A stretch of 61,409 bases of DNA from assembly GCA_005798445.1 (NCBI GenBank), contig SYJG01000371.1:1-61409 (forward strand), given 5' to 3'. Origin of the DNA: Planctomyces sp. Its GTDB lineage: Bacteria; Planctomycetota; Planctomycetia; Planctomycetales; Planctomycetaceae. Positions 1-61,409 of the stretch are shown in pieces (position 1 is the stretch's first letter; each line of letters begins with the position of its first letter). Made by a program: the position numbers and the translations under genes. The notes under the pieces are model-generated. The model was not told where the DNA came from, searched no databases, and saw only the letters and a list, made by a program, of their open reading frames with translations.

Positions 1-140
1 CGGTTGTTGGGGATGTCGCTGAAGTAGACGCAACCATCAGCGGCCGCAGCCGGGCCTTCCAGAAACGCCACGGCAGTCGCGGGAGTGACGGCAACATGCT
101 CGAAGAATTCGTTGGCCAGCGGAGTGTTGTGCAAGTCCAT
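1..140 (-). CDS. SMP-30/gluconolactonase-like protein, N-terminal fragment (runs off the window)
   Basis: Only the first 46 or so codons are present; the gene continues beyond position 1. The start ATG at 138-140 is set by an AGGAGG box at 151-156, nine bases upstream. The N-terminus reads MDLHNTPLANEFFEHVAVTP and goes on to an EGPA...DGCVYFSDIPNN segment, which is the usual first blade of SMP-30/gluconolactonase/LRE six-bladed propellers. Members hydrolyse lactones such as gluconolactone or are uncharacterised. No signal peptide is visible at this start. It begins 14 bases after the stop of the DUF1501 gene on the same strand, so the two are probably co-transcribed and translationally coupled. 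The family call rests on a short stretch and the substrate cannot be stated. Confidence 0.7.
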   Translation of the reverse strand, partial: MDLHNTPLANEFFEHVAVTPATAVAFLEGPAAAADGCVYFSDIPNN

Positions 141-150
141 GCGGTGCGAT

Positions 151-156
151 CCTCCT
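151..156 (-). promoter_or_regulatory. Strong ribosome binding site overlapping the upstream stop codon
   Basis: The minus strand carries AGGAGG here. It shares bases with the TAG stop (155-157) of the DUF1501 gene and serves the SMP-30-like start at 140. This geometry suggests reinitiation or coupling between the two genes. Confidence 0.75.
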
Positions 157-1741
157 AGGCGATCAGCTCGTGTCTCACTTGGCCGTCGCCGGCGATTGGG
201 TACGGGCGGTTTTGTTGGTCGTGAATGACGGCGTGTGGGTTCAGGCCGAGCAGATGAAACGTCGTCGCGTGGATGTCCTTCGGAGAGATCGGCGTGTCTG
301 CGACGGTTCCGCCGATGCGGTCGCTGTGGCCGACGACCGCTCCACGATGCGTCCCTCCACCGGCGAGCGCCATCGAATAGACCTGCGACCAATGGTGCCG
401 AGCGGCTCCGACCGGCTTCGAGTCGATCTGCGGCGTGCGGCCATGCTCGCTCATGCAGAGCACCAGCGTTTCGTCGAGCAGCCCCCGTTGTTCGAGGTCG
501 AGGATCAGTGCGGAGAACGCCGCGTCGAAGCCGGGCAACAAGTACTGCTTCATCCGCGGGTAGTGGTTTTGGTGAGTGTCCCAAGCTCCGCTGAAGTAGG
601 TGCCGTAGGCGTCCCAGAAGACCGAGACGAACTGCGTCCCCGACTCGACCAATCGCCGCGCGGCGAGGCACGACTGACCGAACAGCGTGTGACCGTATCG
701 CTCGCGCAGCGTCGGAGCTTCGCGGCTGACGTCGAGCGCCTCGCGCGTTTTTGCCGACGTTAGCAGCGACAACGCTCGGCCTTGATTGGACGAGTACGAT
801 CGCTCGGCCAGCGTGTCGGCAGACAGTCGAGCGGCATCGAACTGCGACAGCAACTCGCGCCGCAGGTTGAATCGGTCGAGCGACACGTTCTCGGCGAACC
901 GGCCCGCTCCGTCAAACACGAAGCGGCAATCGGGATCAACGGCCGCGTACGGGTCGGAGTATTCCTTCGGCTGCTCGTGGCGAGCCTTCGGAGCGATTCG
1001 CAGCGACTTCCCCTCGAACTTCGCCCACACCGGATCGAACCGCTGTCCGAGGAACGCGGCATACGGCCCGGCGAGAACTCCGAGATCATCGACCTGCGAA
1101 TTGAAAACCCACGGCAAACCGACATGTCGCGGAGTCCATTCGGTGCTCGGCCCCGTTACTGAAGCGGCAGAGCCATTGAGCGGCACGGCGCTAGCCGCCG
1201 GGGTCGGCACCCGCGTCTGACCGGCGGCTAGCGCCGTGCCGCTCATGCTCCAAAAATAATCGGCAATCGAACCGAAGTACGGCCAGTGCACCGGATCGCG
1301 CGGCTTCGTTTCGATGTCGGTCGTGTAGGTCGGCATGCCGCTCAGTGCGTACGCGACGCAGTGCAGCGGGAACGGATGCGTCATCGACCGGACGATCGTC
1401 AGCCGATCCGTAATCTTCGACGTCAGCGGCAGCCCCTCACAGATCGGCACGCCGGAGAGCGCGGACGGGATCCCTTTCAGCTCACCTTGAATCTCGGCGG
1501 GAGCGTCGTTTTTTGGATCGAACGTCTCATGCTGCGAAGCGGCCCCGAACAGAAAGAGCATGATGCAGCGTTTGGCTTTTCCGAAGCCCCGCAGCTCACC
1601 GCCGGTCGCGAGCGATTCTGCCGCCAGCGACGCGGCTCGCTCAGCCGTCAGTCCGTACAAACCCAGCCCGCCGATGTGCAGCAAATCGCGACGACTGATC
1701 CCGTCGCACAATCGCCGTTGAGAACCCAACAATCGCAACAT
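155..1741 (-). CDS. DUF1501 domain-containing protein (sulfatase-like fold, exported)
   Basis: About 528 residues from the ATG at 1741; an in-frame start 48 bases earlier is possible but adds a sequence unlike the family. The N-terminus has the short form typical of the family, with a twin-arginine-like SRRDLLHIGG segment followed by a hydrophobic, Ala-rich stretch, so Tat export is likely. Downstream are family signatures: FLFGAASQHETFDPK, the LPLTSKITDRLTIVRSMTH region, and near the C-terminus LVLCMSEHGRTPQ and GRxHHWSQVYSMALAGGG. DUF1501 proteins are abundant in planctomycetes and usually pair with DUF1549/DUF1553 proteins; here the downstream partner is an SMP-30-like gene instead. A perfect 24-bp inverted repeat at 1178-1244 is inserted in frame and adds about 22 residues rich in Ala, Gly and Pro. 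The biochemical activity is unknown. Confidence 0.85.
   Translation of the reverse strand: MLRLLGSQRRLCDGISRRDLLHIGGLGLYGLTAERAASLAAESLATGGELRGFGKAKRCIMLFLFGAASQHETFDPKNDAPAEIQGELKGIPSALSGVPICEGLPLTSKITDRLTIVRSMTHPFPLHCVAYALSGMPTYTTDIETKPRDPVHWPYFGSIADYFWSMSGTALAAGQTRVPTPAASAVPLNGSAASVTGPSTEWTPRHVGLPWVFNSQVDDLGVLAGPYAAFLGQRFDPVWAKFEGKSLRIAPKARHEQPKEYSDPYAAVDPDCRFVFDGAGRFAENVSLDRFNLRRELLSQFDAARLSADTLAERSYSSNQGRALSLLTSAKTREALDVSREAPTLRERYGHTLFGQSCLAARRLVESGTQFVSVFWDAYGTYFSGAWDTHQNHYPRMKQYLLPGFDAAFSALILDLEQRGLLDETLVLCMSEHGRTPQIDSKPVGAARHHWSQVYSMALAGGGTHRGAVVGHSDRIGGTVADTPISPKDIHATTFHLLGLNPHAVIHDQQNRPYPIAGDGQVRHELIA
1178..1244. repeat. Perfect 24-bp inverted repeat inside the DUF1501 gene
   Basis: Arms at 1178-1201 and 1221-1244 are exact reverse complements (start GAGCGGCACGGCGCTAGCCG) around a 19-base loop. 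The element is read through in frame by the DUF1501 gene (minus strand: MSGTALAAGQTRVPTPAASA). Other repeats in the window are built in the same way but have different arm sequences. Confidence 0.9.
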
Positions 1742-1948
1742 CGCGGTAGCCTCGGACAAAACTCGGTCGCGGCCAATACGCTGGCACAACGTACTGATGA
1801 GCCTGCGGACTGTCGAGCAGTTTCACTCGCAAAGTTTGTCTTGACGGTTCGGAATTCCAGGCACAGACTCATCGCCGCTTGGAGGCGCGGTCATCAGGGA
1901 CACGCGATGCCGAATCGCAACGGGATTTTTTTTCGCACGGAGGGTGAC

Positions 1949-2794
1949 ATGAAAAAGCATTTGCTCCAGATGTTGGGTGTCTTTTGTTTGGGCGTCGCGA
2001 CCGTTCCCGGAGTTCTGATCGGTGCTCGCTGGTGGCAGGACACCAAAGGTCATTCTCCAAAGTTTGTCGAGATTCAGCATGTCGATGCCAAGGCGGATTC
2101 CGACATCAGCATCGCTCAATCGGAACCGGCGTCTAACTTGGACGAACTTGAATCGCCGCCCCCCGCTCGCCCACATGTGGCCGACCACAAGCCGATTCGG
2201 AAAACAGCCGTCGTTGACAACGACGAATTCATCGTTGAAGCGAAGCCGCTGCAACTCGATTTCGATTCGGAGGACGAGCCGTCGGTGCTGGCCCAGAGCG
2301 CGCCGACCCGAAAGCCAGCCGAGGTGAGGTCGTCATTTGACGAATTTGAAGCACCGGCGTTTCGATCGTCGCACGAGCCCGAAACAGTTCGGGGAAAGCA
2401 GCGATCTACGCCGGAGGCTGCCAAGCCCGAACAGCCCGATGGAATCGAGTCACTCGCCGAACCCAATCTCTCGGACGAGCAGAAGGCCAAGCTGACGACA
2501 CTGCGAGAGAAGCTCGCCGAGTTGACCAAAGCCAAGGCGGAACTGGTCAACGAGCAAACGCTGGAGGAGACGATCTTCTCGCTGGAGAAGCAGATCTCCA
2601 ACTTGCACGCCGCTCAGAAGCTGCTGAGTGCTCAGCAAATTCTGCGAGCGCTCGCCGAAGAGTTCCCGGACAGCCCCGCCGCCGCCAAGGCCCAGCGGAT
2701 GCTCGAAGCGGCGGAGGAGAAGAAGAAAGCACCGAAGCCACTGAAACCGGTGCCAGATTCGTTCGATGAGGAGCCGGTAAGAATAAGGGGGTAG
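1949..2794 (+). CDS. Hypothetical membrane-anchored coiled-coil protein
   Basis: Predicted 281 residues. The ATG at 1949 is chosen because it follows a GGAGGG box (about 1939-1944) and opens a good membrane anchor or signal: MKKHLLQMLGVFCLGVATVP followed by GVLIGARWW. A much longer open frame upstream overlaps the divergent DUF1501 gene and is not credible. The middle (about residues 60-165) is acidic, Pro-rich and probably disordered. The C-terminal third (about 170-265) is a charged helical region, with EKLAELTKAKAELVNEQ and LEKQISNLHAAQKLLSAQQ, suggesting a coiled coil or one TPR-like hairpin ending in LAEEFPDSPAAAKAQRML. I do not recognise a family. It is divergent from the DUF1501 gene across a 207-base gap that must hold both promoters. 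Confidence 0.7.
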   Translation: MKKHLLQMLGVFCLGVATVPGVLIGARWWQDTKGHSPKFVEIQHVDAKADSDISIAQSEPASNLDELESPPPARPHVADHKPIRKTAVVDNDEFIVEAKPLQLDFDSEDEPSVLAQSAPTRKPAEVRSSFDEFEAPAFRSSHEPETVRGKQRSTPEAAKPEQPDGIESLAEPNLSDEQKAKLTTLREKLAELTKAKAELVNEQTLEETIFSLEKQISNLHAAQKLLSAQQILRALAEEFPDSPAAAKAQRMLEAAEEKKKAPKPLKPVPDSFDEEPVRIRG

Positions 2795-2803
2795 ATCGCG
2801 GGC

Positions 2804-2943
2804 GGCACAGCTTGCTTCAAGCTGTGTGCGCAGCATCGGAAACTCAAGAAAAACTTTCATTGGGAAAACCGAGGCTGATTCTGGTGACCGCGCGATCTTC
2901 AGTTTCCAATGCCTTCGGCACACAGCTTGAAGCAAGCTGTGCC
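2804..2943. repeat. 26-bp inverted repeat between the coiled-coil gene and purD
   Basis: Perfect arms at 2804-2829 and 2918-2943 (left arm begins GGCACAGCTTGCTTCAAGCT). Each arm also contains its own small palindrome around TTGCTTCAAGC, and inner blocks GGAAACT and AGTTTCC pair as well. The stem lies 9 bases after the stop of the upstream gene, so it may act as a terminator, though no T-run follows. Confidence 0.85.
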
Positions 2944-3035
2944 ACCCAATTGATTCGGCAACCGAGTTTGCGACCGCTCGCAGACTCGGTTGCTTCGTTT
3001 TCAGCCGCTATCATTCGCCGCTTCGGAATAGGTCA

Positions 3036-3110
3036 GGGAGGGTGAGGCTCCCGTCGAGCCGATCGTGTGCGGGTTGTCCAACGACGGCTCGGCGGGAGCC
3101 TCGCCCTCCC
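3036..3110. repeat. Imperfect 25-bp inverted repeat just upstream of purD
   Basis: Arms at 3036-3060 and 3086-3110 pair with two mismatches. The sequence family (GGGAGGGYGAGGCTCCCGYC) is the same as the repeat inside the kinase gene at 40146-40241. The right arm ends 22 bases before the purD ATG, so it could form a hairpin in the purD leader. Confidence 0.85.
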
Positions 3111-3132
3111 CATGCCGTTTGGGAGTTTCGTG

Positions 3133-4416
3133 ATGAAAGTTTTGGTCATCGGCCAAGGGGGCCGAGAGCATGCGTTGTGTTGGAAGCTGAAGAACTCGCC
3201 GTCGGTCGAGCGAGTTTATTGTGCTCCGGGAAATGCCGGCACAGCGCTGGAGGCGACCAACATCGATATCGGCGCGACCGATGTTGAGCAGTTGGTGCAG
3301 TTCGCCAAGTCCGAGCGAATCGACCTGACCGTCGTCGGGCCGGAAGCCTCGCTGGTCGCGGGTGTTGTCGATGCGTTTCAAGCGGCGAACCTCCGCATCT
3401 TCGGTCCGACCAAGAAAGCGGCCGAGTTGGAGGGGAGCAAAATCTTCTCAAAGGAATTGATGCGGAAGGCGAACGTGCCGACCGCCGAGTTCCACTCGTT
3501 CTCGCGGCACCAGGACGCGGTCACGTTTCTGGAAGACCGCGAGGAAACTCCTCTGGTCGTCAAGGCGGACGGACTCGCATCGGGCAAAGGAGTCTTCGTC
3601 TGCTCGAACCGCCAAGAGGCTCTCGACGCCGTCAAGCAGATCATGCTCGAACAAGCCTTTGGAGAATCGGGCAACAAGATCGTGATCGAGGAATGCCTGC
3701 ACGGTCACGAAGCGAGCATCCTCGCGATCGTCGATGGCAACACGATCCTGACGCTCGAAGCCTGCCAAGACCACAAGCGAGCCTACGACGGCGACACCGG
3801 CCCGAACACCGGCGGCATGGGTGCGTACTGCCCAACTCCGCTGATCACCGACAAGCTGATGGACGAGATCGTCGAGAGGGTGCTGGTCCCGACCGTCCAC
3901 TTCATGAACGTCGAGGAGCGGCCGTTCAAAGGTTGCCTCTACGCCGGCATCATGGTCACCAACCAAGGCCCGAAGGTGCTGGAGTTCAACGTCCGTTTCG
4001 GCGATCCCGAAACACAGCCGGTGCTGATGCGGCTGAAGTCCGACCTCGGCCTGCTGCTCAAACACGCCGCCGATGGAACGCTGGCCGACTTCGGTCCAGC
4101 CGAATGGGACCAGCGACCTGCCGTCTGTGTCGTGATGGCGGCGGACGGTTATCCCGCCTCGCCGAAGAAGGGTGCTCCGATTCGCGGCCTGGACGAGGCG
4201 GCGAAGTTGTCTGATGCGAAAGTGTTTCATGCCGGGACTGCTCGTAAAGGAGACGACTTCGTCGCCGACGGCGGCCGAGTGCTCGGAGTCACCGCGCTGG
4301 GTGCCGACTTCGCCGAAGCCAAGCTCAACGCCTACCAAGCCGTGAAGTGTGTCCGCTGGCAAGGTGGCTGGTGCCGCAAGGATATTTCGGATCGCGCGCG
4401 GTCGTATTTGAAATGA
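3133..4416 (+). CDS. purD: Phosphoribosylamine-glycine ligase (GAR synthetase)
   Basis: Predicted 427 residues, the usual size for PurD. It joins 5-phosphoribosylamine and glycine with ATP in step two of de novo purine synthesis, in the cytoplasm. The N-terminus MKVLVIGQGGREHALCWKL is the classic nucleotide-binding start, followed by TVVGPEASLVAGVVDAF. The ATP-grasp domain follows (about residues 100-320) with LVVKADGLASGKGV, GPNTGGMGAYCPTP and VLEFNVRFGDPETQPVL. The start at 3133 is preferred over in-frame starts upstream because it follows a GGGAG box and matches the family start; the extra upstream codons would translate the inverted repeat at 3036-3110. No other purine genes are nearby. 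The EpmA-like gene follows after 89 bases. Confidence 0.96.
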   Translation: MKVLVIGQGGREHALCWKLKNSPSVERVYCAPGNAGTALEATNIDIGATDVEQLVQFAKSERIDLTVVGPEASLVAGVVDAFQAANLRIFGPTKKAAELEGSKIFSKELMRKANVPTAEFHSFSRHQDAVTFLEDREETPLVVKADGLASGKGVFVCSNRQEALDAVKQIMLEQAFGESGNKIVIEECLHGHEASILAIVDGNTILTLEACQDHKRAYDGDTGPNTGGMGAYCPTPLITDKLMDEIVERVLVPTVHFMNVEERPFKGCLYAGIMVTNQGPKVLEFNVRFGDPETQPVLMRLKSDLGLLLKHAADGTLADFGPAEWDQRPAVCVVMAADGYPASPKKGAPIRGLDEAAKLSDAKVFHAGTARKGDDFVADGGRVLGVTALGADFAEAKLNAYQAVKCVRWQGGWCRKDISDRARSYLK

Positions 4417-4495
4417 CACGGTGACAAGGTGAGTGGGTGACACGGTGAGAATTGCAAATCACCGTGTCGCCCCCTCACCGTGTCACCCCCTCACC
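4414..4495. repeat. CACGGTGA-type inverted repeat between purD and the EpmA-like gene
   Basis: Short blocks TGACACGGTGA and GGTGAGTGGGTGACACGGTG (about 4414-4448) face TCACCGTGTCGCCCCCTCAC and TCACCGTGTCACCCCCTCAC (4459-4495). The left part overlaps the purD stop. The right part could be translated if the downstream gene used the ATG at 4452, but a GTG at 4506 avoids this. Confidence 0.75.
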
Positions 4496-4505
4496 GGAAA
4501 ACAAC

Positions 4506-5501
4506 GTGACCGACTTCCGCCCCTCCGCGACACTCGACGTTTTGCGACTTCGTGCCAAGCTGCTGTCGTTCACTCGTCAATTCTTTGACGACGCTGGATA
4601 CTTCGAGGTCGATACGTCGTTGCTGTCGCACGAGCGGGTCATCGATCCGAACATCGAGCCGTTCGTCGTCGCCTCGTCCGCCAGCGAGCGGATGTTTCTG
4701 CAAACGTCTCCCGAATTTGCGATGAAGCGGTTGCTGGCGACGGGTGCCGTGGCGATTTATCAGCTCGGCAAAGTCTTTCGGCACGGCGAACTCGGCCGGC
4801 TGCACAACCCTGAGTTCACGATGCTGGAGTGGTATCGCGTCGGCGACACGCACCACGACCAAATGGATTTCGTCGAGAAGTTCATCACGGCATTCGCGAG
4901 CGAAATCAAGCGGCAATCTGTGGCCTCTTCTCACCCCTCGCCCCTCACCCCTCACCCCTTTGAGCACCTGACCTACGACCAGGCCTTCGAGCGTCATGCC
5001 GGCTCGAAAGTCCTCGCACGGCCAACTCACGAGATCGTGGCACTCGCGAGACGGCTGGGAGTCAGCGCTCCCGAAAGTTTGTTGCCGGACGATCGCGATG
5101 GTTGGCTGAATCTTTTGCTGGCAGAGCGAGTTGAGCCGCAGCTCGGCCACGATCGGCCGACATTCGTGTTCGACTATCCCGCCTCGCAAGCCGCGCTGGC
5201 TCGCATCCGTGGCGAGGGACAGACGGCCGTGGCAGAGCGCTTCGAGCTGTATGTTCACGGCATCGAACTTTGCAACGGCTATCACGAACTCACGGACGCC
5301 GCCGCGCTGCGGGCTCGTGTCCGTCACGACGCGAGTGCCAGCGAACGACACATCCCGGAACCCGTGCGCTTGCTGGCCGCGATGGAAAGTGGCTTGCCGG
5401 AATGTTCCGGTGTCGCGTTGGGATTCGACCGGCTACTAATGCTCAGCCTCGGACACGATTCTGTTCGACAGGTGATTCCGTTTTCGTTTGAGATCTCTTG
5501 A
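4506..5501 (+). CDS. epmA: EpmA-like elongation factor P beta-lysyltransferase (class II LysRS paralogue)
   Basis: About 331 residues from the GTG at 4506, close to E. coli EpmA (about 325). An ATG at 4452 is in frame, but the extra 18 codons are encoded by the CACGGTGA repeat, so the GTG is preferred. It lacks an anticodon-binding domain and has the class II synthetase core: motif 2 as FRHGELGRLHNPEFTMLEWY and motif 3 as GVALGFDRLLMLSLG, plus the ELCNGYHELTD segment typical of lysine-type enzymes. EpmA activates beta-lysine and attaches it to EF-P, helping ribosomes through polyproline. Neither EF-P nor EpmB is in the window. Around residue 140-150 a low-complexity SSHPSPLTPHPF insert is encoded by tandem CACCCCTCGCCCCT units, another case of repeat DNA inside a gene. 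Confidence 0.85.
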   Translation: MTDFRPSATLDVLRLRAKLLSFTRQFFDDAGYFEVDTSLLSHERVIDPNIEPFVVASSASERMFLQTSPEFAMKRLLATGAVAIYQLGKVFRHGELGRLHNPEFTMLEWYRVGDTHHDQMDFVEKFITAFASEIKRQSVASSHPSPLTPHPFEHLTYDQAFERHAGSKVLARPTHEIVALARRLGVSAPESLLPDDRDGWLNLLLAERVEPQLGHDRPTFVFDYPASQAALARIRGEGQTAVAERFELYVHGIELCNGYHELTDAAALRARVRHDASASERHIPEPVRLLAAMESGLPECSGVALGFDRLLMLSLGHDSVRQVIPFSFEIS

Positions 5502-5664
5502 CCGGTTCGGGCGCGCTCGAGCCGATTGATGAACGGAGTGGATCATACGTGCTTTTCGTTGATCGTGTTCATGGCACAGTTCAAATTCGTGCCGTTAGAC
5601 TTCTGCCGCGTCGGCCTTGGGCCATTTGGAACTTCAACACAAGGAATCTGGAGATGCTGACCTC

Positions 5665-6768
5665 ATGAAATTTTTCATTTTGGCGACCAGTTTGGTCTGC
5701 ACCGGTTTTGTTTTGGGTTGTGGGAACAACTCTGAGCCGCCAATGAACGATGCCATTGCCGATCCCGCGGTCACTGCGACCGATGAAGAATTCGCAGTGC
5801 CGAACTCGAAGATTGACGCGACGCCAGACTCCGCATCGCCGCTGAAGTCACGGAGCTTCACGTTTCATTACCGCTTCAAAGTCAAAGACCTGAAGCCCGC
5901 CGACGACGCTGCGGGCTCCGTCATCCGTGTGTGGCTGCCGTCGGCGGCCTCCAGCGATGAGCAAAGCGTCAAACGGTTGGAGGCAACCGCTCCCGGCGAG
6001 ATCTCCGAAAATGCCGACGAGCAATTTGGGAATCGCATCCTCTTCTTCGAGACCAAGATCCCAGAGAGCGGCGAGTTCAGCGTCGATGTCCCGTACGAAA
6101 TCACTCGCCGCGAAGTGCAGCGCGGGCTGTCACGGCCTGTTGCTCCCGCCGCTGAACAATTGGACGACGCCAGACGTCGGTTTTTCTTGCGCGCGGATAC
6201 GATGGTCCCGACGACTGGCAAGTCGCTCAAGCTGCTCGACATGATCGAATTGATGCAGGACAAGTTTGCCTGCGCGCGGCAGCTTTACGACATTGTCGAT
6301 AATCACGTCGCGTACAAGAAGGAAGGGACTGGCTGGGGTCGCGGGGACACGAATTGGGTCTGCGACAGCCGCTACGGCAACTGCACCGACTTCCACAGCC
6401 TGTTCATCTCGCTGGCTCGGTCACAGGGATTGCCCGCGCGGTTTGAGATCGGCTTCTCGATCCCGACCGACAAGCCCGAAGGCCCGATCGCCGGCTATCA
6501 TTGCTGGGCTTGGTTCTACGCGGACGAGCGCGGCTGGGTGCCGGTCGATATCTCGGAAGCGGACAAGAACCCGATGATGAAGGACTATTACTTCGGTGGC
6601 CTGACACCGGATCGGGTGACGTTCACGGTCGGGCGAGACATCTCGCTAGTCCCGAAGTCCACCAGCCAGCCGCTGAACTTCTTCGTCTACCCGCATATAG
6701 AAGTCGGCGGGAAAGTACTGCCGAAGGAAAACATCGAACTGCAAATCGCGTTCAAGGATCAGGCGTGA
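5665..6768 (+). CDS. Transglutaminase-like domain lipoprotein
   Basis: Predicted 367 residues. The ATG at 5665 opens a lipoprotein signal (MKFFILATSLVCTGFVLGCG), with Cys19 in a VLGC lipobox, so it is probably tethered to a membrane. Residues 20-70 are a low-complexity linker, then a beta-rich region with FTFHYRFKVKDL, as seen before transglutaminase cores. The core (about 195-310) shows the Cys-His-Asp triad candidates: Cys in YGNCTDFHSLFISLARSQG, His in GYHCWAWFY and Asp in GWVPVDISEAD. This fold is found in proteases, amidases and cross-linking enzymes of the cell envelope; the exact reaction is not predictable. It ends 100 bases before the convergent sugar dehydrogenase gene, with a hairpin between them. 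Confidence 0.85.
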   Translation: MKFFILATSLVCTGFVLGCGNNSEPPMNDAIADPAVTATDEEFAVPNSKIDATPDSASPLKSRSFTFHYRFKVKDLKPADDAAGSVIRVWLPSAASSDEQSVKRLEATAPGEISENADEQFGNRILFFETKIPESGEFSVDVPYEITRREVQRGLSRPVAPAAEQLDDARRRFFLRADTMVPTTGKSLKLLDMIELMQDKFACARQLYDIVDNHVAYKKEGTGWGRGDTNWVCDSRYGNCTDFHSLFISLARSQGLPARFEIGFSIPTDKPEGPIAGYHCWAWFYADERGWVPVDISEADKNPMMKDYYFGGLTPDRVTFTVGRDISLVPKSTSQPLNFFVYPHIEVGGKVLPKENIELQIAFKDQA

Positions 6769-6780
6769 TTTCTGTTCTCC

Positions 6781-6862
6781 CCATTTTCCGCCCTTCATTT
6801 TCCGCCGCCCTGCATTCGTCTGAACGCAAGCATGCTGGCGGAAAATAAAGGGCGAAAGATGG
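6781..6862. terminator. Inverted repeat between convergent genes, possible two-way terminator
   Basis: Arms at 6781-6806 (CCATTTTCCGCCCTTCATTT...) and 6837-6862 pair with a few mismatches. It lies 13 bases after one stop and 6 bases from the other stop of a convergent gene pair, a position that suits bidirectional termination. Function is inferred from position only. Confidence 0.6.
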
Positions 6863-6867
6863 AGGCC

Positions 6868-9105
6868 TCACTTCGGCAGCTCGCGAATCCAGCGTTCGAT
6901 GAGTTCGACCGCCTCGGCATCGACGATGTTCGACGCGATGTGCGGCATTCGGCCGAGGCCGATCTTTTTCATGCGATGCAAGATCATCGACCGCGCCGGA
7001 TCGCCAGGAACGAGGAATTTCGGTTCGGTCAGTTCGAACAATCCTTGTCCCGGCCGGACGCCGACCGTGCCGGTTTCCGCGAGCGGAAGTGACGCGAGCA
7101 GAATGAACTCCGCATTGCCGCCGCCCCACTTGCGGTGGCAGTGCGAGCAGTTCGCGTGCAAGTACGACCGCGCGCGGGCATCGAGCGTTTGTTTCGAGTC
7201 GTGGTAATCGACGAGCACCTTCCCCAGTCCCTTCGCGTCCGAGGGCATCGGCTTCGTGAAGTAGCCGAGTTCGTCGAAATGCTTCAACTGGTTCTTCGGC
7301 TTGCCGTCACCGAAATCGAAGTTGCGATTCAACTGCTCGGTTGTCGCACCGAGCACATACTTCGCCGCCATCGTGTGGCACAGCGCGCATTCCGCTCGGC
7401 TGGGGAAGTGCCACTTCTGCTCTCGGACGCCGTTGGGTGCCGATTTGTCTATGATCTTGAAGACACGGTCCAAACCCTTCGCGTCGAGCAACTCGGCGTC
7501 GGTTTGATCGTCGTTCCAGACGTAGGTGTAGCCGTTCCAGACTTGCGCGCCGTACTCGTCGTCGTTGCCGGGCATCTTGATGTGGTGCAGCAGCCGAGTC
7601 TCCAATCGCCGCACGCTTTTCGGATTGCCCGCTTCGGTTTCGAGTGAGAACGTCTTCACAAACACCGTCCCATCGGGGAATCGCCAACCGGGCATGTTGC
7701 CCGGAGCTTCCGCAGGATACGTCACCGCGTCGAACTCGATCTTGGTATCTCCGGGCACGGCCATGAAGCGATCCTTGATCGCTCCGTCGGACCACAAAGG
7801 GGCCACGACGTCGTACGGAATGACTCCGGCAGCTGGTTTGTAGTTTTTGACACTGGCGAACAAGCCCGTCTCGCTGAGCTTTTGCGGGAACGGCGGCTTC
7901 GGCTGACTGGTCGGCGGAACCGGTACGAGCCGATGCAGTCCGCCGCCAGCAAAGTCCACGAACAGAATTTCGCCGTCCGCGTCGGTGATGATTTCCACGA
8001 TCCGAACTTGCGTGTCACACAACTCGCGATGTTCGGTGACTTTCTTGGCCTTGTTGTCGTAGCGCAGCATCCAGACTTTGCCGGTGTCGTAGTCACCGTA
8101 GATGTACGCTCCCACCAGTTCCGGCAATCGCTTGCCGCGATAGACCCAGCCACCGGTGATCGAACGGAAGTCCGAATGCGGATGCTCGACGATCGGCGCG
8201 ACGAACTCGGCTGGACCTTTTGGCCGCTCGGGACGGAAGGGATGCGCTCCTTCGCGAACGCTCCAGCCGTAGTTGCCCCCTTTCTGGATCAGGTAGACCA
8301 TCTCCCACAGGTCTTGTCCGACTTCGCCAGCCCACATCTGACCGGTTGGCGTGTCGAAGGAAAACTTCCACACCTGCCGATGTCCAAACGACCAAATCTC
8401 GCCGCGAGCTTTCGCTTTGCCAACAAATGGATTGTCCTTGGGGACACCGTAGGCAAGTCCGGCGCTGGGGTGGTCGACATCCAATCGCAGAATCGCGCCG
8501 AGCAAGTCGCTCAGGTCTTGCCCGGTCTGAAGTGAATCCGCGATGCCACTGCCGTCGCCCGTTACGAGGTACAACATCCCATCCAGTCCGAACCGCACGC
8601 AGCCTCCGTTGTGTCCGCCCGACGGCCATTCCAGGATCACCTTTTCGCTGGCGACGTCGGCCGTGAGCGTCTCGCCGCGCACGACGGTGATCCGAGTCAA
8701 TCGACTTCCATTCGGAGATGGATTGGCAGAATCAGCCACGCTCGTGACGAAGACGAATCCGTTCTTCTCAAACTGCGGATGCGCGACAATGCCGTAAACG
8801 GTTCGCTTCAAGTCGACGACCAATTGCGGCTGCGGTTCTTTGCTCGACGCATCAAGCATCCAGATCTTCCCCGGCCGCTCGGCCACCAGCAGCCGCTTCG
8901 ATCCCGGGATCAGCGCCGCTGAAAGCGGCTCGAACAACTTGAGCTTCGGATACGCCAGCTCCAACCGATACGGATCAGGCGGCTCTGCGGACCCGACCAC
9001 CTTCGATGTCGTCCACAACGCTCGTTCCGCAGCATCGGCGAGCGAGTTACCCGCGAACGAAATCAAGACCACCAAAACAGTCAGTCGAGTGCATTGCCAG
9101 CGCAT
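6868..9105 (-). CDS. PQQ-type glucose/sorbosone dehydrogenase fused to a haem-motif C-terminal domain
   Basis: Predicted 745 residues; the ATG at 9105 follows a GGAGG box by six bases. Residues 1-25 form a signal peptide (LTVLVVLISFAGNSLADA), so the enzyme is exported. Residues about 40-400 are the glucose/sorbosone dehydrogenase propeller, with GHNGGCVRFGLDGMLYLVTGDG, GEVGQDLWEMVYLIQKGGNYGW and ITGGWVYRGKRLPEL. The C-terminal half resembles the conserved repeat protein seen in many planctomycete and proteobacterial fusions and has CxxCH haem motifs: CALCH near residue 573 and CSHCH near 653. The likely role is periplasmic sugar or alcohol oxidation passing electrons to a cytochrome-like domain; the substrate is unknown. 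It is followed by a hairpin shared with the convergent transglutaminase gene. Confidence 0.85.
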   Translation of the reverse strand: MRWQCTRLTVLVVLISFAGNSLADAAERALWTTSKVVGSAEPPDPYRLELAYPKLKLFEPLSAALIPGSKRLLVAERPGKIWMLDASSKEPQPQLVVDLKRTVYGIVAHPQFEKNGFVFVTSVADSANPSPNGSRLTRITVVRGETLTADVASEKVILEWPSGGHNGGCVRFGLDGMLYLVTGDGSGIADSLQTGQDLSDLLGAILRLDVDHPSAGLAYGVPKDNPFVGKAKARGEIWSFGHRQVWKFSFDTPTGQMWAGEVGQDLWEMVYLIQKGGNYGWSVREGAHPFRPERPKGPAEFVAPIVEHPHSDFRSITGGWVYRGKRLPELVGAYIYGDYDTGKVWMLRYDNKAKKVTEHRELCDTQVRIVEIITDADGEILFVDFAGGGLHRLVPVPPTSQPKPPFPQKLSETGLFASVKNYKPAAGVIPYDVVAPLWSDGAIKDRFMAVPGDTKIEFDAVTYPAEAPGNMPGWRFPDGTVFVKTFSLETEAGNPKSVRRLETRLLHHIKMPGNDDEYGAQVWNGYTYVWNDDQTDAELLDAKGLDRVFKIIDKSAPNGVREQKWHFPSRAECALCHTMAAKYVLGATTEQLNRNFDFGDGKPKNQLKHFDELGYFTKPMPSDAKGLGKVLVDYHDSKQTLDARARSYLHANCSHCHRKWGGGNAEFILLASLPLAETGTVGVRPGQGLFELTEPKFLVPGDPARSMILHRMKKIGLGRMPHIASNIVDAEAVELIERWIRELPK

Positions 9106-9596
9106 GATCGCCTCCGTCGTCAGATGACCGGGAATAGTCGCAATGGAAGTCTATATCTGGAGCAGAGAATGATCTCCAGGCTACAGACCTTGGATCATTG
9201 GGCGAATTCAGGCGATGTTCGAATTCCGAGTGGAATCCTGAGGACGCCAAATCATCACCCGCAGGTCGACTTTGGATCGGGAGTTCATTCGATTGGAGTT
9301 CGTCGCCAGGAATTTCCCTGCGAAAAAATAGGCTCTCCACCATTCCTGTTGAAAGCGGATTGGCCGAAGAGGGCTCACGCAAAGGCGCAAAGTGCTGAAA
9401 TCTTGGGATTCTTCCTCTTTGCGCCTTCGCGCAATTGCGTAAGCCCTCCGTCAAAACAACACAAATGGCGGAGAGCCAGAAAATATTAAGATCGCTCGCT
9501 CGCGAGGACATCCAAAGGGTTGGGTGATGTCCTCTCCGGCTGTTAGACTTTCGCCGTTTTGATTTTTCCCCCAACTGAAACAGAAAAGGTGCGATC
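9106..9596. other. Intergenic region with an inverted repeat (9369-9448)
   Basis: This 491-base gap separates two divergent genes and should hold both promoters, although I could not place -35/-10 boxes. Arms GAGGGCTCACGCAAAGGCGC (from 9369) and the complementary CTTTGCGCCTTCGCG...AAGCCCTC (9417-9448) form an imperfect stem. The small open frames here show no family features and are not called. Confidence 0.6.
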
Positions 9597-10370
9597 ATGC
9601 GGCAGTGGTTGGTGATGTTGAGTTTGGTGGCCGTGGTCGGTTTCGCGATGGCTCAGGACGACGAAAAACCGAAAACGAAGGCTCAGCCAAAAGCAAAGAA
9701 GGCGAATGATGATGATGCGAGCTTGGAACTCGAAGCCGACCCAAACGCGCTGGGGAAAAAGCTGGTCGATAAGAAACAACTGCTCGACAAGATCAGTTAC
9801 GCATTAGGACAACAGATCGGTCAGATGAAGCAGCAAGGAGTCGATGTCGATCCGAAACGGGTCATCAAGGGGCTTGAAGACGCGTTGTATGGGAAGGACT
9901 CGGAATTCACCGATGAGGAAATCAAAATGGCTTTCAAAGCCTACGAACCACATCGTCAGAGCGCGATGGTGAAGGTGGGCGAAGACTTCCTCGCCGCCAA
10001 CAAAGAAAAAGAAGGCATCAAGACGTTGCCAAGCGGTGTGCAGTACAAGGTGCTGGAGTCTGGAAAGGGAGCCTCACCGAAAGCCACGGACACGGTGAAG
10101 GTTCACTACAAAGGCAGGTTGACCAACGGAAAAGTCTTCGACGGTTCTTACATGGGCGACGCCCCGGCCAAACGCGACAAGCCCGCCGAGTTCCCGCTCA
10201 ACGGCGTCATCAAAGGCTTCAAAGAATCGCTCGTGAAGATGAAGCCGGGCGACAAATGGACGGTTTACCTGCCGTCCGAGTTGGCCTACGGAGAACGCGG
10301 TTCGCCCCCCACCATTGGGCCGCATGCCGTTTTAATCTTCGACTTGGAGCTCATTGAGATCGTCGAATAG
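9597..10370 (+). CDS. FKBP-type peptidyl-prolyl cis-trans isomerase (FkpA/Mip type)
   Basis: Predicted 257 residues, exported by a signal peptide ending at VVGFAMA-QDD. Residues 20-45 form a Lys/Asp-rich linker. Residues about 50-135 are the helical FKBP_N dimerisation domain (KISYALGQQIGQMKQQGVDV, FKAYEPHRQSAMVKVGEDFL). The FKBP catalytic domain fills about 140-257 with VHYKGRLTNGKVFDGSY, FPLNGVIKGFKESLVKMKPG, PSELAYGERGSPPTIGP and VLIFDLELIEI. The enzyme catalyses proline isomerisation during folding of exported proteins. The start is supported by an AAGGTG box seven bases upstream. It sits 102 bases before the uracil-DNA glycosylase gene with no obvious functional link. Confidence 0.93.
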   Translation: MRQWLVMLSLVAVVGFAMAQDDEKPKTKAQPKAKKANDDDASLELEADPNALGKKLVDKKQLLDKISYALGQQIGQMKQQGVDVDPKRVIKGLEDALYGKDSEFTDEEIKMAFKAYEPHRQSAMVKVGEDFLAANKEKEGIKTLPSGVQYKVLESGKGASPKATDTVKVHYKGRLTNGKVFDGSYMGDAPAKRDKPAEFPLNGVIKGFKESLVKMKPGDKWTVYLPSELAYGERGSPPTIGPHAVLIFDLELIEIVE

Positions 10371-10472
10371 GCGAAAGGATTCTTGCCATTCATCGGCGAG
10401 CGGAGAGTGCCGAATTTCCGCTCGCCGAGTTTTGGACTCGTCAATCTGTAGCGATCAGGTCTGAGACTTCCG

Positions 10473-11342
10473 ATGACCGAAGATTCTTCTTTCGCGATCG
10501 ACCGCGCGCTGCGGCAAGAGTTGGAAGGCTGGCGGCGCGCAGGTTTGAGTCACCTCCCCATGCCGCCACGCAAACGCTCGGTCCCTGCACCATCAAAGTC
10601 ATTGACAACGCGAACTCCGCAAAGCGGCAGCGCGGCCTCGCGAACGACTTCGCCGCCCGCAACTCGGACGACGCCAAGACCGCCAGCCGCCGCATCAAGT
10701 TCGGCGATGCACGCTCTTCCCGTCGTGTCCGAGCCGTTGGCCCCCAGCCCGCATCCCGCTGGCTCGCGTGAGGATCGCGAGTGGCGGCTGGATCAACTTC
10801 GGCAGCGAGTCGCCGCCTGCACGCGCTGCCAAGAACTGGCGAGTGCTCGCACGCAAACGGTCTTCGGAGTCGGCAACCCGGAGGCTCGGTTTCTGTTCAT
10901 CGGAGAAGCTCCGGGAGCAGACGAGGATGCTCAGGGTGAGCCGTTTGTCGGCGCGGCCGGTCAGTTGCTCAACAAAATCATCGCCGCTTGCGGTCTGAAA
11001 CGAGAAGACTTTTACATCTGCAACATTCTGCGCTGCCGGCCGCCGGGCAACCGCAAACCGCTTCCCGAAGAGGCGGCGAACTGCCGCGAATGGCTCGATG
11101 GCCAGATCGCGGTCATCGACCCCGAATTCATCGTTTGCTGGGGCGCGACCGCTGCTCAAAACCTGATGGGGACCGAAGAAAGCATCGGCCGACTGCGCGG
11201 CCGCTCGTTCCAGCACGGCCGAGCGACCGTGCTCTGCACCTATCACCCGTCGTACTTGCTGCGCAATCCCGCCGCAAAGAAAGACGTTTGGGAGGACATG
11301 AAGCTGTTCCTCAAACAGGCTGGGCTTCCGGTTCCGGCGTGA
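10473..11342 (+). CDS. Uracil-DNA glycosylase, family 4 (iron-sulfur type)
   Basis: Predicted 289 residues, longer than typical family 4 enzymes (about 200) because of a roughly 90-residue Pro/Ser/Thr-rich N-terminal extension that is probably disordered. It excises uracil from DNA. Catalytic motif 1 is [20 protein letters not shown] and motif 2 is the [10 protein letters not shown] segment. Four cysteines fit the 4Fe-4S cluster: two in CTRC, one in [12 protein letters not shown] and one in AANCREW. The C-terminus ends [16 protein letters not shown], normal for the family. The ribosome binding site before 10473 is weak, so a later start inside the extension is possible. It is convergent with the SDR gene, separated by a long inverted repeat. 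Confidence 0.93.
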
Positions 11343-11344
11343 TG

Positions 11345-11496
11345 CCGCGAACGTAGCTGCCTCGCTCCCGCGAGGCAGAGCATTTGTTGAGCGACTCACG
11401 ATTTGGCCAAACGATGGCGAGCATGAACAAGTTTGTGAATGGGTGAGCCGTCGGTTTTAGCTCCGCCTCGCGGGAGCGAGGCGGCTACGTTCGCGG
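11345..11496. repeat. 36-bp inverted repeat filling the gap between convergent genes
   Basis: Arms at 11345-11380 and 11461-11496 (left arm CCGCGAACGTAGCTGCCTCG...) match closely; each arm is itself palindromic around CTCGCTCCCGCGAG. It starts two bases after the UDG stop and its last base abuts the SDR stop at 11497, so it occupies the whole gap. It may terminate transcription from both sides. Confidence 0.85.
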
Positions 11497-12261
11497 CTAT
11501 CGCAAAAACCTGCCGCCGTTGATGTCCAGCAGCGCTCCGTTGACGAACCGTGCTTCATCGCTGACCAGAAACCGCACGACTGAGGCGACCTCGTCGGCCG
11601 TGCCGTTGCGGCCCAGCGGCGTTTCGCGGCGGTACTGTTCCATTCGTTCGGGTGTCGTGAAGACTTCGTGATGCCGAGTCTCGATGACTCCCGGCATGAT
11701 CGCGTTCACGCGGACGTCGGGAGCCAGCTCGCGAGCCAGCGTTCGGGTCAGCACTTGCAGGCCCCCTTTCGCGACCGCGTATGGCCCGGCTCCGTTGGCT
11801 CCGCCGGTTTGCACGGAGAGCGACAAGTTGTTGACGATCGCGCCGTGACCGCTCCGCTTCAAATGCGGGATCACTCGCCGAGTGACGATGAACGCGCTGG
11901 TCAGATTCGTGTCGATGATCTGCCGCCACAGATCGAGCGGACAATCCTCGATCTTCCGCCGCTCGATCGGACTTCCCGCGTTGTTGACCAAGATGTCGAG
12001 CCGCCCCGCTGCTTCGACGAACTGATCGACCAATCGCCTCGCCTCGTCATCGCGGCTCAAGTCGGCCGGCAAAACGATCCCGTCACCGCCGAGTTGTCGG
12101 ATCGCCGCCAGTGTTTCATTCGCGCCATCGAGACTGCGATGACAATGCACTCCGACAAACACACCAGCGTCGGCGAGCGATTCCGCAACCGCGCGGCCAA
12201 TGCCTACACCGGCACCCGTCACAAGAGCTGCCCGACCAGCAAGCGAACCAGATTCCGGCAT
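11497..12261 (-). CDS. SDR family NAD(P)-dependent oxidoreductase (FabG-like)
   Basis: Predicted 254 residues, the standard length of classical short-chain dehydrogenases. The cofactor loop is TGAGVGIG near residue 16, followed by the structural NNAG motif near residue 92. The catalytic Tyr and Lys are in GPYAVAKGG (YxxxK), with the Ser contributed by the preceding NNLSLSVQ segment. The C-terminal VNAIMPGVIETR and FLVSDEARFVNGALLDINGG are typical. It reduces or oxidises a carbonyl or hydroxyl group using NAD(P)H; similarity to FabG and glucose dehydrogenase-like enzymes does not fix the substrate. It lies in the same direction as, and downstream of, the PQQ-propeller gene, with a repeat between them. 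Confidence 0.9.
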   Translation of the reverse strand: MPESGSLAGRAALVTGAGVGIGRAVAESLADAGVFVGVHCHRSLDGANETLAAIRQLGGDGIVLPADLSRDDEARRLVDQFVEAAGRLDILVNNAGSPIERRKIEDCPLDLWRQIIDTNLTSAFIVTRRVIPHLKRSGHGAIVNNLSLSVQTGGANGAGPYAVAKGGLQVLTRTLARELAPDVRVNAIMPGVIETRHHEVFTTPERMEQYRRETPLGRNGTADEVASVVRFLVSDEARFVNGALLDINGGRFLR

Positions 12262-12276
12262 GAGGTACTCCTTGCC

Positions 12277-12331
12277 AGCACGACGCGCCAGCGAGTGGTT
12301 TCACGAGGACCACTCGCTAGCGCGTCGTGCT
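12277..12331. repeat. 22-bp inverted repeat at the 3' end of the PQQ-propeller gene
   Basis: Arms at 12277-12298 and 12310-12331 (AGCACGACGCGCCAGCGAGT...) pair with one mismatch around an 11-base loop. The right arm overlaps the TAG stop at 12330-12332 of the minus-strand PQQ-propeller gene, so the stop codon is supplied by the repeat. It also lies just upstream of the SDR start. Confidence 0.85.
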
Positions 12332-13649
12332 AATCCTTCGCGAGCGAGACGCAGACGATTTCCTTGTCATTGCGAGCGAAACAGCACTTGTTTGCGAACG
12401 CCGGGTGTGACCAGATCACGGCGCGGCCGAAGCATTCCTGGGTCGGCTCCAGCACATGGAAGCGGCTGAGTTCCTCGTAACCGGCAGAACTGAGCTTCGC
12501 CAAAATCAGGTCGCCCGTTTCGCTGAAGAGGAAGTAGCGGTCCTGATGCTTCACGAGAAATGCCGTTCCGTGACTCGCCCGTTCGCCGGACTTGCCGGTC
12601 GTCGGAGTGTAGGTTTCCCACAGACGCTCACCGGTTTCGAGTTTGACTCCGCGTAGTGGGCCTTGCTGGCAATCGACTCCGTAAATCATCCCGCCATCCA
12701 GAATCGGCGTGCTGTTCGCACACGGGACGCCGTTGCGTGGGGTCTCCTTCCAAAGTAGCTCCGCTCCGGGCTTGTCGCTCGTCAGCTTGAGACACGCGCC
12801 GATGTTTCCGATGCTGCTGGCGAACAGCAAGTCGCCGAACTGACGGGGTGCCGTGATCGCCATATCGTATTGCGGGGCCAGATCGAACGACCACAGTTTC
12901 TTACCAGTTTCCGGATTCAGACTGTTGAGCTTGTTGGCATCCCAGATCAGCAGTTGCCGAGTCTTCGCTGCCTCAATGATCGTCGGCGGACAATAGCCGG
13001 GATGCCGAGCCTCGATCGCACGCCACAACTCTTTGCCGCTCTCCTTGTCGAACGCGACCGCCGTGCTCCCCTCACCGCCGACGACGCAGATCAGCTTGTT
13101 GCCATCGACCAGCGGATGAGCACAGAAACCCCAGATCGGCGAGTCGCACTTGTACTCCTTCTTCAGTTCCTTCGCCCAAACGACCTTGCCGGTGTCCGCG
13201 TTGAGGCAGTGCAGATGTCCTTCGGCTCCGAGCACATAGACCTTGCCATCCGCGACCGTCGGAGTCGCTCGCGGCCCAGCCGGATAGCTGATCGCGTATG
13301 GACAGTCGTATTCGTGCTTCCAAATCTCCTTGCCGGTCGCCGCGTCGAGACAGTGGATTCGCTCCTTGCCTTTCAGCTCCGCGCGCTGGCCGGGGTTGTT
13401 GAACTCTTTGCCGGACTCTTTCGCGAAGTCGGTGACGAAGACTTTCCCACCAGCGACCGCCGGTCCCGAATAGCCACCTGCGATCGGCACGCGCCACTTC
13501 ACCGGCAGCTTGTTTTCCGGGAAGACTTCGACCAGTCCCGTCTCGCGCCACTCACTGTCCCGCTTTGGGCCAAGCCACTGCGGCCAATCGTCCGCTCGAA
13601 CGGAACTGGTCAATCCGACGATTACAACGAGGCACATCCAACGATTCAT
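12330..13649 (-). CDS. PQQ-binding-like beta-propeller repeat protein, exported
   Basis: About 439 residues from the ATG at 13649. This start gives a clean signal peptide (MNRWMCLVVIVGLTSSVRA) followed directly by DDWPQWLGPKRDSEWRETG, the characteristic mature N-terminus of planctomycete PQQ-like propellers; the longer in-frame start would translate repeat DNA. Repeated blades show LDAATGKEIWKHEYD, LNADTGKVVWAKELK, FDKESGKELWRAIEA and LNPETGKKLWSFDLA, the Gly-Lys-x-Trp blade motif of the PQQ_2 family. Whether it binds PQQ or only shares the fold is unknown. Co-directional with the SDR gene downstream. Confidence 0.88.
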   Translation of the reverse strand: MNRWMCLVVIVGLTSSVRADDWPQWLGPKRDSEWRETGLVEVFPENKLPVKWRVPIAGGYSGPAVAGGKVFVTDFAKESGKEFNNPGQRAELKGKERIHCLDAATGKEIWKHEYDCPYAISYPAGPRATPTVADGKVYVLGAEGHLHCLNADTGKVVWAKELKKEYKCDSPIWGFCAHPLVDGNKLICVVGGEGSTAVAFDKESGKELWRAIEARHPGYCPPTIIEAAKTRQLLIWDANKLNSLNPETGKKLWSFDLAPQYDMAITAPRQFGDLLFASSIGNIGACLKLTSDKPGAELLWKETPRNGVPCANSTPILDGGMIYGVDCQQGPLRGVKLETGERLWETYTPTTGKSGERASHGTAFLVKHQDRYFLFSETGDLILAKLSSAGYEELSRFHVLEPTQECFGRAVIWSHPAFANKCCFARNDKEIVCVSLAKD

Positions 13650-13667
13650 GGCTCGGTCCTTCCCGAA

Positions 13668-13743
13668 GGTCAGGCTTTCCAGCCTGACCCGAATTGGCAA
13701 TCGACGATCTCTGGTTGACCGAGTCAGCCTGGAAAGGCTGACC
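13668..13743. repeat. Inverted repeat upstream of the PQQ-propeller gene
   Basis: Arms at 13668-13689 (GGTCAGGCTTTCCAGCCTGA...) and 13723-13743 pair with two compensated differences, and each arm is itself a palindrome around GCTTTCCAGC. It lies in the 277-base divergent gap between the PQQ-propeller gene and the DUF1549 gene. Confidence 0.8.
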
Positions 13744-13926
13744 GACGGTGCGATCGCGCGGATTGTACTGGCTGGGAGAACTCTGAAAACCAAGCCCATG
13801 CCGCGAGATTTCCAGCATAGAATTGTCCCACCGCCGGACGATGCGTTAGCATCTGGCCGTTCTGATGCGTCCGGTGAGGACCACTCACGGACCTGCCTTC
13901 CCTCCTCCTACCGAACATTCCCGCCC

Positions 13927-16251
13927 ATGAACTTGCCCTCGCGAAGCACCCACCGAGTGCTCGTCGGCTTCGGCTTGAAGTCGTGGCTGCTCGGCATGTT
14001 CGTTCTTGGTGGGACACTGACGCAGAGTTTCGCGGCTGACGCGGCGAAGTTTCGGCCGTTCCATTTTGAGACCGATGTCGTCTCGATCCTGTCTCGCTTC
14101 GGCTGCAATTCGTCGGGATGTCACGGCAAGGCGGAAGGGCAGAACGGCTTCAAGCTATCGATCTTCGGCTTCGACCCGAACGCCGATCATGTCGCGCTGA
14201 CCAGCGAGAGCCGCGGTCGCCGCACGAACCCGAACGCTCCCGAAAAGAGTCTGCTGCTCCAAAAATCCTGCGGTGATGTCCCGCATGGCGGCGGAGTTCG
14301 CATTCGCAAAGACTCCGACGAGTACCGTGTCCTCCGCAACTGGATCGCGAACGGCTTGCCGTTTGGCGAGCCGACCGCTCCGCGCGTCACCTCGATCACC
14401 GTCACGCCGCGCGAGCAGGTGATGGGGCTCAGGACGACTCAACCACTGAAGGTCGTCGCGAAGTTCGACAACGGGTTCGAGGAAGAGGTGACTCGGCACG
14501 CCAAGTTCCAGTCGAACAACGACGGCCTCGCGTCGGTCGATGAGCACGGTCTGGTCTCGACTCACGAGACCCCCGGCGACGTAGCCGTCATGGCCAACTA
14601 CCTCGGCGCAGTCGATGTCTTCCGAGTGCTGATCCCGCGACCCAACGACAGTGCTCGGCGCGGGTCTCCTAACCCCGCCGCAGCTCCGACCGCAGGTCTC
14701 CCCAATCCCAGGGCAAATGCCGGATCGGGAGACCTTCGGTCAGACGAGCGGCGGGGTCAGGAGACCCGCGCCGAGCGCGTGATGCGCAACTTCATCGACC
14801 CGCTCGTCGAATCCAAACTCGCCAAGCTCAACATCCAGTCGAGCGAACTGTGCTCTGACGAAGATTTCTTGCGGCGAGCATTCCTCGACGTCATCGGCAC
14901 GCTGCCTAAGCCCGACGAAGTTCGCAAGTTCCTTGATGACAAACAGCCTAATCGCCGAGCACGTTTGATCGACGAACTGATCAAGCGGCCGGAGTACGCC
15001 GACTACTGGGCGCTGAAATGGTCCGATCTGCTGCGTGTCGAACGTCCAACGCTCGGACATGCCGGAGCCAACGGCTACTACCGCTGGATTCGCGACAGCT
15101 TCGCGACCAACAAACCGTTCGATCGGTTCGCTCGTGAATTGCTGACCGCCGAAGGACTCTTGCGTGATCAACCGGCCGGCTACGTCTTTAAGGCGGTCAA
15201 TCAGCCGGGCGAGCAATCCGCGACGATCTCGCAAGTGCTGCTCGGCGTGCGGATCGACTGCGCGAAGTGTCACCATCATCCGTTCGACCGCTGGAGCCAA
15301 ACCGACTACTTCGGCATGGAAGCGTTCTTCACGCAGATCACGTTCAAGCCGACTCCGCAGGGGGAGATGCTGCTGACTCGCGACTCCGGCCCCACGAAAC
15401 ATTCGCGAACCGGCGAGACAGTCTTCGCTCACGCACTGGGCGAACCGTCGCCTGAGAAATCTCCGGAAGGCGACCGCCGCAAATTGCTCGCCGAGTGGAT
15501 GACGTCGCCGAAGAACACGTTCTTCGCTCGCAACATCGTAAATCGCGCGTGGGCACATTTCCTCGGCCGTGGCTTGATCGAACCAGTTGATGACGTCCGG
15601 CTGACAAACCCGCCGACGAATCCGGAACTGCTCGATGAGCTGGCCGCGAAGTTCATCGAGTCTGGCTTCGACGTCCATCAACTCATCCGCACGATCACCG
15701 CCTCGCGAACGTACCAGCGATCCGCAAAGCCCAACGTCACGAACGAACGGGACGAGCAGAATTACTCGCGGGCGTTGCTCAAGCGGCTGGATGCGGAAGT
15801 CCTGTTCGATGCCGTCTGCCAGGCGACCGGCACGTCCGAAAAATTCGCCGGCGTTCCCGACGGCTCGCGAGCGATCCAACTTTGGGACAGCCAAGTCAAA
15901 CACGACTTCCTGAAACTCTTCGGCCGCCCCGTCCGAGCCACCGCCTGCGAATGCGAACGAGCGACGGAGCCGAGCGTTGCCCAAGTCCTGCACGTCCTGA
16001 ATTCCCCCGAACTGCAATCCAAACTCTCCGACGAATCTGGCACCGTCGCCCGGCTTGCCCGCCGCTACCCGTCCGACAATTCCGCCTTGATCGACGAACT
16101 GTACCTGACCATCGTCAGCCGCCTGCCGACCGCCGACGAGAAGGCCGCCGCCACGAAATATCTGCAAGATCACGCATCCGCTCGCCGCCATGCGGCCGAA
16201 GATTTAGCTTGGAGCTTGCTCAACTCGTTGGAGTTTGTGTTCAATCACTGA
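13927..16251 (+). CDS. DUF1549/DUF1553 protein with cytochrome-like N-terminus
   Basis: About 774 residues from the ATG at 13927; the longer frame upstream is read from repeat DNA. The N-terminus has a hydrophobic export signal (LLGMFVLGGTLTQSFAADA). Near residue 60 comes RFGCNSSGCHGKAEGQNGFK, the degenerate haem-like segment often found ahead of DUF1549. Around residue 135-185 a bacterial Ig-like region (ITVTPREQVMGLRTTQPLKV) precedes DUF1549 (AFLDVIGTLPKPDEV to about 440) and a CAKCH motif near residue 445. The C-terminal DUF1553 block contains NIVNRAWAHFLGRGL and TASRTYQRS. A 29-bp inverted repeat at 14653-14776 is inserted in frame between the Ig-like and DUF1549 parts. The DUF1501 gene follows after 12 bases; this pair is a standard planctomycete operon of unknown function. 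Confidence 0.9.
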   Translation: MNLPSRSTHRVLVGFGLKSWLLGMFVLGGTLTQSFAADAAKFRPFHFETDVVSILSRFGCNSSGCHGKAEGQNGFKLSIFGFDPNADHVALTSESRGRRTNPNAPEKSLLLQKSCGDVPHGGGVRIRKDSDEYRVLRNWIANGLPFGEPTAPRVTSITVTPREQVMGLRTTQPLKVVAKFDNGFEEEVTRHAKFQSNNDGLASVDEHGLVSTHETPGDVAVMANYLGAVDVFRVLIPRPNDSARRGSPNPAAAPTAGLPNPRANAGSGDLRSDERRGQETRAERVMRNFIDPLVESKLAKLNIQSSELCSDEDFLRRAFLDVIGTLPKPDEVRKFLDDKQPNRRARLIDELIKRPEYADYWALKWSDLLRVERPTLGHAGANGYYRWIRDSFATNKPFDRFARELLTAEGLLRDQPAGYVFKAVNQPGEQSATISQVLLGVRIDCAKCHHHPFDRWSQTDYFGMEAFFTQITFKPTPQGEMLLTRDSGPTKHSRTGETVFAHALGEPSPEKSPEGDRRKLLAEWMTSPKNTFFARNIVNRAWAHFLGRGLIEPVDDVRLTNPPTNPELLDELAAKFIESGFDVHQLIRTITASRTYQRSAKPNVTNERDEQNYSRALLKRLDAEVLFDAVCQATGTSEKFAGVPDGSRAIQLWDSQVKHDFLKLFGRPVRATACECERATEPSVAQVLHVLNSPELQSKLSDESGTVARLARRYPSDNSALIDELYLTIVSRLPTADEKAAATKYLQDHASARRHAAEDLAWSLLNSLEFVFNH
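14653..14776. repeat. 29-bp inverted repeat inserted in frame in the DUF1549 gene
   Basis: Arms at 14653-14681 (GCTCGGCGCGGGTCTCCTAA...) and 14748-14776 pair with one mismatch over 29 bases. It encodes a roughly 41-residue Arg/Pro/Ala-rich segment (starting SARRGSPNPAAAPTAG) at a domain junction. Confidence 0.9.
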
Positions 16252-16263
16252 TGGGAGTCCAAC

Positions 16264-17619
16264 ATGTCCTCATCCGCTCGATTCTGTGATGGCATTCAAC
16301 GCCGTGATCTGTTGAAGGTCGGCTGTGCGAGCACTCTGACCGGGGTGCTCACACTGCCGGACTTGTTGGCCGGGCGAGCGCGAGCGGCGGACTTGAACAA
16401 GGCGGCGCGAGATAAGGACAAGGACGATGTCTCGCTGATCATTCTTTTTTTGAAGGGTGGTTTGAGCACGATCGACACGCTCGATTTGAAACCCAACGCG
16501 CCGCCGGAGTTTCGCGGCGAGTTCGATCCGATCGACACGACCGTGCCGGGAATGCAGATTTGCGAGCACCTGCCGCTCGTCGCCAAGCAGGCTCAGCACT
16601 TCGCGCTGTTGCGATCGCTGGCGCATCCGAACTCGGATCACGGCGGAGCAGACCACTACATGCTGACCGGCTATCAGCCGCTGCCTGGATTCAATCCGAA
16701 CCTCGTGCCAAACAATCAGCGGCCGGCCCACGGATCGGTCGTCGCGAAAATTCTGGGGCCGCGCGGAGCGGTACCGCCGTATGTCTGCCTGCCGAAGATG
16801 CACCCATCAGCGGGGTCGGCGTATCTCGGCTCGGTTGCCGCGCCGTTTGTCGTCGAGGCGGACCCGAACGCCCCGAACTTCAGTGTGCCGGATCTCGTGC
16901 CGCCGGTCGTCGTCGATGGCTCGCGGCTGACCGACCGCCGAGCGTTGATGCGGAAAGTCGATCGGTTCGAAAAATCGGCCGAGGTCGCCGCGAACGCGAA
17001 GGCCCGCATGACCTCCGCGTTCCGGGACAAGGCGTTCGACCTGATCACGTCCCCCGCGACGAAGGCCGCGTTCGACATTCATTCGGAAGACCCGAAGTTG
17101 CGCAACGAATACGGACGGCATTCGCTGGGGCAAAGCTGCCTGATGGCTCGGCGCTTGATCGAGGCGGGCGTTCGCTGCGTGACCATCGACCATTCCAACT
17201 GGGACACGCACGCCGAGAACTTCCGCGTGCTGAAAAACGAACTCCTGCCGCAACTCGACACCGGTCTCTCGACGCTGCTGAGCGATCTGTCAAATCGCAG
17301 CATGTTGAGTAAAACGCTGGTCGTCGTGATGGGCGAGTTCGGTCGCACTCCGCGAGTCAACAACAATGCCGGTCGAGACCACTGGGGCCCGGCCAATTGC
17401 ATCCTGTTGGCCGGCGGCGGAGTACGCGGCAGCACGGTTGTCGGAGCCACCAATCCGAAGGGCGAGAAGCCCGCAGCCGATCCGCGCAGCCCGGAAGACC
17501 TCACGGCCACGATGTGTCATTGCCTGGGCATCGACCCCGACGCCGAGTTCCACACCCCCGAAGGCCGCCCCGTGAAAGTGGTCAACAACGGCAAGGTGAT
17601 TCACGAACTGTTGTCGTGA
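16264..17619 (+). CDS. DUF1501 domain-containing protein
   Basis: Predicted 451 residues. It begins with a Tat-type signal: CDGIQRRDLLKVGCASTLTG then LTLPDLLAGRARA. Family signatures are LFLKGGLSTIDTLDLKPNAP, LLRSLAHPNSDHGGADHYML, RRLIEAGVRCVTIDHSNWDTH, VVMGEFGRTPRVNNNAGRDH and LLAGGGVRGSTVVG. The fold is related to alkaline phosphatase/sulfatase enzymes; conserved His and Asp residues (in WDTH and GRDHWGP) could bind metal but no activity is established. It follows the DUF1549 gene by 12 bases, so the two are very likely one transcript and their products may work together at the cell surface. Confidence 0.92.
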   Translation: MSSSARFCDGIQRRDLLKVGCASTLTGVLTLPDLLAGRARAADLNKAARDKDKDDVSLIILFLKGGLSTIDTLDLKPNAPPEFRGEFDPIDTTVPGMQICEHLPLVAKQAQHFALLRSLAHPNSDHGGADHYMLTGYQPLPGFNPNLVPNNQRPAHGSVVAKILGPRGAVPPYVCLPKMHPSAGSAYLGSVAAPFVVEADPNAPNFSVPDLVPPVVVDGSRLTDRRALMRKVDRFEKSAEVAANAKARMTSAFRDKAFDLITSPATKAAFDIHSEDPKLRNEYGRHSLGQSCLMARRLIEAGVRCVTIDHSNWDTHAENFRVLKNELLPQLDTGLSTLLSDLSNRSMLSKTLVVVMGEFGRTPRVNNNAGRDHWGPANCILLAGGGVRGSTVVGATNPKGEKPAADPRSPEDLTATMCHCLGIDPDAEFHTPEGRPVKVVNNGKVIHELLS

Positions 17620-17685
17620 GCGCGACGCGGCCGAAATCTTGAGTTGCAACGGGGCGATCAAATCACGACAAGTCGCACCGCAATT

Positions 17686-17778
17686 TGTAACCCGACGCGC
17701 AAGCGAGGGCGGGCGCTTCAGAACGCAAGGAATTGGTACCTGGTGAAGCGTTCGCCCTCGCTTACGCGTCGGGTTACA
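17686..17778. repeat. 35-bp inverted repeat (GTAACCCGACGC family)
   Basis: Arms at 17686-17720 (TGTAACCCGACGCGCAAGCG...) and 17744-17778 pair almost completely. The same family occurs at 31058-31162, 47298-47387 and, in variant form, 57113-57172. It lies 66 bases after the DUF1501 stop. Confidence 0.88.
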
Positions 17779-17825
17779 AGCGATGCAGTTTCACAAACTG
17801 GCCTGCCCCAAAGGAGTGATCTGTC

Positions 17826-18434
17826 ATGCTCGGAGCGCATCTCAACCCGCAACAATATCTCGCTCGCTGTGCCGAGGAGTTCGGCAAGCTGGACCTCAGT
17901 CAGACGGCGGGGTTGGCGGACGAAATTTACTCGGCCTATCAGGACGGCCGGTTTGTGTTCATCTGCGGGAACGGCGGCAGCGGATCGAACTCGTCGCACT
18001 TCTGCGAAGACCTCGGCAAGAGCACGCTGCGGCGTGAGGACTTCACGAACGACAGCGTTAAGCGGTTGAAGGTGCTCAGCCTGACGGACAACACGCCGTA
18101 CATTCTGGCGTGGGGCAACGACGAAGGTTTCGACCGCGTTTTTGTCGAGCAGCTCAAGAACTTCGCTTCGCCCGATGACGTGCTGATCGCAATCAGCGGC
18201 AGCGGCAACAGCCCCAATATTCTCAATGCCGTTGAGTGGGGCAACCGCCACAACCTACGGACGTGGGGCATTACCGGCTACGGCGGCGGCAAGCTCAAAT
18301 CGCTCGGCAAGAACAATCTGCATGTGCCGCTAGACGACATGGGAATGGTCGAGTCGATTCATCTCGTGCTGTTTCACTGGATCCTCAACGATGTCTATGG
18401 CCGCATCAACAAAGTCGGCCGTCATGCAGGCTGA
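17826..18434 (+). CDS. SIS domain isomerase, GmhA-like (phosphoheptose isomerase type)
   Basis: Predicted 202 residues, the size of GmhA. The SIS sugar-phosphate motifs are [20 protein letters not shown] near residue 45 and [20 protein letters not shown] near residue 120, with the C-terminal [18 protein letters not shown] helix. GmhA converts sedoheptulose 7-phosphate to D-glycero-manno-heptose 7-phosphate, the first step to ADP-heptose. The spacing of motifs fits GmhA/DiaA proteins; DiaA-like or other sugar-phosphate isomerase roles are not excluded, since no other heptose genes are in the window. It stands alone between a repeat and a decayed region. Confidence 0.85.
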
Positions 18435-18568
18435 ATCACTCGGATGGATATGATCCGGCGTCGATGGTTGAAGCTGCCGGGTCACCTGTCCGTGATGACA
18501 TTGAATCAGCGGTTGTTGCTGCATTTGCGAAGTCGTAACCTTTCCGGAAAACGATAACCTGCGATTGG

Positions 18569-18685
18569 CGTCACACGCTGACATTCCTCATTTTCGAAGA
18601 GGCCGAATTCGTCTCCGTAAAGACGAGCCTGTCGAGTCTCGAACAACTCTTCCTCGAATTGACCGGCCACAGCCTTCGAGATTAG
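18569..18685 (+). pseudogene. Possible 3' remnant of an ABC transporter ATP-binding gene
   Basis: The 290-base gap 18435-18724 has no intact gene. One frame ending at the TAG 18683-18685 reads ...AEFVSVKTSLSSLEQLFLEL and then TGHSLRD, which resembles the end of ABC-2 type ATP-binding subunits (a SLEELFLELTG-like tail). No start, Walker motifs or upstream portion remains. The match is short, so this is only a suggestion. Confidence 0.35.
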
Positions 18686-18724
18686 CCCTCAACCAAGCGA
18701 TGAAATTCGATTGCGAGACACTCG

Positions 18725-19720
18725 ATGAATGACCAATACGTTTTCGGCTCCGGTGAGTTTCGTTATCGAGTCGTCGCCGACTGGCCTCGTTGGCCGGCGA
18801 ACTGGAACATGATCGAGGTCGTGGGTGTCGCCACTGATTCGCAGGATCGAGCTTTCGTCCTCAGCCGCGGTGAACATCCCGTAACGATCTTCGACCGCGA
18901 CGGACGGTTTCTCGGTTCGTGGGGTGAGGGCCTGTTCGCGCGGCCGCACGGTATCACGATCGCATCGGATGACTCGGTGTTCTGCACCGACGACTTCGGG
19001 CACTCCATCCGAAAATTCACAGCGGACGGCCAGTTGCTGATGACGCTGGGGACTCACGGAGTCCCTTCGGACACCGGCGCGACGAGCATCGACTACCGCA
19101 CGATCAAGTACGTCGGCCCACCATTTCACTTTCCAACCAACGTCGCGATCGCCTCCAACGGCGAGCTGTTCATCGCCGACGGCTACGGCAACGCTCGCAT
19201 TCACCGGTTCTCGGCCGACGGGCGATTACTGCATTCATGGGGTGCGCCGGGTGCGGGGCCGGGAGAGTTTCATATCCCGCATGGCATCGCGATTGACCGA
19301 CAGGGGACGATCTACGTCGCCGATCGTGAGAACAGCCGCATCCAATTGTTCTCACCCGATGGCGATTTCCTGGCCGAGTGGCCGGAGATCGCGCGACCGT
19401 GCGAAGTGGCGATCGATGACGACGGCCACGTTTTCGTCGCCGAAGTCGGATACCGCGCGGGGATGTGGCCTGGCACGCAAGCTCCGCACCCCAACGCGAC
19501 CGGAGGCCGAGTCAGCATCTTCGATTCGCGCGGGCAATTGCTCACACGCTGGGGCGGCGGCGACACCCCGACCGCTCCCGGAGACTTCTTCGCGCCGCAC
19601 GACATCTGGTTCGACTCGCGCGGCGACTTGTACGTCTCCGAAGTCGTCCGAGCCGCATACGGCAACGCGAAACCTCAGGGGGATGACTTTCACACGCTGC
19701 AAAAGTTCGAGCGACTTTGA
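18725..19720 (+). CDS. NHL-repeat six-bladed beta-propeller protein
   Basis: Predicted 331 residues. Several NHL blades are visible: FARPHGITIASDDSVFCTDD, FPTNVAIASNGELFIADGYG, HIPHGIAIDRQGTIYVADRE and FAPHDIWFDSRGDLYVSEV, each followed by a RIxxFSxDG strand. The arrangement resembles peptidyl-alpha-hydroxyglycine alpha-amidating lyase and SMP-30 relatives, but those activities are not established for bacterial members. No signal peptide is seen from the ATG at 18725 (MNDQYVFGSGEFRYRVVADW), so it may be cytoplasmic or the start may lie elsewhere. It precedes the second DUF1549/DUF1501 pair, with a large repeat between. Confidence 0.8.
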   Translation: MNDQYVFGSGEFRYRVVADWPRWPANWNMIEVVGVATDSQDRAFVLSRGEHPVTIFDRDGRFLGSWGEGLFARPHGITIASDDSVFCTDDFGHSIRKFTADGQLLMTLGTHGVPSDTGATSIDYRTIKYVGPPFHFPTNVAIASNGELFIADGYGNARIHRFSADGRLLHSWGAPGAGPGEFHIPHGIAIDRQGTIYVADRENSRIQLFSPDGDFLAEWPEIARPCEVAIDDDGHVFVAEVGYRAGMWPGTQAPHPNATGGRVSIFDSRGQLLTRWGGGDTPTAPGDFFAPHDIWFDSRGDLYVSEVVRAAYGNAKPQGDDFHTLQKFERL

Positions 19721-19734
19721 GAGAGCGAGAAATC

Positions 19735-19853
19735 CCAAGGTCCAAAACCCAATGACCAAGGAAATCCCAAGGTCCAATTCCCAAGGTTTTGCGAGATCGC
19801 CTCTTGGACATTGGGAATTGGGGTTTCATTGGACATTGAGTTTTGGACCTTGG
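19735..19853. repeat. 50-bp inverted repeat (CCAAGGTCCAA family)
   Basis: Left arm 19735-19784 is made of CCAAGGTCCAAAACCCAATG, CCAAGG and CCAAGGTCCAATTCCCAA units; right arm 19804-19853 is its near complement. The sequence is AT-richer than the genes around it. It fills the gap between the NHL gene and the second DUF1549 gene. Confidence 0.85.
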
Positions 19854-19887
19854 ACATTCTCGGCTCTGCCGCGCAAGATGTTGCCCG

Positions 19888-22149
19888 ATGCGTTCACTCC
19901 TCCTCCGATCGTTGGCGCTTCTTGTGGTCAGTGCGGCTGTCGCGTTTGGGCAATCGACCGCACCATCGGCCGAGAAGGCACGGCATTGGTCGTTTCAGAA
20001 GGTGGTGCGGCCGCAAGTTCCAAGTGTGAGAGACAACGACCGAGTGCGTTCGCCCGTCGATGCATTCGTGCTCGCGAAGCTGGAAGAACGAGGACTGACG
20101 TTTTCGCCCGAGGCCGACAAGACCGCGCTGATTCGCCGTGTGTCGTTCGACTTGATCGGCCTGCCGCCGTCGCCGGAAGAGGTGACCGCGTTCGTGACGA
20201 GTACCAGCGCGACTGCCTACGAAGAGCTGTTGGATCGGCTGTTGGCTTCGCAGCATTTCGGCGAACGCTGGGGACGGCATTGGCTCGACGCGGCGGGATA
20301 CGCGGACGTGATGAGCACCGACAACGATGCCGGCATCATTCATCCGCTGGAGAATCGTTGGATGTATCGCGACTACGTCGTGCGGTCGCTGAACGAGGAC
20401 AAGCCTTTCGCGAAATTCCTCACCGAGCAGATCGCGGGAGACGAACTCGTCGAATGGCGGTCGGCGGCGACCTACTCGCCAGAGATTCGCGAGCACTTGA
20501 TCGCCACCGGTTTTCTCCGAGCCAGTTCCGATGACACGTTCGCTCCGGAGTTGAACGTGCCGGCGACTCGCTATGCCGTGTGGCAGCGGACGGGCGAGAT
20601 TCTGGCGAACAACGTGCTGGGGCTGACGCTCAACTGTGCGAAGTGCCACGACCACAAATACGAGCCGCTCACGCAGCGCGACTACTACCAATTCCTCGCA
20701 TTGCTTCAGCCGGCCTTCAATCCGGATCGCTGGCTGAACCCAACTCAGCGGCAACTTCCCGCCGTGTCCGCAACCGAGAAGGCGGAGATCGAGCGGCACA
20801 ATACGGAACTCGACCGGCAGGCAGCCGAGCTTCGGAAGCAGATCGCCGAACGGCGGGCGAACTACGAGCCGAAGTTGTTCGCGACCAAGCTAACGACGCT
20901 GCCGGAAGCGATCCGCACCGACACGCAAGCCGCGATCGCGACGGCGGCCGACAAGCGGAACGAAGTGCAAAAGTACCTCGCCGAGAAATTTGGTGCAGCG
21001 CTCACCGTGAAGCCGGAGGAAGTCACGGCGGCACTCAGCGAGGCCGACAAAGTCACGACAGCCGAGTGGGAGAAACAAGCGGCGAAACATCTCGGCCGCA
21101 AGAAAAGTTGGCAGCACTGGCAAGTGACCTACGACGGTCCGGTCAGTCCGACGAAGTTGCTCAAGCGTGGCAATCACGAGACACCCGGCGAGGAAGTGGC
21201 ACCGGGATTCTTGGCCGTGCTGAGTCACGCAACCGCGTTGGATGACAGCAAATCGACGGGGATCACCTCCGGCCGACGATTGGCTCTCGCGCGCTGGCTG
21301 ACGGATCGCGACAGCCCTGCCGCGCACCTCGCCGTTCGAGTGCAGGTCAATCGGATGTGGCAGCATCTCTTCGGCAAAGGGCTGGTCGAGACGGCCGACA
21401 ATCTCGGAGTCGCCGGCGCGCGGCCGACGCATCCGGAGCTATTGGAGTGGCTCACGGCGGAGTTCCTCGACAACGGTGGCCACCGGAAGCCACTGCTCAA
21501 ACAGATCATGACGTCGCGGGTTTATCGGCAGTCCTCGACGGCCGCGCCGAACCAAGCGGTCGCCTCGGAGTTGGACCCCGACAACCGGCTGTTGTGGCGG
21601 ATGCGATTGCGACGGTTGGAGTCCGAAATCGTGCGCGATGCGGTGCTGGCGGTCAGCGGCAAACTGGATTCGACGTTCGGTGGCGTGCCGATTCCGGTCG
21701 AGCCGCGTCCCGATGGCACGTTCGTGATCTCCGACAAGAACTTGCCGACTACGACAAGTCCCTGGCGACGCTCGTTGTATCTGCTCGCACGCCGCAACTA
21801 TCACCCGACGATTCTCTCGGTCTTCGATCAGCCGAACCTGACGACGAACTGCACGGGGCGTGAGTCTTCGGCGGTCGTGTTGCAGTCGTTGACGATGCTC
21901 AACGACCGCTTCGTGATCGAACACGCGGAACACCTCGCCGCACGCGTGTCTGCTGCAGCAGGTTCGGATGTGACGAAGCAAATCGACCTCGCGTTTCGGA
22001 TCACACTCGGACGGCCAGCTCGTGAGTCGGAGCGAGCGAACTGCGAGGCAGCGTTTGCTCGCATCGCGAAGGAAGACTCCGTTGCAAACGCCTTGACCCA
22101 ATTGTGTCACACGCTGCTCAACACCAGCGAGTTTTTGTATGTCCCGTAA
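19888..22149 (+). CDS. DUF1549/DUF1553 domain protein, exported
   Basis: About 753 residues from the ATG at 19888, which opens a signal peptide (MRSLLLRSLALLVVSAAVAF-GQ); the longer frame translates the preceding repeat. DUF1549 covers about residues 45-260 with RSPVDAFVLAKLEERGLTFS, DLIGLPPSPEEVTAF, FGERWGRHWLDAAGY and the CAKCHDHKYEPLTQRDYYQF haem-like motif near residue 250. A charged helical insert follows (about 300-430, ERHNTELDRQAAELRKQIAE). DUF1553 occupies the C-terminus: RLALARWLTDRDSPAAHLAV, VNRMWQHLFGKGLVETADN, SRVYRQSS and ESEIVRDAVLAVSG. It overlaps the next DUF1501 gene by 11 bases, so the two are coupled. The function of the pair is unknown. Confidence 0.92.
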   Translation: MRSLLLRSLALLVVSAAVAFGQSTAPSAEKARHWSFQKVVRPQVPSVRDNDRVRSPVDAFVLAKLEERGLTFSPEADKTALIRRVSFDLIGLPPSPEEVTAFVTSTSATAYEELLDRLLASQHFGERWGRHWLDAAGYADVMSTDNDAGIIHPLENRWMYRDYVVRSLNEDKPFAKFLTEQIAGDELVEWRSAATYSPEIREHLIATGFLRASSDDTFAPELNVPATRYAVWQRTGEILANNVLGLTLNCAKCHDHKYEPLTQRDYYQFLALLQPAFNPDRWLNPTQRQLPAVSATEKAEIERHNTELDRQAAELRKQIAERRANYEPKLFATKLTTLPEAIRTDTQAAIATAADKRNEVQKYLAEKFGAALTVKPEEVTAALSEADKVTTAEWEKQAAKHLGRKKSWQHWQVTYDGPVSPTKLLKRGNHETPGEEVAPGFLAVLSHATALDDSKSTGITSGRRLALARWLTDRDSPAAHLAVRVQVNRMWQHLFGKGLVETADNLGVAGARPTHPELLEWLTAEFLDNGGHRKPLLKQIMTSRVYRQSSTAAPNQAVASELDPDNRLLWRMRLRRLESEIVRDAVLAVSGKLDSTFGGVPIPVEPRPDGTFVISDKNLPTTTSPWRRSLYLLARRNYHPTILSVFDQPNLTTNCTGRESSAVVLQSLTMLNDRFVIEHAEHLAARVSAAAGSDVTKQIDLAFRITLGRPARESERANCEAAFARIAKEDSVANALTQLCHTLLNTSEFLYVP

Positions 22150-23650
22150 CGCAGACAGCAAATCAAGACTTACCGACACAGGCGAGCCGGAGGGCGTTAG
22201 CCCCCGGACAACGATGCCCGTCCGGGGGCTAACGCCCTCCGGCTCGCCTGGAGAGACTGGCTACGGAACGATGACTCGTCGGCAAATGCTGGCGGCGTCG
22301 GCACTGGGTTTCGGCACGCTTGCGCTGCGCGGGATCGCCGCCGAGCGAGCATCTGGCCTCGCGCCTCAGCAGTCGCACACTCAACCGCGAGCGAAGGCGG
22401 TCGTGATGCTCGTGCAAAACGGCGGGCCGAGTCAGATGGATTTGCTCGATCCCAAGCCCGAACTGACGAAACGGGCCGGCCAGACGATGTCGGTCGAGAC
22501 GTTTCAAATGGGGAACTCCGACAAGCTGATGGCCTCGCCGCTGGCGTTCCGCAATTACGGCGAGAGCGGCTTGGAGATGTCCACTCTGCTGCCGCATCTT
22601 GGATCACTCGCGGACGAACTGTGCTTGGTGCGGTCGATGTACTCGGAGCACAACAACCACACCGAAGCGTTGGTGATGCTCAACACCGGAAAGATTTTTC
22701 CGGGACGGCCCGCGCTCGGTTCGTGGGTCAGCTATGGTCTGGGGACGGAGAATCGCAACCTGCCGGCGTACATCGTGCTCCGCGATCCGGAGGGCTACAA
22801 CACGAGCGGTACGTTGCTCTGGCAGAACGGCTGGTTGCCGGCCATGTATCGCGGGACCGAGGTCTCCTCGCAGGGGACGCCGGTTCTCAACCTGCAACCC
22901 GCAACGCCGATCGCGCCGGCGGTGCAGCGAGAGAAGCTCGACCTGCTCGCGAAGCTCAACGAAGAGCATCGGCGGCAGTTTCCGTTCGACCACGAGCTGG
23001 AGACACGCATCCGCAATTACGAACTCGCCGCGCGCATGCAGCTCGCTGCCGGCGAGTTGCTCGACTTGTCGAAGGAGTCCGCCGACACGCGCACGCTGTA
23101 CGGACTCGACGATCCGGAAACGGCCAGCTACGGCCTGCGCTGCTTGATGGCCCGACGGCTCATCGAGAACGGCGTGCGGTTCGTGCAGGTCTTTCCGCCC
23201 GTCAAGCCGCAGTTCCAACCGTGGGACGCGCACAGCAACACGAAGACCGAGAACGAAGCGATCTGCCGCAAATGCGATCTCCCGTCGGCGGGCTTGATCC
23301 GTGATCTTCGGCAACGGGGCTTGCTCGACAGCACCATCGTGCTGTGGTCGGGCGAGTTCGGTCGGCTCCCCGTCTCTCAAAACGGCAAAGGGCGCGACCA
23401 CAACCGCAATGCCTTCACCGCGATCCTCGCCGGCGGTGGTTTCAAGCCCGGACACGCTCACGGCGCGACCGACGAGGTCGGCTACCGAGCCGCCGAGCAC
23501 CGAGTCAGCGTCCCCGACCTGCACGCGACAATCCTGCACCAACTCGGCCTCGACCACGACCGTCTGACGTATCCCCATCACGGCAACGACGAGACGCTGA
23601 CCGACTCGCGAGTCACCGAGGCCCGCGTGGTGACGGAACTCTTGGCCTGA
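22139..23650 (+). CDS. DUF1501 domain-containing protein with a repeat in its N-terminus
   Basis: 503 residues if it starts at 22139, where it overlaps the DUF1549 stop. An internal ATG at 22271 would start MTRRQMLAASALGFGTLALR, a textbook Tat signal, and would give about 459 residues. Between the two starts lies a perfect 29-bp inverted repeat, so either the repeat lengthens the N-terminus ahead of the Tat motif or the true start is 22271. Later signatures are VMLVQNGGPSQMDLLDPKPE, VRSMYSEHNNHTEALVMLNT, GLRCLMARRLIENGVRFVQV, LWSGEFGRLPVSQNGKGRDH and FTAILAGGGFKPGHAHGATD. As elsewhere, it is paired with a DUF1549 protein. Confidence 0.9.
   Translation: MSRNADSKSRLTDTGEPEGVSPRTTMPVRGLTPSGSPGETGYGTMTRRQMLAASALGFGTLALRGIAAERASGLAPQQSHTQPRAKAVVMLVQNGGPSQMDLLDPKPELTKRAGQTMSVETFQMGNSDKLMASPLAFRNYGESGLEMSTLLPHLGSLADELCLVRSMYSEHNNHTEALVMLNTGKIFPGRPALGSWVSYGLGTENRNLPAYIVLRDPEGYNTSGTLLWQNGWLPAMYRGTEVSSQGTPVLNLQPATPIAPAVQREKLDLLAKLNEEHRRQFPFDHELETRIRNYELAARMQLAAGELLDLSKESADTRTLYGLDDPETASYGLRCLMARRLIENGVRFVQVFPPVKPQFQPWDAHSNTKTENEAICRKCDLPSAGLIRDLRQRGLLDSTIVLWSGEFGRLPVSQNGKGRDHNRNAFTAILAGGGFKPGHAHGATDEVGYRAAEHRVSVPDLHATILHQLGLDHDRLTYPHHGNDETLTDSRVTEARVVTELLA
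22180..22249. repeat. Perfect 29-bp inverted repeat at the start of a DUF1501 gene
   Basis: Arms at 22180-22208 (AGGCGAGCCGGAGGGCGTTA...) and 22221-22249 are exact complements around a 12-base loop. It is open in the reading frame of the DUF1501 gene and encodes GEPEGVSPRTTMPVRGLTPS. It sits between two possible start codons, so the hairpin may affect which is used. Confidence 0.9.
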
Positions 23651-23719
23651 GACAGCTTCACGCCACAATCGGCGATCACGCGATCGACCGCCGGCAGTGC
23701 TTCGGGATGTTCGTTGACA

Positions 23720-24028
23720 CGCCTGCTCCAGCTTCGTCCGCCGAGCCTGCCAGCCCGCCAATTCGCTGGGCAACTTGGTGACGCTCTCACCGCCGCCGAC
23801 CTGCGAGGCCGACGCTTCCGCGTCCCGCACCTCGGTCATGATCTTTTCGATTTGAGCCTCGACCTCGACCAGCCGCTCGTCCAGCGACTTCGCCGTGAGC
23901 GTCTGATAGCGACTGTTCGACGACTTGCCCCGCGTGCCCTCGAAGGCCACCTCCCCCAAGGAGATCAGTCCCATCGTCAGCGCGACCCCAAGCTCGGTGG
24001 CGGAGAAAGTGTGCGCCGTCGGACAAAT
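23720..24028 (-). pseudogene. Transposase fragment (IS1182-like)
   Basis: The gap between two convergent genes holds a minus-strand frame reading TAHTFSATELGVALT, then MGLISLGEVAFEGTRGKSSN, a Glu/Ala-rich helical stretch (LDERLVEVEAQIEKIMTEVR) and KLPSELAGWQARRTKLEQA. This order (a DGTK-like segment, NxSR, a charged coiled coil, then LPxELAxRxxRLxKIxxA) is what I recall from the central part of IS1182-family transposases. Both ends are missing, no terminal repeats were found, and the frame then runs antisense through the DUF1501 gene. It is a relic, not a working element. Confidence 0.55.
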
Positions 24029-24041
24029 TGAGTGATGTGGC

Positions 24042-26294
24042 TCAACGGCGCGATTGCGGTTTGGCAGGCGAACTCTTTAGCACCGATTCGGTCTGCCGCT
24101 TCAAGATGGAGAGGATCAGCCAGTCGCCGTGGGTCGATTCATTGGCGAGCAAGAGATTGCGTTCGGCCGGACCTTCGAGTGATCGCAGTAACTCCTCCGG
24201 AATCTTCGCGACCGCTTCGTCGAATGCCGCGCGAGCTTCATCGCTACGTCCGAGTTGGTGAAACGCTTGGGCTTTGACGAAGCATTGATAGGTGTAGAGG
24301 TGGGTCGCATACTCACCGATGGGTCGTTTGGCGAGCCAGTCCAGCGCATCGGCCGGTTCGCCCGCGCGGCAGGCGACGTAGGCTCGCGTGGTGCAGGCCC
24401 AATACATCGGACCTCGATCGGGCTCGTCCGGCTTAATCAATTCCTCGAATCGTTTCAGTGGCAAGTCAGAGATCTTGAACTCACCCTCCACGAACAGCGG
24501 GGCTTTGCAGGCACGTTCGAGGTCTTCGACAGATTCGGATTGGCCGAACTGTTCGATCAGCCGACGGCAGGTGCGACGATAACGGTCCAAATCGTTCCCC
24601 AGCACTGCAACGTACCCGACCTGCATCCGCACAATCGACTTCTCCAAGTTTTGGTTCTGGTCGGCGATCAGTTCCAAATCGGCCGCTGCCTCCTGCCACA
24701 TTCCAAGCCGTCGATACCACGAGTTGCGTTCGAGCAACGCACCAAGATCATCAGGCGTCGATTCCAGGATCAAGGTGAGCGCGGCCACTCGCAAGCGTGC
24801 CGTGTCGGCCGTCTCGCGCGGTGGTTCGACTTTGGCAACCGTCGGCGGCACAGGCTTCTTCTCGGCAGGTAACGGTGAACCGACGACGACGTCCTTGGTG
24901 CTTTTTGTGACCGGCTCAACGGGCTTGGTCTCGTTCTGGTTGCTTTCGTTGGCAGGATTGTTCGCTAACGGATTGAGCGGAGACTTGATGTCGTCCCGAT
25001 GAAAGAGTCTGAGCGGATCGGCCGTCCATTCGATGACGAGAACGCCGATCGTCAGTACCGAGACCACCCATCCCCACTTGATGATCCGTTGAGCGTTATT
25101 TCGGAGCCGATTCGCATCACCGCTGACTTGAGCCCACATGTCCTTGGTCGAGATGTACGGCATCGTCTCTTTTTCGGCGACTGGGAACTGGTAGGCCACC
25201 GTGGAATCGCCGGTCTCTGTTGGCGACTCGTCAAATGCGGCCACGAGATCCGCTGGATCATCCGCCGCAACTGGGACGAGAGTTAGGCAGCATTCCAGGT
25301 CAGCGGCGACGTCGGCCATCGACAAATATCGCTGCTCCGGCTGCTTGGCCACCATCTTCTGAAAGATGCGTTCCAGTTCGGCAGGCACTTCCGGCCGCGC
25401 GTCGAGCAGTGATGGAATCGGCGACTCGCTGTGAGCCAGCAGCTTGGCCATCGCCGAGTTTCCCTCGTAAGCCAATCGCCCGGTCAGCAGAAACCACAAC
25501 GTGATCCCCAAGCTGTATATGTCGGCGCGAGCGTCTGCGTGCCTGGAATCTTCAGCTTGTTCGGGAGCCATGTAATCAACCGTGCCGATCGCCGCTCCCG
25601 TCGTGGTGAGCTCCGCCGCTCCGTCCGCCACCGCCATTCGCGCCAGTCCGAGATCCAGAACCTTGATCGTCCCCGATCGGTCACGCAGCAAGTTCGACGG
25701 CTTGATGTCGCGATGCACGATCCCCTGATGATGCGCGTAATCCAGCCCCAGCGCGGCTTGCCGAGTGAAGTCGATCGCCCAACGAATCGGCAGCTTTCCG
25801 CAGCGCCGAACTAAAGCCAGCAAGTCGGCCCCGTCAACGTACTCCATCACCAGGAACCGCCGCGCGCCATCCAGTTCCGCGTCCAACGCTTTGACGATGT
25901 TCGGATGCGTCAACTTCGCCGCCGCCTGCACCTCGCGCTCAAACCGCTGAGTCAATTCGGGACGCCCCGCAATCCTCGGCGACAAAACCTTCAAAGCCAC
26001 GATGCGATCCATCCGCCGATGCTGGGCCTTGTAGACAATCCCCATGCCTCCCTGTCCAAGCTTTCCGAGAATCACATAGTTTCCCAGCACGAGCGACGGC
26101 CCCTTGCCCGCGAAGATTTGATCCGCCTGAAACGGAGTCAGCTTCTTCTGCTGAACCAACTCGCGAGCCAACGCTTCGCCGTCTTGGGGCGGCTGACCCT
26201 CAGCCTGGCTTGGTAGAAATGCCGTAACGGCGGCGGCATCCATGAGGCCACTCGCAGTCAGTTGCTGAGTGAATTCGTCTTTGCTCAACGACAT
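24042..26294 (-). CDS. Ser/Thr protein kinase, membrane-anchored, with C-terminal helical repeats
   Basis: About 750 residues from the ATG at 26294 (MSLSKDEFTQQLTASGLMDA). Residues 1-70 form an N-terminal module shared with the other kinases here (LARELVQQKKLTPFQADQIF). The kinase domain (about 72-340) has the glycine loop [14 protein letters not shown], the ATP Lys in IVALKVLSP, the catalytic loop [12 protein letters not shown] and DLG replacing DFG in KVLDLGLARM, then GTVDYMAPEQAED; it should be active. A single membrane segment (WGWVVSVLTIGVLVIEW) lies near 405-421, followed by a Pro/Lys-rich linker and a helical, TPR-like region to the end. The N-terminal kinase is cytoplasmic and the C-terminal part probably outside. 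Its targets are unknown. It is 111 bases from the enolase-superfamily gene on the same strand. Confidence 0.92.
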   Translation of the reverse strand: MSLSKDEFTQQLTASGLMDAAAVTAFLPSQAEGQPPQDGEALARELVQQKKLTPFQADQIFAGKGPSLVLGNYVILGKLGQGGMGIVYKAQHRRMDRIVALKVLSPRIAGRPELTQRFEREVQAAAKLTHPNIVKALDAELDGARRFLVMEYVDGADLLALVRRCGKLPIRWAIDFTRQAALGLDYAHHQGIVHRDIKPSNLLRDRSGTIKVLDLGLARMAVADGAAELTTTGAAIGTVDYMAPEQAEDSRHADARADIYSLGITLWFLLTGRLAYEGNSAMAKLLAHSESPIPSLLDARPEVPAELERIFQKMVAKQPEQRYLSMADVAADLECCLTLVPVAADDPADLVAAFDESPTETGDSTVAYQFPVAEKETMPYISTKDMWAQVSGDANRLRNNAQRIIKWGWVVSVLTIGVLVIEWTADPLRLFHRDDIKSPLNPLANNPANESNQNETKPVEPVTKSTKDVVVGSPLPAEKKPVPPTVAKVEPPRETADTARLRVAALTLILESTPDDLGALLERNSWYRRLGMWQEAAADLELIADQNQNLEKSIVRMQVGYVAVLGNDLDRYRRTCRRLIEQFGQSESVEDLERACKAPLFVEGEFKISDLPLKRFEELIKPDEPDRGPMYWACTTRAYVACRAGEPADALDWLAKRPIGEYATHLYTYQCFVKAQAFHQLGRSDEARAAFDEAVAKIPEELLRSLEGPAERNLLLANESTHGDWLILSILKRQTESVLKSSPAKPQSRR

Positions 26295-26405
26295 GACGCA
26301 TTCCCGATATGAAGGCATTTGCGGGTGATGGTACTGCGAGTTGCCGCGGCACAACACCAAAAAGTCTCACACTTCGGAAGTCGGACATCGATCGCGCAGC
26401 AGGCG

Positions 26406-27620
26406 TCAGTAATCCGCGATCGAACCGTCTGGATTTCGTCCGCGCGTCGGCCATTCTGGCTTGCTTGGAGTCTTCGCCAGTTCTGAGAGTTTCGCCTCGT
26501 CGATCTCGCAGCACAGACCGACCCCTTGCGGCAGCGAGGCGTAGCCGTCCTTGTCGATCGTCCAGTTCTTCGTCACGAGGCCCGGCGGCGAGATGCTCGG
26601 ATAGTACTCGTGGATCAAATAGAACGGCACTGCCGCGCTGCAATGCAAACTGGCGGTCGCGCCGAGGTCGGTCGTCACGCAATGCGGAGCGATCGGGACG
26701 TGATACGCCTCGCCGAGGATTGCGATCTTGCGAAGCTGCGTGATGCCGCCGGTGTGAGCGCAATCGACTTGCAGGATGTCGGCGCAACCTTCGTGCAGGT
26801 AGGTGATGACATCCCAAATTGTGCGTGCCTGCTCGCCGACCGCCAGTGGGATGCTGATGTGCTGTTTGAGCCGCTTGAAGACTTCGATGTTGCCGGGGAC
26901 GGCCGGCTCTTCGAGGTACAGCACGTCGTACGGCTTGATCGCGTTGGCGAACTGAATCAGGAACGGCGGAGGCATCGCGCAGTGCGCGTCGAACATCACG
27001 ATTCCGTCCGGACCGACTTGTTTGCGAGCGTTCTCGACCGACTTCACGAAGCCCTCGATCTGTTGCGGATTGCCAGAGAACGGTTGCGGCCCGGCTCCGA
27101 CTTTGGTGGCGTTCGGCGTCGGATAGAACCGCAACTTGTCGCGTGTCGGCCCGCCGAGCAGCCGATAAACCGGCACGCCCCACAGCTTGCCGGTGATGTC
27201 CCACAGCGCCATGTCGATACCGGCCAGCGTGTGTGTCATGAATGGCCCGCCGCGCATGTCGCGGTGTGAGCGATAAATCTTCTGCCACAGATGCTCGATC
27301 CGCGTCGGATTCTCGCCGTCGAGCAATTCAAACAACGACTTCGCCAGCAGCGCCGCAACATACGGCTCAAGCTGGTCGATCTCGCCCCAGCCGGTGACGC
27401 CGTGATTCGTCTCCAGCTTGAGGAACACTTTCCGCTGCATCGGCGTGGCGGTGAGCTTCGTGATTTTGATCGTCGTCGTCCGGTCGCCGACGTTCGCCGC
27501 TGGGTTGTTCGAGTCGTCAACGCCGAACGCCTCGTTGAATCGCGGACCGAAGCTGCTGGCCGCAAGCCCTCCCGCCGCCATTGCACCCAACGAAGTCAGC
27601 CAATCACGTCGGTTCGTCAT
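26406..27620 (-). CDS. Mandelate racemase/muconate lactonizing enzyme family protein (sugar-acid dehydratase-like)
   Basis: About 404 residues from the ATG at 27620, which follows a GGGAG box; the N-terminus is a Tat signal (MTNRRDWLTSLGAMAAGGLA). Enolase-superfamily features follow: HTLAGIDMALWDITGKLWGV and PVYRLLGGPTRDKLRFY of the capping domain, then metal ligand candidates Asp in VMFDAHC, Glu in LYLEEPAVPGN and Glu in AVGEQART, then Asp in QVDCAHTGGIT and His in IAPHCVTTD in the barrel. This resembles D-galactonate/D-gluconate dehydratase-like members, which remove water from sugar acids. Export of such an enzyme by Tat is a planctomycete habit. The substrate is not certain. The kinase gene follows in the same direction. 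Confidence 0.88.
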   Translation of the reverse strand: MTNRRDWLTSLGAMAAGGLAASSFGPRFNEAFGVDDSNNPAANVGDRTTTIKITKLTATPMQRKVFLKLETNHGVTGWGEIDQLEPYVAALLAKSLFELLDGENPTRIEHLWQKIYRSHRDMRGGPFMTHTLAGIDMALWDITGKLWGVPVYRLLGGPTRDKLRFYPTPNATKVGAGPQPFSGNPQQIEGFVKSVENARKQVGPDGIVMFDAHCAMPPPFLIQFANAIKPYDVLYLEEPAVPGNIEVFKRLKQHISIPLAVGEQARTIWDVITYLHEGCADILQVDCAHTGGITQLRKIAILGEAYHVPIAPHCVTTDLGATASLHCSAAVPFYLIHEYYPSISPPGLVTKNWTIDKDGYASLPQGVGLCCEIDEAKLSELAKTPSKPEWPTRGRNPDGSIADY

Positions 27621-27797
27621 TTCATTGCTCCCGAAGGCGTGGTCTGTTTCAAAGCACCGAGCCAAAGCGACTCAGATTTAGCGGCATCGTGACGACTTCA
27701 AGTCTCGATGTCGTGTCTCGTCCAAGATCACTCGCGGGGTCGGATGGGCAATTTATTGGGGCTTCGATTCGCCCTTGGGCAAGTCAAGACGCGGTCT

Positions 27798-27869
27798 CTC
27801 TGCGCTCTTCGCTTCTCTGCGGTGAATCAAGCGTTTCTTTCACCGCAGAGAAGCGAAGAGCGCAGAGAA
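27798..27869. repeat. Perfect 29-bp inverted repeat in the 396-base divergent gap
   Basis: Arms at 27798-27826 (TCTCTGCGCTCTTCGCTTCT...) and 27841-27869 are exact complements around a 14-base loop. It sits between the divergent enolase-superfamily gene (start 27620) and the ECF sigma factor gene (start 28017). Nothing else could be supported in that gap. Confidence 0.9.
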
Positions 27870-28016
27870 GGCGCAAACATCCATCTGAGTCCCAATAAAC
27901 ACTTCGTGACCGACGAGATTTTGGAACCACGGATGTCACCGAAACCGCCTGTGGCACCACTACACTGTGGACAATGAAAACAGAGAACGATGAGTTTCCG
28001 CGATTCGGAGGAAATC

Positions 28017-29801
28017 ATGGTAACAGCGACCATTGGCTCGGCCGGTACAGACGCGGCGTTGTGGCAGTTGGTGTGTGGTGGCGACCGGCAGGCGTTTGCG
28101 GAGTTGGTGGGGCGGCATCAGTCGGCGGTGTCGGCGGTCGCGTACAACGCTTGCGGCGATCTGACGCTCAGTGAAGACATCGCTCAAGAAGCCTTTTGGG
28201 CCGCGTGGCGAGAACGGACGGCGCTGCTGGACCCCTCGCGGCTGCGAGCTTGGTTGTGTGGAATTGCGCGGAACTTGGCCAGGAACGCGGTGCGGCGAAC
28301 GCGGCCCTCCGAATCGCTCGATGGGCAAGCCGAACCGGAGGACGCGGGTCGCGAGCCGGCCGACGAAGCGGTCTCGCGCGAAGAGCAGTCGCTCGTGTGG
28401 CAGGCGCTCGAAGAGATTCCCGAAACTTACCGCGAGCCCTTGATCTTGTTTCATCGCGAGCATCAATCCGTCGCCGAAGTGGCGCTGACGCTCGAACTTT
28501 CCTCCGATGCCGTGAAGCAACGTCTGTCGCGTGGACGCGAATTGCTGCGCGAGCAGGTTGCGGAATTGGTCGAACGGACGTTGCAAAGCAGTCGCCCGTT
28601 GGCCGGGTTCACGGTGGCAGTCATGGCCGGATTGACGGTGCTGTCGGCAGGAACGAAGTCCGCGATCGCCGGAACCGGCGGAGCGGTTGCCGTCGGAACC
28701 GGCACTGCGGTGCTGAAGAGTTCGCCGGTCGCCGCGTTCACCAGCGGAGCGGCGACAGCCAGCGCGACCGGACTGCTGGGCGGACTGTTCGGGGCACTGG
28801 CCGGGCTGGTGGGCAGTTGGTTCGGAACGTGGTTACCGGCGCAGCTCGCGCCGACGAACCGCGAGCGGCAACATCTACTGCGTGTTGGACGACGAATGCT
28901 GATCGTGTCGGCGCTCGCGTCGTTGCTTCTGCTGGTTGCGATCTTGGCCTGCGTTTCCGCGAGATTGCTCGGGATGCCGACCGTCATCGTGACGGTGGGT
29001 TGGATCTTCTTGTTTCAAGCTTATGTTTGGACCGAATGCGTCTTCACCTGGCGTGCGATTCGGCGTATCCGAGCCGAGACGCCGACAGATTCCGATCGCA
29101 ATTCCGCTCCGCTCGCCGTGGCCGCGCAGCGCGTCGTGAATCAATGGGAAGGCCGAGTCTATCGCAGCTCCGCCACACTGCTGGGTCTGCCGCTGATCGA
29201 CATTTGCGTGAGTTCTCCCGGCTTGCCGACGCCCGGTGTTGGTGATCGGCCGCCGCCGCGTCAGAAAGCGCGCGGCTGGATCGCCATCGGTGATCGTGCG
29301 GACGGAATTCTGCTGGCCATTGGCGGTGTGGCTCGTGGATTGATCGCGCTGGGGGGCATCGCGGTCGGCGGCGTCAGCATCGGCGGTCTTTCCATCGGCG
29401 TGGTGTCCCTGGGTGGTCTGGCGGTGGGAGCCGTGGCACTGGGGGGCTTGGGAGTCGGTGGCATCGCGTTCGGTGGCGGAGCGATCGGCTGGCAAGCCTG
29501 CGGCGGCGGAGCGCTGGGTTGGGATGTTGCGGTTGGCGGTGGTGCGGTCGCGTATCACGCCGCGTATGGCGGCGGCGCACTGGCTCACGACCTCGCCGTT
29601 GGTGGCGGTGTCTCCGCGCTGCACGCGAACGATGCGGTCGCCAAGGAATTCTTCGAGGGACACTGGCTCGTCGAGTCACTGAAGTGGTTTGGAGCACACC
29701 AAACGTCGATGACCGTGGCCATCATTGTCCTGAGCCTACTGCCGTCGCTGCTTTGCGCGAAATTGATGTACCACCGCAAAACAGTCCCGACGCCTCCTTG
29801 A
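28017..29801 (+). CDS. ECF sigma factor fused to a multi-pass membrane domain with a Gly-rich pentapeptide repeat
   Basis: About 594 residues. The ATG at 28017 follows a GGAGG box (28008-28012) and is preferred over an ATG 27 bases earlier. Sigma region 2 (about residues 10-95) includes EDIAQEAFWAAWRERTALLD and RLRAWLCGIARNLARNAVRR; region 4 (about 125-190) includes LEEIPETYREPLILFHREHQ and LELSSDAVKQRLSRGRELLR. After a hydrophobic stretch come membrane segments at about 195-215, 250-275, 295-340 and a last one near the C-terminus (VAIIVLSLLPSLLC). Between about 420 and 545 a five-residue repeat of the type xAVGG runs for about a dozen units (IAVGGVSIGGLSIGVVSLGG). A sigma factor tethered in the membrane would need proteolysis or a conformational change to reach promoters. 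No separate anti-sigma gene is adjacent; the fused domain may do that job. Confidence 0.88.
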   Translation: MVTATIGSAGTDAALWQLVCGGDRQAFAELVGRHQSAVSAVAYNACGDLTLSEDIAQEAFWAAWRERTALLDPSRLRAWLCGIARNLARNAVRRTRPSESLDGQAEPEDAGREPADEAVSREEQSLVWQALEEIPETYREPLILFHREHQSVAEVALTLELSSDAVKQRLSRGRELLREQVAELVERTLQSSRPLAGFTVAVMAGLTVLSAGTKSAIAGTGGAVAVGTGTAVLKSSPVAAFTSGAATASATGLLGGLFGALAGLVGSWFGTWLPAQLAPTNRERQHLLRVGRRMLIVSALASLLLLVAILACVSARLLGMPTVIVTVGWIFLFQAYVWTECVFTWRAIRRIRAETPTDSDRNSAPLAVAAQRVVNQWEGRVYRSSATLLGLPLIDICVSSPGLPTPGVGDRPPPRQKARGWIAIGDRADGILLAIGGVARGLIALGGIAVGGVSIGGLSIGVVSLGGLAVGAVALGGLGVGGIAFGGGAIGWQACGGGALGWDVAVGGGAVAYHAAYGGGALAHDLAVGGGVSALHANDAVAKEFFEGHWLVESLKWFGAHQTSMTVAIIVLSLLPSLLCAKLMYHRKTVPTPP

Positions 29802-29910
29802 GTCACCGCCGACGCCCGCCTGTCTGGACTTTGCGATACACTCCTCGGCCTTCGCCCTTGAGTTTTGTCGGTGAGGGCTGGTGGCTGTCTTGCGGAGAGT
29901 GTTCGCTTCG

Positions 29911-31062
29911 ATGTCGTCTCATTTTCTGTTTGTCGTTTGCCAGGTCGGCTCGGAAGCCACGGTCAAGAACGAGGTCGCCCGAAAGCACCCGAGCTTTCGG
30001 TTTTCGTTTTCGCGGCGCGGGTTTCTCACGTTTCGCATTCCCGACGAGGTCGCTCGCGATCGCAAATTTGAGTTGAATTGTGCGTTTGCTCGGACGTGGG
30101 GCTTCTCTCTGGGAAAAGCGGTCGGGACCGACGGGCAGCAGTTGGTTCGCGATTTCTGGAAGCCGTTCGCCGAGCGTTATCCGGCGGATGTGTTGGCCCA
30201 GTTCAAGCATCTGCATGTCTGGCAACGCGATCGGTTCGTTCCGGGAGACTCTGATGTCGAACCGGGAATCACTCCACTGGCCGAGGGCATCGGAGAGTTG
30301 ATCCTGGATGATCGCACCTCGTCGGCGAGCGGCTGGGCGTCAGCCCACCGAGATTCCTCGACGACATCTGACCTGCATGAACTCGGTGGGCCGACGCCCA
30401 GCCGCTCGCCACTTCCACTGAATGAAGTCGCCCAAGTTGGCGATCGCGTTTTGGATTGCGTCATCGTCGAGCCGAACGAATGGTGGTTCGGTTGGCATCG
30501 AGCGTGTTCCGTCGAGACTTGCTGGCCGGGGGGCGTACCGGGCGTGGACGCGCCGGACAACATGATTTCGCGAGCGTATCTGAAGATGGGCGAGTCGTTG
30601 TTGTGGTCCGAGCTACCGATTCAGCCGGGCGATCGGTTTGTCGAGATCGGCAGTTCTCCGGGCGGTTCGTGCCAAGCGTTGTTGGATCGCGGCTGTCTCG
30701 TGACCGGCATCGACCCCGCCGAGATGGACCCGCTGTTGCTGGCCAATCCGAACTTCACCCATCTGCGATCGCGAGCGAAGAGAGTCGAACGGAACGACTT
30801 TCAATCGTTTCGCTGGCTGGCGATGGATGCGAACGTTGCTCCGAAATACACGCTCGACACGGTCGAGGCGATCGTGACTCAACCCAACGTGCGGATCGAA
30901 GGTCTGTTGCTGACGCTCAAGCTGACCGACTTGGCTCTGGCCGCTGAGCTGCCGTTGTTTCACAAGCGCATCCGATCGTGGGGCTATCGCCGAGTGCGTG
31001 CTCGGCAATTGGCGTTCAATCGGCAAGAGGTGTGCGTGGTTGCGACTGAACGCACCATGTAA
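29911..31062 (+). CDS. RlmM-like SAM-dependent rRNA methyltransferase
   Basis: About 383 residues from the ATG at 29911, 12 bases after GGAGAG; an in-frame start 30 bases earlier is possible. The C-terminal half is a Rossmann-type methyltransferase: motif I is FVEIGSSPGGSCQALLDRGC, and VTGIDPAEMD and WLAMDANVAP supply further SAM and catalytic positions. The N-terminal half (SHFLFVVCQVGSEATVKNEV, FSRRGFLTFRIPDE) resembles the THUMP-like region of RlmM, which 2'-O-methylates C2498 of 23S rRNA. A 29-bp inverted repeat at 30324-30410 is inserted in frame between the halves and adds about 30 residues. The TAA stop lies inside the left arm of another repeat. It is convergent with the 3-methyladenine glycosylase gene. 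Confidence 0.75.
   Translation: MSSHFLFVVCQVGSEATVKNEVARKHPSFRFSFSRRGFLTFRIPDEVARDRKFELNCAFARTWGFSLGKAVGTDGQQLVRDFWKPFAERYPADVLAQFKHLHVWQRDRFVPGDSDVEPGITPLAEGIGELILDDRTSSASGWASAHRDSSTTSDLHELGGPTPSRSPLPLNEVAQVGDRVLDCVIVEPNEWWFGWHRACSVETCWPGGVPGVDAPDNMISRAYLKMGESLLWSELPIQPGDRFVEIGSSPGGSCQALLDRGCLVTGIDPAEMDPLLLANPNFTHLRSRAKRVERNDFQSFRWLAMDANVAPKYTLDTVEAIVTQPNVRIEGLLLTLKLTDLALAAELPLFHKRIRSWGYRRVRARQLAFNRQEVCVVATERTM
30324..30410. repeat. 29-bp inverted repeat inserted in frame in the methyltransferase gene
   Basis: Arms at 30324-30352 (GGCGAGCGGCTGGGCGTCAG...) and 30382-30410 pair with one mismatch. It encodes ASGWASAHRDSSTTSDLHEL and GGPTPSRS between the N-terminal and methyltransferase domains. 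A half copy of the same family appears at about 61360-61390. Confidence 0.9.
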
Positions 31063-31162
31063 CCCGATGCGTCAGCGAGGGAGTGAGGAATCTTCAAGGG
31101 CATCGTCACGTTCTAACCACGTAAACGCTTTGCACGCTCCCTCGCTGACGCTTCGGGTTACA
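31058..31162. repeat. 26-bp inverted repeat at a convergent junction, overlapping a stop codon
   Basis: Arms at 31058-31083 (TGTAACCCGATGCGTCAGCG...) and 31137-31162 pair with one mismatch. The TAA stop of the methyltransferase gene (31060-31062) lies in the left arm. It belongs to the GTAACCCGA family and could terminate both converging transcripts. Confidence 0.88.
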
Positions 31163-31187
31163 AATGGGAGGGCGTTTCTCAACGGCC

Positions 31188-31796
31188 TCATTGGTGCCGA
31201 TCGGTATGCGGCTTTCGCGGTCCGCTCACAAACGGACTGTCTTTCAGAAAGAACCGTAGCTCCAAACCGTGGCCGGACGTCACGCCGATGCGCGGTGACA
31301 TGGCGATCTCGTGATCGCTGACTTCAGCGTCGTCACCCTGTTCGATCCAGATACGAGCTCCGCGTGTGAGATCCCAGCCATCCAGGCGTCTATTCACGTC
31401 GAAGGCTTCACAGAGTCGAGCGGGACCGCGAGCTAGATCAATCGGCGAGCACTGACGACGTTGCTGCATGAGTTCGATTCCCAACTGCGGCTGAACCGCC
31501 CGAATGAGCACGGCACTGGCGACCCCGCGTGATTCCGTCACGGCGTTCAGGCAATGCCGAGCGTGAATCGGATAGACGTACAACACCCCCGCGCGGCCGA
31601 ACATCGTCGCGCTCTTGCGATTCCTCCCGCGATACGAATGCGACGCCGGGTCGTTCGCCGCGAGATAGGCTTCGGTTTCCACGATGATGCCAGAGCACAG
31701 GCCCTGCGACGTGCGGCGAATGAGCCGCTTCCCAATCAACTCGCGAGCGACTGCCACGGGATCTCGGTTGTAGAAGTCTCGTTTCAGCAAAGTCAT
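31188..31796 (-). CDS. DNA-3-methyladenine glycosylase (AAG/MPG family)
   Basis: Predicted 202 residues, the normal size for bacterial members. It removes alkylated purines such as 3-methyladenine from DNA. Signatures in order are LLKRDFYNRDPVAVARELIG, IIVETEAYLAANDPASHSYR with the catalytic Glu in VETEAY, RNRKSATMFGRAGVLYVYPI, ASAVLIRAVQP, the LARGPARLCEAFDV segment, and the C-terminal SPRIGV. The ATG at 31796 opens MTLLKRDFYNR as in the family. A few residues at the C-terminus (RKPHTDRHQ) replace the usual ending. It is convergent with the methyltransferase gene. Confidence 0.94.
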   Translation of the reverse strand: MTLLKRDFYNRDPVAVARELIGKRLIRRTSQGLCSGIIVETEAYLAANDPASHSYRGRNRKSATMFGRAGVLYVYPIHARHCLNAVTESRGVASAVLIRAVQPQLGIELMQQRRQCSPIDLARGPARLCEAFDVNRRLDGWDLTRGARIWIEQGDDAEVSDHEIAMSPRIGVTSGHGLELRFFLKDSPFVSGPRKPHTDRHQ

Positions 31797-32257
31797 GGCA
31801 TCACTCTATCAGTCTCGAGAGTGGTCGACGAATAGGACGCTCGCAAGCCACCAGTGCTACGGAGCAATCTCCGGTGGCAACGAGGTGACCGCGCGACTCT
31901 CAATGTTGCGGTACGAGGCCGTGCCGCGGAAGGGGGTGAGGTCGGTCATGTCTTTGTCAAAAACAATTCGCGAATTGGTGTCGGGCAATTGGTCTTTGCC
32001 ACGATGTATCTGTTGTGAGCGGTCGCATGGTTCCAACGGGAACCGCGACGCTCATCCCGATTTCACCAGTTGCGCCGACCGAATCCCATCACCGTTGGGA
32101 ATGCCGGTCGCGCGGGACATTGGCGCGATGCGGGGCTGATTCTCTTTTGCCCGTGATTTCGCTTTTGCTCAGCAGGGACAGGGTGCGCCTTTTCGACTGG
32201 CTCGCGGGGTGTCCGTGCGCGGATCGGATTCCATTCACCACAATTCGGGAGACCGCC
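31797..32257. other. Intergenic region upstream of the giant RTX-like protein gene
   Basis: This 461-base divergent gap holds no gene that I can support. A small open frame (31795-32139) and the in-frame extension of the giant gene both lack family features. It should contain promoters for the glycosylase and the giant protein. No inverted repeat of the kinds seen elsewhere was found here. Confidence 0.5.
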
Positions 32258-35200
32258 ATGCGTTCACTCAATCCTTTTCGCCAACAATCTCTGTCTTGGA
32301 AAACACTGGGAACCGCGCGGCGGCAATCCCGCCCGCAAGTTCGAGCGGCTCAGGTCGAAAGTTTGGAAGATCGGCGCGTGCTGTCGTGCGACTATCAAGC
32401 ACTGGCGAATGAGTTCAAAACGCAGTTTGACACCGTTTATGCGGACCTGAAGAGCGCGGTCGCTGGTGCTGAGTCGATGCCGATCATCGGCGACAGCCTG
32501 GGTGAGGCGGGAAAGATCTTTGACAACTTGGCCAATGAGTTATGCGATGCGTTGAGCAACATTGATGACAATGTTCTTGAACCAGCGGTGCAGGCGTTGA
32601 TTGTGGGCGTGTTGCATGGCGGGCCGTTGGACATTTTGGGGGATCACGATGGCGACGGGGATATCGACAACGATGATGTCGATGTCGAGATCACTCACGA
32701 CGGCGACGAGTGTGCCATCGAGATCGGGATGCGGCTGACACGGGATTTTGCGTCGATTGACCTTGGCTTCGATGCGAAGTTCGATCTGGGGCTACCCGCG
32801 CTGCCGTTCAGCATCAGCACGACCGGCGGATTGACCGCGTCGGTGGGATTCGATTGGCCGGACTTTCGGTTCACGCTCGACAGCGACGACGGATTGATCT
32901 TCGATTTTTCGCCGACGACGGACCTAACGATCGACGTGACGGCCGGCTTGCAGGAGGGGACGGAGCTGACCGCCGACATCGGCTTCTTGCACGCGATGGT
33001 TACGGACGGCGTGACGTTGGAGGAGAACGACCAGACGACTCACTTGGAATCGGAGTTGGCGGTTGGGATCGACGTCGATTTGGGATTTGAGCAAGACGGC
33101 ACGTTCATGGTGGATTTGAATTTCGACGCGACAGCGGATGTCGCGCTGCACATCAACGCGATGATCAACCAGGATTTCCCGTCGATCTCTGGCGATTTCC
33201 TGATGCACTGGAGCGGCTTCGACGAAGCGGACTCGGCTCCGACGGTTGAGATTCGGAACATCACCGTGGATGTTGGCGGCTACATCAGCGACATACTCAG
33301 CCCCATCGTCGATGTCATTCAAGAAGTCGCCGAACCGATCAAGCCGATCGTCGATATCGTCACCGAGCCGATCCCAGTGCTGTCCGATCTGGCGCACCAG
33401 ATTGGGTTGGGGGATGTCACGTTGCTGTCGTTGTCGGAAGTGGCAGACGACTACCTGCCCAAGAGTGGCTACACGGAAATCCTGGAGATCGTGCAGATTG
33501 TCGTGCAGGTGGTGGATGTCGCGAACATGTTCGACAACCCGTCGGGGCCGTCGCTACTGGTGAATATCGGCGATCTGAACATCAGCAACGGCACGAACGG
33601 CGATCTGCGAAACAAGCCCGATGCGAAGAGCATCAGCGACGTCACGGTGAAGGACTTGACGGACCTTGTGGGCGATCCGGCCAACCTTGTCGATTTGCAG
33701 GAGGCGATCGAGAACAGCGACTTGCCGGTCGAGGTCAAAGAGCCGCTGACGGAAATCCTCGACCGCTTTTCCAGCGGGATCAGCTATTCGTTCCCGATCC
33801 TCGAAAGCCCGCTCAGCGAAATCTCGAAGCTGCTGCTTGGCCAGGATTCAACGCTATTTGAATTCAATGCCAATGCCCATCTGGAAGCGAACACCGAGAT
33901 CAAAGCGCCGACAGGACTCGGCTTTGACGTGGTCGTGCAGGGGAATTACACCCTCGATGCCGGAATCACGATTGGCTACGACACATTCGGGTTGCGAAAG
34001 TTCATCGTCAACGGCGTGAACAACAACGGTGGGTTTGACGGCAACGATCTGCTTGACGGGCTGTTCATCGACGCGGACACGCACATCTTCATGGACGGTG
34101 AGTTCGCGGCCGGGGCGGCGGTCGAGTACTTAATCTTCGAGGCGCAAGTTACCGGCGGCGTCAGCGGCGGTTTCCACGTCACGATGCCCGATGAGAACAG
34201 CATCAACGGAAACGACGAGCTTGGCTTCACGGACAACGATCCGCAGAAGATTCGCCCTTTCAGCGAACTGGGCGAGTGCCTGTTCGCCACGGACGGAGTC
34301 TTGACAGCCGGTCTGAAAGCGAAGATCCGCGTTGGCACGGACTTGATCGGCATCGAAGAAGAATTCGTCATCGGCGAAGTTGACCTGGTGAACTTCGACA
34401 TCGACTGCGTCCCGAATCCGTTCCAAGACCCGCCCGATCCGAATCTGGCGGAACTTGATCCGGCCACGGGAGTACTCACGCTGAATGTCGGAGCGCTCGG
34501 ACCTTCGCGAGCGAAATACGATCAGTACGATCCACAACAGGCGAACGAAAACTACCGGCTGGCGGTCGGCATTCCATTCGCGAACGAGGCGGTTCCTCCG
34601 AACGGCGGCGACTTCATCATCGTCTCGGCCTTCGGCATGTCCGAGCGATTCGCCGGGGTCAAAAAGATCGTCGCGAACGCCGACAACGGCAACGACACGA
34701 TCAAGATTCTCGCCTCGGAGAACTCGGCCGAATATCCGCTCACGGCGCAAGTCGAACTCAACGGCGGCGAGGGTGACGACTTGCTGATCTACGAAGGAGC
34801 CGGCGCGGCGACATTGCTGGGCGAGAGCGGCAACGACGGCCTGTTCGGCGGCAATGGCACGAATCTGATCTTCGGCGGCGCGGATCAAGACACGATCTGG
34901 GGCGGCGCGTCGAGCAACACGCTCAACGGCGGCGACGGCGACGACGTACTGACCGGCGGCAGCGGGCCGAACTTTATGGGAGCGATCACGCTCAACGGCA
35001 TCGCCCTGACGGAGGACGGCAACGATCAATTGATCGGCGGCGACGGCCCGAACTTCCTTCGCGGCGGCGCGGGGAACGACAACCTGCGAGCCGGTCCGAT
35101 GACCGACGATCTCGACGGCGATGAGGGTGACGATCTGCTCGCCGCCGGCGCGGGGAGCGCGAAGCTCGCCGGCGATCGGGGCGACGACTACATCACCTGG

Positions 35201-37852
35201 GAAGTTGGCGACGGAATCCCGATTTCGATCGACGGCGGCAACGACATCGAAACCAACACGCTCGGCCTGATCGGGACGGATGGAGTCGAATCGCTCGGCC
35301 TGAGCAAAGACCACTTGACGACTCGATTGAGAATTGCGGGGCTGATTTCGACGGTGTTCTTCGCGTCGCACATTCAAAACGTCGCGTTCGAGGGACTCGG
35401 CGGCGCGGACAACATCCTCGTCTCGCCACTGACGAACACCAGCGTCCGCGAAGTCGGACTGAACTTGGGCGACGTGCTCAAGCAGCAGAATCAACTCGGC
35501 GACGGAGCCGAAGATCACATCGTCGTGCATGGCCATCTGACCGCCGACGTGTTGACCGCCGAAAAGGAAATGGCGGTGATCCTGCCGGGGCAACCGGCGG
35601 TTCCGCCCAGCACCGTCGGGACCGGTCCGACTTACGGCGGGATCACGAAGATCAGCGGGATGCCAAGCTACACGATTCGTCTCGCCAACGTGCAGGACGA
35701 TCTGCTGATCGACACGCGCGACGGCAACGACACGGTCACCGTGAAGTCGATCACGGGACCGACTCGCATCCACAGCGGTAAAGGTGACGACACGATCAAA
35801 GTTCAGGCGTCCGATCCGGGAACTCCCGAAAGCCTGACCGAGCTGCCCGACTATCCCAACGAACTGCTCGTCGAGGCGGGAACCGGCTCGAACAAACTGA
35901 CGGTGAATCAAAGTGCCAGCGAGATTCCGCTGACCGTCGAAGTCACGTCGGCGAAGATCACCAGCGACCTGCTGCCCGGTGTGAATTTCATCGCAACCGG
36001 CGGAAACTTCGGCGGCGGAGTGCATCTGCTGACCGGTCAGTTCTCCGATGCGGTCAACATCCGCAGCACGTTGCCCGCCGTGCCGACGACGCTCGATTCC
36101 GGCGACGGCGGTGATTTCGTTCGAGTGGGATCGAACGCGCCGGACGCCAACAGCCATTTGGGGTTCATTCGCGGCCCGCTGTCGATCGAAACCGGTTCAG
36201 GAGAGAACCTGTTGCAACTGTCCGATCGCGGCGCGTTGACCGGAAATCAGAATGTCATCGTGACGGCCACTCAGATCGCTGGCTTCGCCGGTCCGTCGGA
36301 CAACATGGTCGTGAGCTACAACGCCTCGGCAGGGCAGCTCAATCTGTCGCTCGTCGGTTCTGATCTTGTCGGCGACCAATTCCGCCTGACGAGTCCCGCC
36401 GCAGCCACGTTGATCCTCGGCAACGGCGGCAACGACCAGTTCAAGATTGTGAGCCTGACGCAGTCCGCCGCAATCGCCGCCGGAGTCGGAAACGACACGG
36501 TCGAAATCGGCGCGCTGGTCAACAAGCTCGACGGCGTGCAAGCCACCGTGTTGTTCCTCGGACAAGACGGCCAAGACAAGGTCAACGTCAACGACAAGTC
36601 AACCGCCAGCGGCCAGACATTCAACATCGCCGCCGACTCCGTGCAGCGAGTCGGCACGGGCTTGATCAAATTCGACGGATCGACGGAAGTGATCAACGTC
36701 TCCGCCGGCACGTCCTCCGATCAATTCCAAGTGCAGTCACTGCCGCCGAGTCCGACGATCATGAATGTGGTCGGCAGCCAAGGACTCGACACGCTGCTCG
36801 CCCCGAACGCCGCGAACACGTTTGAGATCACCGGCAACAACAGCGGCAATCTCAACGGACGGTTGAATTTCAGCCAGGTCGAGAATCTCAAAGGTGGATC
36901 GCAAGGCGACACGTTCCGAGTGATCGCCGGTTCGCTCAGCGGTGAGGTTCACGGCGGCGACGGCAGCGACTTGCTCGATTACTCGCTGTTCGCCAATCAA
37001 GTGACCGTCAGCTTGCAGACGCTGTCGGCCACGGCGATCAGCCACATCAACAAGATCGAAAGCCTGAACGGCGGCACGTCCAGCAACACGCTGATCGGTC
37101 CGAACTTGCCGAACGGCTGGCAACTGACCGGCGTCAATGCCGGCACATTGAACACGATGGCTCTCGGCCCGATCACGTTCAACGCCTTCGGCAATCTGAC
37201 CGGCGGCACAAGCGTCGATGTCTTTCAGTTCGGCTCGGCCGGTTCGCTCACCGGGCGGATTCAAGATCAAGGAGGCACCGTCGATCAGCTGGACTACAGC
37301 CAGCTCGCGGGACCGGTCTCCGTCAATCTCTCGACGGGAGCCGCCAGCCGCGTGGCGTTGGGAGTGGCTAACATCGACCAAGTCTTCGGCAGCCTCGGTG
37401 ACGACCTGCTGATCGGTTCGTCCGGCAACAACCTGCTGCAAGGTGGCGACGGCCACGACGTGCTGGCCGGCCTGTCTGGGAACGACACACTCAACGGCGG
37501 CAACGGCCGCGACGTGATGATCGGCGGCAACGGCTTCGACCAACTCACCGCCGGCAGCGACGAGGATCTCGTGATCGGCAATCGCACGACCTACGACACC
37601 AACGTCTCCGCCCTGATAGCGATCATGACCGAATGGAAGAGCGCCTCGCTGATCTATCAGCAGCGCGTCGCCAACCTGCGAAACGGAGTCGGCCTGAACA
37701 ATCAATTCCCACTGAAGACCAACACGGTTTTAGCCGACTCAGCCGCCGACACCCTGCAAGGCCAAGACGACACCGACTGGTTCTGGGCCACGCTCAATGG
37801 ACTCAGCCAAGACACGATCACCGACCTGCTTGCAGGCGAAATCGTGAATTGA
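32258..37852 (+). CDS. Giant secreted calcium-binding (RTX-like) repeat protein with LExRxxLS-type N-terminus
   Basis: About 1,864 residues from the ATG at 32258. The basic N-terminus leads to QVESLEDRRVLSCDYQ at about 32-46, a version of the LExRxxLS motif at the N-termini of many large planctomycete exported proteins; no classical signal peptide is seen. Residues about 128-145 have a DHDGDGDIDNDDVDVE calcium-loop-like stretch. Residues 150-830 are beta-rich with no family I recognise. Two blocks of RTX nonapeptides follow: about 835-970 (NGGDGDDVLTGGSG, GGAGNDNLRAG) and about 1,710-1,770 (LLQGGDGHDVLAGLSGNDTL, NGGNGRDVMIGGNGFDQL). Between them are GTGSNKLTV-type and GDGGDFVRV-type repeats. 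Such proteins bind calcium outside the cell and often act in adhesion or the cell surface. A second protein with the same N-terminal motif follows 120 bases later. Confidence 0.85.
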   Translation: MRSLNPFRQQSLSWKTLGTARRQSRPQVRAAQVESLEDRRVLSCDYQALANEFKTQFDTVYADLKSAVAGAESMPIIGDSLGEAGKIFDNLANELCDALSNIDDNVLEPAVQALIVGVLHGGPLDILGDHDGDGDIDNDDVDVEITHDGDECAIEIGMRLTRDFASIDLGFDAKFDLGLPALPFSISTTGGLTASVGFDWPDFRFTLDSDDGLIFDFSPTTDLTIDVTAGLQEGTELTADIGFLHAMVTDGVTLEENDQTTHLESELAVGIDVDLGFEQDGTFMVDLNFDATADVALHINAMINQDFPSISGDFLMHWSGFDEADSAPTVEIRNITVDVGGYISDILSPIVDVIQEVAEPIKPIVDIVTEPIPVLSDLAHQIGLGDVTLLSLSEVADDYLPKSGYTEILEIVQIVVQVVDVANMFDNPSGPSLLVNIGDLNISNGTNGDLRNKPDAKSISDVTVKDLTDLVGDPANLVDLQEAIENSDLPVEVKEPLTEILDRFSSGISYSFPILESPLSEISKLLLGQDSTLFEFNANAHLEANTEIKAPTGLGFDVVVQGNYTLDAGITIGYDTFGLRKFIVNGVNNNGGFDGNDLLDGLFIDADTHIFMDGEFAAGAAVEYLIFEAQVTGGVSGGFHVTMPDENSINGNDELGFTDNDPQKIRPFSELGECLFATDGVLTAGLKAKIRVGTDLIGIEEEFVIGEVDLVNFDIDCVPNPFQDPPDPNLAELDPATGVLTLNVGALGPSRAKYDQYDPQQANENYRLAVGIPFANEAVPPNGGDFIIVSAFGMSERFAGVKKIVANADNGNDTIKILASENSAEYPLTAQVELNGGEGDDLLIYEGAGAATLLGESGNDGLFGGNGTNLIFGGADQDTIWGGASSNTLNGGDGDDVLTGGSGPNFMGAITLNGIALTEDGNDQLIGGDGPNFLRGGAGNDNLRAGPMTDDLDGDEGDDLLAAGAGSAKLAGDRGDDYITWEVGDGIPISIDGGNDIETNTLGLIGTDGVESLGLSKDHLTTRLRIAGLISTVFFASHIQNVAFEGLGGADNILVSPLTNTSVREVGLNLGDVLKQQNQLGDGAEDHIVVHGHLTADVLTAEKEMAVILPGQPAVPPSTVGTGPTYGGITKISGMPSYTIRLANVQDDLLIDTRDGNDTVTVKSITGPTRIHSGKGDDTIKVQASDPGTPESLTELPDYPNELLVEAGTGSNKLTVNQSASEIPLTVEVTSAKITSDLLPGVNFIATGGNFGGGVHLLTGQFSDAVNIRSTLPAVPTTLDSGDGGDFVRVGSNAPDANSHLGFIRGPLSIETGSGENLLQLSDRGALTGNQNVIVTATQIAGFAGPSDNMVVSYNASAGQLNLSLVGSDLVGDQFRLTSPAAATLILGNGGNDQFKIVSLTQSAAIAAGVGNDTVEIGALVNKLDGVQATVLFLGQDGQDKVNVNDKSTASGQTFNIAADSVQRVGTGLIKFDGSTEVINVSAGTSSDQFQVQSLPPSPTIMNVVGSQGLDTLLAPNAANTFEITGNNSGNLNGRLNFSQVENLKGGSQGDTFRVIAGSLSGEVHGGDGSDLLDYSLFANQVTVSLQTLSATAISHINKIESLNGGTSSNTLIGPNLPNGWQLTGVNAGTLNTMALGPITFNAFGNLTGGTSVDVFQFGSAGSLTGRIQDQGGTVDQLDYSQLAGPVSVNLSTGAASRVALGVANIDQVFGSLGDDLLIGSSGNNLLQGGDGHDVLAGLSGNDTLNGGNGRDVMIGGNGFDQLTAGSDEDLVIGNRTTYDTNVSALIAIMTEWKSASLIYQQRVANLRNGVGLNNQFPLKTNTVLADSAADTLQGQDDTDWFWATLNGLSQDTITDLLAGEIVN

Positions 37853-37972
37853 TGCGAATGAGTGTCGGGCAAACAAACGCAGCCACGATTTAGTGAGTGT
37901 CAGCCGCCTGGAAGCGTGTCTCGGTGATGCGAGCCAACGCGGACAAATTCTTCTCGAGTCTGGAGGTGTCTC

Positions 37973-38761
37973 ATGTTTCGTCGTGATTGGCTCAGCCGTT
38001 TGTGGAATGCGTGTCACCCACCCACCCGCCGAGCGCGCGGTTCGGAGCGATGTGGCGTTGCCGGTGAGGTTCTCGAGTTGCGCCAGTACCTCAGCGCGAG
38101 CGTCGGTCTGGCCCGTGATGGGCACACTTTGATCATTCGAGGTGACGATGCCGACAATCACATCACGATCACTCAGGACGGTCGGCGAGGTGTCGCAGTC
38201 GTCGCTGACGGCGTCGCGAGTTCCTTCTGGGGCATCGACCAGATCATCGTCGAAACCGGTGCCGGTCACGATGTCGTGGATGTCGAGTCTGTCGAGGGCT
38301 TGCCTCTGATCCGCTCGCTCAACATCGACACCGGTGCCGGTCACGACCGCGTGTCCGTGACGGTGGGTGATCCGACGGGGCTTGCCGATCCTCCTGATCC
38401 AGATATGCCGACCGACCAGATGCCGGTAATCCGCATCGACACCGGCGCTGGAAACGATGTCGTGGATGTCGAGACGGTCGAGGGCTTGCCCCTGATCCGC
38501 TCGCTCAACATCAACACAGGTGCCGGGAACGACCGCGTGTCTGTGGCGGTGGGAAACCGGAATGTCCTTGCCGATCCCCCCGATCCAGACATGCCGACCG
38601 ACCAGATGCCGGTGATCCGCATCGACACCGGCGCTGGAAACGATGTGATTGACGTGCGCTTGCGGCGCAACCAAGTGTTGCTCGACATAGACGACGGTCC
38701 TGGCAATGACTTGGTCCGCGTGGTGGTTGGCGGTCCGACGAGCATCAATGGCGGGACTTGA
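37973..38761 (+). CDS. Secreted repeat protein with LExRxxLS-type N-terminus
   Basis: Predicted 262 residues. After a basic N-terminus (MFRRDWLSRLWNACHPPTRR) comes GEVLELRQYLSASVGLARDG, the same kind of motif as in the giant protein upstream. The rest is built of TGAGNDVVDV and TGAGHDRVSV units like the RTX-related repeats of the giant protein. Two near-identical 62-residue blocks (from about residue 95) end in DPPDPDMPTDQMPVIRID. The protein stops soon after the third block begins, suggesting a repeat array that can expand or contract. It is probably exported and may bind calcium; function unknown. It ends 161 bases before the ECF sigma factor gene. Confidence 0.75.
   Translation: MFRRDWLSRLWNACHPPTRRARGSERCGVAGEVLELRQYLSASVGLARDGHTLIIRGDDADNHITITQDGRRGVAVVADGVASSFWGIDQIIVETGAGHDVVDVESVEGLPLIRSLNIDTGAGHDRVSVTVGDPTGLADPPDPDMPTDQMPVIRIDTGAGNDVVDVETVEGLPLIRSLNINTGAGNDRVSVAVGNRNVLADPPDPDMPTDQMPVIRIDTGAGNDVIDVRLRRNQVLLDIDDGPGNDLVRVVVGGPTSINGGT
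38255..38626 (+). repeat. 186-bp tandem duplication within the secreted repeat protein gene
   Basis: Units at 38255-38440 and 38441-38626 each encode 62 residues that differ at only a few positions (for example GHDVVDVESVEG against GNDVVDVETVEG). A third partial unit starts at 38627. The high identity points to a recent duplication. Confidence 0.85.
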
Positions 38762-38922
38762 AACTCCAACGGGACGCCGCTTTCTGTTCCAGAAAGCGGC
38801 GTCCTCGCGGGCGAGGGCACTGAGAATCACAATCAGCCGGTTGACCCTTTTCGCCGTGACAGATAGTGTCGCCATCCGACGCGGATTCGGAATGTCGATC
38901 CTGTTTGATCACGGCGGTGAGC

Positions 38923-39483
38923 ATGACGCTTGAAGACTCGGTCTCCAGTTGGGTGCAGCAAGTGAAGAGCGGGAATCGCGAGCCGGTTCGGCAGTTGCTG
39001 GACCGGTATCTGCGTTCGCTGATGACGCTGGCGGCGGCTCGGCTGCGGATTCAGCCGGCGCTGGCGGGTTACGAAGAAGATGTGGCTTTGAGCGCGATGA
39101 AAAGCCTGTGCTTAGGGGCCGAGCGCGGGCAGTAACCAGAACTGTCGGATCGCGATGACCTGTGGCGGTTGCTGTGCGTGATCATGATTCGAAAGTCGAT
39201 TGACCTGACTCGCAAGAAGCGGCTGGACCACGCATTCGGTGACGAGGAATTGAGTGCCTTTCTCAGCCGCGAGCCTTCTCCGGAGGAAGCGGCGGAGACG
39301 GCAGATCGGGTGCGACACCTGCTCGATCTGTTGGACGATTCGGAACTGCGGCAGATCGCCTTGTGGAAAGTTGAGGGGTGTTCCAACGAGGAAATCGCGA
39401 ACAACCTGGGATGCGTCGAGCGTTCGGTCGAACGCAAGCTGCGCCGCATCCGGCTGCTCTGGCAGAATGAAGTGACGGCATGA
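38923..39483 (+). pseudogene. ECF-type sigma factor gene interrupted by an in-frame TAA
   Basis: From the ATG at 38923 (GGTGAG box just upstream) the frame reads MTLEDSVSSWVQQVKSGNRE and continues with the region 2 features typical of planctomycete ECF sigma factors, up to SLCLGAERGQ, then meets TAA at 39133-39135. The same frame resumes at once with PELSDRDDLWRLLCVIM and a good region 4 (LDLLDDSELRQIALWKVEGC, NNLGCVERSVERKLRRIRLL) to a TGA at 39481-39483. Joined, the product would be 186 residues, normal for this group, and the TAA replaces what is usually an aromatic residue (a TAC or TAT codon would differ by one base). Either the gene is inactivated, or there is a sequencing error, or the stop is read through. 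The final ATGA overlaps the start of the kinase gene, so the two form an operon. Confidence 0.8.
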
Positions 39484-42400
39484 ATCTCATTGACGACCGC
39501 ACCGATTTCGACGACGCCTCCGCCGAGGTGGCTGAGAATATCGACGAAGCCTGCGATCGGTTTGAGCGCGAATGGAAATCGGGCAACGCACCACGCATCG
39601 AAAACTACCTGGACGAGGCGGAGGCGGAGCAGCGCGACGTCTTGCGGCAAGAGTTGTTGCGCGTCGAGCTGGCCTACCTGCACAAGCTGGGGCAGCCGAT
39701 CGCCGAGGATGAATATCTGGCGCGATTCCCTTCGTTGAATGCCGAATGGTTTCGGCGTGCGATTCAACGCTCGAAACCGAAACGCGAAACGCTGGCCGGG
39801 GTGCTGGGCGATTTTCAGTTGCAGTACGAGATCGGCCGGGGCGGCATGGGGTCGTTTACGCCGCGCTGCAAGTCTCACTGAATCGTCGCGTCGCGGTGAA
39901 GGTGTTGCCCTCGTCGGCGATGACCGACTCGCGTCAGTTGCGGCGGTTCCAGAATGAATCGCGCGCGGCGGCCTCGCTGCATCATCCGCACATCGTGCCG
40001 GTCTTCGCGGTCGGTGCCGATCGCGGAGTCAACTTCTTCGTGATGCAATTGATTGACGGACAAACGCTGTCGCAGCGAATCAAGTCGATCGGGTCCAGCG
40101 AACTCACCCGGACGGCGATGTCGCGGCCGACGGGCGATTCGAAGAGGGAGGGCGAGGCTCCCGCCGAGCCGCGAACGGCAACTGCTCCCGCCGAGCCGCG
40201 AACGGCGGATAAAAACGGCTCGGCGGGAGCCTCGCCCTCCCGGACCAGTCCCGCGTCGCTGAGCATCGAGCAATACCGCGAGGTCGCTCGGCAAGGGATG
40301 CAAGTGGCTCAGGCGCTCGAACACGCGCACTCGATGGGGATCGTGCATCGCGACGTCAAACCGAGCAACCTGTTGATCGACCGCGCGGGCAAGCTGTGGG
40401 TCACCGATTTCGGATTGGCTCGCATCGCCAACGACCTGAGCATGACGATCAGCGGTGATGTGCTCGGCACGCTGCGGTACATGAGTCCCGAACAAGCTCT
40501 GGCAAAGCACGGGCTGGTCGATCATCGGACGGACATCTACAGCCTGGGAGTCACTCTGTACGAGTTGCTCACGCTGCGTCCGGCCATCGACGGCAAAGAC
40601 CGAGGCGAGATTCTGCACAAGATCGCCTTCGAGGAACCGCCCGAACCGCGCCGAGTCAATCCGCACATCCCGCTCGATCTGGAAACGATCCTGCTAAGGT
40701 CAATCGCGAAGGAGCCGCATCTGCGCCATCAGTCGGCCGAAGAGTTGGCCGACGACCTGCGTCGATTCGCGGACGATCAGCCGATCAAAGCTCGGCGGCA
40801 AACTCGCTGGCAGAGTTTCGTGCGCTGGCAACGCCGCAACCGAGCACTCTCGGCCGCGCTGGCGTTGACCGTCGCCGTGATCGTCGTGGCCAACGTGCTG
40901 ATCACCTGGAAATGGAGCGAAGAGCGCTTGGCCAATTCCACCGCGCGGATCGCCGAGCAATCGGCCAAGCGTTCGGAACGGCTCGCTCGCGATGCCGAGC
41001 AACTCGCCAGACACGCGGAGCTGCAAGCGACTCAACGGGCGGATGAGTTGCAGCGCAGCGTGTACCTGCAACAGATCGCGCGCAGCGAGCAGGAGTGGTG
41101 GAGCAACAACGTCGGCCGAGCGGAACAGATTCTAGATCGGTGTCCGCCGGAACTGCGGCATTGGGAGTGGGGCTATTTGAAACGGCTCTGCAATTCGGAG
41201 ATTCGATCATTCGTCGCCCATGACGGACCAATGTTCGCGGTCGCATACTCACCGAACGGCCGGACGGTCGCGGCGGGTGGACAATCAGGAAAGATTCATC
41301 TGTGGGACATTCCAACGGGTACTGAGCGAACGCTGTTGGGACACAGCGCCGGTGTGCAATCTGTCGCGTTTAGTTCCGACGGACAGCAGATGGTTTCCAC
41401 TGGGTCGTCTTGGGCAGAGAAGATTCCAGGCGAAGTGAAAGTGGGGGATGCCACCTCGGGACAGGAACTGGAGACGTTTCCGATCGAGAAAGGAATCAGT
41501 GTGACGGATGCGAAGTTCTCGCCGGATCGGCGTTATCTGGCAGTCCCGTTGTGGAATACCGCGGTCTGGTTGATCGACATGGAAACCAAACAGATCAGCG
41601 AACTCAGTGGCTATGGTTCGAGCGTCAAGACGGTCGTTTTTTCGCCAGACAGTCGGACGGTCTTTGCGGGTGGATGGGGTGGCAAGATCGTCGCCTGGGA
41701 TGTCGCGACGCGGAAAATCACCAAGACATTGCTGGGCCACACCGGGGATGTTGTCGGACTGGCGGTCCATCCCAACGGGAAGCTGTTGGCCTCGGCGAGC
41801 TGGGATCACACGATCCGGGTGTGGACTCTCGACCTGCCGGCCGATCCCAAGCCGCGGGTCTTGACCGAGCATTCCGGGATCGTGAACGAGGTGACGTTTT
41901 CTCCCGATGGAAGTCAACTGGCCTCAGCGGGTGAAGACGGTGCCGTGAATGTTTGGGAGACGAAGTCGTGGAAAACGACAACCACTCTGCGCGGTCACGA
42001 TGGCGTGGTGCATCACGTCTCGTTCAGCCCTGGCGGCAAATCCGTCGTGAGCACGGGGCAGGACGGCCAACTCAAGCTGTGGGATCTGACTCGTTCACAA
42101 CTGGGCGTGGTGGCGACGGGGACCGGACAACTGCAACGCAAGGTGGTGTTTCGCGCGGACGGTACACGGTTCTATGTGTCATCGGTCTCGCTGCCAGCTC
42201 GCGATCCTGACGGCTATGTGACGTCGCATGACTCCGACACGGGAAAACAACTCCGCGTGATCGGCCGCCGCCCTGGTGGCTTTCGCACGGTGGCCGCTGA
42301 TCCCGATGGCCAGTTTGTCGCCGCCGATTCAGACATCGATATTCAACTGTGGGACGCAGCCACCGAGAAGCCGCTCAGAGAACTCAAAGGCCACGCCAGC

Positions 42401-43780
42401 AAAGTCTCCGCCATTGCGTTCTTGTCCGGAGGAATCCTCGTCTCCGGAGCCGACGACGGAACCGTGAAGCTTTGGCGAGCGGCCACCGGCGAACTGATCC
42501 ACGAACTTGAGCCGCGAGTCGGTCCGGTGACGCAGATCGCCGCCGAGGCTCAAGAAAGTGTTTTCGCGATCGCCGGAAACGAAGGCCAACTCGCCGTGTG
42601 GCGACTGACGACCGGCGGTCTTGAAGAACAACAAGCGCTGCGCCGTGACGTCGGCGGTCCGATTGCGTCTTTGGCCTGTTCGTCGCGCGACAAGACGCTA
42701 GCAGTGGGATGCGCGAACGGCCACATCCGACTCTGGAATCTCTCGTCGGGGACCGAACTTCCCGCGATCAAAGGTCACACCGATGCGGTCGTGAGCCTGG
42801 ACTTCTCGCCCGACGGCCGGCGTCTGGCATCGGGAGGCCAGGAAGGAGCGGCCGTGCTGTGGGACACTCAAAGTGGTCAAGAAGCCTTGATCCTGCGACG
42901 TCAACTCAGAAGCTTGAACGGCGTCGCGTTCAGCCCCGACGGTCAACGACTCGCCGCCATCGCTTCCCACGCCGCGCGAGACATTCGAATCTGGGATTCC
43001 TCCGCGCGATCAACCGATGATTCGTCCACAAGGCTCAAGGCATGGCAACTCGCGGAAGCGTCCGGCGCGGAATCGTTACGCTGTTGGAATGTGGCCATTG
43101 CCCATCTGGACGCGTTGATCGACTCGTCGGCTCCAGACGGCGACTTGTGGAAACGGCGCGGCAACTGTCACGCCGAGCTTTGCGATTGGAAGGCAGCGAT
43201 GGCCAACTACGCCCGCACCTGCGAGCTGGCCCCGGCCAGCATCGATCACTGGTATCGCCGTGCCGCCGCCTGCCTCGGAGCCAACGACCTTGGAGAACAC
43301 CGTCACGTCGTCGCCGCCATGTTGAAGCAGTTTGAGAACACTCATGCTGTCGGAATCGCCAGCCCGATGCTGTATGCCACGACGATGTGCTCGCAGCCCC
43401 CTGTGGAACGAGACGAGTTTCAGCGACTCGCACAACTCGCCGTCAACGCCTTCGCGGGCAACCAACGTCTGGTCGGCGCGGTGCGATACCGATTAGGCGA
43501 CTTCACCGGAGCTCTCGACTCGTTCGACGAAGCCGCCCCCAAGTTCGGCCCGCGCGCCTGGGACTTGTGCTTCCGAGGAATGTGCCGACACAAACTCGGT
43601 GACTCGACCGCCGCCGCCAAGCACTTCCAGGAATGCGATGCCTGGATCGAAGCGGCCGAACGCCAATGGAAAGACCGCTCCAACACATCACCACGATGGA
43701 TCCGTTGGGAAGAACGAGTCGAAGTTCTCCACCTCCGCCGCGAAGCCGAAAGTCTTCTCAAGCAGGTTCCCAAGCCGTAA
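39480..43780 (+). pseudogene. Ser/Thr kinase with WD40 propeller, split by a one-base frameshift in the glycine loop
   Basis: The first frame starts at 39480 (ATGA overlap with the sigma factor gene) and runs MNLIDDRTDFDDASAEVAEN to YEIGRGGMG, then leaves frame. A second frame picks up exactly at 39851 with VVYAALQVSLNRRVAVKVLP, so a -1 shift, or one missing G in the GGGG run at 39848-39851, restores GRGGMGVVYAAL. The joined product is about 1,433 residues: an N-terminal helical region, a kinase domain (about 115-395) with VAVKVLP, GIVHRDVKPSNLL and TDFGLAR, a membrane segment near 457-477, a coiled coil, WD40 repeats (about 575-1,180) such as GHTGDVVGLAVHPNGKLLAS, and a TPR-like C-terminus. 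An inverted repeat inserts residues EGEAPAEP...GSAGASPS into the kinase domain. It may be a pseudogene, a sequencing error or a recoded gene. Confidence 0.85.
40146..40241. repeat. Perfect 26-bp inverted repeat inserted in the kinase domain
   Basis: Arms at 40146-40171 (GGGAGGGCGAGGCTCCCGCC...) and 40216-40241 are exact complements; a partial second copy of the left arm lies between them. Same family as 3036-3110. The translation REGEAPAEPRTATAPAEPRT and GSAGASPSRT sits between the DGQTLSQRI and SIEQYREVARQ helices of the kinase, a surface-loop position. Confidence 0.92.
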
Positions 43781-43823
43781 GTCCTCTCGGAAGTTGTGAT
43801 GGTTTTCCAATTGAAAACTGCGC

Positions 43824-43898
43824 TGTAGCCCGACCCCTTGTGGGTCGGTCGATTCGCCATCGATCGCAATCATCCAGGCCACAAGGGCCTGGGCTACA
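43824..43898. repeat. 25-bp inverted repeat between convergent genes
   Basis: Arms at 43824-43848 (TGTAGCCCGACCCCTTGTGG...) and 43874-43898 pair with compensated differences; each arm is itself palindromic around CCTTGTGG. It lies in the 243-base gap between the convergent kinase and unrecognised genes. The same family occurs at 58380-58470. Confidence 0.82.
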
Positions 43899-44023
43899 CT
43901 GGCCGCACCGCGCGGTTCGTTTTTGGAGTCCGTATGAGACTTCCGTACCTCCGAACTCTGACGAGTTCGGCTACGGGAGATGAATTCCCTGCGGCTGTCT
44001 CAGAGAAGCCCTCCACTGGATTT

Positions 44024-45160
44024 TCAGCGCGGGCGGTCGCGTCGTTCGATCCGACTTTCTTCGGCCAGTTGGACCACCTTCGGCGAACTGGCCTCGAAGC
44101 GGAGGCGGGTGACTTGGCCAGGTTGGACGGTCACGGTCCAGCGGCTTTTGACCATGTCGAAGTCGGGCAACAAGAGCTTGTACTCACCGGGGGGCAGCAA
44201 TCCGGTGTCGCACTGGTAGTCGTGATTGAATTCGCGAGTGACTCCATACGCTCCCCCGACGACGCACGGTCCCAGTTGCAGTTGGTATTTTGGTTGCGGA
44301 CTGACACTCTTCCATGCGTCCCCGACGAATCGCAAATCGAGTTCGATCCGTCCCATCGCTTCGGGCTGCGGCCGAGAGAGGACCACATCGCCGAGAATGC
44401 CGAGTTGTCCTCGCGGCGGCACCGGCACCATGAAGTCGGCCACATGATGCGTGAAGCTGCCGATTCGCACGGGGTCGCGGCCGTCCACTCGCCGTGTCGA
44501 GTTGATGTGCTCGATAAGAATGAAATCACCATTCGCCAGTTCTCGGAAGGCACCGCCCCCCGACAATTCCTGGAGCGACACCACCTTGGTCGATGTCACT
44601 TGCACGATGTCTGTCTTCGTCGGCTGGCTCGGCACGTTGGGATTGAGCACAGGCTCGCCGACCGACTCCGGGAAAAACAAGCGGACGCCGTTGATGACGC
44701 GTGAAGAGTCCGCATTCACCACCGGCAACGCGACCGCTCTCACTGCCAAGACGACCTCTGATCCGGGCGTGCGATCCGTGCTCTGATCTTGCCGGATGAA
44801 CTCCTCATTGAGCGCGAGGTCGCGCCGTTGGCCCTCCGCCAGATACTTCGGAGTGACCGGCTCGACTCCGTCCAACACAACGCGGAGCAGCGTGAACTCA
44901 CCGGCTCCCACTTGCAGCGCTTTGTGCTGAGTCGCCCGCTCGATCGCCTGTTGCCAAACCAGCGAGTCCAATCCCTCGCGAGTCACTCGCCAAGCCAAGT
45001 TCGCTCGCTCCGGCGTCGTCGAGACTGCCGACGCTGAGGTCGGTCGCTCATCCGCGTGTACGCCGAAGTTGAGGCCACGCGAGACGCTCCCACCGCAAAT
45101 CAGACTCAAGCCGGCGATCAACACCCAGTGAGTTCGCTGAACAAGACGCCGTTGAATCAT
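44024..45160 (-). CDS. Unrecognised exported protein
   Basis: About 378 residues from the ATG at 45160, which follows a GGGAG box; the longer frame upstream lacks a ribosome binding site. The N-terminus is a signal peptide or anchor (RTHWVLIAGLSLICGGSVSR). No family is recognised. Residues about 50-200 are alpha/beta mixed with WRVTREGLDSLVWQQAIERA and VGAGEFTLLRVVLDGVEPVT. The C-terminal part looks beta-rich (PPGEYKLLLPDFDMVKSRWT followed by VTVQPGQVTRLRFEASSP), like the carboxypeptidase-regulatory or prealbumin-like domains used as surface adaptors. A run of IEHINSTRRVDGRDPVRIGS is not diagnostic. It is convergent with the kinase-WD40 gene and lies 193 bases beyond the DUF6265-like gene on the same strand. 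Confidence 0.6.
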   Translation of the reverse strand: MIQRRLVQRTHWVLIAGLSLICGGSVSRGLNFGVHADERPTSASAVSTTPERANLAWRVTREGLDSLVWQQAIERATQHKALQVGAGEFTLLRVVLDGVEPVTPKYLAEGQRRDLALNEEFIRQDQSTDRTPGSEVVLAVRAVALPVVNADSSRVINGVRLFFPESVGEPVLNPNVPSQPTKTDIVQVTSTKVVSLQELSGGGAFRELANGDFILIEHINSTRRVDGRDPVRIGSFTHHVADFMVPVPPRGQLGILGDVVLSRPQPEAMGRIELDLRFVGDAWKSVSPQPKYQLQLGPCVVGGAYGVTREFNHDYQCDTGLLPPGEYKLLLPDFDMVKSRWTVTVQPGQVTRLRFEASSPKVVQLAEESRIERRDRPR

Positions 45161-45353
45161 GATTGCTCCCTGAAAGCGGAATTTGAGACAGCCTCGCTTT
45201 GATGTCATCGCAACCTGTGGCGCACGCGGCTCGCAACTTGGCCAGCGTGAAGCTGCGCCGCGATCACGACTTCGCAGCATCTGGGGCCGCGACGTGCCCA
45301 CGCGGACATTGTCGCCGATGACCCCGAGGATGGGACATGCAAGCCAGGTACCT

Positions 45354-46286
45354 CTAGTTGCCCTCTCGCTTGAACACGATGCGGTTGGGGGTGCCACCCT
45401 TGAGCTGGCCGATCGAGGTGCTCATGCGGCCCTCGGGCGAGAGCTCGTACACGATGCGCCGCGGGAAATCGTGGCGCGGGTTGTCGAACACGGCTCGCGT
45501 TTTGGTCAGCTCGGTGAGCACGAACTCGGTCGGCTTCGCGCCGCCGGGCTGCGCGATGTAGACCAGCCCGCCGTCGCGCTCAACGATGCGCAGGTACTCG
45601 AACGCGGACATCCTGCCGCTCGTATTGACCGAGCGTGACACGGCAAGCATCGCGCCGCCCAGCGGCGGGCACCATCGCTCCTCGATCGACGACCCCGAGC
45701 TCCTCGTTCCGAGCCACGCGCCATCCAGCCAGGCTAAGTCGCCGATCGTGGCCTTGGCTGGCGTGGGCAGCGCGATGTCCTCCGCATGGCGGTAGATCCC
45801 AACCGCTTCCTTCCCCGCCGGCGAATCGACCACCACGCTCACGAGCAGTCCGCCGTTCGTGATGCGAAACTTTCTCCGGATCAGCCCGATCCCGCCGACC
45901 GCGTTGCCCGCTACGCGCTCGAACGCGACCTCGTACTCGAACGTGCCGTCCTTCCACGCGCCGCGGTAGCGACAAATCGTCTTTGGCTCGGCGACTTCGG
46001 TAATCGAGCCGTCGAGCGCGATGCGCACGTCGCGGTGCCCGGAGCCATGGCCGTTCAGGACGACCGCGCCTTCCTCGACGCGCATCGAGAACTTTGAGGC
46101 CATGGGGGGACCCAACTGCTCGAGAGTGTGGCCCTCGGTTCGATCCTCGACGAAGATCCACTCGCCGTCCAACGCGCGCAACCCGTCGGGCGGCGCCGAA
46201 AGCGCGTTCGAGGCCAACGCTGCCAAGGTGGCCCCAAGGGTTGCGAGGAGTGCGAGAGCTGTTGCCGGCCTTGTGCGCAAGTGCAT
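45354..46286 (-). CDS. DUF6265-like exported protein, possible integron cassette gene
   Basis: About 310 residues from the ATG at 46286, chosen because GAGGA lies eight bases upstream and the product opens a signal peptide (MHLRTRPATALALLATLGAT then LAALASNALSAPP). Two similar halves follow: residues 30-175 (lipocalin-like, with GLRALDGEWIFVEDRTEGHT) and 180-310, which matches what I know as DUF6265: LAWLDGAWLGTRSSGSSIEE, RWCPPLGGAMLAVSRSVN and YLRIVERDGGLVYIAQPGG. The function is unknown. The style (WxGPxGG and PxGxxPTxFxL) resembles proteobacterial or acidobacterial copies, and an attC-like site lies 63 bases upstream, so transfer is plausible. No attC-like fold was seen downstream of it. 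Confidence 0.72.
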   Translation of the reverse strand: MHLRTRPATALALLATLGATLAALASNALSAPPDGLRALDGEWIFVEDRTEGHTLEQLGPPMASKFSMRVEEGAVVLNGHGSGHRDVRIALDGSITEVAEPKTICRYRGAWKDGTFEYEVAFERVAGNAVGGIGLIRRKFRITNGGLLVSVVVDSPAGKEAVGIYRHAEDIALPTPAKATIGDLAWLDGAWLGTRSSGSSIEERWCPPLGGAMLAVSRSVNTSGRMSAFEYLRIVERDGGLVYIAQPGGAKPTEFVLTELTKTRAVFDNPRHDFPRRIVYELSPEGRMSTSIGQLKGGTPNRIVFKREGN

Positions 46287-46348
46287 TGCAGAGTCCTCTT
46301 TCAATTTGTGATCAACGATGAGTACCGGCATTGCCTATGTCCCTGTCG

Positions 46349-46439
46349 GCCTAACGCCCAAGGTAACCGGGCGGCGGCCAGAAACCTTGGAAGACAGAAA
46401 ACGCGCCAACCGCCACTCCGGTTGACCGCCTTGTTCTGC
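46349..46439 (-). other. Integron attC-like recombination site
   Basis: Read on the minus strand, the 91-base element begins GCAGAAC and ends GTTAGGC, the second matching the GTTRRRY core exactly and the first differing at two positions from RYYYAAC. The arms share the blocks AAGG, AACCGG and GGCGG in mirrored order with small bulges, as attC sites do. It starts 2 bases after the stop of the upstream SUKH-like gene, and a second GTTAGGC (47166-47172) lies just before that gene. No integrase is present in the window. Confidence 0.5.
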
Positions 46440-46441
46440 AC

Positions 46442-47119
46442 TCAATGGATGCGTCGTATCTTGTGGCGATCTGAGATGTGCCTCAATTGCGTTTCTTCAT
46501 TTGTGGCAAGCCAATACCCACCCGTTTCCATGACAAACAGCTTGTCATTGCAAAGGTAAAATGAATGTGTCGGCTCGCCATAGACGTAGAGCCCCTTGAC
46601 CCAAACATCGGACAATGATCCTACGACCAAATCTCCGGGAGCATCGACTTCGGTATCAACGCAAAATAAATGTTGCGAACCAAAGACCAATTCTTGAAGG
46701 CAGTATGTGGTCAAGAAGTGTGACAAAGTCGGACACACTTCGCGGAATTCGTTGTCGCCGTATTCATACGCGCGGGAGTCGGAAAGCACAGGTGGATCAG
46801 CTGCGTTTGCCAAAGTGTCGCAGGTCCACACGCCTTGGTTTTCGTGGATGAATCGGAAACGATCGCCAATGATCGCAAGTTGGTCGATTGGTAAAAGTTG
46901 ATCTTGGTTGCCGAATAGTCCGGTAGTCCAACTCGGATGACGCCATTGCTCGGCAAACGGAACTGGATAGTTGCCAGCAAGTTCGTATATCGCGCGTAAC
47001 GGAGCAGGTACGAATGCGGGAACGTCGGCGGGCAGTATTCGATGCCTCCTTTGAAGGTCTGGAACCCACTCGGCGATGAGCTTCAATAGTGCGGGAATGG
47101 GATCATCTCGCGGTATCAT
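46442..47119 (-). CDS. SUKH (SMI1/KNR4)-like protein, probable gene cassette
   Basis: Predicted 225 residues without a signal peptide. Features that suggest the SMI1/KNR4 (SUKH) superfamily are the N-terminal VPAFVPAPLRAIYELAGNYP, LLPIDQLAIIGDRFRFIHEN in the middle and the GVWTCDTLANAADPPV stretch. SUKH proteins are frequently immunity proteins against secreted toxins, but a toxin gene is not adjacent. Base composition looks lower in G+C than the neighbouring genes. Its stop is two bases from an attC-like site and a GTTAGGC box lies about 47 bases before its start, the layout of a mobile gene cassette. The family assignment is by motif feel and not certain. Confidence 0.6.
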   Translation of the reverse strand: MIPRDDPIPALLKLIAEWVPDLQRRHRILPADVPAFVPAPLRAIYELAGNYPVPFAEQWRHPSWTTGLFGNQDQLLPIDQLAIIGDRFRFIHENQGVWTCDTLANAADPPVLSDSRAYEYGDNEFREVCPTLSHFLTTYCLQELVFGSQHLFCVDTEVDAPGDLVVGSLSDVWVKGLYVYGEPTHSFYLCNDKLFVMETGGYWLATNEETQLRHISDRHKIRRIH

Positions 47120-47297
47120 GTGGCGACATTCTCTTTGTGCCGAACAGTTAATTGAGCAGCGTGCAGCCTAACTCGATCCTGCACGGACGGCTGATCAACC
47201 CTGTGAGAGAGCAGAATGCCCATGAAAATGTGGGTCGTCAATCCAAGCGGTTGATAAAAAGTCCAATCGCGATCGCGTGTGAGGCCGCGATGATTCC

Positions 47298-47387
47298 AAA
47301 CCCGAAGCGTGAGCGAGGGCGAGTGCTTCACCAGACCTTGAATGGCAAGTGTTCTGGAGCGCTCGCCCTCGCTCACGCTTCGCGTTA
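47298..47387. repeat. Inverted repeat of the CCCGAAGCGTGAGCGAGGG family
   Basis: The left arm starts near 47298 (AAACCCGAAGCGTGAGCGAG...) and the right arm ends near 47387; pairing is imperfect. The 47120-47456 gap holds this repeat and a GTTAGGC box but no gene. It is related to the repeats at 17686 and 31058. Confidence 0.78.
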
Positions 47388-47456
47388 CGACTGGACAACC
47401 TGCTTCCTCCTTGAGGAGGCCTTGAATCATCCATGTGAGGCAGCGTCCGGCCTCAC

Positions 47457-47732
47457 TTACTGAGCAATGCACGCCACCTCCATGCCGCCCTGACCAAGCT
47501 TGTCGAGGATGACGTAGTTGCCCAATGTCAGCGACTTCTCTTTGCCCGCGTAGATTTGCTCGGCCTGAAATTTGGTCAGTCGTTTCTACTTGACCAATTC
47601 GCGAGCCAGGAGTTCGGCATCGGGAGGTCGCTGCTCAACCGGAACCGAAGCGATCCAACTGCGCATGCCGTCCTCCGACATCACGCCGGACGACGTCAAT
47701 CGCTGCGTGAATTGCTCGACCGTCAATGGCAT
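47457..47732 (-). pseudogene. Truncated Ser/Thr kinase gene (N-terminal module only)
   Basis: The frame from 47732 reads MPLTVEQFTQRLTSSGVMSE to LARELVK, meets a TAG where the intact kinases have Gln, continues with KRLTKFQAEQIYAGKEKSLT and [15 protein letters not shown], then diverges and ends at a TAA (47457-47459). It is therefore the shared N-terminal module plus the glycine loop of a kinase, carrying a nonsense change and a deletion of the rest. It is adjacent to an intact kinase gene, suggesting a partial duplication or a decayed neighbour. Confidence 0.8.
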
Positions 47733-47827
47733 GAAGGACTTCCGTGTTGGGGTGATCGGTGAGTCATGGTATCGCGTGGGACAAGCACACAAACCGGCAG
47801 GCTGACTCGTGCGGTCCATCGTCCGGA

Positions 47828-50800
47828 CTATCGCGACATTTGAAACTCGCTGGGGCGCAGCACCTCGACGCGGCCGGCCGAACGTTCGACGAAATACACG
47901 AACGTTTGCTCGGCATCGCTGGCCGAGGAGAGCAGCTTGCCATCCGGAGCGAAGGTCGCTGATCGGTCTGCCTCCTGCGCGATCGTGATCCACTGTGGTT
48001 GACCAGTTGCGGCGTCCCAACAACGAATCAGGTGATCGTTGGCCGACGAAAGAATCTGATGGTTCTGACTCCACGCCACGGCCTGCGTTTCTCCGAGGTG
48101 TCCTGGGAAGATTTTTTCCTGTTCACCGTTTCGATTCCAAATCTGAAGATTGCCGCTCCCATCACCCACGACCAGGCGCAGACTATCGGGACTCCAGGCC
48201 AGACAGCGCGCTTCTGCTTTTCCATTCAACGCCGGGCCGTCGGAGCCATCCGCGTTCCAAATTTGGACGCGCGTTTCGCCATGGTTGATGACGGCCGCAA
48301 GCTGTTGGCCATCAGGGCTCCAGGCCAGCGCGCGCAGATCATGTTTGTTGGAGGGGAGTGTGATGATCGGCCCGGCAGTGCCATCCGGATTCCACAACTT
48401 GAGCGTACCTCCACGAGTGAGGGCGGCAATTGTTCCGGTGCGACTCCAAGCGACCGCCAGGGGCTTTTGTTTGGGTCCGCTCAGTTCCGGTGCCAGTTGA
48501 CCATCAATGCTCCAGCGGTAGATGACCGAGTGCGAGCCGAACACCGCCACCTGTTGACTGTCCGCGCTCCAGGTGGGCGAAACCACTCCCTTGAGATCGA
48601 CCAACGGACCTGGCTTACCGTCGGGCAACCACAGGTGCAGTCGCTGTTGCGTCTCCCCCGCGATCCATTTGCCATCGGGACTCCACGCGAGTGAATTGAC
48701 GGCGGCGGTGGTTCGACAGGAGTGCTCCACCGTGCCATCGTTTCGCCACCATCGCAATTGTTTGTCGGAATGGCTCGACACAAAGCGGCTGCCGTCCGGA
48801 TGCCAATCGAGCGAATGCACTGGTGCGGAGACCTGCACGCCATTTGCCGACTTCGTATCGTTCTCCGGTTCCCACACCCCATGTTGGTAGCCTGCCCAAG
48901 CCAACCGTTTTCCGTTGCGGCTCCACGAGAGGCTTGTCACGTTGCCCGAAGTTTCATGCTGAGTTCCCGTGAAGCCCTTCACCTCCCATAACTGAATGAA
49001 ATTGTTGCCCAACCCGACCGCCAGTCGCGTGCCATCCGGGTGCCACGTCAGTGATCGCGGATAAACTTTCAGATGCTCGCGAGGCAGAGCACTTGTCCCC
49101 GAATAAAAGTACAACGAACCGGTCTTGTCCGCCGCCGCGATGATGCCCGTGCGGCTCAATGCCACCAGAGAAATGCTGGCGTCGTGATCTCGAATCTCGC
49201 GGACGGTGTTGCCGTCGGTATCCCATACTCGCAGTGACTTGTCTTCGCTGCCTGAGACGAGTTGCTTGCTGCGGGCGCTCCACGCCACGCACATCACGGC
49301 CTTGCTATGTCCGGACAACACGCGATACGGCTTGCCGTCCGCCGTCCACAGATGCACGATCGGGTTGTTATCGTTGCCATTGGCTGCCGCGAGAAATCGA
49401 CCATCCGGACTCCAAGCGATCATCCGGACCGAATCGCAATGCTTCAGCACCGGCCCCGGAGCTCCATCCGGCCGCCACAGCCGCACGGTGTGATCGTATT
49501 GGCTGAACGTGGCGATCCGCGAACCTTCCGGATTCCAAGCAATCCCATGCACCGATCGCGGATGGCCGACAAGTACGTTGACCATTTGCCGGGTATCGAC
49601 GTCGTAGATTCGCACCTCGCCCGATTCGTGGCCTGCCAGCGCTACACGTTTTCCATCCGGTGAGATCGCCGTCACGGTCATCGGCCGTCGCGGGGCCGCG
49701 GCCTCCAACTGCCAGCGTCCGATGCCCGCCACCTTCGGCGGTTCCGCCAACAAACCGGGCAGCATTTCCGCCGGCGGTCCACTGGGCAGCGGAGGCAACT
49801 TGGCGAACGACACGCGAGCGTCGCCCGACGTTTTGTTGCTGGCGCTCTTGGCATCGCTTTTCGACGGCGTTTGCGGATCGTCCTCTTTGGACAATTCGGT
49901 TGGCGGCGGCTCTCGACCTTCGCGAAACGCGATGACCAAACCGATGCACAAGCAGGCCGCCGCCGTCGCACCAATGAGCCACGCCTTAACCCGGCGCGGA
50001 CGTTTCACGGTTTGCGGCTTTGAGACCATCTGCGTCCGTTGCGTGGCTTCGAGCGAAACGGGATCGGTCGCTGGATCGGCCTCCGTCAGGCTGACGCACG
50101 GTGACACGCTCGGCTGAACGTTGTCCTGATTCAAGTTCGTGAAGAAACTCGGCAGACTCTCCGCATCCGAGGACAGCGATGCCACCACCCGTGCCAACGG
50201 CGGGGCAGAGGTGATGGATTCGGAATCAGACGCGGCAGCGTTGAGCGAGTCGCTGAGCGCATTTATGACTTCCGTCATCGACGCGAAGCGATCCTCCGGC
50301 CGCTTGGCGACCATCCGGCGGAACACCGCGTCGAGTCGAACCGGCACATCCGCACGAACAGAACGCAGTGACGGAATCGGCGCTTCTCGATGCGCGAGCA
50401 GCTTCTTCATCATCGTGCTGCCGCCGTAACAGACCTGCCCCGTCAACACGTACCACAGCGTGCAGCCCAGGCTGTAGATGTCTGACCGTTGATCGGCGTG
50501 TTTCGTGTCGAGCGCCTGTTCGGGGGACATGTAATCGACCGTCCCCATGATCGCGCCAGACTGCGTGAGACTCGCGGCATCATCACCGAGCGGACTGGAG
50601 CCGGCGTTGTCAATCCGCGCCAAGCCCATATCCAGAATCCTGACACGGTCCGCGTCGTCGAGCATCAAGTTATGTGGTTTGATGTCGCGATGCACGATCC
50701 CATGACGATGTGCGAACTCCAACCCATCGGCCGCTTGCAACAGGCAATTCACCCCCCGCTCGACCGGCATCGGCCCGTTCTGCTTCACATACGAGGCCAA

Positions 50801-51271
50801 GTCCGAGCCGGCGACGTACTCCATCACCAGGAAGTACGAACCGTTCGCTTCGTCCGCATCAAAGGCGGCGACGATGTTGGGATGCGACAGTTTTGCCACC
50901 GCTTCGACTTCGCGACGGAACCGCTTCACCGCATCCGGCGACTTGATCGCCGCCGGCGAAATCACCTTGAGAGCCACCACACGCTTCAACCGCTTGTGCT
51001 CGGCCTTCAACACAACACCCATGCCGCCTTGCCCTAGCTTGTCGAGCACGAAGTAATTGCCCAGTGACAGCGACGCAATTTTTCCGGCACAGATTTGCGC
51101 GGCCTGAAACTCGGTCAGCCGCTTTTGAGTCACGAACTCGCGAGCCAGTTGTTCGCCGTCCTCTGGACGTCGGTCGCCGGGACGCGCTTCAACGAACGAC
51201 GTAATTTCGTCGGCAGAGATCAGCCCGCTGTCAGCAAGTTGGCGCAGGAACTCTTCGGACGACAATGCCAT
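47828..51271 (-). CDS. Ser/Thr protein kinase with C-terminal WD40 propeller
   Basis: About 1,147 residues from the ATG at 51271, six bases after GGAG; a TTG 18 bases earlier is less likely. The N-terminal module ([40 protein letters not shown]) is shared with the other kinases. The kinase domain (about 74-340) has [41 protein letters not shown] instead of DFG in RILDMGLAR, and [14 protein letters not shown] membrane segment ([20 protein letters not shown]) is near 430-450, then a linker and a long WD40 region (about 540-1,110): [36 protein letters not shown] and [16 protein letters not shown]. The propeller is probably outside the membrane and may sense or bind a ligand. Target proteins are unknown. 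A decayed copy of its N-terminus lies just downstream. Confidence 0.93.
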
Positions 51272-51408
51272 GAGCGACTCCACAACCAATGGGGCAGAAT
51301 CGTATCGCTTTGGCGATGAATGTCACTTGAACAGCGTGGCGCCGCGGCAAGCCGAATGGGCAACGCCAGCCATCCCAAAGTGGTGTGCAAGCCGCGTGTG
51401 CCACTGAC

Positions 51409-53745
51409 TCACCGCTTCACGATCGTCCCGCCAGCGTAGCCGTAATTCAGAAACGATCGCTCGACGAAACAGGTTCCCTGGGTGCTGGGAAAATAGAGGT
51501 CGTCATCCCCATCGCCGTTCAAGTCGCCAAGAAGCACGCGAGGCTGCATGATCGGCGGCAACTTCGGAGTGAACCCGGCTGCGAATGGTGAAGCCGCGTC
51601 GGCGTCGGTCGTACTCAAAAAAACCTGCACCTTGCCGTTGGCCGAGCCTGCGATCACGTCGAGTCGTCCGTCCTGATTCCAGTCGGTCGCGCAGACATTC
51701 AAACGGATGCCGAGATCGCCGATCTCAACCGCCGGCGCGAAGATCGGCACCTCCTTCGCAAGTCTCATCTCGTCGCGGAGCTGCTGAAAGAAACGCACTT
51801 TTCCGAACGTGTCGCCGACAACGAGATCCTTTCGCCGGTCGCCGTCAAAGTCCCCGGCCGTGACGACCGTGCGTGCTCCCTGCAAGCCGTTGAAGTCCTT
51901 GTCGGGATCGAGTCCGATTGGCCCCACCTTGATCGGCGAGCCGTCGCGAATTGGCAGCTTGAGTCCCGTCAAATCGAAGTCCGGTTTCTCCGCCGAGCCT
52001 CGATTGCGATGCAGCCAGACGTGACCGAACCAGTCGCCGAACAGCACGTCGATCGCTCCATCGCCATCGAAGTCTTCCAGAAACGTCGAGTGCTCTTCGT
52101 CGCCGCGTCCCGAGCGATGCTCGATCGTTACGCCCGGCGGCAGCACGTTGATCGACTTCGACCAGCTCCACGGGTTCTTCGTGCCGTCGTTCAGTCGCAC
52201 GTTGTCGTTGCTGACAAGATCGACTCGGCCATCGCCGTTCCAATCGAGCAATTGATCGGCATGAACCGGAGCCGGTCCCCACTTCGGCAGGATCGAGATC
52301 GGCGGCTTGTCAAACTTCGGCGACGTTTTCGAGCCGGCGTTCTCCAACAACAAAATCTGCGTCCGGACGCTGATCACCAAATCGAGATCGCTGTCGTCGT
52401 CCCAATCAAACGCGCGCGGCGAGCCGAGCGTGATCGACCACAAGTGCTCGGCCTTGAGGTCGCCGCCCTTCAACTTCGGAGCGGTGCGTGTGCCGATGTT
52501 TTCAAACAGCCGAATCCCCGCCTTCATCCCCGGCTCGCGCATCGGCGTGTGCCCGCTGAGCAGATCGAGATCTCCATCGCCGTCGATATCGACGACGCAC
52601 GGAGCCGCGCACCAATGTCCGACGTTGAGAGGCTTGCCGTCTGCCTCCAAAGGCCCGTGCGCGACGAGCTTTGGCGGTGAACCGCGTTCGCTGCCGACGT
52701 TCTCATAGAGGAACACGCAGCCGGTGATGTATCCGCCGGCGAGCAAATCATTGTCGCCATCGCCGTCCCAATCGACGAACTCCAGTACCGGGTAGTAATC
52801 GAGATTGAAGATCGCCGGCTCCCCGCGCGTCAGCGGCGTCACCGGCAACTCGAACGGCTGACCATCGAGCATGACGAAGCCGCGGTACTTCAATCGCCGC
52901 TCGCGATCAGTGCCGACGTTTTCGTACCACACGAGCTTGTTGCGATACGTCCCGATTACCAGATCCTGATCGCCGTCACCATCCCAATCGCAGACCTTCG
53001 GTGCTGCTAGCGTCCCCACGTCGATCGGCACGCCATCGTCGTCGAAGATCAATCGCGTGTACTCGAACTTCAGCTTCTGCTTCGAGCCGAGGTTCGGCCA
53101 CCAGACAACATGCCCGAAGTCATCTCCAACGATGAGATCGATTAGCCCGTCTCCGTTCCAATCGTCGAGATCAATCCGCAGATGATCCGAGTGGACCGCA
53201 TGCGTCGCAGCCTCGGCACAGCGTGCCTGCCCGTCGCCGATCCATCCCTGCGGAGGCAACTGCTGCGGCACCTCGCCCGGCTTGAGCCAGTTGAACTCGA
53301 CGGCATACCACGCCGGCTGCTTGCCGACTTGCGTGTGCGTCCAGGCCAGTCGCCCCTTATGTCCGTCTCCCATCGCATTCAAGTAGTAGCCGCCCCGTTC
53401 GCGCGGCTCCGGTTTCAATGCGCCCACCGTGCGGCTGACCGAATCCAGAAACTCCGGGAAGTCATACGGGATCGCCGCGTCGTACCAGCGAAACGGCAAC
53501 GGCTCATCGTTGAGCGGCTTGCCCGACTCATCGACGTGGACGACTCGAATCGACGTCGCATCCCACGCCTTGTCGCCGTGGTCGATGACGACTTCGGCTG
53601 GCAGTTCATCGCGCGTTCGGCGGCCGAGTTCGACCGGCTCGACTCGCACGAGGATTCGCTGATCGCGCGGCTTCGGCGATTCGAAACACAGCGAATGCGT
53701 TCCCATCGCGAGCAAGAACTGCCCAGCCAACAACGATCGCAACAT
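51409..53745 (-). CDS. FG-GAP/VCBS repeat protein, exported
   Basis: Predicted 778 residues with a signal peptide (MLRSLLAGQFLLAMGTHSLC). After an N-terminal region of about 130 residues, some ten FG-GAP/VCBS units follow: LDDWNGDGLIDLIVGDDFGH, DWDGDGDQDLVIGTYRNKLV, DWDGDGDNDLLAGGYI, DIDGDGDLDLLSGHTP, DWDDDSDLDLVISV, DWNGDGRVDLVSND, DFDGDGAIDVLFGDWFGHVW, GDFDGDRRKDLVVGDTFGKV, DWNQDGRLDVIAGSANGKV and LGDLNGDGDDDLYFPS. The DxDxDGxxD loops bind calcium and the units fold into a seven-bladed integrin-like propeller, possibly two. Role is probably extracellular binding. It follows the SMP-30/LRR gene by 19 bases on the same strand, so the two may be co-transcribed. Confidence 0.88.
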   Translation of the reverse strand: MLRSLLAGQFLLAMGTHSLCFESPKPRDQRILVRVEPVELGRRTRDELPAEVVIDHGDKAWDATSIRVVHVDESGKPLNDEPLPFRWYDAAIPYDFPEFLDSVSRTVGALKPEPRERGGYYLNAMGDGHKGRLAWTHTQVGKQPAWYAVEFNWLKPGEVPQQLPPQGWIGDGQARCAEAATHAVHSDHLRIDLDDWNGDGLIDLIVGDDFGHVVWWPNLGSKQKLKFEYTRLIFDDDGVPIDVGTLAAPKVCDWDGDGDQDLVIGTYRNKLVWYENVGTDRERRLKYRGFVMLDGQPFELPVTPLTRGEPAIFNLDYYPVLEFVDWDGDGDNDLLAGGYITGCVFLYENVGSERGSPPKLVAHGPLEADGKPLNVGHWCAAPCVVDIDGDGDLDLLSGHTPMREPGMKAGIRLFENIGTRTAPKLKGGDLKAEHLWSITLGSPRAFDWDDDSDLDLVISVRTQILLLENAGSKTSPKFDKPPISILPKWGPAPVHADQLLDWNGDGRVDLVSNDNVRLNDGTKNPWSWSKSINVLPPGVTIEHRSGRGDEEHSTFLEDFDGDGAIDVLFGDWFGHVWLHRNRGSAEKPDFDLTGLKLPIRDGSPIKVGPIGLDPDKDFNGLQGARTVVTAGDFDGDRRKDLVVGDTFGKVRFFQQLRDEMRLAKEVPIFAPAVEIGDLGIRLNVCATDWNQDGRLDVIAGSANGKVQVFLSTTDADAASPFAAGFTPKLPPIMQPRVLLGDLNGDGDDDLYFPSTQGTCFVERSFLNYGYAGGTIVKR

Positions 53746-53764
53746 GGCGAGTCTCTCTCGATGG

Positions 53765-55903
53765 TCAGGGGGTGATGACTGCCTTCGGCAGCGCAGCCTT
53801 CAGCCGTTGCCGACCGGCGTCGCTGAGCTTCGCCGGGCCGAGATGCAGCTTCCGGAGTTTCGTCAGCTTGGCGAGATGCTCGACCGAGGCATCGGTCACT
53901 TTGCTGGAATCGAGCGTCACTTCTTCGAGCGTCGTCACCTTCGCGAGCTGCTTCACGCCGTCGTCGTCGAAGATGCCGGTCACGAGCATCAACTTGCGCA
54001 GCTTCGGCAGCGTTGCGATCTGCTCGCACGTCTGATTGCTGGCGGCCCGGTCGTAGATGTCGAGTTCGTACAGCTCGCGCAGTTTGCTGAGAAACGGGAA
54101 CGCGGTCGCGGTGGTTTCTTTGCCATGAACGTGCAGTTGCTGGAGATTGACCAGTCCGGCGAGATGCTTCAGTCCCACGTCGGTGACGTTCGTGTGAACG
54201 ACTTCGAGACGCTTCAGACTAGTCAGCTTGCCGATCGCTTCGAGGCCGGCGTCGCTGGCGGGGGCCGAGTGCAGATTGATCGACTCGATCTGCTTCATCC
54301 CTTGTAAGTGCGCGAAGCCGGAGCCAGTGATTTTCGACGCGCAAATGACCATGCGACGCATCTTCGTCATCCCGGAAAGATGCTCGAATCCGCGATCATC
54401 GCAAGCCGTCAGACAGACGTTGAGCCGCTCAATGTGGCGCAGTTCCTTCAGATGAATCAACCCGGCGCTGGTCACCGCCGTACCCGACAATTCCAGCCGT
54501 CGCAGTTGGTCCTGACCGGCGAGGAGTTTGAGCCAATCGTCCGTAACGCGGTCGGAGAGCTTCTTCGGTTCTGGTTCTTTGTGGCCATCCGAGCGTTCAT
54601 TCAACTCGATCTCGACAATGCGTCCGAAGACCGGCAGCCCTTCGTCACTGGCGATCGAACGCAGCCAATCCGGCGCGACGACTTCAAGCGTTGTCTTACC
54701 GCCGAGCCGTTTGATCTCGGCCAACAGAGCACGATCTTGCTGAAAGCGGATCGCCGCCGACTCGAAAATCGGAAGAAGTTTTTCGGTGTCGCCACGCACT
54801 TGCCGATCGACCAGGTTTGCCGTGAGCGTTTGCATTTGCGTTCGCGCTGCGGCTTCAAACTGACCCCCTTCGACTTTCGCATCGGCTGCGACCTTCGCGA
54901 TCTGGCGCAGCGTGGCTGCGTCGCCATGTGGCGATTTCAGCGGGACGACATTCAAGAGTCGCGAGATGGGCAGCGGTTTTCCGGTATGCCCCGCGAAGCC
55001 TTTCACTCCGACATTCGCATGAAACACGCCGGGAGGCTCACCGGTCGTGCAGAAAATTTCGTCGTGATTCACTCCGCCGAACGCGATGTTACTGACAACC
55101 TTCGCCGGCACCGGCAAGTAGGCCAGCACCTTCGCCTCGGGGCTGAGTACCGTGATGCGGCCGGCCTTCGTGTCGGGTCGATGAAAGTCCGCGATCCACA
55201 AGTTCCCTGCCGCATCAAACGCGCAGCCGTCGCCACCCGATCCACCGAGGTCGTAGAAAACTTCCGGCTTGCCGAGCAGCTCGTTGTCGGCGGGGAGCGG
55301 GTATCGCAGGATCTTCTTCGACTGCGATTCGATCACGAACAAATTCTTGCTGGCGGGATCGACGTCGATGCCATTCGGGAACGCCAGCCCGGTTCCGATC
55401 CGATCGACTCGGCCATCGGGGCGGACTCGGTACAACCGCCCAACCGGCTTGTCCAACGACGAGCCTTCCGGGTCTGTCCAATAAACATTGCCGCGAGCAT
55501 CGACCGTGAGATCGTTGAGGCTCGCCAGCGTCTCCATTTCAAACCGCTCGGCCACAACGCCGAGCTTTCCGTCGGGTGACAGATCGAGCAGCGCCTTGTG
55601 CTTGTTGTCGCAGATCAGCATGTGCCCATTGCCCAACAGCACCGTTCCAGCCGGCCCGATCTCCAAGTACTTGTGGACCTGCTTCGGGGCAGTCACGCGA
55701 AGCAACGCCCCGCTGCAAAAGAAAACGTCCCCGTTCCGCCAAGTCGGCCCTTCCGAATAGCCGGGAGCCTCGGCGTAGTGATCGAACTTCACACCGGCCA
55801 ACCGAGTCGCTAGCTCTCCGGTTGGCTCATCGGCCGGAGCAGTGGTCGCGAAGAGCAACATCACGGCAACAACAGCCAATCGGCACCATTCGAGCTTCGT
55901 CAT
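53765..55903 (-). CDS. SMP-30-like propeller fused to leucine-rich repeats
   Basis: About 712 residues from the ATG at 55903, which follows GGAAG and opens a signal peptide (MTKLEWCRLAVVAVMLLFAT); upstream in-frame codons would translate short TCGTCATT repeats. Residues 30-320 form an SMP-30/gluconolactonase propeller: PGYSEGPTWRNGDVFFCSG, TLASLNDLTVDARGNVYWTD, AFPNGIDVDPASKNLFVIES and GDGCAFDAAGNLWIADFHRP. A linker region of mixed helices follows (about 350-460). Residues 470-712 are leucine-rich repeats of the RNI/GALA kind: QLRRLELSGTAVTSAGLIHL, SLKRLEVVHTNVTDVGLKHL and KLRKLHLGPAKLSDAGRQRL. The SMP-30 part may hydrolyse a lactone and the LRR part probably binds a protein. The fusion is unusual. 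It is 53 bases downstream of the Gfo/Idh/MocA gene. Confidence 0.88.
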   Translation of the reverse strand: MTKLEWCRLAVVAVMLLFATTAPADEPTGELATRLAGVKFDHYAEAPGYSEGPTWRNGDVFFCSGALLRVTAPKQVHKYLEIGPAGTVLLGNGHMLICDNKHKALLDLSPDGKLGVVAERFEMETLASLNDLTVDARGNVYWTDPEGSSLDKPVGRLYRVRPDGRVDRIGTGLAFPNGIDVDPASKNLFVIESQSKKILRYPLPADNELLGKPEVFYDLGGSGGDGCAFDAAGNLWIADFHRPDTKAGRITVLSPEAKVLAYLPVPAKVVSNIAFGGVNHDEIFCTTGEPPGVFHANVGVKGFAGHTGKPLPISRLLNVVPLKSPHGDAATLRQIAKVAADAKVEGGQFEAAARTQMQTLTANLVDRQVRGDTEKLLPIFESAAIRFQQDRALLAEIKRLGGKTTLEVVAPDWLRSIASDEGLPVFGRIVEIELNERSDGHKEPEPKKLSDRVTDDWLKLLAGQDQLRRLELSGTAVTSAGLIHLKELRHIERLNVCLTACDDRGFEHLSGMTKMRRMVICASKITGSGFAHLQGMKQIESINLHSAPASDAGLEAIGKLTSLKRLEVVHTNVTDVGLKHLAGLVNLQQLHVHGKETTATAFPFLSKLRELYELDIYDRAASNQTCEQIATLPKLRKLMLVTGIFDDDGVKQLAKVTTLEEVTLDSSKVTDASVEHLAKLTKLRKLHLGPAKLSDAGRQRLKAALPKAVITP

Positions 55904-55956
55904 TCGAGCTTCCTTCGTCATTGGGTGTTTCGTCATTCGTGCTTTGGCCACTCGTT

Positions 55957-57093
55957 TCACATCACCTCGGACAACTTCACCAACCGGCTTTGTTCGCGCA
56001 TCGACTTGGCGGCGGCGTGAACGATGGCCGTGACTTCTAGAATCTCCTGATGTGGAATCGGTTCGCGGCGTGTCTTCACCATCTCGCGAAACGTCGCAGC
56101 CATGCGGAACATCTCGTAGTGGTGGCCGTACCAGAAGTCGTCCTCGATCGACGCGGTGTACTCGAATTTCTGATTTTGGAAGTGGACCTCGGTGTGACAG
56201 TACTCCCACTTCGAGCTCGGCCGGCCGAACCAAATCTCGGCGGGCATGCGATCCGGATACGTCACGAGCGCGTGGCAGGTGTTCTCTCGAGCGTACATGC
56301 TGACCGCTTCAACGCCCGGCCCCATCAGCGTCATCACCGTCCAGGCCGGATGCTGGCCGTAGACCATCCAGCCGCTCTCCGAGAAGCCCCCCTGTACGCT
56401 GGCGATGACGTATTGAATCGGCCCCAACTCCCCGGAGTCCCGCTTGCGCAGCGCGGCTTCGCAACCCCACTCGTGACGGAACAAGCTCGACGACATGATC
56501 GGCGCGTTGTGCTGTTTGGCGAACTCCAAAATCTTGCGCGTGCCGGCAGGAGTCTCGCCGATCGGCTTGTCGCAGAACGTCGGCAGCCCCTTCTTGAGTC
56601 CCGGCGCGACCAGATCGAAATGATCGTCGCCGAACCCCGACGCATCGCCGAGCCAAATGGCATCGACTTGCTCGACCATTTCCTCGACCGACTTGGCGAC
56701 CTGCACTCCGGGGAACGCTTCGGTGAACTTGGCCGCGACGGCTGGATCGGCGTCGTAGTACTGCGTGATCTTCGTGTCGGGAAACGGCAGTTGGTCGAAC
56801 GTGAATTTCGGATTGCGAACGTACTCGCGGAAGAACTTCGCCGACCCTGGATCGACCAGCTTGCAGTAGGTGTCGAGATCAATTGTCGGATGCAGGTACT
56901 GCGCGAAGTGCCAAGTGTGTCCGTTGCGCGGCTGAGGCTTGCCCCGAATCGTGGCGGAGATGACACCGATTCGCAGCATCTTGTCGAAGCCTTTCGCATC
57001 ATCGGCTGCCGCTGTGGCAGTCGTCAGTGCGGTCCCTCCAAGAACGGCCGCCAACAGCATCTGTCGTCGATCAATGGAATCGTTCACGGACAT
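55957..57093 (-). CDS. Gfo/Idh/MocA family oxidoreductase, Tat-exported
   Basis: Predicted 378 residues with a Tat signal (SIDRRQMLLAAVLGGTALTT). The N-terminal NAD(P)-binding region follows (MLRIGVISATIRGKPQPRNG), then VDAIWLGDASGFGDDHFDL and CDKPIGETPAGTRKILEFAK, the latter being the family's EKP motif in DKP form. The C-terminal part has FSESGWMVYGQHPAWTVMTL and EYTASIEDDFWYGHHYEMFR. Members oxidise or reduce sugars, inositols or related polyols with NAD(P); many planctomycete copies are exported. The substrate is unknown. It sits between the epimerase gene upstream and the SMP-30/LRR gene downstream, all in one direction, so the three may form a carbohydrate-processing operon. Confidence 0.87.
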   Translation of the reverse strand: MSVNDSIDRRQMLLAAVLGGTALTTATAAADDAKGFDKMLRIGVISATIRGKPQPRNGHTWHFAQYLHPTIDLDTYCKLVDPGSAKFFREYVRNPKFTFDQLPFPDTKITQYYDADPAVAAKFTEAFPGVQVAKSVEEMVEQVDAIWLGDASGFGDDHFDLVAPGLKKGLPTFCDKPIGETPAGTRKILEFAKQHNAPIMSSSLFRHEWGCEAALRKRDSGELGPIQYVIASVQGGFSESGWMVYGQHPAWTVMTLMGPGVEAVSMYARENTCHALVTYPDRMPAEIWFGRPSSKWEYCHTEVHFQNQKFEYTASIEDDFWYGHHYEMFRMAATFREMVKTRREPIPHQEILEVTAIVHAAAKSMREQSRLVKLSEVM

Positions 57094-57112
57094 GAATGGC
57101 TCCTTCTCCGAG

Positions 57113-57172
57113 TAGCCCGAAGCGCCAGCGAGGGGTTGTTTTTAAGAAACCCCTCGCTCGCGCGTCGGGCTA
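57113..57172. repeat. 25-bp inverted repeat at the end of the epimerase gene
   Basis: Arms at 57113-57137 (TAGCCCGAAGCGCCAGCGAG...) and 57148-57172 pair with a few mismatches around a 10-base loop. The right arm overlaps the TAG stop at 57170-57172 of the epimerase gene. It could act as a terminator or as an attenuating hairpin ahead of the Gfo/Idh/MocA gene. Confidence 0.85.
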
Positions 57173-58090
57173 GTGTTGATAAAACTCGACCGTCTTTTGG
57201 ACACCGTCGCGCAACGAGGTGGCTTGCCAATCGGGAAACAAATTCGTGATGAAATTCGGACTCGGCGGGACATTGGACGGGATCGCCGGGCCATTGACCA
57301 TGATCCGAGACTCCGCATCGGGAACCGCAGCCACGATCGCGGAGCGAAACTCTTCGGTGGTCGCCAGCTCGCTGGGCAGATCGACGATGGTGTGTCCCGG
57401 CGGACACTCGATCGCCGAGCGAACAAACGCGCGAGCCACATCTTCCGCGTAGTCGTAGCCGACTCGGCCCGTGTATCCGATGGTGTAGCTCTCGCCGAGC
57501 GCGGCCGCTCGCGCGGCCAGCGACGGGCCGGCCGTCAAACCCTGATCGCGCTCCGGCCCATAGACCACATGCGGACGCACCGCGACCGACGCGATGCCAA
57601 AGTGACGCCAATACTGCTCGGCAATCAGATCGACCGCTTGCTTGAACGCCCCGTAAAACGTCGGCGGCCGATTCGACTCATCCGCGGAATCGCTGGTCTC
57701 TGGCCCATACACCGCATACGAACTGGCATACGCCAGTGAGCGAACTCGTCCTGATCGCCGAGCCGCCTCGAACAGCGCCGTGCTCCCCAGCACGTTGACC
57801 TGACAGCCCAGCCACGGATCCTTCTGACATTCTGGAGTCAGCATCGCCGCCAGATGAATGACGTGTGTCACGCCATGTTGCTCGATGACGCTCTGTAGGC
57901 GGTCGCGATCCAGAAGCGAGGCTTCGATCGAGACCACCTCCGCCGCGCACTCGCCGAGCACTCGATGCCAGCGCGCCGGAGCCGGCTGCACATCGACCAC
58001 CACGGGTTTCGCATTTCGCGCAATCAACTCCCGTAGCACCCAGGTGCCAATGAACCCGCTGCCGCCAGTCACCAACACAGAGTCGATCAT
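57170..58090 (-). CDS. NAD-dependent epimerase/dehydratase (extended SDR)
   Basis: About 306 residues from the ATG at 58090 (MIDSVLVTGGSGFIGTWVLR); the longer frame upstream has no ribosome binding site. The Gly-rich cofactor loop is TGGSGFIG. Catalytic residues are Ser in YASSYAVYGPE and Tyr and Lys in FYGAFKQAVD (YxxxK), with the VIHLAAMLTPECQKDPW and RPHVVYGPERDQG segments typical of sugar-nucleotide epimerases. It probably changes or reduces an NDP-sugar or related carbonyl compound in the cytoplasm. The reaction cannot be fixed from sequence. The Gfo/Idh/MocA gene follows in the same direction across a hairpin. Confidence 0.88.
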   Translation of the reverse strand: MIDSVLVTGGSGFIGTWVLRELIARNAKPVVVDVQPAPARWHRVLGECAAEVVSIEASLLDRDRLQSVIEQHGVTHVIHLAAMLTPECQKDPWLGCQVNVLGSTALFEAARRSGRVRSLAYASSYAVYGPETSDSADESNRPPTFYGAFKQAVDLIAEQYWRHFGIASVAVRPHVVYGPERDQGLTAGPSLAARAAALGESYTIGYTGRVGYDYAEDVARAFVRSAIECPPGHTIVDLPSELATTEEFRSAIVAAVPDAESRIMVNGPAIPSNVPPSPNFITNLFPDWQATSLRDGVQKTVEFYQH

Positions 58091-58224
58091 GGTCGCTTCC
58101 ATTTCGTTCATACCGAAACCAGTCATCTTGATAGTGTTCGATCCGCGACTGATTTTCGAGTGCCACGACAGCCCCGCACCCATCCGGCCTGCCCCGGATG
58201 GTGAATATGATGGTGAAAAAAAGC

Positions 58225-58278
58225 CCCCCCACTTCTCCCTTTCCTCCGCCTGCGGCGGAGGAAAGGGAGAAGCGGGGG
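58225..58278. repeat. Hairpin of about 25 bp in the intergenic region
   Basis: Arms CCCCCACTTCTCCCTTTCCT (ending at 58250) and the complementary GGCGGAGGAAAGGGAGAAGC (from 58254) form a near-perfect stem with a three- to four-base loop. It lies in the 551-base divergent gap 58091-58641, which contains this, the repeat at 58380-58470 and no gene. Confidence 0.85.
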
Positions 58279-58379
58279 GAGTGGGAACGGCATCGACTAG
58301 CCCACCATCGGCATCACCAACGGCACGAGGCCGTTGGGGTCGAAACTCAGAGGCTCTCCGAAAAGTGGTTCTTGCTTCC

Positions 58380-58470
58380 GTAGCCCGACCCCTTGTGGGT
58401 CGGAGGATTTGATTTTCCTGAGGAATTGACGCTCATTCAAAATCCTCCGACCCACAAGGGGTCGGGCTAC
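58380..58470. repeat. Perfect 30-bp inverted repeat (TAGCCCGACCCC family)
   Basis: Arms at 58380-58409 (GTAGCCCGACCCCTTGTGGG...) and 58441-58470 are exact complements. Same family as 43824-43898. A small palindrome (CAACGGCACGAGGCCGTTG) also occurs at about 58318-58336. Confidence 0.92.
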
Positions 58471-58641
58471 GGGCTTTTCGGATCGCCTCTCAGACAGTCG
58501 AATCAGTGCTACTGTGCACGTTGTCGCCGCATTCGCCAGAATGCGGGCCTTTCGGAACCCGCGTTCTGACAAACGCGGCTACGAAGCTGCAGAGTCGTGT
58601 TAGCCGCTTCGTTCGTGACTCAACGGCTTTGAGGGGACAAC

Positions 58642-61146
58642 ATGAATCGCAGGATGAACGGCGACACGATCCAGAGAGTCGCGATGATGCTCATGACGGT
58701 TGCGATGTGGTTCGGTGACGTGGCGGCCGACGACAGCAATCCCCTTCACGCCAAGCCTGGCATCGATTCGCTGGGCGACCCGCTGCCGTCGGGAGCGTTG
58801 CTGCGGTTCGGTACGAAGCGGTTCCGCCATCCGTCGTCGGTCGATGAATTGGCTGTCTCGCCGGACGAAAAGTCGATCGTGACGATCGACGACGATCATC
58901 TCATTGTCTGGGCTGCCGCGACTGGAAAAATGCAGTGGCGAGCCAAACCGCGTGACCTTGGAATCGTCTTGCCGGGTGCCGCGTATGGTGTTCGGCCGTT
59001 GGCGTTTGCTGCCAACAGTTCGCGGTTCTATACGCCGGGTGGTTCCGACCAGATCTTTGTTTGGGACGTCGCTTCAGGAAAACATGAAGTGCTGTCTCTC
59101 ACTCGCGCTCAACCGACTGACGTGAAGACTCAACCTCACAACGTCTTCAGTGACAATCCGAAAGCCATCGATGTCACGCGTGACGGACGAAAGTTCGCGC
59201 TGGGAAGCTTTCAGGGAGTTGTCGTTTGCGATGACAAAGGGAAAGTGCTGTTTGAAATCGCCAACGCGCCGAAAAATCCAGTCGAGATTGGAGAGAATGA
59301 CAATGATCGCCTGCTGTTCGGCGGAGATTACTGTTTTGGTCGATTCTCGCCGGATGAGAAGCTGCTCGCCGTGTTAGCGAGCGAGTCGATGGAGGAACTC
59401 CGGCTGTGCAATGCCGAGACAGGGAAGGAACTCCGCCGCATCAAACTCAAAGCGCGACTCGTTCGCTTCGCGTTCTCACCGGATGGCCGCCGGATCGTCA
59501 CGACCGAGCGGGACGTCGCCGCGCGGATGTACGACGTCGATTCCGGAGCGGCGATTTGGGCGACAGAGATTTCGCCTGCAAAGAATGCCGAGAGCTACCT
59601 GTCCGCAGTCGCGTATTGCCCAGATGCCAACGTCATCGCGGTCGGAGCGCCGATTGGATCAGACAATTCGATCAGGCTACTTGATGCGCGGACGGGAAAA
59701 GAAGTTGGCAAGCTGGAGGGCCATACTTGGAAGCCCTGGGCCTTGGGGGAGGGAAGCAAAGTTCTGTATTCGTCGGGATGGGACGGGGCCGTCCGCCGCT
59801 GGGACGTTGGCAATCAAAAGCAACTGCCATTGCCGGAAGGAGTCCGTGCAACTTCGGTCGTCACCGCTTCACCGGACGGTCTGATGCTGGCCTACGCGGA
59901 TGACTTGGGAACGATTCGCCTGGTTCGCGCTAAAGATGGCCATGAGCTGCGTGCGTTCGACTTCGCAGACACGGACTTCTCTGTCTTGAAGTTCTCGCCG
60001 AACAGCCGGCGACTGGCTGGCGGTGGAGCAACCGGAGAACAAGTGCGAGTCGCCCTCTGGGAGGTCGCTGATGGAAACGTCGTTCTTGATTGGAAATGGC
60101 CAAAGGGACGCGATCCGCATTCGCATGTGGAATCGCTTTGCTTCCGACCCGATGGCCAGCAGTTGGCCGCCGCCGTCTTCCGACAATCGGCAGCCTACTT
60201 GTGGGATCTGAATTCCGGCGATCAGGTGGCTCATCTCAAGCACGGCGAAGTCTACGGCCTCTCGTTCAGTCCGGACGGCAAGACGCTGGCGACCGCCGGG
60301 TGGGACAGGATCGTCCGCTTCTGGGAAACGAATGGCGGTGAACTGCAACGTCAAGTCGATGTGTCCGCAGGTCGTTTCAAGGGAGACGACCATCGAATGT
60401 ATACGGTGTGCTACTCCCCCATCGGCGGATTGATCGCGACGGCTCATCTCAACGGCCAAGTTCGGATCTGGAATGCCGCTGACATGGAATTGCGGAAAGA
60501 GTTTGCCGTGAAAGGTCGTTTCGTCTTCGGCTCCATTTGCTTTTCACCCGACGGTTCGCTTCTGGCGACCGGCAGCGCAGCAGGCGAGATCGATCTGTGG
60601 GATCCGCTGACCGCCGAGAAGGTCTGGGAAGTCGGCCGACATGAAAGTTATGTGTACACACTCGCTTTTGGAGCCGACCGGCGAACACTCGTGAGCGGCG
60701 GGTCGGATGGAGTCTGCTACGCTTGGGATCTACAGCCCCGCGGACAGCCGCCAGAGCAAGACTTCAACGTGCTGTGGAAGGATCTCGCGCGGGATGGAGC
60801 GGTGGCATATCTGACAATGTGGATGATGGCCGAGACACCCGATCGCACGGTGACCTATCTGGGGGACAAGCTCCGACTGATCAACAAAGTGCTGGACTTA
60901 GACCGGATCGCCAAGGGTGTCACTGAGGAAGAAGCCGCCGAGCGACAACGTCTGGCCCGCGTTCTGGCCGAAAAGAATGAACACGTGGCACTGACGCACG
61001 TCATCCGTCGAGCCGTCGCGTTGTTGAGCCAGCTCAACACCGCCGACTCGCGGCGACTCTTGAAAGAACTCGCCGAGCGCGATCCCGCTGGAGAACTGGG
61101 ACGCTTGGCGGCAGCCGCCCTCAATGCTCCATTGGTTCCTCGATGA
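58642..61146 (+). CDS. WD40 repeat protein, exported
   Basis: Predicted 834 residues; the ATG at 58642 follows GAGGGG by five bases. The N-terminus carries a signal peptide (MMLMTVAMWFGDVAADD). Nearly the whole length is WD40 blades: [96 protein letters not shown] and SICFSPDGSLLATGSAAGE, probably two propellers. The last 120 residues are helical and charged (LARVLAEKNEHVALTHVIRR, RRLLKELAERDPAGELGRLA), a tail common in planctomycete WD40 proteins. It lacks a kinase domain, unlike the other WD40 proteins here. Role unknown, probably binding at the cell surface. Confidence 0.9.
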   Translation: MNRRMNGDTIQRVAMMLMTVAMWFGDVAADDSNPLHAKPGIDSLGDPLPSGALLRFGTKRFRHPSSVDELAVSPDEKSIVTIDDDHLIVWAAATGKMQWRAKPRDLGIVLPGAAYGVRPLAFAANSSRFYTPGGSDQIFVWDVASGKHEVLSLTRAQPTDVKTQPHNVFSDNPKAIDVTRDGRKFALGSFQGVVVCDDKGKVLFEIANAPKNPVEIGENDNDRLLFGGDYCFGRFSPDEKLLAVLASESMEELRLCNAETGKELRRIKLKARLVRFAFSPDGRRIVTTERDVAARMYDVDSGAAIWATEISPAKNAESYLSAVAYCPDANVIAVGAPIGSDNSIRLLDARTGKEVGKLEGHTWKPWALGEGSKVLYSSGWDGAVRRWDVGNQKQLPLPEGVRATSVVTASPDGLMLAYADDLGTIRLVRAKDGHELRAFDFADTDFSVLKFSPNSRRLAGGGATGEQVRVALWEVADGNVVLDWKWPKGRDPHSHVESLCFRPDGQQLAAAVFRQSAAYLWDLNSGDQVAHLKHGEVYGLSFSPDGKTLATAGWDRIVRFWETNGGELQRQVDVSAGRFKGDDHRMYTVCYSPIGGLIATAHLNGQVRIWNAADMELRKEFAVKGRFVFGSICFSPDGSLLATGSAAGEIDLWDPLTAEKVWEVGRHESYVYTLAFGADRRTLVSGGSDGVCYAWDLQPRGQPPEQDFNVLWKDLARDGAVAYLTMWMMAETPDRTVTYLGDKLRLINKVLDLDRIAKGVTEEEAAERQRLARVLAEKNEHVALTHVIRRAVALLSQLNTADSRRLLKELAERDPAGELGRLAAAALNAPLVPR

Positions 61147-61409
61147 CCATTCGAGTCGTTGAGAAACTCGGCATGAAGGCAGAGTCCAGATTTCACGGAA
61201 ACGGACGGGAAGTGATTTTGTTTTCGATCAGCAAGTCGCGAACCGTTGTCAGTCCGTTGGAAACAGAGACTCTTTGTGACGAGACAATTCCGCCCAAGTT
61301 TTGAAAACCAAGAGGTACTTTGGTGTTCATTATACCTCGCGCGGGGAGTCATGAGAGATTCGGCGAGCGGCAGGGCGTCAGCCCTCCGAGTCAAAACAGA
61401 TGGAATCAC
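61147..61409. other. 3' flank of the WD40 gene with half of a repeat
   Basis: No gene could be supported in the last 263 bases. Near 61360-61390 the sequence GCGAGCGGCAGGGCGTCAGC... matches one arm of the repeat family at 30324-30410; the other arm would lie beyond the window. Confidence 0.5.

Follow-up and report, generated by a model that had tools for sequence, protein, structure and literature searches.

REPIN/RAYT systems (REPtrons), as described in the main text of PMC6006769, comprise pairs of inverted REP hairpins in high copy number and a family-specific TnpA-REP that is flanked by them, and these features are common to the palindromes reported here. In that source, atypical REP feet are given for subclasses 2.6 and 3, and tnpA-REP genes of subclass 2.4 have a REP inserted in frame in a variable region at the periphery. 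The main text of PMC3733652 reports intragenic REP dimers that encode 20-30 residues in Opitutus terrae, Rickettsia conorii and other organisms, names Planctomycetes, with R. baltica among the carriers, and remarks that recB carries different REPs at roughly matching positions in two Xanthomonas species. In-frame REPs within genes have thus already been published (PMC3733652, PMC6006769). Rickettsia palindromic elements are likewise palindromes that have been called mobile and that lie inside coding sequence (main texts of PMC6649704 and PMC3733652).

Here, we analysed a stretch of 61,409 nt (the window) together with other stretches of its host genome and with genomes of the same genus. Unlike the REPtrons described in the main text of PMC6006769, three families found here (fam0, fam2 and fam3) lack the GT[AG]G foot and a large share of the elements is intragenic and in frame. 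The insertions in subclass 2.4 tnpA-REP genes are in frame as well, whereas those reported here occur in various host genes (PMC6006769). REP dimers in ORFs and different REPs at one gene site are common to our elements and the intragenic REPs in the main text of PMC3733652, to which this study adds same-genus orthologues with empty sites, a RAYT for 6 of the 9 window families and a randomisation-tested recurrence at loops. The likeness to Rickettsia palindromic elements, which an initial annotation of the window had pointed out, is one of description; it extends to in-frame insertion into ORFs, as seen from empty sites and from the retention of the frame in most cases, and, unlike Rickettsia palindromic elements, ours have a candidate mobilising enzyme at hand. 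In the main texts of PMC3733652, PMC6006769 and PMC6649704, we found neither the GEAPAEP family (fam3) nor, except for the recB remark, any account of one loop being shared by different families.

Palindromic elements in the window and the host genome

With arms of at least 20 nt, a mismatch of at most 15% and a loop of at most 150 nt, 19 inverted repeats were detected in the window and none in any of 10 order-3 Markov shuffles. They include nine families, which bears out the earlier count of about 17 repeats in at least eight families; for the five palindromes described earlier within genes, our coordinates differ by one base at most. The elements and their carrier genes are as follows (a strand is given where one was assigned):

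155..1789, minus strand: DUF1501 gene carrying the fam2 insert (Pfam PF07394, E=8.5e-70)
1177..1245, minus strand: fam2 REPIN in the DUF1501 gene, read SGTALAAG...PAASAVPL; in 0/11 same-genus orthologues
3036..3110: fam3 (GEAPAEP family) REPIN at the 5' edge of the called gene 3067-4416; absent in G006, the sole relative aligned
11344..11497: fam4 GTAG-type REPIN, intergenic; fam4 flanks a RAYT in contig C473 of the host genome
12277..12331: fam1b REPIN, intergenic; fam1b flanks a RAYT in G010 (L322), and a similar sequence is at the same place in G003
13510..16251, plus strand: DUF1549/DUF1553 gene carrying the fam8 insert (Pfam PF07583 and PF07587)
14653..14776, plus strand: fam8 palindrome, in frame immediately 5' of the DUF1549 domain, read RRGSPNPA...GQETRAE
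17685..17779: fam1 REPIN, intergenic; the close variant fam1c flanks a RAYT in G001 (L343)
22179..22250: fam0 REPIN, which probably belongs to the 5' leader of a DUF1501 gene that likely starts at 22271
27797..27868: fam5 palindrome, intergenic (family cluster)
29881..31062, plus strand: FtsJ-like methyltransferase gene carrying a fam0 insert (Pfam PF01728, E=2.9e-6)
30324..30410, plus strand: fam0 REPIN in frame in the methyltransferase-like gene, read SASGWASAHRD...GGPTPSRSP
31058..31162: fam1 REPIN, intergenic (family cluster)
39746..43780, plus strand: protein kinase gene with WD40 repeats carrying a fam3 insert (Pfam PF00069 and PF00400)
40146..40241, plus strand: fam3 REPIN, in frame within a linker of the kinase domain and read REGEAPAEPR...GSAGASPSR
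43824..43898: imperfect GTAG REPIN (74% complementary), whose left arm is that of 58378 (GTAGCCCGACCCCTTGTGGGTCGG family); the family flanks a RAYT in G010 (L306)
47299..47386: fam1 REPIN, intergenic (family cluster)
57113..57172: fam1 REPIN, intergenic (family cluster)
58378..58472: GTAG REPIN (GTAGCCCGACCCCTTGTGGGTCGG family) with perfect 33-nt arms; the family flanks a RAYT in G010 (L306)
61360..61390: single fam0 REP arm close to the contig end (family D11)

The window repeats at 2800, 4420, 6781, 19726 and 58225 were assigned to no family, and some of them look simple or imperfect.

In 893 kb of the host genome (61 stretches, including the window), we identified 215 inverted repeats; this draft genome bin has 5.3% contamination, and one of its contigs shares match coordinates with a G007 contig. 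Clustering of these repeats, along the lines proposed earlier, revealed multi-copy families: single-linkage on common 11-mers gave clusters of 36, 29, 10, 10, 10, 9, 9, 9, 8 and then fewer members, and the ten largest take in 12 of the 19 window repeats, leaving 7 outside. Based on the gene positions of a home-made codon-usage gene caller, 129 repeats are intergenic, 64 intragenic and 22 span a gene edge, and 39 of the 503 called genes of at least 150 aa have a palindrome. The intragenic share is unequal among families (fam0 15/36 vs fam1 2/29, p=0.002), a difference that is not accounted for by how many frames are open (Spearman 0.14, p=0.66); the contrast of fam0/2/3/8 with fam1/4/5/7 uses a grouping made post hoc.

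Family patterns and fam3 lengths revealed a structure of two inverted REP hairpins with a spacer between them. The REP foot is GTAG in fam4, fam6 and the GTAGCCCGACC family and GTGG in fam8b and fam9. For fam3, whose modal REPIN length is 80 nt (37/58 copies), 78 forward and 76 reverse arms were present in the genome.

RAYT transposases and their palindromes

A REP-associated tyrosine transposase, which the initial annotation had proposed to look for, is present in the host genome and its relatives. NCBIfam REP_Tyr_transpos gave 92 matches in 11 of 12 genomes of the genus, corresponding to 91 RAYT places after two matches in one gene were merged. At 31 of these places the same palindrome was found on both sides within 600 bp, compared with 22 of 3000 random places in the host genome; 13 of the remaining 60 are within 400 nt of a stretch end. 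Based on consensus patterns, the window families that flank a RAYT on both sides are fam3 and fam4 in the host genome itself and, in same-genus genomes, fam0 (one locus, with up to 3 mismatches allowed), fam1b, the GTAGCCCGACC family and, by way of the close variant fam1c, fam1, whereas only 10 of 4000 random host-genome places were two-sided for any of 13 patterns. REPs of fam2 were present on only one side of RAYTs, in G007, and one-sided matches are common by chance (51/4000 random places for fam2, 152/4000 for fam0). No RAYT link was observed for fam5 around the 91 places, the 13 patterns not including this family, and the window consensus of fam8 and of fam1 matched no RAYT locus, while their relatives fam8b and fam1c did.

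The GEAPAEP REP flanks the GEAPAEP RAYT in the host genome and was found on both sides at 13 of 22 further loci, comprising 13 of the 15 loci whose RAYT identity is at least 46% and none of the 7 at 41% or less. The best PDB match of this RAYT, a protein of 159 residues, is TnpArep 4er8 (E=1.9e-4), and its motifs in the host genome, DHIH and YTQNNP, fit no subclass in Table 1 of PMC6006769 exactly; regular-expression motif extraction gave no motif for several RAYTs. PF01797 alone missed the GEAPAEP transposase, which was recovered via alignment and NF047646, a model that matched 5/5 RAYT proteins scanned at E=1.8e-15 or better, each under the 80-bit cut-off. Judging from these sequence neighbourhoods, it appears that these RAYTs move these REPINs. 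The initial annotation knew of no described mobilisation mechanism; since the palindromes are REPINs and most window families have a RAYT of their own, such a mechanism is known in outline.

Insertions in genes and empty sites

Five palindromes had been described as lying in frame within genes, and this holds for those at 1177, 14653, 30324 and 40146 but is doubtful for 22179-22250. There, the frame from residue 45 on reads MTRRQMLAASALG, which we take to resemble a Tat signal peptide; therefore, the true start of this DUF1501 gene is probably the ATG at 22271, with the palindrome in the leader. The home-made gene caller likewise starts this gene inside the element.

The palindromes at 1177, 14653 and 30324 are flanked on both sides by same-frame coding sequence, and same-genus orthologues without the respective palindrome exist for all three. 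The proposed comparison of filled and empty sites in orthologues revealed that the 26-residue fam2 insert of the DUF1501 gene is absent in 11/11 of them and that the methyltransferase site is empty in 6 of 10 aligned, while in the DUF1549 gene G003, G009 and G005 hold a different sequence of 62-67 nt between the same flanks. The linker that holds the in-frame kinase insert varies among 7 aligned relatives, and no clean empty site was found among them because the homologue search gave mostly paralogues. The earlier placement of the inserts at domain junctions or loops stood only in part, as some are inside domains: the DUF1501 insert splits one domain match and the kinase insert is within the kinase domain.

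Reading frame and probable translation

Among 36 elements with same-strand coding sequence on both flanks, 33 retain the frame, 30 of them being open as well; three have an internal stop and three change the frame. In-frame GEAPAEP copies, for which the test demanded openness and no set length, are read in one phase in 11/11 cases, though none of the three phases has a stop in the arm. Only 2 of these 11 have the modal 80-nt length, compared with 35 of the 47 remaining copies (p=0.0009). Such observations suggest that the inserts are translated. Ribosomal bypass, reported for yeast mitochondria in the main text of PMC6649704, would instead leave them untranslated, and it could draw on the hairpins that palindromes form and on the cases with internal stops or frame changes. 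However, it is very improbable in view of the frame kept in most elements, the departure of in-frame fam3 copies from the modal length and their single reading phase. It is extremely improbable that the inserts are immobile products of local low-complexity expansion or hairpin-templated replication error: some window repeats are indeed simple-looking (4420, 19726), but the families are genome-wide (154 fam3 arms vs 0 for the reversed-pattern control), are linked to RAYTs and are absent in orthologues. We also considered that the frame preference of GEAPAEP reflects selection on the element for harmless translation, as an adaptation to intragenic life, for which the single phase despite stop-free arms could be taken as a sign. 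Nevertheless, selection in each host protein against the other, arginine-rich peptides predicts an identical pattern, no coding flank is present for 30 of the 58 GEAPAEP copies sampled, and fam0 is read in three phases (7, 5, 1) and fam2 in two, so that we regard such an adaptation as rather doubtful.

Recurrent loops and the proposed explanation

The BatA/VWA and DUF7133 genes were picked for a recurrence test because several elements are inside them. With related copies at one site collapsed to one, each gene has 10 cross-species element pairs within 12 residues (BatA/VWA: random mean 1.5, 2/5000 randomisations as high; DUF7133: random mean 0.96, 0/5000). These counts supersede an uncollapsed randomisation (29 and 16 pairs, 0/2000 as high) in which shared descent was counted repeatedly. 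Identical loops in these two genes carry different palindromes across species, above chance. The DUF7133 copies of G006 and G001 have broken frames and were excluded from the DUF7133 randomisations. A bypass reading of the G006 copy was rejected: because just one of its three frame changes is at a palindrome, we regarded it as either a pseudogene or an error of assembly.

A DNA target preference of the transposase, rather than protein tolerance, might also fix the recurrent loops. Among 137 REPINs of five families, some weak flank preference was observed, e.g. T then C ahead of fam3 arms, and unrelated families could have a common target such as a pre-existing hairpin. On the other hand, no flank position carries more than 0.7 bit of information, the same loops are occupied by different families and, on inspection by eye, no nested element was seen at those loops, all of which makes a DNA target improbable. 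We infer that the loops are determined by protein tolerance. No 4-nt direct repeat was found at the edges of these elements (0/137), i.e. there is no MITE-like target site duplication.

The families, their copy number, their RAYT neighbourhoods, their presence and absence among species, the retained frames and the loop recurrence in two genes are direct observations. It is highly likely that the palindromes are REPINs moved in trans by RAYTs and that coding insertions survive at tolerant in-frame loops, which various families recolonise. The REPIN would be a non-autonomous element built from two inverted REP hairpins, and a family-specific RAYT (TnpA-REP, HUH/Y1) would process the single-stranded hairpin DNA and mobilise it in trans, with insertion leaving no target duplication and numerous families having been active within the genus. 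Selection would spare coding insertions only at loop-tolerant protein sites with the frame retained; hence, the same few loops would be colonised repeatedly by differing families, and the inserts would turn into short low-complexity protein segments. More tentatively, these loops may be standing landing pads at which REPIN families rotate and RAYTs rewrite linkers, at least GEAPAEP now being protein-compatible in one benign frame. If so, rotating REPINs would keep supplying proteins with new disordered segments.

The preferred explanation offers a mechanism for the GEAPAEP-like linkers of planctomycete proteins. The genes examined also represent a natural experiment in protein evolution, in which one loop in close relatives holds differing mobile-element peptides or none. 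Now that there are named candidate RAYTs, the entry of palindromes into genes is directly testable, and permissive loops could be read from sequence. Rough scaling of our sample (64 in 893 kb), which leans to Y1-transposase contigs, gives approximately 570 intragenic palindromes expected genome-wide, which affects how such proteins are annotated and how their structures are predicted. For the DUF1501 protein, AlphaFold gave a model of mediocre quality (mean pLDDT 60.2; 221/544 residues below 50); residues 186-216, which hold most of the insert, have pLDDT below 50, like many residues elsewhere, so that the model lends weak support.

Distribution and architecture of the palindromic elements

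The window represents the whole of contig C344 of the draft genome (7.96 Mb, 553 contigs, completeness 90.45, contamination 5.34). The initial annotation had reported several palindrome families, some of them in frame inside genes, and these inverted repeats were indeed present at the positions it named. With arms of at least 20, 19 inverted repeats were found in the window versus none in each of 10 order-3 shuffles. We detected 215 inverted repeats in 893 kb of this genome, sampled as 61 stretches: the window itself, contigs chosen by number, eight chosen because Y1 transposases had been found on them, and additional parts of long contigs. Clustering by shared 11-mers yielded families of 36, 29, 10, 10, 10, 9, 9, 9 and 8 members plus many small ones (families are labelled fam0 to fam9, with b and c for variants; fam3 is the GEAPAEP family). 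According to a home-made codon-usage gene caller written for the present analysis, 129 elements were intergenic, 64 intragenic and 22 over a gene edge. The intragenic share in this genome was 3/57 for fam1, fam4, fam5 and fam7 versus 32/64 for fam0, fam2, fam3 and fam8, a post hoc grouping; this difference was not explained by how many frames were open. Palindromes were also observed at the ends of L015, L045, L046, L051 and L064; as they may break the assembly, the counts may be lower bounds.

The main families consist of short hairpin pairs in opposite orientation, which is the layout of REPINs (two inverted REP hairpins). The fam3 arm, GGGAGGGCGAGGCTCCCGCCGAGCC, occurred 154 times genome-wide when two mismatches were allowed, 78 times in forward and 76 times in reverse orientation, while the same pattern read backwards gave 0; 37 of the 58 sampled fam3 elements were 80 nt long. 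Five families with 58, 31, 11, 19 and 18 elements (137 in total) showed no 4-nt direct repeats at the element edges, and flank preference was at most 0.7 bit per position.

RAYT genes flanked by palindromes

It is very probable that these elements are REPINs mobilised in trans by family-specific RAYTs (transposases of the TnpA-REP HUH/Y1 type), with the in-gene copies surviving in tolerant protein loops; we infer both the movement of the palindromes and the translation of the inserts from sequence. PF01797 gave eight Y1 matches in this genome, and an alignment of four of them used as query gave seven matches, some of which were new. The NCBIfam model REP_Tyr_transpos had 92 matches in 11 of the 12 genus genomes, corresponding to 91 RAYT places after two hits in one gene were merged. 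The same palindrome lay on both sides within 600 bp at 31 of these places; 13 of the other 60 came within 400 nt of where the retrieved sequence ended. The identical procedure found two-sided palindromes at 22 of 3000 random places, drawn from our genome only and with its REPtrons (RAYTs with their REPs) still included.

When 13 consensus patterns were used (up to three mismatches, 500 nt; fam5 had no pattern), two-sided flanking of RAYTs was observed for fam3, fam4, fam6 and fam8b in our genome, and for fam0, fam1b, fam1c, fam9 and the GTAGCCCGACC family in the same-genus genomes. Fam2 was found on one side only, and the strict fam8 and fam1 patterns matched no RAYT locus within these limits. 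Random places gave 10 two-sided matches in 4000 (fam6 6, fam8 2, fam4 2 and fam3 0), and one-sided random matches were common (fam0 152/4000, fam2 51/4000). Nine families were distinguished in the window (fam0, fam1, fam1b, fam2, fam3, fam4, fam5, fam8 and GTAGCCCGACC), and six of them had a two-sided RAYT, with fam1 counted via its close variant fam1c and fam0 via a single locus with up to three mismatches. For fam0, fam1 and fam8 the link to a RAYT proved more indirect than it had initially seemed, which slightly lowers our confidence in the REPIN/RAYT explanation.

In G004 and G002, the RAYT genes at L192, L194, L198, L200 and L202 are near palindromes that start with GGGGTCAGG or GGGGTCGGG and make up a further family of non-GTAG type; the BatA genes of G010 and G002 also contain a palindrome of this type.

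The probable transposase of the GEAPAEP family

L209 (contig C143), 2267-2746: GEAPAEP RAYT, 159-residue ORF, with one fam3 REP before it and three after it

This protein matched REP_Tyr_transpos with E=1.8e-15 and 57 bits, under the 80-bit cut-off; a Pfam search with it gave no match, and its best PDB match was TnpArep 4er8 (E=1.9e-4). A search of 397 genomes of the class at E 1e-10 found it in 23, its own genome counted; the best matches in the other 11 genus genomes reached 2.8e-8. We examined 22 of the 24 listed matches outside its own genome (21 genomes), leaving out L276 (a weak match in a 1345-residue frame) and L278 (the second half of a split gene). Fam3 arms occurred on both sides at 13 of these 22 loci, spread over four families of the class (up to four mismatches, within 450 nt; the random control for fam3 flanking used three mismatches). 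Two-sided fam3 was found at 13 of 15 loci with RAYT identity of at least 46% (the exceptions being L259 and L268) versus none of seven at 41% or less, several of which carry GTAG-type palindromes instead. All loci of at least 46% identity had the HUH motif DHIH or DHLH save L262 (NHIH), and their Y motif, where found, was Y[TV]xxNP. The pair in our genome, DHIH and YTQNNP, does not exactly fit any subclass in Table 1 of PMC6006769.

Reading frame of intragenic elements

A frame test with no openness requirement judged 206 of the 215 elements, nine being too close to an end. Strongly coding same-strand flanks reached both edges in 36, of which 30 were in frame and open, three were in frame with a stop and three changed the frame; among the rest, two had opposite-strand flanks and 168 lacked coding sequence reaching both edges. 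In the random control, 843 places kept the frame and 21 changed it.

In a similar test, the 58 fam3 elements comprised 11 in frame in genes, 15 other, 30 without coding flanks and two at edges. All 11 in-frame copies read EGEAPAEP, even though the arm, as is directly visible, is stop-free in all three phases; under uniform choice the probability of such one-phase reading is 1.7e-5. Two more fam3 elements (L019 and L045), counted as intragenic by a less strict test that read them in the identical phase, did not pass this one. For the 3' arm, seven copies gave GSAGASPS and four gave ARREPRPP, near variants included. The modal 80-nt length was found in 2/11 in-frame fam3 elements versus 35/47 of the remaining ones (p=0.0009). 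Phase use was 5/5 in one phase for fam8, 7, 5 and 1 for fam0, and 3 and 2 for fam2.

Empty sites and recurrence at the same loops

The 26-residue DUF1501 insert was absent from all 11 same-genus orthologues, whose C-terminal segments were 88 to 98% identical in nine and 56% in two. A further alignment of 16 records, from which the partial match L252 was excluded, lacked the insert throughout, nine of the records being from genomes already counted. For the methyltransferase, six of ten aligned orthologues had no insert (none was obtained from G007), and the other four (G010, G004, G002 and G003) had a related fam0-type insert at the same loop in a different frame (EPEGASPRLD versus SASGWASAHRD in our genome). 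One intergenic fam4 element is missing from G003 and from G009, and G005 has a short remnant of it. In relatives, 62 to 67 nt of other sequence lies between the flanks of the DUF1549 element, so this palindrome is absent from them, whichever state may be ancestral. No clean empty site was found for the kinase among the relatives aligned. The fam1b element at 12277 had similar sequence at the matching place in G003 and is therefore older.

Two genes, selected for holding several elements and not randomly, were compared across species:

L055: BatA/VWA gene, 694 aa
L043, 3028-8223 (-): DUF7133 gene, 1732 aa, six palindromes; orthologues L219-L222

One BatA/VWA loop contains fam0 in our genome, fam0-like but differing palindromes in G005 and in another copy of the gene on C386 of our bin, other palindromes in G010, G002, G006 and G009, and none in G003; the content in G011 looks like a palindrome remnant. 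Similar behaviour was observed at two more BatA/VWA loops and at four DUF7133 loops, where the palindrome differs between several of the genus's species. Counting cross-species pairs of palindromes that have fewer than two common 9-mers and lie within 12 core residues, we obtained 29 (BatA/VWA) and 16 (DUF7133) pairs, with 0/2000 random placements as high, a count in which copies shared by descent enter repeatedly. When copies at one site with two common 7-mers were counted once, 10 pairs remained for BatA/VWA (nine sequences, 15 elements reduced to 10; random mean 1.51, 2/5000 as high) and 10 for DUF7133 (five sequences with intact frames, 16 elements reduced to 12; random mean 0.96, 0/5000 as high).

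Comparison with published systems

PMC3733652 describes ORFs that contain REP dimers coding for 20 to 30 residues, most of them from Opitutus terrae and Rickettsia conorii; it counts Planctomycetes among the carriers and reports different REPs at about one recB site in two Xanthomonas species. PMC6006769 reports in-frame REP insertions within tnpA-REP genes, suggests that linker or loop insertions are possibly harmless, and lists subclasses 2.6 and 3 with atypical REP feet. Rickettsia palindromic elements, to which the initial annotation had likened those in the window, are summarised in PMC6649704. This kind of element is thus known. In the literature searched, we found no earlier report of such elements on this scale in a planctomycete, of the GEAPAEP RAYT, of different families recurring, with empty sites, at the same loops, or of one-phase use.

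Bin composition and other features of the window

The DUF7133 orthologue had identical coordinates and score in C341 of our genome and C112 of G007, so that the two bins seem to share a contig, and our bin may include DNA of a second strain. Taken with the second copies of other genes found on C309 and C386, the finding points to a mixed bin. Two further repeat-bearing features were observed in the window:

32015-37852: ORF of 1945 residues in which short direct repeats (families D1, D2, D5 and D8) are numerous; they resemble RTX-type repeats
38243-38614: 186-nt unit in two head-to-tail copies, 84% identical
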